A stretch of DNA of 64,000 nt, from assembly GCA_024516035.1 (NCBI GenBank), contig CM044961.1:13576439-13640438 (forward strand), read 5' to 3'. Positions 1 through 64,000 of the stretch are shown one piece after another. Below the pieces are notes generated by a model. It saw nothing but the letters and a program-made list of their open reading frames with translations, did no database searches and had not been told where the DNA came from. This stretch comes from Bactericera cockerelli. Its lineage: Eukaryota; Arthropoda; Insecta; Hemiptera; Triozidae. Within the stretch, counting starts at the first letter, position 1. Each line of letters starts with the position of its first letter. The position numbers were made by a program, and so were the translations under genes.

Positions 1-3000
1 AGTGAGTAATATACTAATTTAAGTATCTATCATCCTTATATTTTAACATTTTTTCAAGGATGAATGTCCAGAATAATTTTTTTTCTCAGTGTATGGAATG
101 TAGGTACCACTTGAACGAAATGAACTAACCCCAGTGTCAGCAGTCAGGGGTGGGTCAAATTCAGGATGGGCCATGAACTGGGAATCACTGAACTGGGCCT
201 CTTCCACCCAACCGGTGAATGAGGTGTCGTTCTCACCGATCAGGTCGAGGATGGTTTCGTCCGTGGTGAAGAGAATTGTCTGGAGGTAGAACAACAGGAT
301 GCCATGAAAAAATCTTGTTTAAACGAAAGTTAAATTTGGCATTCGACTTGATTTAAGTACATAATATATACATAATTATGTATCAGGTCCTTAGATGAAT
401 ACATTAACTCATTCGACAGTGAAAAAAAAACGACCATAATTTACGACACTTTTATTTCAAACTTTTAGTATTCCTTTGTAATTTCCTTCCACTATGAACA
501 AGAATTTTACTATAAAATTAATATTTTATGAGGGTTGAAAAAAAAGTGTCGAAAGTTATAGAGGCTTTTTATCACTGTTGAATGAACCTACATATTCTCG
601 AAAGAGAGACAAATCAGTAAGTATGCCATAATGAAATTGGGTTAAAGTAAAAAGTAAAATCTTTCAAAGACACCCAGGTCCATCCTAACCTAGGGTGTGT
701 GATTTCAACCCACTAAAACCCACCTCCTCTAAAAGCTAACCCCACTTGGAACCGAAAAATATCATTACATCAAGCACGACGGTGTAGGGCACCTACTGAT
801 TTCGATGTAGGACCCTCAAATCTCTCTCTTTTATCACTATTATCTCTTTTTATGATAGTACAATAATAAATTTTCATCGTTCCCTGACGCCACACCCATT
901 CAGTTATTCCTAAGGCTATAATACGATAGTACATTATTACAAAAGTCACACTTGGATGCTAGAGTCACCCAAGCCCGCACTTACATCTCCGAAGGAACAA
1001 GGCGGGCCCACAAGAGTACCGCACGCCCGGGCTATTTCTCCCCGGAATATGACGGTATCGTCCAGTAACATCTCCACATCCTTCACGCCGCGGTATGAGT
1101 GTATGCGGGACTTGTTGTAGTTCTGGAAGAAATAGATTAAGAGACTTGTTTCTAACCAACCACTAACCATACAAGCTAGATGGTTTTTAGAGTATATTTT
1201 TTGCTGAACCGTAAAGAGTGATGGTGAGCCCAATCTTTTAATGAAGCTCCACCCAAAAAAATTCCAAGACATTCACATTTCACTCTATTCACAAAGTTTC
1301 GGTTGTATAAATTTTATCCTTCTAGACCCTTTTGGTCCAGTGGATATCACATTGGGTTACCGTATATTGATTGGGTAGCTCGTTGGTAAGTTTTCACTGA
1401 ATGGAGGATGAAACCATCGTCTCGATATGACATTCGCTTTAGATAAGAGAGACTTTTAAATCCACAGCAAAAATTCGTACCAAACTCATAAACGGCCCAA
1501 TGTAGCAGAGTCGGGCTCAAATGACTGACCCATATTCTCACCAGCACCACCACCTCCTCTGTCTGGAAGTCTAATGACTCACCCATATTCTCACCAGCGC
1601 CACCACCTCCTCTGTCTGGAAGTCTAATGACTCACCCATATTCTCACCAGCGCCACCACCTCCTCTGTCTGGAAGTCTAATGACTCACCCATATTCTCAC
1701 CAGCGCCACTACCTCTTCTGTCTGGAAGCCTAATGACTCACCCATATTCTCACCAGCGCCACCACCTTGTCCTCTGTCTGGAAGTCTAATGACTCACCCA
1801 TATTCTCACCAGCGACACCACCTCCTCTGTGTCTGGAAGTCTAATGACTCACCCATATTCTCCGCCACCACCTCCTCTGTGTCTGGAAGTCTAATGACTC
1901 ACCCATATTCTCACCAGCGCCACCACCTTGTCCTCTGTCTGGAAGTCTAATGACTCACCCATATTCTCACCAGCGACACCACCTCCTCTGTGTCTGGAAG
2001 TCTAATGACTCACCCATATTCTCCGCCACCACCTCCTCTGTGTCTGGAAGTCTAATGACTCACCCATATTCTCACCAGCGCCACCACCTCTTCTGTCTGG
2101 AAGTCTAATGACTCACCCATATTCTCACCAGCGACACCACCTCCTCTGTGTCTGGAAGTCTAATGACTCACCCATATTCTCCGCCACCACCTCCTCTGTG
2201 TCTGGAAGTCTAATGACTCACCCATATTCTCACCAGCGCCACTACCTCTTCTGTCTGGAAGCCTAATGACTCACCCATATTCTCACCAGCGCCACCACCT
2301 CCTCTGTCTGGAAGCCTAATGACTCACCCATATTCTCACCAGCGCCACCACCTCTTCTGTCTGAAAGTCTAATGACTCACCCATATTCTCACCAGCGACA
2401 CCACCTCCTCTGTGTCTGGAAGTCTAATGACTCACCCATATTCTCCGCCACCACCTCCTCTGTGTCTGGAAGTCTAATGACTCACCCATATTCTCACCAG
2501 CGCCACCACCTCTTCTGTCTGGAAGTCTAATGACTCACCCATATTCTCACCAGCGACACCACCTCCTCTGTGTTTGGAAGTCTAATGACTCACCCATATT
2601 CTCCGCCACCACCTCCTCTGTGTCTGGAAGTCTAATGACTCACCCATATTCTCACCAGCGCCACTACCTCTTCTGTCTGGAAGCCTAATGACTCACCCAT
2701 ATTCTCACCAGCGCCACCACCTCCTCTGTCTGGAAGCCTAATGACTCACCCATATTCTCACCAGCGCCACCACCTCTTCTGTCTGAAAGTCTAATGACTC
2801 ACCCATATTCTCACCAGCGACACCACCTCCTCTGTGTCTGGAAGTCTAATGACTCACCCATATTCTCCGCCACCACCTCCTCTGTGTCTGGAACTCTAAT
2901 GACTCACCCATATTCTCACCAGCGCCACCACCTCCTCTGTGTCTGGAAGTCTAATGACTCACCCATATTCTCACCAGCGACACCACCTCCTCTGTCTGGA

Positions 3001-6000
3001 AGTCTAATGACTCACCCATATTCTCCGCCACCACCTCCTCTGTCTGGAAGTCTAATGACTCACCCATATTCTCACCAGCGCCACCACCTTGTCCTCTGTC
3101 TGGAAGTCTAATGACTCACCCATATTCTCACCAGCGACACCACCTCCTCTGTGTCTGGAAGTCTAATGACTCACCCATATTCTCCGCCACCACCTCCTCT
3201 GTCTGGAAGTCTAATGACTCACCCATATTCTCACCAGCGCCACCACCTCCTCTGTGTCTGGAAGTCTAATGACTCACCCATATTCTCACCAGCGACACCA
3301 CCTCCTCTGTCTGGAAGTCTAATGACTCACCCATATTCTCCGCCACCACCTCCTCTGTCTGGAAGTCTAATGACTCACCCATATTCTCACCAGCGACACC
3401 ACCTCCTCTGTCTGGAAGTCTAATGACTCACCCATATTCTCCGCCACCACCTCCTCTGTCTGGAAGTCTAATGACTCACCCATATTCTCACCAGCGCCAC
3501 CACCTCCTCTGTCTGGAAGCCTAATGACTCACCCATATTCTCACCAGCGCCACCACCTTGTCCTCTGTCTGGAAGTCTAATGACTCACCCATATTCTCAC
3601 CAGCGCCACCACCTTGTCCTCTGTCTGGAAGTCTAATGACTCACCCATATTCTCACCAGCGCCACCACCTCCTCTGTGTCTGGAAGTCTAATGACTCACC
3701 CATATTCTCACCAGCGACACCACCTCCTCTGTCTGGAAGTCTAATGACTCACCCATATTCTCCGCCACCACCTCCTCTGTCTGGAAGTCTAATGACTCAC
3801 CCATATTCTCACCAGCGCCACCACCTCCTCTGTCTGGAAGTCTAATGACTCACCCATATTCTCACCAGCGCCACCACCTTGTCCTCTGTCTGGAAGTCTA
3901 ATGACTCACCCATATTCTCACCAGCGACACCACCTCCTCTGTCTGGAAGTCTAATGACTCACCCATATTCTCACCAGCGCCACCACCTCCTCTGTCTGGA
4001 AGTCTAATGACTCACCCATATTCTCACCAGCGCCACCACCTCCTCTGTGTCTGGAAGTCTAATGACTCACCCATATTCTCACCAGCGCCACCACCTCCTC
4101 TGTCTGGAAGCCTAATGACTCACCCATATTCTCACCAGCGCCACCACCTCCTCTGTGTCTGAAAGTCTAATGACTCACCCATATTCTCACCAGCGCCACC
4201 ACCTCCTCTGTGTCTGAAAGTCTAATGACTCACCCATATTCTCACCAGCGCCAAATTTGTGAAATAATGTTCTTAAAGCTTTAATCTAATCCAACTTATG
4301 TTTTTGTTCATTTAATCTAACCATTTGATAACCTTTTAGTGTGTTTTGTAAAATGAGGTGTGGTGTCTTTTGTGGTGGGGGGTATGTTTGATACACCTTA
4401 TAACATCCACCTATTCCACGTGTATGTAATGTGCACGTGAATGTAATCTAATCAGCTGATACCTACACCAACGGTCATCTGTTATCAAGTGTTTGAAAGG
4501 AAGAGATCCGTTGGTGTTGTGGTTGTTTGTACCAGAGCAGAGAGTGGTTGTGATCTTCTTTTTAGAAACAATATCGTGAGTTCTTGATCTTTTTTATCTC
4601 AAGTTATCTTTTTAATCTCAACTTAATCTTACCCTACACTCACCCATATTCTCACCAGCGCCACCACCTCCTCTGTCTGGAAGTCTAGACTCACAGAGTG
4701 CAGACCCCTCTCGGTGTATGGCGCCAGCCACAGGTGCATGTCGTCCTGCGTCTTGTAGACCCCGTCCAGGAGGTTGGACACCACCCGCGGGTCCTGGCTG
4801 TACTCCGGCAGAACATTGATGTCGGAGGGGTTAGCTTGGATCTGGGAGGAGAAAGGATCAATATTGAATCATTCCTTTCAATTCCTTCAACAAAGATTGA
4901 GTCTGGCAATTCAAAAGGGGAATGCTGTGAGCATAATGGGGTCTATCCCCGACGATAACAAAATGGACGAGATATTCTATTTGTAAAAACAGAATTTGAA
5001 ATCATTATGCAAACGTTATTCCGTTGTGAAATAGTAATTAATTTACCAATGTTGTACAAATACTTTTCTAGGTGGCTTAGAAGAAATTTTGCATTAAAAA
5101 CTAAAATTCTAAATGCATTTACTATGTTTTTTTCTAATTGCATAAAAAACATGCATGTTTCTATAAAATATTTTGCTTGAAGCTGTAATACTCGATATTT
5201 GACGTTCTTTGTATTCTTTGTCACGGTACTTGAATGAAGTAGTACAGCCACCGTCAATGTTTTGTTGAATACACCACTTCTCATAGTACCACTGAAGTAA
5301 AGCATCAGACCTCCCTTAAGTCGGAGTTTTAACCCATTACAGCGCACTATAGTCCGACTTGATGCTGTCTGGCTAATCTTAAATTTAATCCTGTTTTATA
5401 TTTTGACCCTAATGACCAAATTAATGAACTCTGCTATTGATGTGGACACTGTTACTATAGCATCTGATTTCACTAATGTGATTGGTTGTTACCTTGCTAA
5501 TAACAACTCTATAGTAACAGAATCCGCTTTAGCGTCGTTAATTAGTTTGGGCCTAAGACTGGTTGGTAAACTCTAGAAAAATCCAAATTTGAGCTGACTC
5601 ACTTCACGGATCTCCACACGCCGCCCCTCCGCGTTGAATATCTCAATCCCGTTCAGTCCCAGGTAGTGTTTATCTCCCCAGGTTGAGGCTATGTTCAACA
5701 CCAGCCGTCGTCCCTTAGGCAGGGTGGGTATGAAGAAGTCAGAGCCGCTAGACAGAGGGGCGCCTCGCGTCAGGTGTGTTGGGTCAGCTTCACAAACAGG
5801 AGCAAATGATGAAGAAGAGGAGACCTGAGCCGCGGTGGCGGAACCTGAAGACAAGATTGACGAGAGGATTTTTTTCAAAAAGTTGTTGGGAGGAAAGTGA
5901 AGTGGGTTTTTGTAAACAGAAGAAGAGCCGTTTCAAGTTGACTCTGCATGGCAAAACTGGCAGACATTGAGTAACCCTCTCAACAGCTGTGGTTGTAGTT

Positions 6001-9000
6001 TGAAAAAAAAATATTTTACAAAATAAAAAGTTTCCTCATTTTTTTTTCCTGTTTCCTTCTTATGTAGAACAAAGTTGATACGTCAAAGATAAAGGTTCTA
6101 TTGATTTGAGGTGGTGGCTATGATTACTCTATTGGGTTGATTTGAACGTTAGAAACAGCCGTACGTACCTTCCCGTGAGCTATCATCAGAGCGGCGACTG
6201 AGTCTACCCCGTTGCTTTCGATTGAAGAAATTGAGAGAGGTCCACGAGTTTTCCAGCAGGTCATTGTCAGCCTCAGGGGCCTCCTTTGATCTCCGCCTGA
6301 GAGTGCAGAAGTTTTCAATGCTATTGGGTGAGGGCGAGCTTGCCCCCTGTGATTCTCCCACCGGCCCTGGAGTGGCCCGTCGTCCTGAAATCAGCTTTAT
6401 CTTATTAATTTCATCCTCAATGACCTTCATCTTGCCAAAATATGAGCCGACAGTGAATTCTGTCGAATTCATAGGGGAATCGAATTCAACCAAAACTAGT
6501 TTATGCATGGCTATCATTATTTCATAATGTTCATGTTCAATATGTTCATTTCAAAATTAATGAGCGTACTACCTAAGTAAAATTGACAAAGTCATGTCAC
6601 AGTTAAAATTAGTAGGTTTATAAGCTTAGAATAGTATGCCTAATAAAGAAAAATAAGGCATTTTTCTCAGGCAAATCTCTAAGGGCGAAATTAATAGACA
6701 AATTCTATATCTCTAGTCATTGCTAAGCGTCGGTTTTCCCTATTCAAATGAAAAATAGATGTGAACGTTTGTACATTATTTTATTAGGACTTGGGAAAAG
6801 TTTTAAAGTACAAGAATGATGTGTAGCTGAAGAGTGTCAGTTGGAGAATGGGATCGTTGGACCAGTCTGCTTAGAGGAAGACTGGCCGAAGTAACACTGG
6901 TTCAAATTCTCCAATATTATCACATTCACCCCAGCTTTCAGAAGTTGAGATCTGCGAAACGAACGGGTGCCCTCTTGTTCCGAGTTGATCTTCTGGGGTT
7001 TGGATTGTCATCATTCTGTTGGTCGTCATAAGGAATATCATTGTTTGGAATATCGTCATTCGGAATATCATTGTTTAGAATATCGTCATTTGATTGGTTT
7101 CCAGCAGGAGCCAGATATCGAGTCGAAACCGTAGTTTCTCTCCCATCAGGTAGTCGAACATGAGCATACTCATTGTTGGCATCTAAAAGTTCAACCTCCT
7201 CGACCATAGAGTCATATTTGCTTCTTCGGTTTAAACTCTTCATTAGAACGGGTCCTGGTTTTGTCAGCCAAGTGGGCATTGAGCTTCCATTGAATGAACG
7301 ACGCGGATGATTGAACATACGTTCATGGGGAGTTGCGTTGGTTGCTGTGCAAAGAAGAGATCGTATACAATGAAGTGAATCACCTAGCACTTCTTCCCAG
7401 TCTTCTGTCTTCGAGTTGCGTGATTTTAGAGCCAACATTATTGTCTTCCAGATGATGCCATTGTATCTTTCGCACTGTCCGTTGCCTTGAGGGTTGTAGG
7501 GTGTTGTGCGACTTGTAGCAACACCTAGTGAAGTGAGGAACGTTTTTATTTCAGAGGACATGAATGCAGTCCCCCTATCAGAATGTATATAACTTGGGGT
7601 ACCAAAAAGAGTGAATAAGTTTGTCAGATTTGTGATAACAGTATTTGAAGATACATCAGGGCATGGAAAAGCAAAAGGAAATCTTGAATATTCGTCAATA
7701 ACAGTTAGTATGTATCGATTCCTTGTCTTTGAAGGTAGAGGTCCTTTGAAATCAATGCTCAATCGTTCAAATGGAGCCGAAGACTTGATGAGCTGGCCTT
7801 CATGTTTGTGATAGCGTGGTTTCAGTTCTGCACAAACTCGACAGGAATTAGTCACTTGTCTAACTTCTTCCACAGAGAATGGTAAGTTCTTAGCTCGGAT
7901 CCAGTGAGTCATCCTTGTTATACCGGGGTGGCATAGATTATTGTGCAAATAAGTCAAGTCAGGTCGAGAGTTGATAGCTGCACTTATGCGGGACAGCGCG
8001 TCTGCAGGAGCATTCTCACAACCAGGACGATACACTATGTCGAAGTTGAAGCATGCCAGTTCGAGTCTCCATCTCATTATTTTCTCGTTCTTTATTTTGC
8101 TCTTGTGTTTTTGATTGAACATAAAAGATACGGAGCGTTGGTCAGTGATTATCTTGAAAGGTCTTCCAATGAGGTAGTGACGCCAATTCTTTAGACTCTC
8201 AACAATTGCATATGCTTCCTTTTCAATTGAAGCGTGTTGAAGTTCTGACTTGTTCAGCGTTCTCGAGAAGAAAGCGATAGGTCGTCCTTGTTGACTTAGC
8301 GTTGCAGCTATAGCAAAGTGATACGCGTCCGTTTCAACAGAAAAAGGTACATTGTCTTGAATAGCAGCGGTTGACGCTTTCAGTATGTCACGCTTCAGAT
8401 TTTCAAATGCGGATACTTCGTTATCTTGAAAAGGAAAGTTGTTCTGTAAAAGTGGCCGTACTTTCTCTGAGAAATTAGAGATCCACTTACTGTAGTAAGA
8501 GATCATGCCTAGAGCACGTTGAAGGGAAGCTTTGTCGGTTGGAATGGCTAATTCAACAAGTGGCTTCAGACGCTCGGGGTCAGGTTTTATAGTGTTATTG
8601 GATATAGTATAACCAAGTAAACTGACAGCAGTAATGGAAAACTTGCATTTTTCCATATTAAGTGTAAGATTGTACTTCTCGGTGGCTGATAGAAATTTCT
8701 TCAGATTCTCATCATGCTCCTTCTGATCTCGTCCACAGATTGTGACATCATCAAGATAGGGATAGGTGCCTGTGAGTTTCTCATCTTCAACGATGCGGTC
8801 TATTGTTCTCTGGAAGCTTGCTACACCATTAGTAACGCCAAAAGGAACTCTAAGAAAATGATAGAGTTTTCCTGAGGCTTCAAATGCTGTGAAGTGTTTT
8901 TCCGAGTCCATGATAGGTATCTGGTGATACGCACTCTTGAGGTCAATCACACTGAACACTTGGTTTGTTGAGACTTTAGCAATGACATCTTCAATCCTCG

Positions 9001-12000
9001 GCAAAGGATACGCATCTAGATGTGTGAACTTATTGATGGTTTGAGAATAGTCAATTACCATACGAGGTTTATGTCTTCCATCTCGTACAACGAATGCTTG
9101 AGCGCGCCAGGATGAGTTGCTTCGTTCAATGATTCCATCTTGTAGCATGCGTTCTACTTCGGTGTGGATAAATTGTTTGTCTTCGTCTGATTGTCTCCTG
9201 CTTTTTGTAACTATAGGATAGCAATCTTGTGAAAGGTTAGAGAATAGTGAGACAGGTTCAACGCTAGCAACAGCCAAGTTGCAAATTTTCAATGGTGGAC
9301 GTGAACCGTGGAATTCTATCTCAAGTGAAGAGTGAGCTTGGAGCAAGTCATGTCCAAGTATGACGTCACAGCAGAGATTGGACATGATCAGCAAAGTAAC
9401 ATTCTGGTAGGTGTTGTTGAACACTTGTAATGTCACTTTACATTGTCCAGAAATGTCCGTGGACAAGGAAGAGTTAGCCATACTTATTTTACCAGAGTAA
9501 GGTAATGGTTTGATTTTACATCTGGACACTAGAACTTGGCTTATGAAACTGAGTGTTGAACCAGTATCGACAAGAGCTTTGAGAGGTATATTGTTGACGG
9601 TGATATCAATAGTAGACTTTTGTAAACTGTTGGGTGACGCCGCAGTAACAGGAGCAGTATAACATGTCAGAGCAGCAGAAGTCTTGTTGTGTCGCGGCTT
9701 ATGTGCTGATTGAGTGAATAGCTTTGACTGACAGACTTTCCCGTAATGTCCTGTCTTGGAACAAATAGAACATTGTGCCTCCTTGGCAGGACAAGACGAC
9801 CGGGGATGCCACTGTTTACCACAAAAGTAACAAGTCTTGGAAGTAAAGGCCACAGTATTGTCAGTGGATTCTAAATTTTGAGATGCAGTGACATTGGGCA
9901 CACAACTAGTCTGGTAACTAGACGATTGAAATTCAGCCAGCTCCATAGCTCGGGCTTGATTGAAAGTTTCATCTAGAGTGAGAGTATTGCTCTCAAGGAG
10001 GCGCTGTCGAATGCGGTTGCTTGATAACCCGCTGATAAACGCATCACGAACATACTCTTGTGTGTAGGTATCAGCTGTGACGGCTTCAAAATTGCACTCC
10101 TTGCTCATTTGCTTCAACACTTGTACGTACTGGTCGACAGTTTCACCAGAGTTCTGTAGACGCGTTGCTAAGCAATGTCGGGCATAGATGACATTCTTAG
10201 GTTTGACGTATAATGATTCGAGAGCGGCAAGGGCTGTAGCGAACGTAGATTTGTTGTCAATGAAGGCGTAGACGTTAGGTGCAAGAAAATTTGTCAGAAG
10301 AGTCAGCTTGTCTTCACTCGTCACGTCTTTGATTTTAGCGACAAAGTTCTGGAACGTTTTCTTCCAGTGCAACCATTGCTTGTCTGCTGATGTAGAAGTA
10401 GGCTCTACAGCAAAGCGTTCGGGTTGTAGGTACTTCTCCATGTTGAAAGAATACGACAATTTTTGTACTTTAAATTCAAATGAAAAATAGATGTGAACGT
10501 TTGTACATTATTTTATTAGGACTTGGGAAAAGTTTTAAAGTACAAGAATGATGTGTAGCTGAAGAGTGTCAGTTGGAGAATGGGATCGTTGGACCAGTCT
10601 GCTTAGAGGAAGACTGGCCGAAGTAACACTGGTTCAAATTCTCCAATATTATCACACCTATCTTACACTGTACGCAATCCGTGACTTAGCGCCACAGAGG
10701 TATTACAAAAACGTCTATTAATTCCGCCCTAAGGGCGGAATTAATAGACGTATTTGTAATACCTCTGTGGCGCTAAGTCACGGATTGAGTACTGTGTAAG
10801 ATAGGGAAAATCGACACTTACCAAAGACTTAAGTTATTGATGTTGTCTATTAATTCCGCCCTAAATGTTTTGTTCGGCAGGTATCTCACTTTTCATACAT
10901 ACCATATTTTGGTGATCGTCTGGCTACATTTCTGAATAACATAACATCATCATCTTGAATTGGCCTCGCTTCTTCAAGTGAAACTTTCTTCGATTGAAAA
11001 TCATCACCTTCGTTCGATTTCAGCAGATCCAAGACGTTTGAGCTGGGGGCTTGAAATAAGTTCTGCTTCACATCGAAGTGTTTTGACTTCATGAGAAAAT
11101 TGAGAAGTTTAGATCCTTTGAATGGAGAATCGGATTGGTTAGTTCGCTCAATAGTTGCGGTTTCATTTTTTAGACTGGTTCTCCGATTTTGCAAATAGTC
11201 TTCCCATGTTGCGTCGGAGTTTCTAATTTGATTTTGAAACAAATATTGCTCCAACTCTTTCAGTTTGTTGTTCAATGTGAATTGATCTTGTTCATACGTT
11301 ATACCATTCAAGTTTTTGCGTAAGTTTGCAGGGTCATTATTACTATCATCGAAGCTCTGACATGCTTCTAAAGAATTCCTCATGAGACTTCCTCTATTTT
11401 GATTCAATCTTTCTAATTGAATTGCACTCGTATTCAATTGTTCATTGGAACCTTCAAGATCTTCTATCAAGCTTTTTGATTCTTTTACATTGTGAACCGT
11501 CTCCAACATTCCCGATGATTTCTTCAACTCAATTGTCTTGTACCGTTTTCGTTTTCGCTTGCTGGCACTTTGTTTAGTTTGAAGTTCAAAGTCGTGATAT
11601 TCATTTTCAAACTTTCTAATATCCTTTGTAGCATCATTGACGGGCAGATTGACTCTTTCTTCTGTCGGAACTCTATTGTTTCCTTTGATTGACTCTCGTT
11701 TCTTTTCAACCACTGATTTTCTATTCCTTCCAGTTATAGTATTGTCAGTGGCTTTTACAGGCGATTTTATCTGGTAAAGTGGAGACGGTTCAACAGTATC
11801 TGATTCGTCTAGATTGAAATTATCTGCATTCGCTAGGAAATCTAGAGTTTTTGAGGACCGGCGTCGAATAGGTACAGATATGCCATCCCCTTCTGCAGGA
11901 GTGCTGCAAGGATCTTCTCGACCAATATATTCGAATGTATCTCCAAGATATTTATTTTTGTAAGCAGTCGTTGAATAAGTTTTTTCTTCCCTTTTATTGT

Positions 12001-13270
12001 GTACGGCTGCCAAATCTTTTGTAATAGTTCTATCTAAATTGGAGTTATAAATATTCAAACTGTAGTCAATTTGGTCAACAAAAGGAGAGCTGTTTTTCTC
12101 AGATACCCCATTGTCCTTCCTAATATTTAGTGCAGGGAATATCTCAAACGAATGCTTCCGGCCTGTACTTAGCCAGGCAGGTAGCTCCCGATATTGCTCC
12201 ACTTGGTTTGATCTTTGCGCCATTATTTCTTCCCAGGAGTTCGTCGGATTATTGCTCATAAGTGGATCATAATTATCATGGTCCACAACTTTGAAAGATG
12301 ATTTCGTAGTTATACTATCCGCAGTTATGTCTGCACTAAATGTTTTGGGTAACACATTTCTCCCGTTAGGAGTACTTTCTAAATTGACGTCTCGGAAAAC
12401 ACCAACATTTTTATCTATAATGTCCCAGTTTTTCACCGATTCTTCTTCAAAGAGTGAGTTTTCTCTGTCATATTTTACTTTGTATTGGGTGTCTGTGTTG
12501 GTTTCATTTCCTCTGTTCAAGTCCAGAGAGTCGAATGGACTGCCGAGAAGATCACCCTGAATATCGTAATCTATGATGACGTCATCTAAGTGGTCTGAGG
12601 ATCCTCTGACGTCATAGTGGCTTGGATGTCGCACACCCAGGGTGGTCACTGCTCGAGGCTTCTCCACGTCATCAGCTGACGCGTCATAGCCATTCTTGTT
12701 GGATTGAACCCACGTGATTGGTCGATTCCTGAAATGTGTAATTCACAATGAAAAAAAAAAAAAAAATGAAAAAAATACAATATGACGAATGAAAATCTCG
12801 AAGAAAAAAAATTATTTCTTGTGTTTTTGATGTAAAATAAAGCATAAATGGTACTGTCGGTTCAGCTACTCATACAGCTACACCTCAGTAGCTTGATCGA
12901 TAAGGCGGCGGACTTGTAACCTGGAAGACGTGGTTCAAGTCCTGTTTTCAGCGTAGGTAAATTTAGTAAAGCGAGTTTGAGTAATTGTGATACCACGAAA
13001 GTGATTAGCACAAATATGATAACTTACTACTCATACAGGTACCAGCCTCATTCTAGTGCAGATACCTATTTAGGAGAAAATACTTCCTATTCGGCATAAA
13101 TAGCGTCAGATCATCACTTTAGAATATGCATATTCGTTACCAGCACTGCCAAAACAACAGAGCTAATGCATTTTCCTTACAGATTCCCAAAAAAAAAAAA
13201 TGAAAAAAATCTTGACTTACTTGGAAATTTCTTGCAGCCAAACTGGAATATGCTTCGAATCTTCTGACAT
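1..13270 (-). CDS. KATNIP: KATNIP (katanin-interacting protein), 5' seven coding exons, partial
   Basis: Exons in coding order: 13221-13270, 10903-12728, 6169-6384, 5603-5844, 4644-4841, 985-1122 and about 108-279. The gene continues past the left edge. About 947 codons join with matching phases at every junction (for example AAATATG|GA between exons 2 and 3). Exons 4-7 carry the conserved KATNIP/DUF4457 segments STWGDKHYLGLNGIEIFN, INVLPEYSQDPRVV, LLDGVYKTQDDMHLWLAP and NYNKSRIHSYRGVKDVE. Exon 1 starts at ATG 13270 (MSEDSKHIPVWLQEIS). Exon 2 codes about 608 mostly polar, low-complexity residues and is assigned by position and splice phase only. Known role of the family: a ciliary basal-body and microtubule protein that binds katanin. 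The exon 7 donor (GTACCT near 102-107) is weak, so that boundary is uncertain. Exon 2 could belong to a separate gene, but the phase match argues against it. Confidence 0.85.
1519..4254 (-). repeat. About 52-copy, 53-bp minisatellite derived from the KATNIP exon 5 end
   Basis: Each unit, read on the minus strand, is GTGAGTCATTAG followed by the exon 5 end (ACTTCCAGACAGAGG to AGAATATGG). I counted about 52 copies of the motif atgactcaccc. Units differ from the exon by an extra AT, which puts a TAG in the exon frame just after the donor. Variants include a 6-bp deletion (ttctccgcc), CTTGTCCTC insertions and GTGTCTGG. Blocks of variants recur, for example near 2241 and 2661, giving a higher-order period of about 420 bp. 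The array lies in intron 5, just downstream of its parent exon. Confidence 0.95.
4255..4638. mobile_element. Possible solo LTR or other insertion between array and exon 5
   Basis: Non-repetitive sequence separates the minisatellite from exon 5. A stretch beginning TGTGGTGTC (about 4361) and ending ACCCTACA (4638) has TG...CA ends and a T-rich 3' part like an LTR. I found no clear target duplication, so this is only a suggestion. Confidence 0.25.
4644..4841 (-). CDS. KATNIP: KATNIP exon 5, parent of the minisatellite
   Basis: Acceptor TCCTCCCAG|ATCCAA; 66 codons, phase 0 to 0; donor TGG|GTGAGTG. It ends VSLDFQTEEVVALVRIW and splices to NYNKSRIHSYRG in exon 6, which matches the family. The Val-Ser pair is coded by GTGAGT (4689-4694), a perfect internal 5' splice-site motif 51 nt before the real donor. 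The stretch between the two GTGAGT motifs is what has been amplified at 1519-4254. Confidence 0.88.
6744..6924 (-). repeat. 3' LTR
   Basis: 181 bp, identical to 10476-10656. On the coding strand it begins TGTGATAATATTGG. The gag-pol stop codon lies only 13 nt before it. Confidence 0.93.
6938..10441 (-). CDS. Gag-Pol polyprotein of Ty3/gypsy element, single frame
   Basis: 1167 aa from the first ATG at 10441 (MEKYLQPERF); a longer frame would need a TTG start. Order of parts: a gag-like N-terminus; two CCHC zinc knuckles (CYFCGKQWHPRSSC and CSICSKTGHYGKVC); aspartic protease with DTGS (ALVDTGSTLSF); reverse transcriptase with IDLKSAYHQI and YLDD; RNase H (ETDAYHFAIAATLSQ); integrase with HHCC finger (HNNLCHPG to CRVCAELKP) and D,D,E core (IDFKGPLPS, SDRGTAF, NGQCERYN). 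The C-terminus is an Asn/Asp-rich repeat. There is no frameshift between gag and pol and no chromodomain that I can see. All key catalytic motifs are present, so it may be active. Confidence 0.95.
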   Translation of the reverse strand: MEKYLQPERFAVEPTSTSADKQWLHWKKTFQNFVAKIKDVTSEDKLTLLTNFLAPNVYAFIDNKSTFATALAALESLYVKPKNVIYARHCLATRLQNSGETVDQYVQVLKQMSKECNFEAVTADTYTQEYVRDAFISGLSSNRIRQRLLESNTLTLDETFNQARAMELAEFQSSSYQTSCVPNVTASQNLESTDNTVAFTSKTCYFCGKQWHPRSSCPAKEAQCSICSKTGHYGKVCQSKLFTQSAHKPRHNKTSAALTCYTAPVTAASPNSLQKSTIDITVNNIPLKALVDTGSTLSFISQVLVSRCKIKPLPYSGKISMANSSLSTDISGQCKVTLQVFNNTYQNVTLLIMSNLCCDVILGHDLLQAHSSLEIEFHGSRPPLKICNLAVASVEPVSLFSNLSQDCYPIVTKSRRQSDEDKQFIHTEVERMLQDGIIERSNSSWRAQAFVVRDGRHKPRMVIDYSQTINKFTHLDAYPLPRIEDVIAKVSTNQVFSVIDLKSAYHQIPIMDSEKHFTAFEASGKLYHFLRVPFGVTNGVASFQRTIDRIVEDEKLTGTYPYLDDVTICGRDQKEHDENLKKFLSATEKYNLTLNMEKCKFSITAVSLLGYTISNNTIKPDPERLKPLVELAIPTDKASLQRALGMISYYSKWISNFSEKVRPLLQNNFPFQDNEVSAFENLKRDILKASTAAIQDNVPFSVETDAYHFAIAATLSQQGRPIAFFSRTLNKSELQHASIEKEAYAIVESLKNWRHYLIGRPFKIITDQRSVSFMFNQKHKSKIKNEKIMRWRLELACFNFDIVYRPGCENAPADALSRISAAINSRPDLTYLHNNLCHPGITRMTHWIRAKNLPFSVEEVRQVTNSCRVCAELKPRYHKHEGQLIKSSAPFERLSIDFKGPLPSKTRNRYILTVIDEYSRFPFAFPCPDVSSNTVITNLTNLFTLFGTPSYIHSDRGTAFMSSEIKTFLTSLGVATSRTTPYNPQGNGQCERYNGIIWKTIMLALKSRNSKTEDWEEVLGDSLHCIRSLLCTATNATPHERMFNHPRRSFNGSSMPTWLTKPGPVLMKSLNRRSKYDSMVEEVELLDANNEYAHVRLPDGRETTVSTRYLAPAGNQSNDDILNNDIPNDDIPNNDIPYDDQQNDDNPNPRRSTRNKRAPVRFADLNF
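10463..10474 (-). promoter_or_regulatory. Candidate self-priming primer-binding site
   Basis: Immediately inside the 5' LTR the coding strand reads TTTAAAGTACAA. This is the exact reverse complement of TTGTACTTTAAA in the LTR at 10534-10545. Extending the pairing to the predicted transcript start gives 15 of 16 pairs. Placement and complementarity match the Tf1/sushi arrangement, in which the 5' end of the RNA primes minus-strand DNA synthesis. I did not recognise a tRNA 3'-end complement here. Confidence 0.7.
10476..10656 (-). repeat. 5' LTR
   Basis: 181 bp, identical to the 3' LTR. On the coding strand it contains a TCATTC initiator-like motif (about 10549-10554) followed by TTGTACTTTAAA (10534-10545), then AATAAA (10512-10517). 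This implies a short R region. Confidence 0.93.
10731..10862. mobile_element. Intact 132-bp MITE, inverted neighbour of the split one
   Basis: Terminal inverted repeats AGGGCGGAATTAATAGAC and its complement. It abuts the split MITE with at most one base between, so the junction is a long palindrome (10662-10808). I see no coding capacity; the superfamily is unassigned. Confidence 0.8.
10903..12728 (-). CDS. KATNIP: KATNIP exon 2, long disordered exon
   Basis: An 1826-nt open exon between acceptor TTTCAG|GAATCG and donor ATG|GTATGT. Read from exon 1 it gives SKNRPITWVQSNKNGYDAS, then a long Ser/Asn/Asp/Lys-rich chain ending RRSPKYG. A basic stretch, KRKRKRYK, could act as a nuclear or binding signal (inference). 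No ATG lies near its 5' end in frame, so it depends on the exon at 13221-13270 for its start. I recognise no domain. The conserved C-terminal exons lie downstream with compatible phase. Confidence 0.72.
12883..13030 (+). mobile_element. tRNA-headed SINE, family A
   Basis: The head reads CCTCAGTAGCTTGATCGATA with a B-box-like GGTTCAAGTCC. The body contains TTTAGTAAAGCGAGTTTGAG. It lies in KATNIP intron 1. Related copies: 17455-17600, 18793-18938, 34378-34447, 38150-38356, 42917-43052 and a diverged one at 44529-44660. Confidence 0.75.
13221..13270 (-). CDS. KATNIP: KATNIP first coding exon
   Basis: ATG at 13268-13270, 16 codons plus two bases, then donor GTAAGT. The last two bases plus the G opening exon 2 make a Lys codon, giving EIS-K-NRPITW. 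It is too short to stand out as an open frame; it was found by splice phase. Confidence 0.68.
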
Positions 13271-15070
13271 TCTATTCCTTAATTTCCAGGAATGGACGAA
13301 TGGGGAAGAAGTGCCTACTACTGAAACTCACCATGGGTATAATTAACTACCACTTTACACCCGTCATTTTAAGAATCGATCATTCAAATTAGAGTTAAAA
13401 ACACTTTGAAAAGGTCATGCATTAATAAGCACTTTCATTAGCTTTTGTCTTTTGCGTGTTTAAAAGTCAATGAAGTCTGTTCTTCTGAGCTAGCTATTTT
13501 CAGCAGCAATGGTGAGTATTTTCAATTACATACTGTCTGTGAAAGAGTTGTTTCCCAACAGGCCGGCAATGATTTCGTACCCGCGACCTCTGGATTACCA
13601 GACCAACAGGCGACGCCTTGACCGCTCAGCTACCGGAACAGAATGTGGAGTTTTAGTTTGCTATACACAATAACCTAGTCGAGTAAGTACCTATAATTAG
13701 CTTTTTATAACTTTTGTTTTGTATTTTTTCAGTCAATTTTAATCTCAAAAGCTACCATAAAGTATTTTAGAGGCATTACTTTTACATCCGTTTGTTATAT
13801 GAACTTATTATATTTCTTATTTATTTCTTGTAAATATCATGGTATGTCCTTCTATGTCATTGGAACATGTAAGATTAGCATAATAATAACAAATTATAAA
13901 ACGTTCATAAAATCAAGAAACACTGAAATTCGCCAATGCAAACATGAGGCATGCAAAACACAAATCAATAATAATAATTATATTACAGAAAGAATTCAAT
14001 CAGGTATTAAAATTAAAAATGTTAACAAGACTTTGCAGTTATAAGGTATTAAAAAAGAACACTATTTTGTGAGGAACAGTATTATTGAAATGTTAGTTTA
14101 ATGACTAAGAAATAAAAGAAGTACACGAATTATTCTTTAATATCAATATTGGTTATTCTACAAAAAATAATAACAAATTAGATACACAATAGTCAGTTTA
14201 GTGTTCATGTTGGGAAAATTGAAAATCCCTTTGTTTGTGTTTTCCTACAGCTGTTTGTTACCATGACAACGAGATAGGAGAAGAGGATATTCTAGTTTCT
14301 TGATAACTTCAATGATAGATAGCTATTCCTGGTAAGTAATATAGGTAATACGAACTTACCTACTAACATCAAAATATATGGATCGGCCATGCCTTCTGTA
14401 AACACTTAATTTGTAATTTGTACCATCAGGTGAACCGGTTTAATTCATCGTGCTGATAATGATTAATTTAAAAATACGATTCTGAGACAGTAGGTAGGTA
14501 ATAATTATGATAAGAGGTTCTAAGAGATAACAGGATAAGAATTTAGTGATAAGGTACCTACTCATTTCTTTGGTGGGTACTTCTCTATTAGTCTTGTCTG
14601 TAATCAGCTATCAACAGTGTAACAAAAGACTAACAAATTAATTTGAATTGGTGCATTTTTAGTTATTGATTTTTTTTATATAAATTAAATCATTATGAAA
14701 ATTCCGTTTCAACTATTATGGTAAATCTGAAACCTATACCTAACTCCAGTCAATAGCTCAATAGTAATTATACTATACCCAAGACTTTTTTAGCTAAGGA
14801 TGTTATCTACCTACATAATATTTTACTATCTAAAATAGGAAATTCCAGTGTTTCTCTCTGTGGTTCTATGATAGTTCGGTGCATGTGATACTGTTATAAT
14901 GCAGATATGGTGAATGACCGGTCAGAAAGTGAGTGAATCAATCAGTCAGTGAATGGAAATTCCCATTATAATAATGGAATTTTTAAAATAAAAAGCATAG
15001 TAGAGCTACCTACTTTTGTACGGAAATTTTTGAGACCAAGAATAATAATTTACGGCACGAAAAATAGAAG
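13271..15070. other. Divergent spacer between KATNIP and the hydratase gene
   Basis: No gene seen. It should contain both promoters. A degraded tRNA-headed SINE lies on the minus strand at about 13530-13645 (a B box read as CCCGCGACC before GCTCAGCTACC). The rest is AT-rich single-copy-looking sequence. Confidence 0.5.
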
Positions 15071-16658
15071 ATGGCAACGCTCATCAAACTCTCCCTACGA
15101 GTCAGTTCCAGAATCTCACCCATTTTGACATCTAACCGGTACTCCACCGCTTCACCGGTGTCTAACCAGGCTCGACAACTCACCGAGGTCATCTACCACC
15201 AAGCACCGGAGACTAAAGGTATATTTTTTTTTGGTTTAACGTCATCGATTTAACGGCATGGTCATAGTAACACGACGGGGGTGTTACCCTCCATTCGCAG
15301 GAAACTCACAAAACTGTTGGCCACATTAACCTCACCCAGCCTGGGTTGGGCCGGAATGCCAGCATCACGAAGTCTTCACCTCGCATATTATTACTATTAA
15401 GAAACTCTTTATTAGAAGAACATAATTATACCTATACATACAAAATTAAAATACAAAATTGACAATCTATACAGGGTCTTAATAAAGTCTCACCCAGGCC
15501 TAGGTTTTCTCGAAAACGACTCAGAATATCAAAAAACGCAAAAACCCGTATTCCTTTATATTTAGGGGGATTGATTTCAGCCAAAAAAAATTTGCCTACA
15601 CGGCCCCAGTCAGGCTGGGCAATCTGGGCATGGACCAACTTTAAAATCTTAAATAGAATGGTATGTCTTGTGGCATATTGTTTTAAAGGTCTTATTGAGA
15701 GACGTTCATTACAATAAATTTCAGTGTGCTACGACTTACCGTTCTTGAGATACAGGGTCGGACGTCCTGCGTAATATCCATATATTTTGACCTATAACTC
15801 GTTAACCGTAAATTATGGAGAAAATTTTTCTTGTTAATAATAACTCCTTATGGCAAGAACTTTCGAACAAGCTAAAACTTGATTTGTTTTTTTTGTTAAA
15901 TTTTTTTCGACTGTTCGTCCGGCTGGCTGACAAAACCGACCAGAAACTAACATCAACAGAGTATGTCGAATTATAACTTGTTCGAAAGTTCTTGCCATAA
16001 GGAGTTATTAATAACAAGAAAAATTTTCTCCATAATTTACGGTTAACGAGTTATAGGTCAAAAATATATGGATATTACGCAGGACGTCCGACCCTGTATC
16101 TCGAGAACGGTAAGTCGTAGCACACTGAAATTTATTGTAATGAACGTCTCTCAATAAGACCTTTAAAACAATATGCCACAAGTCATACCATTCTATTTAA
16201 GATTTTAAAGTTGGTCCATGCCCAGCCTGATTGGGGCCGTGTAGGCAAAAAAAATTGGCTGAAAATCAATTCCCCTTAAATATAAAGGAATACGGGTTTT
16301 TGCGTTTTTTGATATTCTGAGTTTTAGGCAAGAGTTTGAGCTTACAATTGACATATCGATCGCAAATTTCTGATGAGCCGTTCTTGAGCTACGTCTGATA
16401 AGGTAAAAAAAATAGATGGGTAACACCTAAAATATTCACATTTTTTGACCTAAATGACATTTTTCTCGAAATTTGAAGCGATGACCTATCAACTCAAAGT
16501 GATAAAGTTTTAGGCAAGGGTCTGAGCTTTCATTTGACACATCGATCGCAAAAAGCTGATGAGCCGTTCTTGAGCTACGCCGGGTAAGGACGAAATATTC
16601 AATTTTTTCGACACATTTTCCCTCTCTCTCTCTCTCTGTATGTATGTAACTATGTATG

Positions 16659-16706
<48 letters not shown>

Positions 16707-19700
16707 TGTGGTGTGTGTGTGTGGTGTGTGTGTGTGTGTTGTGGTGTGTGTGTGTTTGGTGTGGTGTGGTGTGTGTGTGGTTGGTGTGTGTGTGTGTTTG
16801 TGTGGTGTGTGTGTCTGGTGTGTGGTGGGTGGGCGAAGCCTGCGGGTGTAACCCGCTAGTATTAATAATTATAAATAGGGAAAAAAAAAAAAATAATACC
16901 TACGGAATCGAAGGTGTACAACTGTACAGGAATTGATCAATATTAAAATTTGCAAGTGTGTTCTTTTAACCTCATCGAATTTCCTCTGCCTGTTTATTCC
17001 TGACGAGGAAACAATAAATAAATATAATAGGTAAACAAATAGTGCATCAGATTTAATAGATCTCCTGAGTGGGAATCGAACCTGTAGCACTAGAGTGACT
17101 AGAGTCAACATGCCTGGGCCCGAGCCAGCCAGGCGATCCTGTAATTACAGTCTTACAGTCAGATTTGTCTATTTATTTATTTCTTATTAGCCATGAAACA
17201 GCAGCTACTGTAGGCGCTTGTGTCTGTGTAGCTTGTCCATAATGCCCATCCTGTAGTATGTATTGTCTCCCTTCTGATGAGAAAGAAGTGATAATTATTA
17301 ATTATAATACTTTATATTCAGGTGCTAGGTCAACACGAGTGCACCGACAGGTTTTCCTTACAAACAACTGTATTCAAAATTTAAATACAATTTTTTTGTC
17401 GGCTCTGGCATTCAAACCCGAACCTTCTGCATGACAAGGAAGTAAAGTTAAAGTTAAAGTTATCATATATGTGTTAACCACTATCGTGATATCACAACTA
17501 CTCAAACTCGCTTTACTAAATCTACGCTGAAACCGGGACTTGAACCACCGACGTCCAGGTTACAAGTCCTCTGCCTTATCGATCAAGCTACTGAGGTCGG
17601 TTTATGACAAGGAAGTACCTTACAACTGAGCTAATGGTGCGCTTAATCTGATGTCTCACAGATTGACATTTCGTCAACCGATCCATTTATAGACTTTTTT
17701 TCTAATTTGAATTTTAAATCCTCAGGAATTGTAGAACTTTGTCTCAACCGCCCTGAGGCCAAGAATGCCTTGAACAAAGTTCTGGTAGATGAAATATTCA
17801 CCGGTGTGGAGAGCATCAGTACTAACCGGGAAGTGCGGTGTGTTCTGTTACGCAGCCTGGTGAAGGGTGTGTTCTGTGCTGGTGAGTAATATTAGAGGTG
17901 AGCTAGTCACCGGTGTGGAGAGTATCAGTACAACAGGTATTGTAAAAGTACAACAGGTATTGTACTTCAAGGGGATTTTAATGAAGAAAAAAAATGTGAA
18001 ATGAAATAAAATTTATTATTATTTTATTTTAAAACCGGGAAGTACGGTGTGTTCTGTTACGCAGCCTGATGAAGGATGTGTTCTGTGCTGGTGAGTAATA
18101 TTAGAGGTGAGCTAGTCACCGATGTGGAGAGCATCAGTAGTAACCGGGAAGTGCGGTGTGTTCTGTTACGCAGTCTCGTGGAGGGTGTGTTCTGTGCTGG
18201 TGAGTAATATTAGAGGTGAGCTAGTCACCGGTGTGGAGAGTATCAGTTCTAACCGGGAAGTGCGGTGTGTTCTGTTACGCAGTCTGGTGAAGGTGTGTTC
18301 TGTGCTGGTGAGTAATATTAGATGTGAGCTAGTCACCGGTGTGGAGAGCATCAGTACTAACCGGGAAGTGCGTGTGTTCTGTTACGCAGTCTGGTGAAGG
18401 GTGTGTTCTGTGCTGGTGAGTAATATTAGAGGTGAGTTAGTCACCGTTGTGGAGAGCATCAGTACTAACCGGGAAGTGCGGTGTGTTCTGTTACGCAGTC
18501 CGGTGAAGGGTGTGTTCTGTGCTGGTGAGGTGAGTAATATTAGAGGTGAGCTAGTCACCGGTGTGGAGAGTATCAGTACTAACCGGGGGAAGTACGGTGT
18601 GTTCTGTTACGCAGTCTGGTGAAGGGTGTGTTCTATGCTGGTTAGTAATATTAGAGGTGAGCTAGTCACCGGTGTGGAGAGTATCAGTACTAACCGGGAA
18701 GTGTGGTGGGTTCTGTTAAGCAGTCTGGTGAAGGATGTGTTCTGTACTGGTGAGTATAGGAATAGATTAGAGGTGAGTATGTACTAAAAAGAAGTTATCA
18801 ATGTTATCATTTTTGTGTTAATCACGATGTGATATCACTCAAACTCGCTTTACTAAATCTTTACTGAACTTGGGACTCGAACCACCGATCTCAGGATACA
18901 AGTCCGCCACCTTATCAATCGACCTACTGAGGTTGGTTTTTTTGTTTAAAAAAAAAAAGTCATGGACAAACCCACCAGAACAGCCTTACGTTAGTTAATT
19001 TTAATTTTAGTTCTTTTGCGAAGTACAATTTTTTAAGTATAATAGTAGTACATAGTAGGTAATTTTATTATGTATTATTAGTACTGTCAAACTTGAATAC
19101 GAGTATAAGACAACTCAAGGGATAAAAAAAATGTCCAAGTTTCTCTTTTTGAGAGGTAATTTTCCCTTGTAGATAATAGGTACTTTGAGCTAAAATTCGT
19201 CTTTTTATATCCAGGTTTCTCTTATATCCAGGTTCACTTGTATTACCTCACACATTTTATCTAGGCGCGGATCTCAAGGAGCGCCTCACGCTGAGTGAGG
19301 ACCAAGTGACGTCATTTGTGTCCCGGCTCCGGGCGATGACGTCAGCACTGGAGGCCATCCCTGCCCCGGTCATAGCAGTGCTGGAGGGCAGTGCCTACGG
19401 CGGGGGACTGGAGATGGCTCTGGCGTGCGACCTGCGAGTGGCGGCCAGTGGCGTAGAAATGGGACTCGTGGAAACCAAGCTGGCCATCATACCCGGTGCC
19501 GGCGGAACACAGCGGCTCTCTCGTATTATTGGTGAGTGGTAGAGTGAGGCAGGGGAGAGAAATTATTAACCCGAAAGAAATCACAATTTGATGAGGCATA
19601 CTTGACACAAATTGTTAGCGCACTGAGTGGGATGGGGGTTTTTAAGGTTTCTCCAGATCTTCAGGCTACCTTTTTAAATAAACAAAACAAAAGTCTGTCC

Positions 19701-21569
19701 CGGTAGCTCAGTGGTAAAGGCGTCACTCTGTGAATCCAGAGATTCCAGAGGTCGTGGGTTCGAATCCCAGCCGGGACATGACAAGTTATCCTCCCATTTG
19801 GGATTTTTACCACACAATAATATGTCTTGGGCTTACTGCTGGAATAATGGGACTTTAATAGTCCTAATCGGGCAGTATAAATAAGGCGATATTATTATTA
19901 TATTATAAAATATGTCAAATTAATGCACATTATTAAACTTTGAACACATAAAATTGGCACCAAAGCAACTGTTGGAATAAGAGGATTCTTTAGTCCTGAT
20001 AGGTATAAATAATTTTCTATTATCAAGTTCCGGAGGCTCGCCAAATATTTTGTTACGCCACTGGTAAGAGAGCACTTACAATAATAAATTGACCGCAGGT
20101 ATCCCTCGCCAAATATTTTGTTACGCCACTGTTAAGAGAGCACTTACAATAATAAATTGACCACAGGTGTCCCTCGCCAAATATTTTGTTACGCCACTGG
20201 TAAGAGAGCACTTACAATAATTGACCGAAGGTATCCCTCGCCAAATAGTTTGTTACGCCTCTGGTAAGAGGCAACTTACAATAATTGACCGCTGGTATGC
20301 CTCGCCAAATATTTTGTTACGCCACTGGTAAGAGAGCACTTACAATAATTGGCCGCAGGTATCCCTCGTGCGAAGGAGCTGATCTACACGGGCCGCGTGT
20401 TGGATGCCGCAGAGGCCAAGGAGTACCACCTCATCAGTCAGCTGGTGCCGCAGACACCGCAACATAATGCCGCATACACTGCGGCCTTGCAGCTAGCCCG
20501 GCAGATTGCGGCCAATGGGCCTGTGGCAGTACGGGCGGCCAAGGTATTTTTTTTTTTGGCATAAAAAATAATAATTATGTATAATATGTATAATTATTAT
20601 ATTATGTATAATTATTATTTTTATTTTATGATCACTACTGAGTATGTTAAATAAAAAGGATTTGTATTGATAGAGTAAAAAAAAAAAGAAAAAAAAAAAA
20701 AAAATTGGCATTGGTTATTCCTTATTGGTGATGGGTTATTCCAGGTAGCTCAATGGTCAAGGCGTCAGTCTGGTAATCCAGAAGTGGGGGGTTAGAAACC
20801 CAGCCGGAACAAAACTTAAGTTATTCTCACATTAGGGATTTTGATCACATAATAATACGTCTTGGCTCTTGTTTGATCTTCTGCTGAAATAATAGGACTC
20901 ATTAGTTCTAGTCTAGCAGTATAAGTAAGGCGATATTATTAAATTTTTAAAGCTGAATGCCCTTCCTAACGTCATTCCTGTTAAGGGCTCCAATGATTAA
21001 GTGTTCATGTCTTTTGACCTGACTATTCTTACTGATCCTATATTGAACATTCAGCAGTTAACACTCTCGCAGCCATGTATATCTCTAGCGATACACACGA
21101 AGTTGTCCCGGCTGCGCCGTGTGTATCTCTAGCGATACACAGGACATCCATTTGATTACACAGGGTGTGACTCAAAATAAACTAGTTAGTAATTTGCGTC
21201 ACTGATCAGTTTCTTTTCAGTAGCTCCGTGTGTAGAGGGCCTTACGCTTCACATTACATTCAAATCACTCTTAGACCTGAATTCTTCTGGCGCTAAGCAT
21301 AGGACCAATTTACAAAATAAGGCTAGGCGGCGAGAGTGTTAAGTCTTCTATCCAGGTTTTATAGAAGTCCTATCAAGCTTCATAACATTACCCAAATCTT
21401 TACAAATCGCAAATTCCAGGTCGCAATAGACAGAGGCGCACGCATGAGTCAGGAGGATGGCATGATGCTGGAGTCCCTATGCTACGGGCAGGTGGTTCGA
21501 ACCCAGGACCGGGTTGAAGGACTCAAGGCGTTCGCCGGAAAATATAAACCGGTTTACAAAGGGAGTTGA
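15071..21569 (+). CDS. Mitochondrial enoyl-CoA hydratase family protein, AUH/ECHDC2-like
   Basis: Exons 15071-15218, 17726-17881, 19265-19531, 20359-20543 and 21420-21569 give 301 aa with consistent phases. The N-terminus ([16 protein letters not shown], Arg/Ser-rich, no acids) looks like a mitochondrial targeting peptide. The crotonase fold follows: [10 protein letters not shown], the CoA/oxyanion motif [28 protein letters not shown], then [18 protein letters not shown]. The two active-site Glu positions (GGGLE and GLVE) are kept. The C-terminus is [20 protein letters not shown]. Known family role: hydration of enoyl-CoA; AUH acts on 3-methylglutaconyl-CoA in leucine breakdown and also binds AU-rich RNA. 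It resembles both AUH and ECHDC2, so I give no symbol. Introns 2 and 3 carry arrays copied from the exon edges. AATAAA motifs lie near 21966-21976. Confidence 0.9.
15290..15390 (-). mobile_element. SINE fragment with shared core
   Basis: On the minus strand it reads GGCTGGGTGAGGTTAATGTG, the same core as in the SINEs at 47770 and 45814. The head is lost. Confidence 0.5.
15472..16320. mobile_element. Long foldback element, copy 1
   Basis: Two arms of about 400 bp run as an inverted repeat (15481-15890 against 15960-16320). The left end is TA-CAGGGTCTTAATAAAG. It shares sequence with the foldback at 50213-51094, for example TTTAAAGTTGGTCCATGCC. The right terminal end is missing. It lies in intron 1 of the hydratase gene. 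Confidence 0.8.
16321..16590 (+). repeat. Two diverged direct repeats
   Basis: GTTTTAGGCAAG to GATGAGCCGTTCTTGAGCTACG occurs at about 16321-16395 and again at 16509-16580. Confidence 0.6.
16621..16835. repeat. TG-rich microsatellite
   Basis: CT repeats followed by about 190 bp of TG/TGG simple sequence. Confidence 0.95.
17188..17440 (-). mobile_element. tRNA-headed SINE, family C
   Basis: It contains the reverse complement of a CGGGTTTGAATGCC-type B box at about 17410-17425 and the body motif ATGAAACAGCAGCTACTGTA. Copies: 22663-22878 (-), 37999-38120 (- truncated) and 40866-41125 (+). Confidence 0.7.
17455..17600 (-). mobile_element. SINE family A copy
   Basis: Same body and head as 12883-13030 in reverse, next to the family C copy. 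Confidence 0.75.
17882..18775 (+). repeat. Tandem copies of hydratase exon 2 end plus donor
   Basis: About seven copies of roughly 112 bp. Each has CACCGGTGTGGAGAG, then the last part of exon 2 (GTTCTGTTACGCAG, GTGTTCTGTGCTG), then the 5' splice site GTGAGTAAT and about 30 bp of intron. Junctions fall near 18091, 18200, 18305, 18415, 18530, 18640 and 18750. The copies are in the same orientation as the gene and start directly after the real donor at 17882. Many keep a perfect GTGAGT. Confidence 0.92.
18793..18938 (-). mobile_element. SINE family A copy
   Basis: Contains CTCAAACTCGCTTTACTAAA and a head ending CTACTGAGGTTGG on the plus strand. Confidence 0.72.
19690..19900 (+). mobile_element. 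tRNA-headed SINE, family B
   Basis: The head GTCCCGGTAGCTCAGTGG (A box) and GTGGGTTCGAATCCC (B box) is nearly a full tRNA. A SINE body (GGCAGTATAAATAAGGCGAT) and an ATT microsatellite tail follow. Copies: 20740-20945, 29927-30137 (-), 44690-44800 (-). Confidence 0.8.
20030..20358 (+). repeat. Tandem copies of hydratase exon 4 acceptor
   Basis: Five units of about 62 bp: CTCGCCAAATATTTTGTTAC, then ...TTACAATAATTGACCGCAG and GTATCCCTCG. Each carries the 3' splice site and the first ten bases of exon 4. The acceptor is CCGCAG or CCACAG in some units and damaged in others (CCGAAG, CCGCTG). The last unit runs into the real exon at 20359. Confidence 0.92.
20740..20945 (+). mobile_element. SINE family B copy
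   Basis: The head TCCAGGTAGCTCAATGGTCA and a body ending AGTATAAGTAAGGCGATATT, with point changes. Confidence 0.72.
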
Positions 21570-24500
21570 AGGCGACTTTCATGTTAAGATCGGTTTTCGG
21601 ACAGAATTTATTACTTAAATGTGGCGTGGAATTTGTGCCCAACCGAGATTCGAATTCCGGACATAATGAATGAGTCATCTAGTCAGCCGAACCTGCTTAA
21701 GCAATAACGTAAGTTGACGTGGACATGTTGTTATCGGCAGGGAAACATAGCGAGAAGTAACACAAACGCGCCATGATTTTCATACATGGAACTTATTACA
21801 AGATTACGCCCCAGCGAAGGCTGGCAGCACGAAAAATTGAGTATAGACTCATCAATTGCTCCCCTCCACGGAAATCTTTAGTAAAAGGCGAAAGATTTAT
21901 TCGATCTGAAGGGAAGCCAGAGTTAACAGACAGTGCGGCACCTGAGGTCGGGATGTAATCGAGTGAATAAATAAAAGTGAGAAGTTGCGTATTAATTTTA
22001 GAATAAGCAAGAGAAGTGGTTCTCAACTCTTTTGGTATTGTGAATCCATCTAAAAGTTAGATTCTCTATAAAGCGGAATTAATCTTCATTGCACCTTAAA
22101 AAATAAAACAATACTCCAATATATTTATTCTTGATAGCGTTTATATATTTATTATTTTATTTATTTTCACATTTTTTTGCTTTTTATAACATTTTGAGTA
22201 TAGATTTTTGATTTTTTTTCCTTCACTTTTCAAAAAATTCTATTTTCAGGACAAACATTTAATGTACTTATTTTTTAAAGAATAAAGGTATAATGTGATG
22301 AGAAAAAATATTTCTATCAAAGTTCATAGTAAATATTTTTCAGTTTACACAAAATAAAATATTGCAATGATTTTAATTATTCATTGGAAACACCATCTTG
22401 TATCATATATTGAAGTGGGTACTAACAATGTGAGGAAATAAATGCTGTCAATTCCCCAATAAGTAGGGTCGTATGGCTTGAATTACGGAATCAATTATAA
22501 TAAGCAATCAACGTATTGCATAGATATTCTAAATTGAAGGGGTTTTTGAGGTCATACCGGTCGAATGAATAATGATTCCAAAACCACTATATAAGTATAA
22601 TTGTAAACATTATTTTTTTATTATACCTAAATAATGAGTTTTCCTTGTTTTTTTTTATTTCTTAGCCATGAAACAGCAGCAACTTTAGACGTTTGTGGGC
22701 TGTGTTGCAGCTTGACCATACCGTAGTGCTGGGTCAACACGAGCGCACTGGAAGGTACAAGTACTCTTTACAAACTGTTACCAAATTTTTTATATAAGTT
22801 TTTGGTCAGCTCTGGGATTCAAACCAGGGAACTTCCTCATGGTAAGATAGAATCTTACCATTGGGCTGATCACGCGCTCTTATTGCATAGATATTTGAAA
22901 TTGAAGGGGTTTTTTCATTCCAAGCTCCTTCTGAAGTTGACAGTTCCCGTTCATGAGATCATTAATGGTCGGATATAGCTTTTGTGGCCGAAGTTTAGAG
23001 GTTCCAGTTCCAGACAAAATTAATTTATTCAGGCAAATTCTTATGTTTACCATCAACATGATAAACATTAGGTCGGATATTGATTTTATCTCAAGAAATG
23101 TTTTTCATTCCTACTTAAAAGAATAATGAACAGGTTTTTATAATTGGGACGCCTAACTGAGAAATTTTCTAACAATTAAAAATAAAATTTAGAAATCTAC
23201 CTACCATACTTTTATACAGACATATTTTTTGTACAAACCTTGAGTTTTACTATGTACAACGTATTGGAAAAAAGAGCAAATTCTCACTAACTTTTATATA
23301 ATGAAAGAAACAATATCTAACCCAATTAAAATATTTATCTTTAAATTTATACTGAGACACAAAAAAAGAAGAGAAAATATAACACTACTAATGCAGCAAG
23401 AGTTGAAACTAGAAGTTCCAATGATATACAAAAAAATACCATTATACACAAAATAGTATTTTAAATTGATAAAAATATTTTTAATATAAAAAAATATTCA
23501 TACTTCTTAAACCTATAATGTGCGAATTTTATTCCAAGATTATTTTAAACACACTAGTTTTGTTGAGTGCTGGGTGATTAAAATGGCTGATACCTTATTA
23601 GAATACAGATATTCAAATCCTGTATTAACACCATGATAATTCACAAAATTCAGCTTGGCTTCTTTTTTCATGACTCTTTATTAGAATTAATTCTCTTCCC
23701 CAGGATCAAATAACCTCAGAGGGAAATCCTAAACAGCAATCAAATCACACAACACGAACAAAAATACTCTTGAAAGACACAAAATTTGAACTGAAAATAT
23801 AAGGGGGAAAACACGTGATATTTTTTAAATGGAGTAATATAATATGTCAAAAATAGTATTTACTGACATGTCTAAACAGGGGGAAAAAACGGAGAAGAAT
23901 AGTTTGTCAAAAAATAAAGTAATTACATTAAAATTTTAATATAAAATTCTGCTGAATGTTTTCATGTCATGATTTTCAATTTTTTAAACCAATTCGAACT
24001 TCCAGAAATAAATTGAAATAAAAATCATTCATAATTCACACTAATTTGAATGAAATAGAGCAAGAAGAAGAGAATTGTACATGTAGGTACGTACAATAAT
24101 AATGATTTTTATTCTATGACTGTTTCATTTATTTACTTCTTTATATATAAAAAAAACATAGTTATTATTGCCCTTTTACCCTTGATGGTACAATCTAATA
24201 GCTTTTGCTCCCTATATTTTGATTGGCTGGATTTGAATTTCTGGATATTAGATTGGTAAATATAGTTACTATTATTACAATTATGAGCTGAACTGTGCTA
24301 TTAGATTGTGCCATCAAGGGTAGAGCAATGATGACTGGGTTGCATTCCCCATCACTAGTGATGAACCTCCAGACAGGACATTAACCATTCACATCTCGTG
24401 AAACATTGGGATTTTTTTCCCCAAGATATGTCAAAATATTCTCGATATTTTCGAGACCAGAACATTGTCATATATTATCTCAGTTGTCTGAGACAATCAT

Positions 24501-24589
24501 CTTCGACATCCCAGAACAACCTCAGGCTCGCATCTCTGAAACCTAATCACACGTTGCTTTCATCGCACAGCTCCCGTTAGTACAATCCC
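21570..24589. other. Convergent spacer, hydratase to WIPI2
   Basis: No gene seen. It holds a family C SINE (22663-22878, minus) and AT-rich sequence. A short hairpin pairs TACCCTTGATGGTACAATCT (about 24177-24196) with its complement near 24305-24324 and may be a small MITE. Confidence 0.5.
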
Positions 24590-24905
24590 ACAGTGGCATC
24601 GCACATTACTCCTGCACACTCTGAATCACAGGCGAGATGTTTGTTGCTTTCCCCATCGCACAGCTCCCTTAGTACAATCCGCCACAAGTGGCATCGCACA
24701 TTACTCCTGCACACTGTGAATCACAGGCGAGATGTTTGTTGCTTTCCCCATCGCACAGCTCCCGTTAGTACAATCCGCCACAAGGGCATCGCACATTACT
24801 CCTGCACATCTGTGAATCACAGCAGATGTTTGTTGCTTTCCCCATCGCACAGCTCCCGTTGTACAATCCACAAGGGGCATCGCACATTACTCCTGCAACT
24901 CTGAA
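24590..24905 (-). repeat. Tandem copies of the WIPI2 3' end
   Basis: About four units of roughly 100 bp. Each holds the last codons (VIQSVQE or VIHSVQE then TAA) and some 3' UTR. Read on the plus strand the units share CATCGCACATTACTCCTGCA and GATGTTTGTTGCTTTCCCCA. Several single-base gaps distinguish them. Confidence 0.88.
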
Positions 24906-27900
24906 TCACGGGCGGGAACTCGGAATCATCCTCAAACTGGAAGCCACCGTTGAGCTTCGGCGAAACCGCGTTGGCGATTTCGTTCAGCTTGTCTGACTCT
25001 GGAACAAGAATTTCAACATGTTATTATTTGTTGTTTTGGTCAGGGACCTTATTAAAAAAAAAAAAAAACAAAAAAAAAACAAATAAAATTTCATACAGAG
25101 ATCAAGAGAGGATATTATACTTCCGATCTAGTTATTTTTTATATAAAGTAAGATTATTAGAAAAGTGATTTAGAATAAAATTGTTTGAGTTAGTTTTGTC
25201 TTAAGTATAATAGTGGTAGCACATGCAGAAATTCTTTCACCATCAACCAGTACACCATGATAATACGCAGGTATATATTTTCACCTTTTTAAAAATTTAT
25301 TTAGATCAAGCATTCTGACTTAAATACCTGACATGACATTGGGTGAGTTGCCTTTGAGAATGCCCGCATAGCTACTCAGACCTTCTTAGCATGGAGTAGC
25401 GGGGAGGCAGATATGATGGGAGGAGAGAGGAGGTGTAGCCAGCCATAAGGAGTCGGTTGAACAAAGTGAAGCCAGTCATTGAAATGGAGTGAATGTGTGT
25501 GAAGTCAGCCGTACAAAAGTCAGTTGACCAATGCGAAGACAGTTAGAAATGGAGTGAATATTTGTGCCAGCCGTAAGGAGTCGGTTGTACAAAGTGAAGC
25601 CAGTCACGAATTGGGAGGGTGATAGACGTGAAGCCGGCCATGGGTAGGAAGTGGATGTTTGTGAAACCAGCCAGATGGGTCGGAGGCACATTGGACAGAT
25701 GAGCGGATGTTAAAACAAAGTGAGAGGATAGTCCAGGCCGAATGGAGCGAACAGCGGAAATGCGTGGGGGAAAAGCAGAGAGACAAAATTAACATCACCA
25801 ACTTTATAATTTCCTCTTAAGATCAAAAGGTTGGAGTCGATTCTACATGAAAATATATAAACCATCAGATCGTATTGAACATTGCGACCTAACCTGAGGA
25901 AATATGTAAGATTGCATGATCTGATCTAGAACTAGAGAGCAAAGGATTGGATTGTGCTCTTCCCTAATACCAATGGACAGATGGAGGAAAAATTCAGATA
26001 CTTTTTTACTGTTTAATGTTTGGTCTTTCACATTTAGAGTAACCCAAAGGCCTTACTTTTTTACTACTCAAGATATCCAAAATTATTAAGAATTCCCATG
26101 GACTTCTACTACCATTGAATATAAGATTTTTATGTGTGCATTCCAAATTATGCATGATAATTAAAATTATTACTGCAGACTGATTCTGTTCTGAATATTT
26201 AATAATGGTACATGGTACCAAGAAGGGGGAAAACAAACTCATAACGTAATTCCAATTATTCGAGTAGTGTAATATTTATTACACTTTATCAAATTTCTGT
26301 TGTAATTACTATAATTACACACTATTCCCAAGAATCAGTCTGCAGCAGAGAGTAAGTGTTGTGCAGTGTTTACCTGGACTCTGAGCATTGTGCGGGTCAC
26401 TGCCAGCTCCCGCTCCGTCGGAAGTTTTGAGAGAGCACGAGCTCTTGTCAGAATCAGAGGGGGAGAGGAGGGGGGAGTCCAGACTGTCCTTACGACCGTC
26501 CAACCTGGGGGAGGACATTCATTGCTTATGTTTACTATTTTCTATGGATTTTTTTTTTTACTCTTTAATTAGAAGAACATTTATTACAAACAAATAATGG
26601 TAAACATTAAAATACAAAATTGACAAGATTAATATCATCATAGGGTGGCGTCATCGTGAACGATGGCAGCGAGACAGTGGAGGAATGACTCAGCACTTCT
26701 AACACTATCTTTACAAGGAGGCTAATAATTGGCAAGGGCCCCCAGAACCAAGCCAATGCTGGTCTACTCCCTGTTTATAGTCCCCCAGCCAGACTAGTAT
26801 AAAGATTAATATAAACTGAAAAAATAAATAAATACATATGCCCTAACTTAAGGGCGGGGTTATTGCCTATGGCAATCTCTTCCACTCAACCCTTTGTTGG
26901 ATTCTAACCAGGTTGCTACAGTTAGTTACTAGTACAAGACCTAGCCACTGTGTCCAGTGAAATAAGATTGTCAGAGTGCCTGAAGCAGCAAATTTAGTTT
27001 TCCTTTGAAATCAAATGCGCATGTGTCATGGGCACAGTGCCATATTCTTCTGCTCTGGATGAGGTGTTTTCCATGTATTACAAATTCATGATCTTTATTT
27101 TTTAATATTTATTATGTTGACACATCAGAAAAAATAAAGTTTATAAATAACTATAAACTAAATTTCAAATTTAAAAGGCCTAAAATGAATTTTTTATAAT
27201 TTTCGATAATGGTTTGGTATTTATATATTTTATTTAAAAACGGCCAAATCAGGATATGGTTAGTATAGTCCTTTTCTTTTTTTATAGAGTACCATAATTC
27301 TAATTTATTATTTGAACTTATTTTTTAGTACTCTATTACTATATTATAATATTTAATAACCCAAACTCAGGGATTGCTGTTTAGCTTTTTCCTGTCGTTG
27401 GGGGTTTCCCTGTTATATATTTCCTAGACAGACATAATTTTCTTTGAACTTTCCTCTTGGGGTAGCTAGACTAGCTTCAATAATGATGACTGCTAGGCGG
27501 TCAGAGTTTGTATGTCTAGTCCTCTTGATAGTTGTCCTATCAGACTCACCTATGCTGTCTAATCAGAACACAGTCGCCCCCCTCATAGGGTCAGGTATAT
27601 ACATAGAGGAAGCCATCCGTGGAAGCCACTAGAAGACGAAGCATCTTCTGGATGCTGAAATGAATGAAGTCGGAAGTCAATATTAACACATTGAGGACTA
27701 GCATATGAGAGTTTCAAAAAAACGAAACCAAATATCTAGCGTATAATGCTAGACGCGATGTTAGACGAGAAAGTTAAATGAAAAACCTCCTTCCCCGGGA
27801 AAAAATTATAAGTCGGCCATGCCTCGATAAACTCATCCGCGCCGCAGTCCTGACCCCAACGCGGTTAGTTTGAGATACTATCACTTTTCCCTGAGATACT

Positions 27901-30900
27901 ATTTGAATCCCACCCAGTGCATGAATTTGTCCTCATTAATTTGAGTTTGTGACCACATAATAATAAGACTCTGAGGGTTAGGTGGTAGAAAATGCTTTGA
28001 GCATTAACCTCGCCTGGTGGTTACCTTCTACTAAAGAGTGTTATTATTATTATTATCACTAGCCCAATAAACACAGCTACAACTGCAAATTACTATTATG
28101 TAGTTTCTCAATCCAGCCCTATGTGAGATGCACGGGAGATGGGCTAGTCAGAATCACCTTCACTCAAGTGGTCTTGGATCCTACGCTACCTGGATTACCA
28201 GGAACCTTAACAACTTGACCATCAATCACACTCACGTGGTAACGACGAACACGTTGGATCCTACGCTACCTGGATTACCAGTAACCTTATTTATTTCTTT
28301 ATTTACACTTTATTTATTTTTACAAAACAATCATCAACAAAGAATTAATAACAATAATTTAAAAAAAAAACTAAGAAGTATGTACAAAAAAAAATAATAA
28401 TAAAGATTTAATTAATTTTAATTACAATAATTGTTTTGTAATCCGGGGCGCTGTTAATGCCTTAGGCATTCTGTGCCACTTAACCCCGACCTTAAGTTAA
28501 TGCCTTAGGCACTTGACCCCGACACTTAACCTTAACCACTTGACCACCTATCACACTCACGTGGTAACTTGACCACCTATCACACTCACGTGGTAACTTG
28601 ACCACCTATCACACTCACGTGGTAACGACGCACACGTTGCGCATGCCTTGGAAGGGCAGATGGACGGTGGCGAAGGCCCGCCCCTGGTTGAACACATCCG
28701 TCACCTGGGTGGGGAGGTAGTTAGCTGAGGCGGTGATGGCTTGGGACAGGTAGCCCATCCAGCCCTGGGAGCTGTCGTCGCCCTGTCTTTGCCTGGGGAA
28801 TTATTAGAATTTTTTTTTAGAATTTATGTATATTTGTATTAAATTTTTAGAAAATTTGTTACAATTATTCGTTACTGCGGAATTATTATTAAACATGTTG
28901 GATCAAGTTTTATTTACAAATGACATAGAATATATACATACATAGAAATTAAAATTAACAAAAGAAAACTTGACCAAGGGCGGTGCTAATGCCAACGGCA
29001 TTCTCTTCCGCACTACCCTTTTGTAGGGAATTGTAGGGAAGAGTGGGACTGTTAATAATATCGCCTTATTTATACTGCCTAATGGGGTCACTTGTAAATG
29101 GATTTTTTGAAAATGACAGATTCTATAGTAGATATTCTTTAGGGTACCGTATAGTGGACAGATTCTATAGGGTGGGGAGGTAGTTGGCGGAGGCGGTGAT
29201 GGCTTGGGACAGGTAGCCCATCCAGCCCTGGGAACTGTCCTCGCCCTGTCTCTGCCTGCGGAATTGTAGGGAAGAGCGGGACTGTTAATAATATCGTCTT
29301 ATTTATACTGCCTAATGGGTCACTTGGAACTGGAGTTTTTTTGTTTGTTGAAAATGACTATAGTAGATATAACAGAGAAATACTATCATCATTGGTCAAA
29401 TGACCAAACATAAAAAAGGAAAAAATAATAGTAAAAATGATGTTCTGTAATTTTTATCTTATTTTTTTGTATTATTGTATTTTATTGTATTGTACTGACC
29501 ATTGTACAAATTGTACAATGGTCAGTATTGTACAAATACCAAATAAAAGTTATTCTTATCTTATCTTAGGCATTTGCGCCATCAAAAGCAAGACAAAAAA
29601 AAAGAAAGAGCTCACGTGTGAGAACCCTGCCACTTTAAAGAAAGTCAAAAAAAAAAAAAAAAAAAAAAAAAAACGCGAAATACCCTGAAATAAAAAGACT
29701 TTTAAAGTTGACAAATCGTAAAAAAGCGGCTAAGTATTTCTGACGTCATACTTACCGAGTTGGTACTCAGTCTCACAAAGTCACAAAGAATACTCACAGA
29801 GAGGCGCCGCTATCCTGGCTGGTGTGGTGGGGTGTGGTGCTCTCCAGCTCAAACACATGCACTGTCTCCGTGTTGCTGGAGCACCCTAACTCACCTAACA
29901 TAACCTTGCCTACCCTACCTTTCAGAATAATAATAATAATATCGCCTTTTTTTATACTGCCCGATTAAGACTATGAAAATCCCATTATTCCAGCAGTAAG
30001 CCCAAGTCATATTATTTTGTGGTAAAAAGCCAAAATGGGAGGATAACTTGTCATGTCCCGGCTGGATTTCGAACCCACGACATCTGGATTCTCTGGATTC
30101 ACAGAGTGCCGCCTTTACCACTGAGCTACCGGGACAGACTGATTCTATAGTAGACATAACAGAGAAAGCCACCTGCGCCATCAAAAGCAAGAATAAAGAA
30201 AAAAAAAAAAAAAAAAAAAAAGCGAAAGACCCTAAAATAAAAAGCCTTTTAAAGTTGACAGATCGGAAAAAAGCGGCTAAGTATTTCTGACGTCATATTT
30301 ACCGAGTTGGTACTCAGTCTCACAAAGTCACACAGAATACTCACAGAGAAGCGCCACTCTCCAGCTCAAACACATGCACTATCTCTGTGTTTACCCTGAG
30401 TTGAAATATATACTTAGAGTTCCGGGGTGGTTCCTTTTTTTAGACTTGTTGTACTTATGTTTAAATAAATAAATGTGTTGCTGGAGCACCCTAACTCACC
30501 TAACATAACCTAACACCTAACATAGGAAACTGCAAGCTAGGTCTAGCTGGGGGACGTTAAACAGGGAGAAGACAAGTGTCTTGCTAGAGGACTATAAACA
30601 GAAAACAGACTAGCCAAACCTTACAAGCCAGGCTAGCTTGCAGTTTCCTAAGGGTTTAATGGCTTGTACAGAAAAGTCTAGTCCTCATGATGGTTGATCG
30701 CACATAGAAATATGTAGTTCAGGACGAGCCAACTTTGAAATAAAGTTGGCTGGAGACCATCACGCACCCCTCCAGCTGTAGCCAAGCTGGCTACAACAAC
30801 AACAACAACAACCTAACATAAACTTGCCTACATATATTGTGTATATATTTATTTTTTTTTCTTTATTTTTTTTTCTCGATTATATTGTATTTTAATTTGT

Positions 30901-33544
30901 AATTATTTGTGTTGTATATAACAATAGCCGTTTGCCCTTGCTTTGCAACGGGACTAAATTTCAAATTTACTAAGGCATGGCCGTACTGCTGGACAGCAAT
31001 GCCTTTTTGAACTTTTTATAATTTTTCTGAACAAAGCTATAATGGTTTTGGGGGGGTCAATTCTGAGACATTTTTTGCTATCTCTTACCGTTTTGGCTAA
31101 ACAACTCCGGACAAACAAACAAACATAGGTAGGTAGGTAGTCCTTTTTTCTGTTTTATATATAGAGATGTCCTATCAATAAAGTGTAAATAAATAAATAC
31201 TCACAGAGAGGCGCCGCTATCCTGGCTGGTGTGGTGGGGTGTGGTGCTCCCCAGCTCAAACACATGCACAGTCTCCATGTTGCTAGAGCAACCTAACTCA
31301 CCTAACATAACCTTGCCTACCCTACCTAACAGAATACTAAGGGTTGGGTGGAAGAGATTGCCCAAGGCAATAACCCCGCCCTTTAGTTATGACATGTATT
31401 ATGTATATATTTATTTTTCTTCATTTTTCTTTTCTTCTTATATTATGTTGTATTTTTATTTATAATTATTTGTGTTGTATATATAATATGTCCTATTAAT
31501 AAAGTGTATAAAAAAAAAAAAAAAAAAAAATTCTCACAGAGAGGCGCCGCTATCCTGGCTGGTGTGGTGGGGTGTGGTGCTCTCCAGCTCAAACACATGC
31601 ACAGTCTCCGTGTTGCTGGAGCACCCTAACTCACCTAACATACCCTACCTATACTCACAGAGAAGTGCCACTCTCCAGCTCAAACACATGCACAGTCTCT
31701 GTGTTGCTAGAGCACCCTAACTCACCTAACATACCCTACCTAACAGAATAAAGGGTTGGGTGGAAGAGATTGCCTAAGACAATAACCCCGCCCTTTAGTT
31801 AGGACATATATTATGTATATATTTTTTTTTCTTTATTTTTTTATTCTATTATATTGTATTTTAATTTGTAATTATTTGTGTTGTACATAATATTATGTCC
31901 TATTAATAAATTGTAAATAAATAAATAAAAAATAAAGAAATACTCACAGAGAGGCGCCGCTATCCTGGCTGGTGTGGTGGGGTGTGGTGCTCTGCAGCTC
32001 AAACACATGCACAGTCTCCGTGTTTCTGGAGCACCCTAACTCACCTAACATACCCTTGCCTATCCTACCTGACAGAATACTAAGGGTTGGGTGGAAAAGA
32101 TTGCCTAAGGCAATAACCCCGCCCTTTAGTTAGGGCATATATTATGTATATATTTATTTATTTTTTCTCAATTTTTTTTCTATTATATTGTATTTTAATT
32201 TGTAATTATTTGTGTTGTATATAACACGTTCGTTACCAAGCCAATTTTTTCAAGTTTTACGTAGGGACCGGGCGGTAAAGTCGCTGTTGCAATATTGCAT
32301 CCTGGGGACCAAAATTTTTTTGTTGTTGCATATTTGGCATCGTATTTGTACAAGAATCGATCCTATATCTGTTCTAATACTAACAACCTACCTCAAAAAG
32401 GCCATATATGGATGTCCGGTCCCTCGTTAAAATTTTGATAACAGCCACATGTGTGTTTTCGGTCCCAGAGAAAAACACAAAAACATCCACATATGGCCGT
32501 TCGGTAACGAACGTGATAATATGTCCTATTAATAAAAAGTAAATAAATAAATAAATAAAATATTTTTTCTTTATTTTTTTCTTATATTATATTGTACTTT
32601 AATTTGTAATTATTTGTGTTGTATATAATATATGTCCTATTAATAAAGTGTAAATAAATAAATACTCACAGAGAAGCTCCACTATCCTGGCTGGTGTGGT
32701 GGGGTGTGGTGCTCTCCAGCTCAAACACATGCACAGTCTCTGTGTTGCTGGAGCACCCTAACTCACCTAACATAACCTTGTCTACCCTACCTGACAGAAT
32801 ACTAAGGGTTGGGTGGAAGAGATTGCCTAAGGCAATAACCCCGCCCTTTAGTTAGGACATATATCATGTATATATTTATTTATTTTTCTTTATTTTTTTC
32901 TTCTATTATATTGTATTTTAATTTGTAATTATTTCTGCTGTTTATAATATGTCCTCTTAATAAAGTGTAAAAAAAAATAATAATAAAAAAATAAATACTC
33001 ACAGAGAGGCGCCGCTATCCTGGCTGGTGTGGTGGGGTGTGGCGCTCTCCAGCTCAAACACATGCACAGTCTCCGTGTTGCTGGAGCACCCTAACTCACC
33101 TAACATACCCTAGCCTACCCTACCTAACAGAATAAAGGGTTGAGTGGAAGAGATTGCCTAAGGCAATAACCCCGCCCTTTAGTTAGGACATATATTATGT
33201 ATATATTTATTTTTTTTTCTTTATTTTTTTTTCTCGATTATATTGTATTTTAATTTGTAATTATTTGTGTTGTATATAATACTAGCCGTTTGCCCGTGCT
33301 TTGCAAAGGGACTAAATTTCAAATTTACTAAGGCATGGCCGTACTGCTGGACAGCAATGCCTTTTTGAACTTTTTATAATTTTTCTGGACAAAGCGATAA
33401 TGGTTTTGGGGGGGTCAATTCTGAGACATTCTTCGCTATCTCTTACCGTTTTGGCTAAACAACTCCGGACAAACAAACAAACAAACATAGGTAGGTAGTC
33501 CTTTTTCCTGTTTTATATATAGAGATGTCCTATCAATAAAGTGT

Positions 33545-33576
<32 letters not shown>

Positions 33577-36500
33577 TACTCACAGAACATACCCTACGTA
33601 ACAGAATACTGTTATGTTATGTTGGGTGGAAGAGATTGCCACAGGCAATAACCCCGCCCTTTAGGTAGGACATTTAATTATTGGTATTTCCTTTTTTTAC
33701 TTATTTATTTTGTCATTTGTTTGTTTGTTTTTTTTTTTTTTTTTTTTTCTTAATTTTATAATGTTACCTGTACTTTGTCCTCCTAATAAAGCTTAAAAAA
33801 AAAAAAAAATACTCACAGAGAGGCGCCGCTATCCTGGCTGGTGTGGTGGGGTGTGGCGCTCTCCAGCTCAAACACATGCACAGTCTCCGTGTTGCTGGAG
33901 CAGGTCAGGTAGGCGGAGTTGGCGCTGAAAGCCAGGGAGGAGATGGCCACGCAGCGCTTGACGCCGCGGCGGAACTCGTAGAGGCGCTGCCCCGAGGCCA
34001 CACTGAAGACGCGCAGCACGGTGCCCTGGGGGGTCAAGGAGATACATACTTATTATTATTATTATTATGTATAAGTTGACGGGAGATACCCATTTTACAA
34101 GTTTCCCTAACCTATCTAAAACGTAAAACTAAAGCTTAAAATTCAGCTTATCTACCTATTTTGAGAAGACATTATACTCTCTTAAAAAAAATTAAAATAA
34201 TAATTCATAGATGTATTTATTAACTATGGTTGGGTGGAAGAGCTCAAGCAATTTGAGAATCCTGCCATTAAAGCCTTTAAAAAAAAACTATTAAAAAAAG
34301 GCTTACAAAAATGGAAAAAGGAACTGATTAAAGACAGAAACAGACCAACCTTCTTGTTCTTTGAAACATTGTAATAAGTTAAGTTATCATATTTGTGTTA
34401 ATCACTTTCGTGATATCACAAAATCGATCAAGCTACTGAGGTCGGAATTACATACATACTTATCTACCTATTTTGAGAAGACATTATAGTCTCTTGAAAA
34501 AAAAAAAAAAATCACTGAGGTATTTATTTACCTAGAAAAGACATACAAACATGAAAAAAGGTACTGATGAAAGACAGAAACAGACCAACCTTCTTTGAAA
34601 AGAAAAACATTGTAATATTTTATACAATTGGCGATACAGTTGGCTGTATATTGGCGTTATTCAATATCTTGCTCTATTATTCGTTATTTAATTTGCTGGA
34701 TAAATGTCCATAAAGAACCATGCTGACCCCAAGTAGGTTTGGGCAAAGGGATAGAAGAAGATTACAATCACATAATATTCTGTTTTTATGTATTCCTTTC
34801 AAAGTATTTTTTAGTTTGTTCAGATTGTTAAATACAAAGTGTTGCTTACCTTCTCTGAGGCGGTGGCTAGACGCGCGCCTGAGGGGGAGAATGCAAGCGC
34901 TGCTAGGGGAGAATCGTGCGCTGGAATCATTGTCTTGGCATGCTGGGGGAATGAGATGATTATTAGTAATCAACTTTATTACTCAGGTATTTAAATCGAT
35001 AAATTTACGTGGGTACATTTTATTTATTCTAATGATAAATTCATTAGAATAGTGTTGAACACATTAGCTTAAAATATTAGGAGATAAACAAAAAAATAAA
35101 ACACCAACCGAATTACAAAAGAAAAAAGACGAAGGACAGAGAAAAGGAAGTCCTACCAAAAGGTATCTCTGACAATCAATTTCACCTCACAGTTATTAGG
35201 GATAGTATTGAAGATATGTTCGAGTTGTGGTGCTGGAGTGAATAGAAGGGAAAGAGTATAGAGGACCAATGTGAATGAAGACTTTAAACAGGGAATAGAG
35301 CAGAAATAAAATCAAAGGCCTTCTTGTCTTTATGTTTAAGTGGCAAAGGACCAAAAGCAACCTTTTGAATAGTCACATACTTATGTATATTTGTACTATA
35401 AAAGATTAGTAAAACAGATTCGTCCTGAAGCACTGTGCATCTCTTACCAGATTGTCTGCGTCAAATATCTGCACCTCCCCTATAGAGTTAGACCCAGGGT
35501 AGGCCAGGTAGCAGTTGTCTGAGTTGACACAGAGGCAGCAGATGCCGTTAGGATTGGGTGGTGTGTCTCGTATGGTGTGCAGGACCTTCATGTCACGTAT
35601 GTTGTGAATGTACAGTGACTCCTCTAGACATACCACGAGCCTCTGTGATGGAATATAATCATTGTAAATAGGTAATACAGATAAATAATCAGGCAGTGAG
35701 ACAATTAATCACAAATAACACAGCCAATTTCTTACAAGCCTAGATCTTTGATTTATAAAATTTCTTTTGAAAGAAATAATAATAATTCACAATTGGAAAT
35801 CCAGCCATTTTTGTACAACATACTTTGTGAATAGGTAAGTGAAAATATCTCGAACTTTTTATTTTGTAGGTATTATACAATAGAAAGCTCGAGAGGATAT
35901 AGGTATTATAATATAGAAATCTCCCCAACCTGTGATTTAACTCAGGATTTCTGGACTACAGGCAGTAGCCACAACTATTACACCATGGGCGCTGGCTTTA
36001 GGTACACACAAGCGGGCTATCGCCCGCTTTGCGGGCCGAGGCATGGCCGTGAAAGCAAAAAATTCTTTTTCGCCAATTGCAGGTGTTGTAGTGGGAATTT
36101 CAAAAAATCCCGTCTTATTGCACATCTAGACTATAAGACAAAGCTACCTACCAAATTTCAGCTTCCTAGGACTTACGGTTTGGGCTGTAGAGCGATGATC
36201 AGTCAGTCAGTGGTCAGTCAGTCAGTGACTTTGACATTTATATATTAAGACTAGCGGGCTGTCGCCCGCTTTGCGGGCCGAGGCATGGCCGTGAAAGCAA
36301 AAAATCCTTTTTCGCCAATGGCAGGTGTTGTAGTGGGAATTTCGAAAAATCCCGTCTTATTGCACATCTCGACTATAAGACAAAGCTACCTACCAAATTT
36401 TAGCTTCCTAGGACTTACGGTTTGGGCTGTAGAGCGATGATCAGTCAGTGGTCAGTCAGTCAGTGACTTTGACATTTATATATTAAGATTATTTCCCACC

Positions 36501-37343
36501 AAGATTGCCACTGATTTACCTTCCTATTGAGTTTCACAGCCAGGATGGTGTTGGAGAAGGAATAGTTGCAGATCTCTGAGCCCCGCTTGAAATGGCACAC
36601 AGTCAGTTTCCTGGGACTGGACAGGGAGACTACGGCCACTAGACTGGAACTAAAGAGGCGCTCCACAATACACACATCTTCCTGTAATTGTAAATACAAA
36701 ATACCTCCTTGTATTTTTTTTTCATTTTTTACTTTTTTTGCAAAATATAACTAAGCTTGAATAGACTTGCTTGCATATTACTCCTCAGGGTAGAAATATT
36801 TAGAAGAAGTCATCATATTTTTTTTTTTTTGATTCCAGAATGTTCCTATACTTTACCTGCGAGTTTTCATAGATTTGTTCCAGGGTGTCAATCGAGTTGA
36901 GAGAGAAGAGGCGGTAACCAGATTTGGTCCCCACCGACAGGGATCTAGAACAGGAAATTATAAACTTTTAATAAATCATTAGTGATTTTACAAAATCAAA
37001 AAAGAAATGGATCAGTGATGGTAGATACAAAATAGAAAATGCAGCAAAGAAAAACATGCTAAATATCAATCTATCAAGATTAGCAACATCTTTTTAGCCT
37101 TTGCTGTTGAAACTCAGGGACCCTGGCCACTGGAAACACAGCATTTTGTAAATAAGATTGGCAATAAACTATCTCATTTGAATGGTGATCTACGTTCCAA
37201 AAGCTTCTTAATCCAAAAATTATCAATCTCTATTCAACGAGGAAATGCTGTGAGCAAATTGGGCACTATTCCTGATGGCTTGCATTTTGAAGAGCTGTTT
37301 TATATTTAAATAAATAAACTCATGTTTTAATATAACTATGAAG

Positions 37344-37377
<34 letters not shown>

Positions 37378-39526
37378 TATTTATCCTGTTTTATACATAA
37401 ATTCATGAGCTTATACTAAACATAAAAAATATGAACCACTATCAATTTTTCATTCAACCCACAAAATTTTCCACTAGAGCAAAGCCAGTGAATCAGTAAC
37501 TCTGCACCTGTAGTAGGTAGAGCTGAATGTTAGGTAATCACATGAACAATCACAGATAGCACATCTTATAATATATTTATATCATTTGTCTTCCAGAAGT
37601 AGGAAAATTCATCACACACAATATGGCAGCACAAAGGTGTTGATAAGAATGTTCTCTAGTAGATTACATAGAATATGACTGTAGAATATTACAAAAGTAT
37701 TACATTATTACCTAGTAGGCAATATATACTATGATAATATTACTGATAATTACTATGAAATAATGTCCTGATGAACAAAGACATATTATCTTTAAGAAAG
37801 TAGACTGCATGTATTGAGTTTGGCCTACATACAAAACAAAGAGTTCAACATCAATGGATATGGAAGTATTCATAGAACAGATATGAGAGTTCTAATTAGA
37901 TACCTAGTAAAATTGCATACATACAAATCATACAATAGAGAGTAGGAACCCTAGACTGAATTTATTTTTTTTATTTTTAAGATGAGTGTTTCACAGAATT
38001 TTTATTTTGTAGCCATAAAACAGCAGCTACTGTAGACATTTGTGATGTGTGTTTTAGTTTGCTCATCCCATTGTATGCCTCCCCTATGATGGGCAAAAAA
38101 TGACACAATACCTACCATTTATATTGATATAAGAAATGAAGTTGATGAAGTTATAATATTTGTGTTAAACATATTTTGTTAAAAGAATCCTAGTTTTATA
38201 TAATATTACATATACCTAACATTTTGGATTTCTAATATGAACATAATAACAAATAACTACCGAAACTAACATTACTAGATCTTTTTAGACCTTGGGACTT
38301 GAACCACCAACCCAGGTTACAAGTCCACCACCTTATTAATCAAGCTACTGAGGTTGGTATATTGAAATATTGATAGAACCTGCCATTTTAGATCTTTTAA
38401 TACCAAATCTACCATTAATTATGAACAATTTTGAAATGCCTTTGTTTTCAGAACCAAAGTATCAAAATTGATTTTTCTTTGGTGGAATTCTAGAAAATAA
38501 ACTACCATTGATTGTAATTTACCTACTTACCAAGTCACATTTTAAAGATCACATCAATTACCATGAATATATTGGCCTTGAAGCAGAATGCATGAATTCA
38601 AACATTCCCTCAAGCTGTAAATTGCTTAATGCAACTGAAATGTCTTTGAGGATAGCATTGATTACTTGTATCCTTGATTTGGATACAAACCAAAAATCTT
38701 ACAAGAACTGTACTATTAGACCTGCAAATCAATGCTATTCCCAATTTTAAGAGAACATCTTGGCTCTGAATTTGTGCTCACTTGATGCCAACATCTCTGT
38801 TGTGTGATCTTCGAAATGTGATTAATGAGTACCTATTATGATGGGGATTGTTCTCTGGTATCCCATTCAAGAAATTTTGTTATGAAGCTTCTGTTTTGAA
38901 AAAAGAGATTCATAATCAATGAGGGACCCTGTATTATCTCAGGTATCTTTGAGATGGATAGAAGATCATTGTCATTATTTGTCACTTTGCTTGATTCTGG
39001 TAGCTAATTGGTTGAGATTGAAAGGTGGCAATTAAAACTAAAAAAAACAAATTGGTCCTCTACCAAGAAGATTTTCCGCATCACTTTTACTTTTGTCCTT
39101 AGAAAATGCACAACTTGTTGCAATACTACAAGGCCACAGGTCCATAGTTAAAATTGGCTTTGTTGTTCTTATCAGTTTTGCTGTATTCTTGTTTAAGTAG
39201 TAATTTTTCAACAAAGAGATCTATGGTAATTGGGACAATTCTTGATGAAATATTACGTGCAATATGTTGCGATAAGAGATAATTTACCATATTGTGGTAC
39301 TCCTAGGAAAACTGTTCATTTGAATAGAAGAACAATACAGGTAAGGAGTTACAGACTACCTCAATATTTTAATTCCATCCATTGGCTGGTGGAATTTCAA
39401 CCCAGATACCCAGGGCTGAAGAGTTCAATGATAATAATTGAATTTCTATACTTACGTGCAGTCTTGGTTGAAATTAACGAAATATACATTGTTGGAGGTA
39501 TCTACAGCAGCACTTGAAAGGCTCAT
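24887..39526 (-). CDS. WIPI2: WIPI2, autophagy PI3P-binding WD-repeat protein
   Basis: Exons in coding order: 39456-39526, 36857-36944, 36520-36681, 35448-35642, 34850-34942, 33817-34025, 28619-28792, 26374-26504 and about 24887-24998. Phases agree except between 28619 and 26504. Conserved WIPI2 segments: [69 protein letters not shown], the lipid-binding FRRG motif ([10 protein letters not shown]), [28 protein letters not shown] and [10 protein letters not shown]. Known role: binds PI3P on the phagophore and recruits ATG16L1. The family also has a strand reading like PRLLVGAADGYLYMYNL between exons 7 and 8; I do not find it in 26505-28618. The last exon lacks one base relative to nearby repeat copies (CCTGCAACTC against CCTGCACACTC), so as written the frame runs past the expected TAA at 24887. 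Confidence 0.93.
25440..25700. repeat. Degenerate tandem repeat in WIPI2 intron
   Basis: Loosely repeated phrases GAAGCCAGCC, AAGGAGTCGGTTG and ACAAAGTGAAGCCAGTCA recur every 75-120 bp. Confidence 0.6.
26560..26910 (-). mobile_element. Non-LTR retrotransposon tails, reverse orientation
   Basis: It opens CTCTTTAATTAGAAGAACAT, as at 15400-15425, and later has AAGGGCGGGGTTATTGCC, the complement of the tail found many times in 31-34 kb. Confidence 0.55.
27915..28050 (+). mobile_element. SINE family D fragment
   Basis: Contains CACCCAGTGCATGAATTTGT and AGGTGGTAGAAAATGCTTTG. A fuller minus-strand copy is at 43975-44195. Confidence 0.6.
28205..28618 (-). repeat. Repeated WIPI2 exon 7 donor
   Basis: Three direct units of 29 bp on the minus strand, TTACCAC|GTGAGTGTGATAGG then TGGTCAAG, run up to the real donor at 28613-28618. 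A longer separate copy, including more exon (plus strand TAACGACGAACACGTT), is at about 28213-28260. Confidence 0.88.
29160..29270 (-). repeat. Copy of the 5' half of WIPI2 exon 7
   Basis: It matches exon 7 from the acceptor side to the CTACCTCCCCACCC segment, with a few changes (GAACTGTCCTCG for GAGCTGTCGTCG). It lies upstream of the real exon in intron 6 and keeps an AG acceptor. Confidence 0.85.
29645..29675. repeat. Poly(A) tract
   Basis: About 30 A residues after a retrotransposon-like tail; a second such tract is at 30195-30222. Confidence 0.9.
29927..30137 (-). mobile_element. SINE family B copy
   Basis: The reverse complement of the 19690 head: GATTTCGAACCCACGACATC to GAGCTACCGGGACAG. 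Confidence 0.8.
30527..30650. repeat. Short inverted repeat, MITE-like
   Basis: AGGAAACTGCAAGCTAG at 30527 pairs with CTAGCTTGCAGTTTCCT near 30634-30650. Confidence 0.6.
30925..31168 (+). mobile_element. Non-LTR fragment inserted in a tail, copy 1
   Basis: AGCCGTTTGCCCTTGCTTTG to ATATATAGAGA interrupts a TTGTATATAA...TGTCC tail. A near-identical copy at the same place in another tail is at 33285-33530. Confidence 0.75.
31330..31510 (+). mobile_element. Non-LTR retrotransposon 3' tail
   Basis: GGTTGGGTGGAAGAGATTGC, AATAACCCCGCCC, then TCCTATTAATAAAGTG and poly(A). Further copies: 31742-31935, 32085-32555 (interrupted), 32800-32995, 33130-33550 (interrupted), 33600-33800, 45520-45705 and 52418-52600. 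The family is unassigned. Confidence 0.65.
32225..32515. mobile_element. 291-bp MITE with 13-bp terminal inverted repeats
   Basis: The ends CACGTTCGTTACC and its complement are flanked by ATAA on both sides (32221-32224, 32516-32519). It interrupts a retrotransposon tail that is continuous in sister copies. A 4-bp target site suggests piggyBac-like, although that group normally uses TTAA. Confidence 0.8.
33285..33530 (+). mobile_element. Non-LTR fragment inserted in a tail, copy 2
   Basis: Nearly the same as 30925-31168 and in the same host position, showing that a larger block was duplicated after the insertion. Confidence 0.75.
36010..36486 (+). repeat. Two tandem copies of a 237-bp non-LTR tail
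   Basis: GCGGGCTATCGCCCGCTTTG to GACTTTGACATTTATATATT occurs at 36010-36247 and 36250-36486, each with a CAGT repeat near its end. It lies in WIPI2 intron 3. Confidence 0.85.
36945..39455. other. WIPI2 intron 1
   Basis: 2.5 kb with no gene seen. It contains an (AT)n run near 37346-37380, a truncated family C SINE (37999-38120) and a broken family A SINE (38150-38356), both minus. Confidence 0.55.
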
Positions 39527-40724
39527 TGAAAGAAATTGAATTTAAAAACACTTTATTGAGAAGAAATTAAAAAGGTAGTCATAAAGTTATTTGGAAATTT
39601 GATGGGAAAAATACAAAAGTTTACTGAAGTTTTTTTAAAAGTGCGTAGAAAAAGAGTTGACCTTGATATCAGCTGATGATAGATAAACGAATTAAATCAG
39701 CAGATTGATTACATTTTGTTTATATCCCTGGGAATACAGTGCTGCCACGTGAGAATTACTAGCCGATAAAACCCCAAAATACTTTGGGGTTTTATCATGA
39801 AATTTGAAGATAAAGCTAAAATTGAATAATATATTAATATAGTTCCATGATGGTTTAGTGTTCTTAGACATTGATCAACTTTTTGTGAAATTCAAATTCT
39901 GAATATAACTACATTGATATCTACCCATATCTTCCGGGCGGACGGAAAATACGTATCAGAATTTTATTCAGTTTTCTGTACTCCTTGGGTCGTGGGGCGT
40001 CCATACATGTGAAATACATGTGTTTAATTTCTGTAACAAGCGAATCCGTACTGAACTTTCCTGGTTCTATAATGATTTTTCGTCATCAGCTGACCCCCTA
40101 GCGAAAATCCTCGCTACGCCTATGAATTTGCACCTCAAAATGATTGGATTTGATAAGTCACAACTCTCATCTAAGATTAATGATAAAAAAAGCCAATCTA
40201 AAGGAACGGCCCTTGCGGCCGATTTCAGCGGCCCTGTGCCCGTAGAGAACAGCCTGTTTCAACCATAAGTTTCGTGGTTCTTGTGGTATAAAAAATCAAC
40301 TGCTATACCAAATTTCAAGTCTCTATCTCTTGCCGTTCTCTTGTTTACGGACGGACATACACACGTGGATATCGTGTTTACGGACAGACTATGTATATTG
40401 TATAGGAACTATACGATAAGAAAAATAAAAATACGTCTTTCTTTAACATTTTGGACGTACGGTAATGTATAAATAATACATTTTCAAAAATTGGCGTACG
40501 GTAATTCCATCCAAATGAACAGCAATGAAAATCTGGCAACGCTGAAATTGTCCATGCTTTCAAAAAGAGGGTTAATTTCAATTTATCAAAAGAGATTTTT
40601 CAGTTTATCATTTTATAATTTATATTGAGTAATTGAGTGAGAAAACATAACAAATCTTTTTCTAATCGAATTTACTATTAGTAAGAATCAAAAGTTAAGG
40701 TTCTCAGATCAGTAACATAGGGTA
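39527..40724. other. Head-to-head spacer between WIPI2 and CCDC137
   Basis: 1.2 kb between two divergent start codons. It contains an old non-LTR fragment at 40190-40400 (AAGGAACGGCCCTTGCGGCC), related in reverse to 59160-59240. The 250 bp before CCDC137 look single-copy and probably hold its promoter. Confidence 0.5.
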
Positions 40725-43649
40725 ATGGGTAAGAAGATCAAAGGCAAGAAACACAGAACTGTGAGGTACCCAGAGCAGCAGAAACGTCTGCGAGAACTCA
40801 AGTAAGTCTTCAAATCAGAGTGATGTTGACTAGATTTCACCACTATGATTCCTTAACTTGCCAGCATCCGTGGTTAAGCACTCGCTTGCCATGCGTAAGG
40901 TCCCGGGTTCGATCCCCCATGCCTACCAAAATTTGTATTCATAATTTGGCTACAATTGTTTGTAAGGTAGACCTTCTGGTGCGCTTGTGTTGACCCAGCA
41001 CCTAATTGGGAAGTATTGTGTCACTTCTTGCCCATCAGAGAGGAGGCATACTATGGGATGGCCAGACTGCAACACAGACCACAAGCGTCTACAGTAGCTC
41101 CTGTTTCATGGCTATGAAATATAAAAGGCTGCAAAACACATTTTTTTTTAAAGTTGAGCAAAAATTTAGTAAGAGTTTCAGTAGTTGTGTCATGATTGTG
41201 TTAAATAAAACTAATATGATAACTTGAAAGAAAAAAAGAAGTTAAACAATGTTTACTCAATCATCATTAAGTTGGTGGGCTGTAGGGAAGGACATGAGCT
41301 GAAAAAGGCATTCTGGCATATTTTCAAATAATCAGGTGTTAAATGAAGGTACTCCAGTGTAAAACTGACCTCCATGGCCTCAGGGTTGAATACAAACAGT
41401 AGGAATCCAGTTTTAAAAACACCCGTCATATGCAACCAAATGTCAACCTCTCAACAACCCCTTACACACACTTAATATCCAGCTGATGGTGTGGCTCAAA
41501 AAACTGCAGCATGCATTTGAAATTAGAGAAAAAGAATAATTGTGTAGCTTTCTTCCATTTGGGAAGTACAAAATATTTTTTATTTATTAACCACAAAGAG
41601 AAAATTGTGGTATTAAAACAGAAGTAGCACAGACTGTTTGTAATAATTTTCAACTGATATAATTTTTAAAATTTAATTTTCAGGCTCTACCATAAAGTGA
41701 ACAATCCTCCCAAGGTGCTGGATGATCAAGAAATACCCAAAGGTGTGAGGAAAATCAAAGAATTCAAGGAAAAAATCAAGGTATTGGAAGCCAAATATGA
41801 AAGAAAACAAGAAGAAAAGAAAACTAAAAAGATTCAGAAGAATGTGAAGGCAGCTCAGATGAAGTCAGACAAGAGCAATTTACTGCATAGGTTTCTGGTG
41901 CAAGAGTCTAATGAAGAAACTATTGTGATCAATGATGTGAGGCACTTGAAGAAAACACAGCCTGCAGGTATGTTCAATAATATATTATAAAGAAATTTTA
42001 AGAATAGTTTCCCTGAGAGTAGGAATACGAACAATGAAATCTTCAAATTGAGCATGAATTTTTTTTAACCTGGTTATAATAACAACAAATACCTTAGTGA
42101 TAATAAAATTAATATCCTTGCAGTTACCATCTGACAGATTATCAACTTTGTTAGAGCCTTGTAATTGAATCAAAAAACAGTTATCAATGCACAGACATAG
42201 TTTATTTACAAAAATAGATTTTTTTTATTGTTTTTTTTTTTTTCAACATAATATATCATTATATTTTTCAGAGACAACCAAACAACACATACCAGTCTTA
42301 AATAAACCACCACCATCATGCACAGCACAGTTGCATCTTGTAGAAAAAATGAAACAGAAAAAACTTCTCCGTGAACTGAGCAGTGAATATCCAAGCATGA
42401 ATATAAAAGATGATCAGGATAACAAGAAACACAAGCGAAAGACAAACCCAAACAAAAGACTGAACAAGAGAGAGAAGGACAAGCTAAAACATAAACAAAA
42501 GCAGCAGGAGAAAGAGAAGGAGATAGATCTATCTGCCCCTGTGTATGATAAGGTTGTGTTTGGGGATATTGTTCATGCTCCCCCTAAGTTATCCAAGAGG
42601 CCAAGGAATACTGAAGTGGAAAGCAAGGTGAGAACTCAATGTGAACATATTCTAGGAACTTGTACAGTCAAACCTGAATAGTTATAAGAGAGTTACTCAA
42701 ATAGGTATAAGAGAAAAAGTTCCAGGTCAAATTTACCTCTATAAGATAAAAAAAAATGATCCCTTGAGTTTTATTATATCCAGGTTTGACTATACTTGTA
42801 ATTCATTCTGTATGAAATCTCATGCACGTGAAATATAATATTCACCATCTTCTTTTACCTTGCCTTTTCCTAATCCTACTTGGGGTCGGCATTTCTTGCA
42901 TGAATCTTCTCACCAACCTCAGTAGGTTGATCGATAAGGCAGTGGACTAGTAACCTGGAGGTTGGTGGTTCAAGTCACAGTTTCAGCATAGATTTAGTAA
43001 AGCGAGCTTGAGTAGTTTTGATATCATGAAAGTGATGAACACAAATACAATAACTTTCTTTTTTTCTTTTCTTCATGAATCCTTTCCTTCCATAACTCTC
43101 TATTTAGTGCATCCTACTCTCTCCAGTTTTTCTCTCTTAGGTCTTCTTTAACTTTGTCACTCCATCTCATCTTTAGTCTCCCCCTCTTTCTATTTAAATT
43201 ATTGTATTCTCTTACTCACTATGTACCTACAATAATTTTTGTACTTGTAAAATTATTTTTGGTGGAAGACAATGAATTTCCTTAATACCTGAAGGTCCCT
43301 CTTCAACACTTTATCATGAATGTGGGATAATTGATTGCTATCATTTTGATAATATCTGAAAATATTGGCGTTTTTTTTTGATTAGGTTATGGTAATAATG
43401 ATGTTTACTACCTTCTCTTCTCAGCCTGGCAAGAAGAGTCAGAACCTCCTCCTAGCCTCCCTACTGAACCCAAGCCTGAAAGCCCCTGTGCCTGCCCCCC
43501 GCAAGTTCAACTATGCCCCTGATTTGAAAGGCAAACGAAAGGACCTCTCTGTAGCTGACAGGAGACGTCTGGATAAGGAGCAAGCAAGTGCAATCGCAGC
43601 ATACAAGAAACTGAAAGCTGACAAGTGGCGTGTGTTGCAAGGGAAGTGA
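40725..43649 (+). CDS. CCDC137: CCDC137, coiled-coil domain protein 137
   Basis: Exons 40725-40801, 41684-41967, 42272-42627 and 43425-43649 give 313 aa with matching phases. The protein is Lys/Glu-rich and predicted coiled coil over much of its length. Family signatures: DDQEIPKGVRKIKEF near residue 40, VVFGDIVHAPPKLSKRP near residue 210, PGKKSQNLLLASLL, and the C-terminal QASAIAAYKKLK. A basic N-terminus (MGKKIKGKKHRTVRY) suits a nucleolar or chromosome-periphery protein, as reported for the human one. AATAAA lies at 43771-43776. Spacing of the family motifs is normal and no break is seen. Confidence 0.88.
40866..41125 (+). mobile_element. SINE family C, full copy
   Basis: The head GTGGTTAAGCACTCGCTTGC and B box GGGTTCGATCCCC, then a body ending ATGGCTATGAAAT. 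It lies in CCDC137 intron 1. Confidence 0.78.
42917..43052 (+). mobile_element. SINE family A copy
   Basis: CCTCAGTAGGTTGATCGATA and GGTTCAAGTCACAG, in CCDC137 intron 3. Confidence 0.75.
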
Positions 43650-43974
43650 GAGAGAGAGAGAGAATGAGTAAGTTAGAGAGACAATGAGTTGTGTGAGGAG
43701 AGAAATATTGGTTTGTGAGAGTAATTTAGCTGAATATTGAAATTCAACAACTCAACATACATTTGTGTAGAATAAAATACCAAGCAGCATTGCTTGTGTT
43801 CTCAAATGATATAGACTTCTAGAGTATCTAGATGTTATAGAGATATTAAGCATAAAAAAGGTACCTTTTGAGTCTGTGATTCAATTAGAACGTGGAGTAA
43901 ATTCCAGGTGGAATAATTCCTTATTATGTTCCAGGTGCCTGATATTTTCTAATACATAATTATATAAATTGTGT

Positions 43975-44195
43975 TAGTAATAATGATAATACTCTTTAGT
44001 GGAAAGTAACCATCAGGTGAAGTTAATGCTCAAAGCATTTTCTACCACCTAATCCTCAGAGTCTTATTATTATGTGGTCACAAACTCAAATTAATGAGGA
44101 AAAATTCATGCACTGGGTGAGATTCGAACCAACGGATCCCTACGCTACCTGGATTACCAGACTAGCGCGTTAACCACTTGACTACCAGTGCACGG
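43975..44195 (-). mobile_element. SINE family D, full copy
   Basis: On the minus strand the head is GTGCACTGGTAGTCAAGTGG with B box GGTTCGAATCTC and a body ending near GGTTACTTTCC. Confidence 0.75.
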
Positions 44196-44689
44196 ACTGT
44201 GTTGGGAAGTTTTCTTGAAAAAGCTTAAAAACATTTCTGGAAAAGCTAGAAAGTTTTTTATTTATTTATTATTAACAATTTCAAACAATTGGAATCGAAT
44301 ATTGTAACTTCTTCATTTAAAATACCCATCATATCTATGTCAATGTTGCTCTCAAATTTTCCCATATTGTGTCATGTAATAATAATAAAATCTTGTAAAT
44401 GTAAACCAAACAACCATTCAAGGTTCAATTCAATTATTTATTTATTTATTGTACAGAATGTTACATGGACATGTGATACAAAAGTCAATTATAACATAAA
44501 AATACATATTAAAATTAATGTTTACCACAGACCTAAGTAGCTTGATTGTTATGTGGTGGACTCGTAACCTTATGAAGGTCACTAGTTCGAGTCCCGAATG
44601 CTTACATAAAAAAAATCAGTGAGGTGAATGTGAGTAATATTGTAACATCACCATTGTTCATACAATGAGCTCAAGACGTATTCTTATTT

Positions 44690-44800
44690 GATCAAAATTA
44701 AATAAGAGGATAACTTTTCATGTCCCAACTGGTTTTCAAAACCCCGACTTCTGGAATAACAGTCAGACACCTTCACCTCCGAGCTACGAGACAGAGCAAA
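44690..44800 (-). mobile_element. Degraded SINE family B head
   Basis: Plus-strand CATGTCCCAACTGG to GAGCTACGAGACAGAG is the decayed complement of the family B head. Confidence 0.6.
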
Positions 44801-45813
44801 AAAAGTTGCTCTAACACGGCTTGAAAAGAAGACCCACTAGGCGCTCATTATTAGGGCCGTACTATGAAATAGGACTAGCAAATCTAAGCCGACCCTTAGA
44901 TTTTATCAGTTGACCAATAGGTATTCCAAACTATGACAAAGGCTGGCCACAAGTCCATTACGCCACAGAAGTAATATACAGACACAAAACCCGACTTGGA
45001 TATGAACTCTACAGTTTGTTATCAAGGTGAAAGTTAAGGGATAGTGTCCACAAAGACTAAAGCCGTATTTTTCTTTCCAACCAAAGTGGATGCAACTGGA
45101 ATAAAATGAACTGGAAGCAAGTCATTTTTTTTAAGAGGAAAAAATTTCTTCCAGTTTGGTTAACCAAACTGGAAGAAGAAAATTCTTGCTTCCAGTTCTT
45201 TTATAAGTAGGTTGAGTCCATTTTTTATCTTTATAAGTACCAATGCATTTTTCTTTCACGAATAGTGGGGAAGCTAAACTGAAAATATTAGGAAATATCG
45301 AACCTGGAAAAAAAAAAAATTATCCAAAAGAAGAATACCCCGGGTGTGTGAAGTATTGTTGATTGCATAACTCGCCACTTTCACGGCGTTTCAAAATTGG
45401 CTGTTGCAGACCATTTCCTACCGAAAAATATTTTACTTGAATTGCACTCCTTCATGGAGACGTAAATATACCTACTGTCTGATTTTACAGTTTAAATTCA
45501 CCTCCTCAAAGTTCACATAACTGATTGGGTGGAAGAGATTGCCGCAGGCAATAACCCCGCCCTTTAATTTTGACATTAGTATTTTCTTCTTCTTTGTCAT
45601 TTATTTATTTATTTTTCAAACTATTTTATCATCTATTTATTTTTGCTCAATTTATACTTTAAATATTGTACATTACTTTGTCCTCCTAATAAAGATTTAT
45701 ATAATGATAATAACTCTGCCCTATGCAGTGCTATAGAACCAACAATTTCGACAGTCTCAGTCAAGTTTCATGCATAATATTATCTCGAGGCTTAGTGCTA
45801 CTATTTGTCAGCT

Positions 45814-46050
45814 TTGGCAACAACCTAAATGGCACGTTGAACACACCAGTTCTCGTCAGATTACTGCAGTTAAGCAACGTCCAGCGAGGTTAGGACTTGA
45901 ATGCTGGCCAAATGGCCACTCTAAAATCTAATTCAAATGCTACCTATTCCCTGCCCAACCCAAACTGAGTGAGGTTAATGCAGTGATTGCAGAACCTAGA
46001 TGTTAAAGCGACGTTGGAAAGAAAAACTTGTTGTAACCAAAGGATGTCAT
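45814..46050 (+). mobile_element. 5S rRNA-derived SINE
   Basis: The first 95 bp follow 5S rRNA closely: GGCAACAACC, then CAGTTCTCGTCAGATTACTG, AGTTAAGCAACGTCCAGCGA and GGTTAGGACTTGAATGCTGG. These cover the internal promoter boxes of 5S genes. A body with CTGAGTGAGGTTAATGCAGT follows, so it is a SINE3-type element and not a real 5S gene. Confidence 0.82.
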
Positions 46051-46688
46051 TCTCTGATGAGCGAGTGGGCTTACACCTACACAAATATCATGAAAAGTAA
46101 TAATTAGACATTTCGAATGTACCTACTTTTTTTTCTTTTCTTATTATATCAGCCGTTTTTTGAACTCACGATCTTTTGGATGATTCTCACGTTATGTGTT
46201 AAAACTTTGAGTGTGTAAAATCTCTATGTGGAAATTTAAAATTTTAATTTTGAAATAGTATAAATATGTTTTATTATACCTTATAATATATCCAAATGTT
46301 GATCTAGAAATTAAGAAAGATAGTTATTGATAATGTTTCTTAAAAAAAAGGCAATTCATGTGCGAAATAATAATAAATAACAAAAATAATATAATTATCC
46401 TGCTCTAATTAGCTAATTAAAATTCTCAAAATATCCTGCGACCTGCACGCTGAACTCTCAAATTTCATCTTCCGTTAGAAATTCCGTTCTCTTTACAATG
46501 AAAGGAAAAAAAGAGCATTATTTTGGTGATTTGAAATATTGAAAAAAAAAGTACGTATCATTATTAAAATTCATTATAAAGAAAGAGGTCATTCAGTAAA
46601 GTAACATATATCAGCTTTTTATACCTAGCTCAATTCACGATACAGTCTTCTTGATTTTCCTAGAAAAATACCTAATACTACAGCCTTA

Positions 46689-47643
46689 GAGCCCGTTCAC
46701 ACCGACTAAAAACAGTTTTTTTACTGGGACAGTAATTTTACTGGTCCAGTATTTTTACTGAGTGGCGCATACATTTAAATGAGAGCGTTCACATCGGCAA
46801 CGTTTTACTGTTAACAGTAAAAAAACTGGATCGACAGATTTTTACATCAGATTTTACCACTAGAAACGGAAACAGTAGAAAAACTGGCCCAGTAAAAAAA
46901 CTGTTTCTACATCCAGTCGCTTGTACAATCAAATGGAGATGTTCACACTGCAGTCGGCACAGTTTTTATTGTTTCTGAAACCTTCGTCTACATAACTACC
47001 TAATTATAATATCGTATTTTTCGAATGAAAATTAATTCGTGTCTTTTTATTTGTAATTAAAATAAATACAGATTTTTGTGTTTTTTTTCAAAAGTGTTGA
47101 GAACAATTATTTATTTACTATCGTATTTTTACCTTCTATTACCTATATAGGTATAGAAGGTATTGGTTTCGGTCCATTTTTCGAAAATTGAGCTGATAAC
47201 ATTTCTGGACGAATTAGAAGCTCCTTCTGTCTGTAATTTGTGTCCTTTTTTCGTATGTCAGATTGTACTCGTACTAACAACTCATCAAAGGAAGCGGCGG
47301 ACATTCGAAAATAATTGAAAAACTTCACATGGTCCCTTCTTAATTCACACATTAAATTTAGAAATGCTCCTTTTTGATACCTTTGTGCCACTATGGGATG
47401 ATTCCACCATCTTCTCTTATTCCTTCGTTGTCGTTGCCGGTACCAGTACAAAAGCATTAATGTATTCACATCCATCACGTTCAAAGGCTTTATCACGAAT
47501 GAACATAAAGAAAAGCATGGAAAAGTAGGACCAGTAAAAATACTGTTTGTAGCCTGTGTGAACGCACTCTGAGAAACAGTTTTTTTACTGGACACAGTAA
47601 AAAAACTGTTCCAGTAAAAACTGTTTTGGTGTGAACGGGCTCT
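46689..47643 (-). mobile_element. 955-bp PIF/Harbinger-type element, decayed
   Basis: Terminal inverted repeats GAGCCCGTTCACACC and its complement, with a 3-bp TTA target duplication (46686-46688, 47644-47646). Subterminal copies of AAACAGTTTTTTTACTG crowd both ends. It keeps part of a transposase frame. Confidence 0.9.
47143..47559 (-). pseudogene. Harbinger transposase N-terminal remnant
   Basis: The frame contains RRNKRRWWNHPIVAQR, GAFLNLMCELRRDHVKFFNY and FRMSAASFDELLVRV, typical of the N-terminal part of Harbinger transposases. The DDE catalytic part is absent. It is likely a non-autonomous deletion derivative. Confidence 0.8.
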
Positions 47644-47769
47644 TACAGCTAAAATGAGTGAACTCGGGTCTACTTCGTAAGGGAGGCACTGCCGTAAATC
47701 CGTCGGGATATGCCTGCCGCTGAAATTCGAATTTTTTCTTGATTGCGTACTTATATTGCCAGAGAAATT

Positions 47770-48120
47770 GTCTCCGTGGCGTAATGGTTGTGACTACTGC
47801 CCGTAGTCCAGAGATCCTGAGTTCGATCCCCGGTCGGAGCAGATTTTTCACACAGAAAATTCTGTTCCCTCCGTACATGTGAGGCTGGCATTTCCGGTCC
47901 TACCCAGGCTGGGTGAGGTTAATGTGGGTAGCTGGTACGATTTCCAGCAAATGGAGGGTAAAACCCCCGTCCTAATCCAAGACGTTAAATCAAATAGAAT
48001 TGTATGCGTTAGGAAAGGCATCCAGCCGTAAATGTGCCAAAAACCAACCAACTTCAACCATGAGGTTGAACAACGTCGACCCTGCTCAAATGGGATAAGA
48101 CAGAGTAAAAGAAGAGGAAG
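47770..48120 (+). mobile_element. tRNA-headed SINE with core, family E
   Basis: The head CTCCGTGGCGTAATGGTTGT and B box GAGTTCGATCCCC are followed by the core GGCTGGGTGAGGTTAATGTG. Confidence 0.78.
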
Positions 48121-48839
48121 ATTGCCAGAGAAATTGTCATTCCAAATTTCAAATCTTATACACATTTAAGATATAGGTATGCACTTAGAACTATAGACAA
48201 TATACTTAATATCCATTTATGCATGTAGCAGTAACATTGTACTACACACCTACAGAGGTATCTCCCGTTTGTTCGTAATGACTAACACCCCAGATACTTC
48301 TGCTAATCTACCTAATAGATTCCTGCCAATGTGAGAAATGTCATTAAAGTTTGCACCAAGTGTAACGTCAGACGTCTTGCTAGTCATTAGCCTACGTCTC
48401 CTGGCGTGTTTTCTTTTTTAATAGCTCGGGTACACTTTCTACTACCTATTATCAGTGGGATTACTGTCACCATCAATATTACCATCATCCTGATTTCTTA
48501 AGACCCACCTGTCAACAGAGCCTATGGGTCCTAGGTCTCATGAACCATTAGAGAAGGAGTTGACAATGGAATTTGATTTGATAATGTAGTTTTCAATTGA
48601 TATTCTAATTGGATGTAAAGGTATTGAAGTCAGTGTCTAATAATACTTTTGTACAGATTTTTTACTTAATCAAATCATTTTCTTTCGATAGTCATGATCC
48701 GTAGGCATTGTCAATGTAATAACTATGTAAATAATATGAATGTCTGTTCTGACCGAAGGTAATATCAGATACGAATATGTAGTTCTTAAATATTATTTTG
48801 ACATTTTCATGTCTTTGCTCTGGCACATAACCAAAATTG

Positions 48840-49010
48840 TGTGACGAAATTATGTAACGATATTATGTAACGATATTATGTAACGAAATATTGAATTGTA
48901 AAGGGAGAGAAGAGGGAAAGTGTGTGTCATGCGCACAATGGCGAAGTATTGAATTGTAGAGGGAGAGAAGAGAGAAGGTATGTGTCATGCGCACAATACG
49001 AAATTTGGTC
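48840..49010 (+). repeat. Short direct repeats
   Basis: ATTATGTAACGAT occurs three times, then a 75-bp unit with GAGGGAGAGAAGAG-like and TGTGTCATGCGCACAATG segments occurs twice. Confidence 0.7.
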
Positions 49011-49124
49011 AGTTGGGTTTTGGACCTTGAATAGTAAAGATGAAAATGTCCCAATGATTGCAGACTCGTATGCAAGCGTTTTTTTAAACAAAAATTTAAC
49101 ATCGCTTTCAACTGCATGGTCATA

Positions 49125-49215
49125 TCAATAGTCACCGTGGCAGAGTGAGTTAGCGCGCTAGGCATTGTACGCATGGTGACCTGGGTTCGATTCCCAGCGG
49201 GGCAGGAATTTTAAA
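49125..49215 (+). mobile_element. tRNA-like SINE head
   Basis: GGCAGAGTGAGTTAGCGCGC and GGGTTCGATTCCCAGCGGGG resemble an intact tRNA, but the flanks and sister copies suggest a SINE head. Confidence 0.5.
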
Positions 49216-50074
49216 GAGAGTCTTACAACATATTTGTCATTTATTTTTGAACAACTCCATCTACTGGTTACATCTGCGAATGTCTTAATAAATAAGTCCT
49301 AAAAGTCAAACACCTCGGCCGAGGTGTGAAGAACGCCTATACAAAGAAAGAGACAGCCCGGCAGAGTGTAAGGTTACGGAAAACATAGTTCCCATGCATT
49401 TCATGTACTTTCAGCCAGCGAAAAGTGCAACATGAATTTCAAATATTGCGATTTTTATTACAGAAATGGACTCTACGTTGAAAAATAAATTGATTTGACT
49501 TTTTGTTTGACTTCCTAGGCCAACGGGAACCCTGTTTTCGAGACCCCCCAACAATCGTGAAAGACATGAAAAGATTCATAATTTTTTTTTTTTTTTTTTT
49601 TTTTTTCTGTTTTTTTTTTCATACGGATCCTTTGAGACCCGACTTCGTGTCCTTAACTTGGCACTGAAGATTAAGTGAGGTGTCTAAAGTGATCAAGATA
49701 TAATGGAGATGAGCCTGGACCAAAAAAAAAGTCTAAATTATAAGCGGGCGGCCCATTTGGGCGGCCTCGGATTATGGGAGCCCAAATCGGGAATTGAAGG
49801 ATAATACTAATCTTAAGTGGTATCAAATGAAAGATCTTGATGAGCAGATACCAAATTTATGGATTTTATTCCTTCATCCGGTCCACTGGGTGGCACCTGG
49901 TGGCCTTTTCATTTTCTTTGGCGGGTAGGTACCTTCGAATCCTTAGCTTAGTGCTCAGATCTTGGCCAGTATGTATTTTCGAGATGACCTCGCTATCTCA
50001 CTGCAAAATTTTAATGTTTAAGTTTCCAAGTATTAATTTAGTTAGTTCATTTTCCGTCCGTTTCTTTAGAAAAC

Positions 50075-51240
50075 AACTTTGTCTATTGGTAGCATGCTCG
50101 ACCTGCCACCCAGTCAGCATGGGTTCGAATCCTGGTGGGGACGAAATTTTTTAGCTCTATATTTTCAATTTGGGCTTAACGTTGTTTTGTTTTACCAATC
50201 AATCTTTATACAGGGTGAGCATAAAGTCTCACCCCAGCCCCCGTATCTCGAGAATGGCTGAAAATACAAGGAAACGCAAAAACTCGTATTCCTTACTTTT
50301 TAGGGGGATTAATTTTTATCCAAAAAATTTTTGCCTACACGGCCCCAGTCAGGCTGGGCATGGACCAACTTTAAAATCTTAAAGAGAATGGTATGTCTTG
50401 TGGCATATTGTTTTAAAGGTCTCATAAAGAGAAGCTTATTACAACAAATTTCAGTGAGCTAAGACTTACCGTTCTCGAGATACAGGGTCGAACGTCCTGC
50501 GTAATATCCAAATATTATGACCTATAACTCGATAATCGTAAATTATAGAAAAATGAAATTTGTTGATAATAACTCCTTATAACAAGCCCTGTCGAAAAAG
50601 GTATAACTTGACATACTCTGTTGATATTAGTTTCTGGTCGGTTTCGTCGGCCCGCCGGACGAACAGTCCGAAAATTTTTAACAAAAAAACAAATCAAGTT
50701 TTAATTTTTTCGAAAGTTCTTGCCATAAGGAGTTACTATCAACAAATTTAATATTTCTGGAATTTACGGTCAACGAGTTATAGGTCAAAATATGTGGATA
50801 TTACGCAGGACGTCCGACCCTGTATCTCGAGAACGGTAAGTCTTAGATCACTGAAATTTGTTGTAATAAACTTCTCTTTATGAGACCTTTAAAACAATAT
50901 GCCATAAGACATACCATTCTATTTAAGATTTTAAAGTTGGTCCATGCCCAGCCTGACTGGGGCCGTGTAGGCAAAAAATTTTTGGATGAAAATTAATCCC
51001 CCTAAAAAGTAAGGAATACGGGTTTTTGCGTTTCGTTGTATTTTCAGCCATTCTCGAGATACGGGGGGTGGGGTGAGACTTTATGCTCACCCTGTATTTG
51101 ATCTTCATGACGACCCCATTACCCTCGCGAGGAAAATTTTAGTAGTTGCCGAATTGGCCAATGACCTGTGGCGGCATTACGAGATTGATTTTGGACATGG
51201 TTGGATGGAGATAAAATATGATGAATTAGCTCTCATAATG
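50075..51240 (+). mobile_element. SINE family F interrupted by a foldback element
   Basis: The head at 50085-50145 (GGGTTCGAATCCTGGTGGGG) and the body end at 51160-51240 (TGTGGCGGCATTACGAGAT) match the uninterrupted SINE at 62775-62990. The foldback at 50213-51094 sits between. Confidence 0.75.
50213..51094. mobile_element. 882-bp foldback element, copy 2
   Basis: Near-perfect arms: CAGGGTGAGCATAAAGTCTC at the left and its complement at the right, flanked by TA. Arms of about 390 bp with a short centre near 50630-50690. TA target and CAGGG ends suggest a Tc1/mariner-mobilised element. Confidence 0.88.
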
Positions 51241-51261
51241 TCGATGCTACTCACTAAAAGT

Positions 51262-51440
51262 TGTGACAATGTAGTGACTTTGGCCAAGTGGGTAGCATAC
51301 TATGCTTGCACGCACGATGACTTGGGTTCGATCCCCTTCAGGGAAGTTTTTTTTCTCTGTCCATTATGTCCGGGGTACACTCATACCTCGTGAGGTATTG
51401 ATAAGGGACGTCACCACCGAGTTTTCTCCCGCTCATGGTT
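51262..51440 (+). mobile_element. SINE family F relative
   Basis: TGGCCAAGTGGGTAGCATAC and GGGTTCGATCCCC followed by a CTCGTGAGG body motif. Confidence 0.6.
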
Positions 51441-51544
51441 TTATCAACACCAAATTGTCTCCCGTCGCGTCGCTTGCATTTTTACCTGATTTTATACTTA
51501 CACAGTTTAGGTCTAACATAAAAATTATAATCGAAACACCTAGG

Positions 51545-51770
51545 AATCATTGATATATACCTGAGGCATGGCCTTCTATGTATTTTTCCTAACCCTATCA
51601 TAAACCCAAGGCATGGCCTTCTATATATTTACCTAACCCTACTATAAACCCGAGGCATTGCCTTCTATGTATTATCCCTAACCCTACTATATTCCTGAGG
51701 CATGGCCTTCTATGTATTTTACCTAACTCTAGTATACACTGAAGGCATTGCCTTTCATTAGTTAGAGATT
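51545..51770 (+). repeat. 57-bp minisatellite, five units
   Basis: Each unit has GAGGCATGGCCTTCTATGTA or a close variant and CCTAACCCTACTATA. Confidence 0.88.
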
Positions 51771-52318
51771 TTAAAGATTTCCTTATAAAAGATCGATTCT
51801 TATATAAAAATGATAATTTTATAGTTTTCAATTTCTTAAATACCTAATGTAAAAAAGCATGGTCTCATTTAAGGGAGAGATACTCGTGGTGACCCCTGCA
51901 ATAAGCCGGAGAGAATTCGGGTAAGAAAAGGTCAACGGGAGAGAACTCATTACCTCACCTTGATAAGGTGATTACAAATTAATTTCTTTGGCATTTATAA
52001 ATCCAGGTGTTTTAGTGTCCCTCATAGGAGGCTCTGAGGTCTATTTAGCATTGAAAGATAAACCTAATCATGTAGAGTATAGAATCAAAAGGTCTTGCAT
52101 TGCAAATTTATATATTATTTAGTCACTTTGGGGACTCAGGGGGCCAAATCTGTGATCTAAATACATATTGACCTTAAAAAATTAAATACCTACTGCTAAA
52201 ACTATATCTTAAAAAAAGACAACTTGGTACATTCACATTTTCCCAGCTTATTTACTTTTGTTATTCATAATGTTTCAGTAGTGTATGAACCTCCTATATT
52301 TTCGTACAAAAAGAACTG

Positions 52319-53049
52319 ATATCCCCCCAAAAACACTACTTTGTAGTTAGAAAAAGAAGAACGCCTCACTCAAAAGAATGATTATAATTAGCTAAAAATA
52401 AATGATATCAAATTGAGGTTATGCCATAGGCAATAACCCCGCCCTTTAGTTAGGACATATGTATATATTTTATTTATTTTTTTCTTGTGTTATATTATTA
52501 TTATTATTGTCATTTTTATATTTACTTTTTTCCCATTATTTGTCTGAATTTGTCTGTATGTTCTACTAATAAAGTGTTTCTAAATAAATAAAAAAAAATA
52601 AACACCTTACCCCTTCTCTTTCTATATCTCTGCACTCCTCTCTGAATTTATTCCTCTTATGTTCATCTTTCTTTATCCTTTCTAGGGGTCATCCCAAACT
52701 TGATTTCTCTTTAAATTTACTTGTTGCACGGCAATAAAAAATGGCGGTCGTGGTGTAATTTTCTCGATTCAAATCAAATAAGTTCAGAAAAATCATACTC
52801 CGACCGCCATTTTTTATTGCCGTGCAACAAGTAAATTTAAAGAGAAATCAAGTTTGGGATGACCCCTAGAAAGGATAAAGAAAGATGAACATAAGAGGAA
52901 TAAATTCAGAGAGGAGTGCAGAGATATAGAAAGAGAAGGGGTAAGGTGTTCTCAATTTGATATCATTTATTTTTAGCTAATTATAATCATTCTTTTGAGT
53001 GAGGCGTTCTTCTTTTTCTAACCACAAAGTGGTGTTTTTGGGGGGATAT
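52319..53049. repeat. Long near-perfect hairpin with an insertion in one arm
   Basis: Arms 52319-52750 and 52801-53049 pair almost perfectly around a 50-nt loop. The left arm is interrupted at 52418-52600 by a non-LTR tail; without it both arms are about 249 bp. The innermost stem is ATGGCGGTCG / CGACCGCCAT. Confidence 0.92.
52418..52600 (+). mobile_element. Non-LTR tail inserted in the hairpin arm
   Basis: GCCATAGGCAATAACCCCGC to an A-rich end. The complementary arm lacks it, so its borders are exact. Confidence 0.8.
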
Positions 53050-53578
53050 ATTATTAATCAAAATAGTTCTTCTGAAAGATATAAAAGCCTGCATTTGCAT
53101 GGCCAAATTCTACCCAAAAAATTCGAACTTTCTTATGAGCAAATCTAGGTTTTACTTGTTTCAACAGAGTTTGAAATATTCTGAAGTACTAGTATAGGTA
53201 GATAGAGTTGGTTAGTTAAGTATCCATTAGTTTATATTTAAAAAAATAATATAATAATATTAACGAGGTCATCTCCTCTGACAGTTTAGATAACTCGTAT
53301 GATTTATCAGAAAAACTATTGAGTTATAGGAAACTGTTTTCACTTTTCAAGAAAATACTCCACCTCAAAAAAGAAAATCATATAGATTGTGTTAGTCACA
53401 TATTGGATTTCACTCGATTAATACCTAAGCTCTATAGATTTTTGCGGGAGTAAGAAGCAACATTTGAGAAGTACATACATGGTAAAAAGATACATAATAT
53501 ATTTCAAAACTACGTACGGAATAAAATCGAGAAGACACTTAGGTAACTACCTACTTTTCTTGTCGAATAGTGAAAAAA

Positions 53579-56500
53579 ATGTGTCGAAGTTATCAAAAAG
53601 TTTTATTAAAAAAATATCCTATATTATTTTTGGTGATTATTAATGTATTTGAGAACACTCTAACAAGTTCAACTGAAGAAAAAAACGCTACACAAAAAGT
53701 GAGTTTCATAATTGACAAGAACATAAAAGATTCTTGGCCCAAACAAGACCTACTATCTTTTGAAACTGCTTCCAGAACAAAGGAAAGTAGCCAGAGAAAC
53801 TTTTTGAAAACCTTGGAAAATTCTATGATAACCCCCACAGAAGCCAATGTCAGCGCAATATTTTATCCCATTACCCCTAAAAACATTCAAATGGATCACC
53901 GTCAACCAGCGAGAATTGATGAAATCCAAAGTCAAAATGAAGGCATTGTCAAAATGAAGGTATTCAGCGCAGAAAAAGGCAATATCGAAGGAACCACAAG
54001 GAAAAAGGATAATAACTTTGAAAACCTTGATAGACTTAGGACAGTTATTACTTCATCTAACAATCGTTTTGCCATTGGAACGAATCCACCTTATCAAGAT
54101 ATTAACCGAAAACTTGTAAAAAACATTGATGCCAACAGCTTTATAAGAAAGCGGACCAATAACGATATAAAGTTAGATGTGAACAAAAACAGCCAAAGCC
54201 AGACCAGAAGCAATCATATCACAAGTGGACAGACCAAAAATTTGGTGGATATAGAAAATGAACTAGAGACTATCAAGAGACCGGAATTACTCCAGGATAC
54301 ATTTCTGACCTGTGGAACTAACTACTCGTTGGATTTAACGTTTAATAATGTTGAGACATGGGAATTGGAGTGTACACTGGTATTGTCACGGAGAGTGCAA
54401 AGTAAGTATTTACAGCCAATTTACAAGGTTTTTTCATTTATAGTTCTTATGGAGGGTAAAACCCCGTCCTAAATTATTCATAACATAATGTTGAAGAGGA
54501 CAGAACGTTCAGAAAGATTATGTTCATAGTGTAGACGAGGATCAATATCGTTTAGAAGTAGACGATTCGGCCTCTCTTAGGCTGGGTGAAGTCAATCATT
54601 GTGAGGTTAAACTGCTAGGAAAAAGGGACTAGTCCTGAGCCAACAGTATAAATAAAGTATTTGTAATTTTATTGTAATAGTTACCATGTGATAACGTGGT
54701 ACGTGACGGGAAACGCACCATTTTCAACCTAACCTAATTTAGGTTTTTTTAAATAAAAATTAATCGATTATATGCCCATGACTGAACTGAACTATCGAAA
54801 CTTTCGAACAAGTGCAAGATCGAGTGTAGGTACAGCAAGATGTAACACATTCCGCCGATAGGGCATCCAAGTACTATGGTTTCTGATTGTAAAATTTTCT
54901 TTTGGTATTGATTACTTTGAATTGTTAAATGTAATTAATAAGTTATTTTTACATCTCCATGGTGTACCTTTAATATTAAGCAGATCTACTATCAAGCAGG
55001 CATACCTGATTAATTGCTAAAAATAACAAAGTTTTCCAAAGTTGGGTATTTATAAGATGAATCTACTAAAAAATAAAATAAACCTCGAAACAGGACAGAC
55101 AGTAATTAGCATACATACCTAATTACTAATTACCCACTAAAGCAGTATTGGAATTTAGATTGGTAATTTTAATACAATTTTACTTCAGAGAATATCAAGT
55201 CTAATACCTATTAGATATCGGAAGTATTGTGTTCAAAGTTGGTAGTAGTTTTTTTTCGGACATTTATTTGTCAATTTTCAAAAGAATGTTATTTTTAATC
55301 GTTCTGAATGTTTTTTCTTTCAGTTAGAGTTTCATTCGAAGGCTTGAAAGAGAATAAATTTGTTCTGGAGTTTTCTGCGTCGAAAGACCACTACAGGAGT
55401 AACAGAGATGGTTAGTATTGAAAAAGCCTTAAGGCGCAATTTTACCGAGGGATTAGTAAGTAGTACTCTAAATTGAAGCATGCTTCAAAAGCATTTCAAG
55501 CGAAATAATCATGGGCAATTTTGTGCACTTGTTACAATATGGTTTACCGTAGTTTTGTACAACATACTTGAGGAGATTTTCTTTGGGCAATTGAAAAGGG
55601 CTAGTGGAAATCCCGCCTTTTTTAACGTTTGGCACAAATTTAATAATACTTCCAAACAACAGATTCTTTGTTTTGGAGCTAGGAGGAAAGAAAGGGAAGG
55701 TTTGGAGCAACACTATAAAGAGAATCTGAAAATCCAATTCAAATACTCCACATTGCTCAACAATTAGTCGTTGATCTTTGCTGAGTATTTATAAGTGTCT
55801 GTCTTTCTGTTATGCATTAAAAAAATTAACATAAAATATGATTCAGTGAAACTTTGTAGATGAGTCTAGGCATTATTGTGAAATTTTGGGATCTTTCGTT
55901 TTTTGGTGGAGCCCAAAAACACATTTTCGATTTTATTTTTATTTTCGTGAAGTCATAATTGCTTTTCAAGACGCTCCAGATAGGTACTTCTGTTCTTTCT
56001 AGAAGAATATAATTATTTACTAATAAAAACTATCTACTCATTGACTTTTTGTTCCACAGAGGAGAATATGACTCCCGTTTGTATCCCATGCAGGCAATGC
56101 CAGTCGGTCTGTATTCACTTTGCCAACTCGTACATTAGACAGCCCAAATATGTCTCCCTTCACCCGTACCTCATTTTAGGGGACGACGAAAAGAAAAGGT
56201 TCGAACTTGGTTCTCTTGACCTAATTTTGGACTCAAAACACGAATATGGCTACAAACAATCACACTCCAGTCATGACACGAAGCACCCTGATAGTTCAGA
56301 CGTACAAGATTTCACCCAGGCAGTACAATCGGTAAAGCACGATCATCAGCCGATTACCCACGGTTGGAATTCAAATGGTTACCATGGCAATATGGAAAAC
56401 AGTGGTTATCATGGAAATCACGCTCATAGTTACCATAGCAACGTAAACAATGATCATGGTCACCATGGAAACAAAGCACATTACCATCCTGATTACCATG

Positions 56501-56673
56501 GAAACTATCATGATAGTTTACATAGCAATATTGTGAACCAGAATCCTGAATATTATGACGCTTCTTCGTATGATAACACTGGTTACAGCCATCCTGGCGA
56601 ATCCTTTGATCGGAGCAGTATTAAAGCCGAAAATGGGGGCTGGAATCCAATCAGCAATTACTATCCACATTAG
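53579..56673 (+). CDS. Unrecognised secreted protein with His/Asn/Tyr-rich tail
   Basis: Exons 53579-54401, 55324-55410 and 56060-56673 give 507 aa with matching phases (donors GTAAGT and GTTAGT). The start is ATG 53579 (MCRSYQKVLL), followed by a hydrophobic PILFLVIINVF run that looks like a signal peptide. Residues 25-230 are polar and low in cysteine. A compact region follows (LTCGTNYSLDLTFNNVETWE, ELECTLVLSRRVQ, VCIPCRQCQSVCIHF) with several cysteines, perhaps a disulfide-bonded domain. The last 120 residues repeat YHGN/YHSN/HHGN motifs and could bind metal ions. I do not recognise the family. The weak GTTAGT donor makes exon 2 the least certain part. Confidence 0.72.
54402..55323 (+). 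other. Intron of the secreted-protein gene
   Basis: Contains a decayed SINE fragment with GGCTGGGTGAAGTCAAT (about 54578-54660). Nothing else seen. Confidence 0.5.
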
Positions 56674-58950
56674 ACGAAATATCATTGATTAATTAATAAT
56701 TACTTACCTAGAATATTATTATTTTGTCCAATGTCATCAATTTTATAAGTACTAATTTAGTTTTTATCAAGGACTGTTAAAATCATACTAACGAACAATT
56801 TGTTTTCTTGATGTTAAGAATTAAGCTTTGCTTGAAGAATAATCTAGTGCACAGCATCGAGAGACAGAATTTAATTTTCTTCCTAGTTCGGTTTGTAATA
56901 AGAACATGCTATTTATATCCTTCTTCGCCAATAGTTCTTTTATGTCCCTCAATGGTCAAGGCGTCAATCTGGTAAACCAGAATAATGGGACTCATTATCG
57001 TCTGTATTTTGTGAGAAAAAATCGGAGGGGGGTGATATGTTTACAAAATATGGACAGGAGGGTTGACCAATGTGACCACTGTTGGCAAATATTCCCAAAA
57101 ATCTTTGTTTCTCACATGTTAAATGTCAGAACCTTTTGCAACACCGGATTTCTCCTGACGAAATTCAGAATATAGTCCTAGTCGGGAAATAAGACGATAT
57201 TGTTATTATCTCCCTCAGAACACGCTCTTTCGCCCCTGAGACCTAGCACCCCACACCACTACATTAGATCCAGTATACACCCCGCCCCCCACCCACTCAC
57301 TCATCAATGATATCTTCTACATACATTACAATTAGCAGAGAGGCTCGGATTGAAATTTATCATCACCTTGTTAAGTTATTAAGTTCAGGCAGACCCATGA
57401 AATGTGTTTCTTAAATTGGAACTACGACTTGAATTATTTTTTAACAATCTGTTCTCTAGGATTTGCCCGCTGGTGGAATTTCATTTGATATGGTACTAGC
57501 TCATCTCTCATTGTCTTTTTAGCTATCTCTCTTCTTCCTCCTCTCTCTCCCCCTGATTTATAATTATGAGTGAGTAAATGCATAGCAATTATTATTGCAT
57601 CTCAAGGAAAGTGAAGTTTGTTTTAATGTGAATTACGATCTGAAGGGTGACGGTGTATTGGGTCGTGTTCTGCTGCCGGCGAGGATGTGGGTTCGATGTT
57701 TCAGAATTTTCTTGGCGGGTTTTTTTTTTAAGAAACTGGCAGAAACTCGAAATGTTTGTGAGAATAATCAGTTTCTTTCGAGTTCACGCTATCTTCGTCA
57801 AATAGGTCTACACATTTGTATATGTATTTTCTGTGTATCTGCACTATCTACCTACTTATGAAGAATACATTTTTACAAAGATTTCTATAAAATGGTATTA
57901 CTAGCCAGGCACGCGCCGGTAGGGCAGCATAAAGTACTGCTAGAATTTTAAAATTTTAAGCATCAAAATTTCAAGTCAAAATTCTAGGAAGATATGACAT
58001 CCAAAGAAGGCGTTTCAAGGACAAGCTCAATAAAGAGATGAGTGGAGAAAAACTGATTTTTTTAATAAAAGGCAAAAATGTTTGCGAAATAATATAATAA
58101 TAATAACATGGTATTTTGATGTGGTCCTTTTCTGCTAAAATTTATGTGTTGGAATGGGATCTAAGAAGAATTTTTGTCAAGAAATCGAACTCTAAATCAC
58201 AAATCACCACGAACACGTTGTAACCATGAGATTACAACACCATTGATCTGTCATCAATCATAGTTATAACGAGAACTATGTAGCCCACAAATCCGAATAT
58301 TATAGCAATTGTTTGGATGTGCTCAATTTTCTGGTAACTGACAAATTGTTTTTGTTTTAAATGGGATCCGCACTAACAGAACGCGGCATAGCGCGTCACC
58401 TCCAGTGAATATTGGTATTCTTGACGTGACAACACCGATAATTATATATTTCATGAAAACGAAATAATTGATAGTAGTAAGTAATAATAAAATTATACTG
58501 CTCAATAATATTGCATGAATGTTGAATGTCAGCTCGCTTTCCAATTTAACTCAATGTATTTCCTTGTGACTGAAACTTGAAATAACTTTGGATGTACTCG
58601 TACCTACATGACAAAAGTTCATGATTTTTGATTTTATTAAAAGTAAACTTTGTATACTGTTGTATACAAATTTCGAAGTTAAGCTATCGAGAAATCATGA
58701 AATAATTTTTTTTTTTTAAATTTTACTGTTCCAAATTTGTCCTGAATGTGTGTGAACTATGTAGAAATAATTCATGAAACTGGAGCAAAAATAACTTTCT
58801 TTCGGATTTGTAGGACCTCATTTCATAATGTACTTGACATTTAAACACTCAGACTGATGAATATTACAATCTCGTTTCTGAAGTTCCAAGAGTGTTATTT
58901 ATCGGGTTTACGTATTCAGAACTATTTCTATTATTCAAACGAAAACTATT
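56674..58950. other. Spacer with decayed SINE pieces
   Basis: No gene seen. A rearranged family B SINE piece lies at 56945-57210 and another tRNA-like piece at 57640-57720. A reverse-strand head remnant is near 58185-58245. Confidence 0.5.
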
Positions 58951-58959
58951 AATTTTTTA

Positions 58960-59760
58960 CTTTCCTGATCCTATAGTAATGAAAGTATTGTATTCGTCGA
59001 AAATTTGACCTAAGTACCCATTTTTTCACATTTCTGGATGAAAAAAGTTGATTGGTCCGTGCGTCCGTCTATCTGTCTGTGTGTGAACACATCTTGAGAA
59101 CAGTAGAAGCTAGTAGACTTGAAATTTGGTATGGGAATTGATTTTATATACTACACGAACCACGAAACTTTTAGTTGAAATCGGCCGCATTCTGCGCCTG
59201 CAGGCCCGCAAGGGCCGCTTCTTTGAATTGGTTTGAGATACAAAATAACTTAGAGAACAGGAATTTCCTAAAATTAATAAATAATAGGGGATTAATAAAT
59301 AATAGGATTAATAAATAATAAAAAGAATAAATAATAGGGGATTACTTAGATCATTTTTTGCTTGAAGGAAAGTATTGTATTCGTCGAACATTTGACCTAC
59401 CCAGGTTTTCACGGGACAAATCATAGCCTCAGGATACCAAAAAAGTTGTTTTCGGCCATTGATCCGTGCGTCTGTCCGTATGTGTGTGAACAGGATATCT
59501 CGAGAACGGTAAGAGCTAGAGAATTGAAATTTGCTATGAAAGCAAGTCTTATATACCGCACGAACCACAAAACTGGCTGCACTCTACGGCCGCAGGGCCG
59601 CAAAAATCGGCCGCAAGGGCCGTTCTTTTGGATTGGTTAAAGATACTGTTGTATGTTTGGATGGCAGGGTTCGTTTGGTTGAAATCGTTCACAATCTGCG
59701 GCCGCAAGGGCCGTTCCTTTGGATTGGTTGAAGATACAAAAAAGTTAGAGAACAACTTTT
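58960..59760 (+). mobile_element. Cluster of non-LTR 3' fragments
   Basis: AAAGTATTGTATTCGTCGAA occurs at about 58981 and 59370. CGTGCGTC...GTCTGT runs and CGGCCGCAAGGGCCGTTC recur. Confidence 0.65.
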
Positions 59761-59774
59761 TCTAACAATAAAAA

Positions 59775-60515
59775 AAAAAACACTGCCAATTATGGACACA
59801 ATACTTCCTCGTGATTGTTTCACATTGTTTACACGTGCGAATTTTGAGTTTTTATACTAAATTACTTGTATCTCCAAAACGGATGAACCGATTTTCTTCA
59901 AATTTGTTTTATATGATAGAAAACCGTTTTTTCTACATTCTAGATTCTACAAAAAAATTCTGTATCGGCAAGTCGTGGTCCTTATTTTTTTACTTTTTTG
60001 TCCAAAATTTTGGATTTTCTTAAATATCAAAGTCAAATTATAATTAATTTAGAAATAAATATTAATAACTTAAGTAAAACAGTAATTTGCATGTTCTTAC
60101 AAAATTTCATCAAAATCGGGTGTAACGTTCACGAGATATAAGCGTTTAAGTAAAAAGTTAGTGGTCAGGCGCATGGTCTCTTTCACCCAGAACCGCTAGT
60201 ATGAATTCGATGAATTTAAAATGGGACCATCTACAGAATGTCTCCTAGATGTGCGCAAAATTTCAACAAAATCGGTCTAGTAGTTTCCGAGATTTGCGCG
60301 TTACAAGGAATCGTTTTAACAGACCGACGGATCGACGGATCGACAGACCGACAGACCGACAGACCGACAGACGGACACAAAACCAAATTTACTCAGTAGG
60401 TTATGAAACGTCCAGAAATATGAAAAAAATTGAAATCGGAGCAAAAAAATATTTTTTTTTACAAAAACGAACACAATACTTCCGATTTCTAATATTAGAA
60501 ATTTCTCGGAAGTAA
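59775..60515 (+). mobile_element. Non-LTR tail, arm 1 of a large inverted repeat
   Basis: CACTGCCAATTATGGACACA to AGAAATTTCTCGGAAGTA, with an ACCGACAG run. Nearly identical in reverse to 62041-62772. Confidence 0.8.
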
Positions 60516-61040
60516 TAATAGCAGTTTATTTCCGATCAGTAATACTCGTATACGGGTATTTTGAAGGGTCCCACTTGGGCTGAATTTTTTATTATTCATC
60601 CTTGATGGGGGTCGTGACCAAATCCAATGATTTTGAGGTGCTGATTATGAATTTGACATTGATTCTTAGATAACTGTTACTGTTGAGTCTCCAGTGGCCG
60701 AATTTGACTTATTTTCGATTTATAAGGAAAGTCGTGTGATGTCACCCCAGTTTATTATTTTTTTCTTCTTCACTCCCACTTTCTGTCTCTCACATTTTCT
60801 ATTTCTATGTGACAAAGAATCAAATAATAATAATTACCTTAAGTTCCAAGGAAGTAAAATAATTTAAATGGAAAAACAAGTTGACCTCCCTGCAATATTT
60901 TTGAGTGCCAGTTAATAATTTACCACTTAAAGTGTTACCGGTTTTTATACCAGGCCACGGAGTACTTTGACGCGGTGTTACTTTTTAGTAAGGTTCTTTT
61001 AGTTCTTAAAAGGTGTTACTTTTTAGTAACACCTCTTTAG

Positions 61041-61775
61041 AAAAAAAAACACTGCCAATTATGGACTCTATACTTCCTCGTGATTGTTTCACATTGTTAA
61101 CACGTGCCAATTTTGAGATTTTATACTAAATTACTTGTATCTCCAAAACGACTGCACCGATTTTCTTCAAATTTGTTTTATATGGTAGAAAATCGTTTTT
61201 TCTACATTCTAGAATCCACAAAAATTTCTGTATCGGCAAGTCGTGGTCCTTATTTTTTGACTTTTTTGTCCAAAATTTCGGATTTTCTTAAATATCAGAG
61301 TCTAATTATAATTAATTAAAAAATATATATAAATAGCCTATGTAAAACAATTATATGCATACACACACAAAATTTCATTAAAATCGGGTATACCGTTCAC
61401 GAGATATAAGCGTTTAAGTAAAAAGTTAGTGGTCAGGCGCATGGGCTCTTTCACCAAGAACCGCTAGTACGAATTCGATGAATTTAAAATGGGACCATCT
61501 ACAGAATGTCTCCTAGATGTGTGCAAAATTTCATCAAAATCGGTCGAGTAGTTTCCGAGATTTGCGCGTTACAAGGAATCGTTTTAACAGACCGACAGAA
61601 CGACAGACAGACAGACCGACAGACCGACAGACAGACACAAAACCAAATTTGCTCAGGAGGTTATGAAACGTCCAGAAATCTGAAAAAAATTGAAATCGGA
61701 GCAAAAAAATATTTTTTTTTACAAAAACGAACACAATACTTCCGATTTCTAATATTAGAAATTTCTCGGAAGTAA
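61041..61775 (+). mobile_element. Same non-LTR tail, diverged direct copy
   Basis: Same order of motifs as arm 1, with more changes (CGACTGCACC for CGGATGAACC). Confidence 0.8.
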
Positions 61776-62040
61776 AAACAATCAAAAATCGTTTTCTCTA
61801 CTTCTATACGAGCTACGTAAGAACCAAAAATACTTTAGGATTTTCCTGGGCAAACATTGTATGGATGGTTCGAAATTCTTTTTTAAAATGTAGAAAAGTA
61901 ATTGTAATAACGTTGTAATGAGAAACAAAGGGCCAACTAATTTTCGGGAAAACTTTAGTGTGTAATTAATTATTCATGTTCAGTACAGTGTGAGTAAAGA
62001 GAAGTAAGGCCATATGCTCTTTGGGGCGAACTATATCTTT

Positions 62041-62772
62041 TACTTCCGAGAAATTTCTAATATTAGAAATCGGAAGTATTGTGTTCGTTTTTGTAAAAAA
62101 AAATATTTTTTTGCTCCGATTTCAATTTTTTTCATATTTCTGGACGTTTCATAACCTACTGAGTAAATTTGGTTTTGTGTCCGTCTGTCGGTCTGTCGGT
62201 CTGTCGGTCTGTCGATCCGTCGGTCTGTTAAAACGATTCCTTGTAACGCGCAAATCTCGGAAACTACTCGACCGATTTTGTTGAAATTTTGCGCACATCT
62301 AGGAGACATTCTGTAGATGGTCCCATTTTAAATTCATCGAATTCATACTAGCGGTTCTGGGTGAAAGAGACCATGCGCCTGACCACTAACTTTTTACTTA
62401 AACGCTTATATCTCGTGAACGTTACACCCGATTTTGATGAAATTTTGTAAGAACATGCAAATTACTGTTTTACTTAAGTTATTTATATTTATTTCTAAAT
62501 TAATTATAATTTGACTTTGATATTTAAGAAAATCCAAAATTTTGGACAAAAAAGTAAAAAATAAGGACCACGACTTGCCGATACAGAATTTTTTGTAGAA
62601 TCTAGAATGTAGAAAAAACGGTTTTCTATCATATAAAACAAATTTGAAGAAAATCGGTTCATCCGTTTTGGAGATACAAGTAATTTAGTATAAAAACTCA
62701 AAATTCGCACGTGTAAACAATGTGAAACAATCACGAGGAAGTATTGTGTCCATAATTGGCAGTGTTTTTTTT
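62041..62772 (-). mobile_element. Non-LTR tail, arm 2 of the inverted repeat
   Basis: The reverse complement of arm 1, with very few differences, separated from it by 1.5 kb. Confidence 0.8.
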
Positions 62773-62774
62773 CT

Positions 62775-62990
62775 TTCTGAAGTCACTTGGCCTAGCGGTT
62801 GCATGCTCGGCTTACACTCCTGGTGACCCGGGTTCGAATTCCGGTGGGGTCGAAATTTTTTCGGCTCTGTACATTTTGGATGTCGGGGCCTAACCTAGCC
62901 TCGTGAGGACAATGGGGGTAGTTGTAGAGTGGACAACGACCAGTGGCGGCATTACGAGATAGATATTGGAATATGACGGTTTGAGATATG
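62775..62990 (+). mobile_element. SINE family F, uninterrupted copy
   Basis: The head CACTTGGCCTAGCGGTTGCA and GGGTTCGAATTCCGGTGGGG, then a body with GTGGCGGCATTACGAGATAG. Confidence 0.78.
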
Positions 62991-63179
62991 ATGCATTAGC
63001 ATTCTTCTTTTAGTATAATTTGTGCTAAATAAATGCAATGACTCCTTTTCTTGACGGACCCTGTATGTTAATTATTAATAAAATATAGGTAAGGTGGTTT
63101 TTATTACAATTTCTCAACTTGTGAATCGTAAACTCTGTAGGTATTGTGAGACACCGGTAGCTGTTACATAATTATTATA

Positions 63180-63861
63180 CAGAATGTTTCTAAAAAGGTG
63201 GCCACCCCTTCGTAACTTTTGAACGCGATGGAATTTTTAAACTCTGTAAATTTCTAAAGATAGGAAGTGTCCTATGGTCCATCCTGTGGTCATACTTTTT
63301 TGGGGCCCCGACCGGCCCTTCCGACCTTTAGGCCATGTTTTTTCATTTTTCTCGCGAATTTTAAGAGGAATGCCTTATTTTTTATTCCTGTTCATTAAAG
63401 CTTAAATTAGGCTGAGAACAAATAAGCTTTTAAATTTTTCAAAAACCTGGTAGGGTGCAAATTTCAAAACTGTTACACCCCGTATTCTAGCGACTATTTA
63501 ATTTTGTAGTGCAATTTTTATTTACAAAGGTTCACAATATTGTTTTGCATTGTATATAAATCACTTTGCACCCTACCAGCTCCACCCCTGACAAGGTTTT
63601 TGAAATTTTTAAAATCTTATCATTCTCAACCTAATTTAGGGTTGAATTTTCAGGAATAAAAATTATGGCATTCCATTTAAAAATCGCGAGAAAAATGAAA
63701 AAATATGGTCTAAAGGCCGGAAGGGCGAGCCAGGACCTAAATAATAATGATCACAGGATGGGCCATACGGCACTTCCTATCCTTCCGAACTTTACAGAAT
63801 TGAAAAATTCCATCGCGTTCAAAAGTTACGAGGGGGTGGCCACCTTTTCTGAAACATACTG
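63180..63861. mobile_element. 682-bp foldback element, third type
   Basis: The arms start CAGAATGTTTCTAAAAAGG and end in the complement CTTTTCTGAAACATACTG, flanked by TA (63178-63179, 63862-63863). The centre near 63440-63600 contains the complementary GTAGGGTGCAAA and TTTGCACCCTAC. Probably a Tc1/mariner-type MITE. Confidence 0.85.
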
Positions 63862-64000
63862 TATATTTTACTCACTGTACTTCAAAAAGGGTGTTTTAAC
63901 AACATAGTAGGTATGTAGAGAAGAGTTTACTTATCTAACTAATTTCTTCAATGATAATGCAACTATTGATTATCTAAATATGTACTTATGAGTATATCTT

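Follow-up and report, generated by a model that had tools for sequence, protein, structure and literature searches.

Exon-edge arrays in three neighboring genes

The window, a stretch of 64,000 nucleotides of Bactericera cockerelli DNA, carries exons of the genes for KATNIP (− strand), an AUH-like hydratase (+ strand) and WIPI2 (− strand). The host is a psyllid, and its WIPI2 is 84% identical to that of Diaphorina citri. Parent exons were placed by translation and splice sites. Six arrays had been proposed, from the letters alone, to derive from exon boundaries in these genes, and 6/6 were recovered by TRF together with self-comparison. All six lie in gene orientation and adjoin the parent exon. 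Their units carry the AG or GT of the copied boundary or, at the end of the last WIPI2 exon, the coding end with its stop codon, as had been claimed.

KATNIP exon 5 (4644–4841, − strand) ends at a GTGAGT donor (4638–4643), and the array of its end plus donor occupies 1520–4253 (−) with ∼51.6 units of 53 bp. The parent stretch, 4638–4694, has GTGAGT at both ends (4638–4643 and 4689–4694). Hydratase exon 2 (17726–17881, +) is followed directly by a GTGAGT donor, and the copied stretch of its end spans 17787–17937 in the parent. The corresponding array (18033–18777, +) consists of ∼6.6 units of 109 bp, the TRF interval being 18033–18756, with copies further traceable up to 18777. The intron end, acceptor and start of hydratase exon 4 (parent 20359–20543, +) are repeated as 5.1 units of 64 bp at 20037–20368 (+); the exon share of this unit is just 10 bp, and CTCG stands at either end.

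In WIPI2, the end of the last exon is represented by 3.8 units of 95 bp at 24561–24914 (−), which bear the coding end and no splice site; one of the two C-terminal endings seen in relatives is ...EFPPVIQNVE. Both edges of exon 7 (28619–28792, −) are copied. Its end plus donor forms 3.1 units of 29 bp at 28538–28626 (−), with a single outlying copy at 28203–28256 (−) found by self-comparison. The start of the same exon with its acceptor (parent 28707–28802) recurs once at 29170–29265 (−) with 93.75% identity, again by self-comparison, and is a seventh duplicated edge that the original prediction had overlooked. Copies of the end of exon 6 (33817–34025, −) with its donor lie at 29785–33803 (−), their parent stretch being 33804–33902. 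The exon 6 copies, found by TRF and self-comparison, do not form a simple tandem array; they are split by pieces of a repeat that resembles a LINE 3′ end, recognized by eye.

Frequency of duplication at exon edges

The preference for exon edges was assessed in seven stretches containing six chaperonin genes, picked by Pfam hit regardless of repeats, and in a flanking set of three genes. The latter set is not choice-free because it was compiled after arrays had been noticed there; two flanking candidates, at 129562 and 136197, were inspected and left out as boundary arrays. Arrays were present on 6/7 of the scaffolds sampled. With all sets pooled, local same-strand copies were found for 10/77 donors and 8/79 acceptors (18/156 edges), and opposite-strand copies for 0/156 of the edges tested. 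At 17 edges, the copies extended 7–96 bp into exon sequence.

Dispersed repeats were then masked, and local duplication events were scored for an automatically called exon edge. In the chaperonin genes alone, 6/9 events contained an edge versus 0.99 expected (P<2e-4), and with the three flanking genes included the count was 11/20 versus 1.86 expected (P<2e-4). The latter excess persisted with GC-matched seeds (11 observed, 1.45 expected, P<5e-5) and with seeds of GC≥45% only (3.29 expected, P<5e-5); P rose to 0.03 when a two-fold detection advantage was assumed in addition to the GC≥45% seeds. For the genes of the window, taken together with the KATNIP 3′ part beyond it, 5/11 masked events contained an edge versus 1.06 expected (P=0.0006); by eye, the other six comprise KATNIP exon 5, whose edge had been miscalled, the coding end of WIPI2 and four non-edge events. 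The TRF version, in which a unit must contain an edge copy, gave 5/30 arrays versus 1.24 expected for the chaperonin genes (P=0.004; GC-matched, P=0.003) and 9/46 versus 1.82 expected with the flanking genes.

Automatic calling missed or misplaced several edges, namely KATNIP exon 5, L031 5758–5800 (in the TRF version only), L031 7456–7580 (with 3 bp of exon sequence), L030 7647–7797 (which ends at the acceptor) and the arrays from coding ends in WIPI2 and at L031 8807–9403. None of these entered the automatic counts.

Cruder tests gave a different picture. When full-length arrays were placed at random, an interval test showed no significant excess for the chaperonin genes (6 versus 4.0, P=0.19), for these plus the flanking genes (10 versus 6.7, P=0.10) or for the window genes (3 versus 3.5, P=0.77). 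Unit-length placement gave 6 versus 1.9 (P=0.008), 10 versus 2.7 (P=5e-4) and 3 versus 1.7 (P=0.22), respectively. The interval test scores an edge solely when it lies inside the TRF interval and so misses parents that stand apart from their array; the unit-based and event tests were therefore used instead, and they were adopted only after the interval test had failed. The proposed scan of edges against intron positions for self-similarity, carried out in a crude version, did not bear out a difference: local same-strand copies were found at 13/102 edges and 27/283 intron points (P=0.35), where intron points may fall within the very edge arrays. Outside edge-bearing arrays, forward copies were found for 588/8171 intron points in the chaperonin and flanking genes (reverse copies, 657) and for 619/3095 in the genes of the window with the KATNIP array left unmasked, this measure being influenced by dispersed repeats and hairpins. 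Exon interiors were spared, in that only 3/102 points 40 bp inside the exon had copies as against 13/102 edges (P=0.017).

The genome was searched for splice words over 565 Mb. Tandem triples of the donor word numbered 22,827, compared with 3,014 for the reversed word, 1,775 for the scrambled word and 3,230 for the reversed scramble. The genome-wide single-word ratio was ∼1.6, and once single-word frequency was corrected, donor triples stood at ∼5× matched words. Acceptor triples numbered 3,366 against 1,655 for the control, with a single-word ratio of 0.93. Among those listed on C1, nine distinct donor-array clusters were counted in 5.1 Mb, where the scramble predicts 4.3 (P=0.03), an excess that was about gone after allowing for the two-fold single-word ratio (167 versus 83). 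Triples of the longer word AGGTRAGT were absent from a 323-kb sample. Pairs of GGTRAGT (29,323 versus 13,232 reversed) were dropped because the reversed control pairs far exceed its triples, probably reflecting dispersed repeats.

In summary, exon edges seem to be duplicated more often than uniform seeding predicts. This supports the original prediction of a preference over random placement as far as the event tests go, but not in the point test or the interval test with full-length placement, and the preference is of uncertain strength because two cruder tests are without excess and the cluster count is weak. The suggestion of a process beyond this locus is supported by the event counts in the chaperonin genes and the enrichment of splice words in triples, and edge arrays look widespread in the psyllid genome rather than local.

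Origin and fate of the copies

The arrays are probably minisatellites of the kind called “mirages”, that is, neutral local duplications of exon edges with two seed routes and an edge excess assisted by survival and detection. Each array would be founded by local duplication of a stretch across an exon edge. In the first route, short homology may have mediated a tandem duplication, for example between the two GTGAGT of KATNIP, 51 bp apart, or between the two CTCG at hydratase exon 4. In the second, insertion of a retroelement may have produced a target-site duplication across the edge, so that a SINE, a LINE piece or an A/T-rich tail would separate the two copies of the edge. Copy number would later rise by slippage or unequal exchange. 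Such copies may be tolerated in the intron because splicing can keep using the exon-proximal site, and selection would purge duplications inside exons. The edge excess would then partly be an effect of survival and of detection, the exonic parent being frozen and consisting of GC-rich unique sequence.

One SINE is flanked by 20-bp copies that span an acceptor and another by 40-bp copies that span a donor; only those 2/24 SINE rows (21 distinct 3′ ends) had direct repeats of at least 16 bp. LINE or SINE pieces also separate edge copies in L030 and L035, and by eye LINE or tail pieces lie between copies at WIPI2 exon 6, L030 6207, L031 5757 and L035 9555. No element was found inside the units of L030 4349–5035, L035 4255–4687 or KATNIP. 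The two processes originally offered as examples, repair at GTGAGT and reverse transcription, are each reflected in places, the former as an exchange between GTGAGT in KATNIP and the latter as retroelement pieces between copies at six edges, but neither explains every array. Overall, the earlier interpretation is partly supported. The apparent link to retroelement target-site duplication provides a testable seed mechanism.

A less likely explanation is that splice sites or transcribed edges are mutational hot spots, at which breaks, R-loops or nicks at AG/GT-like motifs seed duplications. Persistence of the edge excess under GC matching, the corrected donor-triple enrichment, the two GTGAGT flanking the KATNIP unit and the location on exon edges of the sole SINE rows with long direct repeats are consistent with this explanation. 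Against it, short homologies of an unrelated kind are used by the seeds at hydratase exon 4 (CTCG) and, by eye, at a V-ATPase acceptor (GCCGCCCAT), clusters per single word are without excess, the crude point test is flat, and part of the excess could come from survival and detection biases. That exon edges in this psyllid are genuine duplication hot spots, with retroelement insertion or short-homology repair at splice-site motifs copying exon ends into introns at about one in ten of the sampled edges (18/156), is graded as doubtful; if true, introns would be continually supplied with spare splice sites and with material from which new introns and exons could arise.

The copies look neutral because conservation is overall no higher at the copied splice sites than elsewhere in the unit. 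In seven arrays pooled, identity to the consensus was 1194/1246 in the splice window and 5860/6117 in the remainder (both 95.8%). The splice window was better conserved in KATNIP alone (415/416 versus 2226/2317) and worse conserved than the rest in hydratase exon 4 and L030. Selection of the copies as redundant or decoy sites for splicing control is therefore very improbable and was rejected on pooled conservation, despite the gene orientation of the copies, the KATNIP splice window and a core GT or AG that is intact in 90–100% of copies in the seven arrays. In addition, none of the unit lengths 53, 109, 64, 29 and 25 bp is divisible by three (51 bp in L030 is), and copy number ranges from one extra to ∼59.

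Collapse, inflation or mis-joining of repeats during assembly is the least probable explanation: apparent indels in the coding sequence (exon 8 and the last exon of WIPI2) and near-identical paired loci would fit it, but units within arrays differ from each other, the exons concerned are independent and spread over six scaffolds, and genome-wide enrichment of splice words in tandem triples is not expected of random assembly error. Array copy numbers may be wrong in the assembly even if the arrays are real.

Relation to known systems

The passages on lancelet mirages in PMC3087553 and PMC3902484 describe tandem units of ∼10–160 bp across exon-intron boundaries, at 5′ or 3′ edges, in Adh3, the globins BflGb6 and BflGb9, troponin C and PGBD5. 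Many contain splice signals, the authentic exon is adjacent, and undisturbed splicing and unstable length are reported. Compared with that account, the psyllid arrays likewise have units that span the boundary (5/6 arrays, WIPI2 exon 6 being interspersed) and carry AG or GT, with both 5′ and 3′ boundaries affected. By eye, the WIPI2 proteins of three relatives contain no stretch derived from such copies. The psyllid arrays differ in the insect host, in affecting most sampled genes, in one array of ∼59 copies of 25 bp, in coding-end versions and in the retroelement pieces that separate some copies. Should about one in ten exon edges in an insect bear mirages, these would represent a general mode of intron evolution and no lancelet oddity. 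They would then allow models of intron gain and of splice-site choice to be tested, and would set a trap for psyllid gene annotation in the form of false exons and shifted exon ends.

The same structure is described in an insect in the relevant part of PMC3081303, where exon plus unique sequence is repeated 2–5 times into the intron of receptor genes of the moth Ostrinia. Unlike the psyllid arrays, these are confined to one gene cluster, and that account ties the repeats to gene duplication rather than to a general habit. The Rogers model, as outlined in PMC3087553, has introns arise when segments bearing AG/GT proto-splice sites are duplicated in tandem. Here too, exon sequence bearing splice signals is duplicated, but the model yields a new intron, whereas the psyllid copies sit within an existing one. 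The structure itself is known from lancelets and one moth cluster, and its breadth in an insect is new.

Arrays at exon boundaries of the window genes

Translations of the window indicated a gene for WIPI2 (- strand), identified by database search, and probable genes for KATNIP (-), an AUH-like enoyl-CoA hydratase (+) and a CCDC137-like protein (+). Sequence identity of WIPI2 was 84% with its best match from Diaphorina citri and 78% with one from Cacopsylla melanoneura, on which basis the genome is taken to be that of a psyllid. The original prediction, that exon edges with their splice sites are recurrently amplified, cited six arrays: at the ends of KATNIP exon 5, hydratase exon 2 and WIPI2 exons 6, 7 and last, and at the start of hydratase exon 4. 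All six were confirmed by TRF, self-comparison and checking of exon ends, each in gene orientation and adjoining its parent exon. A seventh, single edge copy, overlooked in that prediction, was found for the start of WIPI2 exon 7.

The KATNIP array comprises ∼51 units of 53 bp. On the gene strand, its parental stretch (4638-4694) carries GTGAGT at both ends: one hexamer is the authentic donor, and its counterpart is found 51 bp away inside the exon; judged from sequence, this is the product that exchange between the two hexamers would leave. The hydratase exon 4 array, with CTCG at either end, is nearly all intron and includes 10 exon bases. Units of the WIPI2 last-exon array contain the coding end and stop codon.

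Other features of these genes were recorded. WIPI2 exon 8 (∼27555-27650) contains an in-frame TGA, and the last exon's own copy (24890-25000) lacks, at one position, 2 bp that the array copies have; the WIPI2 proteins of three relatives read through both places, and the differences look like consensus indels or decay. A WIPI2 intron holds a 242-bp unit present twice (36011-36488), which is not an exon edge. A KATNIP intron houses an LTR-type retroelement (6742-10656) whose 183-bp ends are 100% identical and whose - strand contains a long open frame.

Boundary copies in further genes

Sample C consisted of seven stretches (L030-L036) of six chaperonin genes, obtained by a Pfam search, fetched blind to repeats and covering 40 of the 68 exon hits. 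Sample F consisted of three genes from the flanking 200 kb: a probable V-ATPase subunit a gene, a probable receptor-like gene and an unnamed coiled-coil gene; it did not extend to other flanking open frames. Given that F was chosen after arrays had been seen in two of its three genes, only C is unaffected by this choice. Boundary copies were recovered as events (local same-strand duplications, with dispersed repeats masked) in four of the seven C stretches (L030, L031, L033 and L035), and additionally by TRF in L032. Three boundary arrays occur in the V-ATPase gene: one at the acceptor preceding DRSGSSVPP, one at the donor following NKDPIYG (∼59 copies of a 25-bp unit) and one at the donor following SEMFIHQ. 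The receptor-like gene has two. The repeat-masked event scan revealed no boundary copies in L034, L036, the coiled-coil gene or the CCDC137-like gene. Repeated exon edges are a real feature, present in most genes sampled.

At 17 edges the copies, which lie outside the parent exon, include 7-96 bp of exon sequence. Exon-interior points, taken 40 bp from the edge, were copied less often than edges in C and F (3/102 versus 13/102, P = 0.017) and with the window genes added (7/156 versus 18/156, P = 0.035). Pooled over seven arrays, matches to consensus (1194/1246 in the splice window, 5860/6117 in the remainder) suggest no constraint on splice windows in the copies. The splice window lay above the remainder in KATNIP (415/416 versus 2226/2317) and below it in the hydratase exon 4 and L030 arrays.

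Among the chaperonin stretches, L031 (8807-9403) repeats a coding end and stop codon ∼2.8 times, resembling the WIPI2 last exon (translated by eye), and L032 has a GC-AG donor at oriented position 1794 (exon end GATCTGAAG, intron start GCAAGT). Chaperonin exons with equal or nearly equal scores were doubled on single scaffolds (C3:26491703 and 26619354; C3:37251706 and 37510024; C1:46343244 and 46700684), representing either segmental duplication or uncollapsed haplotypes.

Tests of a preference for exon edges

Automatic calling from splice-site scores yielded 74 edges in C, 28 in F and 54 in the window genes, the last including the 3' part of KATNIP beyond the window. TRF arrays with an edge copy numbered 5 of 30 in C (1.24 expected, P = 0.004), 4 of 16 in F (0.57, P = 4e-4) and 4 of 14 in the window genes (1.42, P = 0.03). 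When masked duplications were taken as events, edges were included in 6 of 9 (0.99 expected, P < 2e-4), 5 of 11 (0.87, P = 4e-4) and 5 of 11 (1.06, P = 6e-4), respectively. For the 20 C and F events, the 11 with an edge compare with 1.45 expected from GC-matched seeds and 3.29 from seeds restricted to windows of at least 45% GC (both P < 5e-5). If a conserved exonic parent is assumed to make detection easier and the chance per event is accordingly doubled, P becomes 3e-4 (uniform), 3e-5 (GC-matched) and 0.03 (GC-rich seeds).

By contrast, two other tests showed no excess. The interval test, which counted an edge only within a TRF interval, placed whole arrays at random and is dominated by final array length, gave 6 versus 4.0 expected in C (P = 0.19), 10 versus 6.7 in C and F (P = 0.10) and 3 versus 3.5 in the window genes (P = 0.77). 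With single units placed, expectations fell to 1.9 (P = 0.008), 2.7 (P = 5e-4) and 1.7 (P = 0.22). In the point test on C and F, 13 of 102 edges had local copies, compared with 10/101, 10/92 and 7/90 intron points at 150, 300 and 500 bp (pooled, P = 0.35), where intron points may fall within the same arrays and dispersed repeats also contribute. On a sceptical reading, these two crude tests may amount to the refutation named in the original prediction, a scan in which edges are duplicated no more often than intron interiors. The event test was given more weight, a preference decided after the interval result was known.

Across the 565.0-Mb genome, triples of the donor word GGTRAGT spaced 20-50 bp numbered 22,827 (10,915 + 11,912), versus 3,014 for the reversed control, 1,775 for a scramble and 3,230 for its reverse; such matches represent copies rather than arrays and are found by word alone, irrespective of a parent exon. 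Single donor words in a 323-kb sample numbered 167 versus 113, 83 and 112 for controls. For the acceptor word TTNCAGG, triples numbered 3,366 versus 1,655 and single words 161 versus 173. Among matches listed on scaffold C1, 9 donor clusters in 5.1 Mb compare with 18 scramble clusters in 21.3 Mb, so that donor clusters are twice as frequent per Mb but about equally frequent per single word; much of the eight-fold triple excess therefore reflects longer arrays. A whole-genome search with COX1 gave 16 partial matches, with no full-length mitochondrial copy among them. In summary, the event-based and genome-wide tests support the predicted edge preference, with uncertain magnitude and cause.

Retroelements between copies and known systems

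One SINE is flanked by 20-bp repeats spanning a chaperonin acceptor in L033, and another by 40-bp repeats spanning the V-ATPase donor. These were the only two of 24 SINE rows (21 distinct 3' ends) with direct repeats of at least 16 bp, in a search that could overlook short or diverged repeats. Visual inspection showed edge copies separated by pieces of LINE or A/T-rich tail at four sites (WIPI2 exon 6, L030 6207, L035 9555 and L031 5757); the WIPI2 exon 6 copies adjoin a repeat resembling a LINE 3' end, and a similar tail occurs at 45528-45710. Such structures could arise if a retroelement inserted at an edge and its target-site duplication preserved the splice site, only such insertions surviving there. 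Alternatively, the retroelement may have inserted into an already existing pair of edge copies. L030 4349-5035 and L035 4255-4687 appear purely tandem.

In lancelets, 'mirage' minisatellites are described whose tandem units cross an exon-intron boundary (PMC3087553, PMC3902484). In the OR5/8 genes of Ostrinia, 181-bp repeats of exon 7 sequence extend into intron 7 (PMC3081303). No report of genome-wide occurrence, or of any occurrence in psyllids, was found in the mainly open-access literature searched. The exon-edge arrays belong to a kind already described, and it is the breadth of their occurrence that is unusual.
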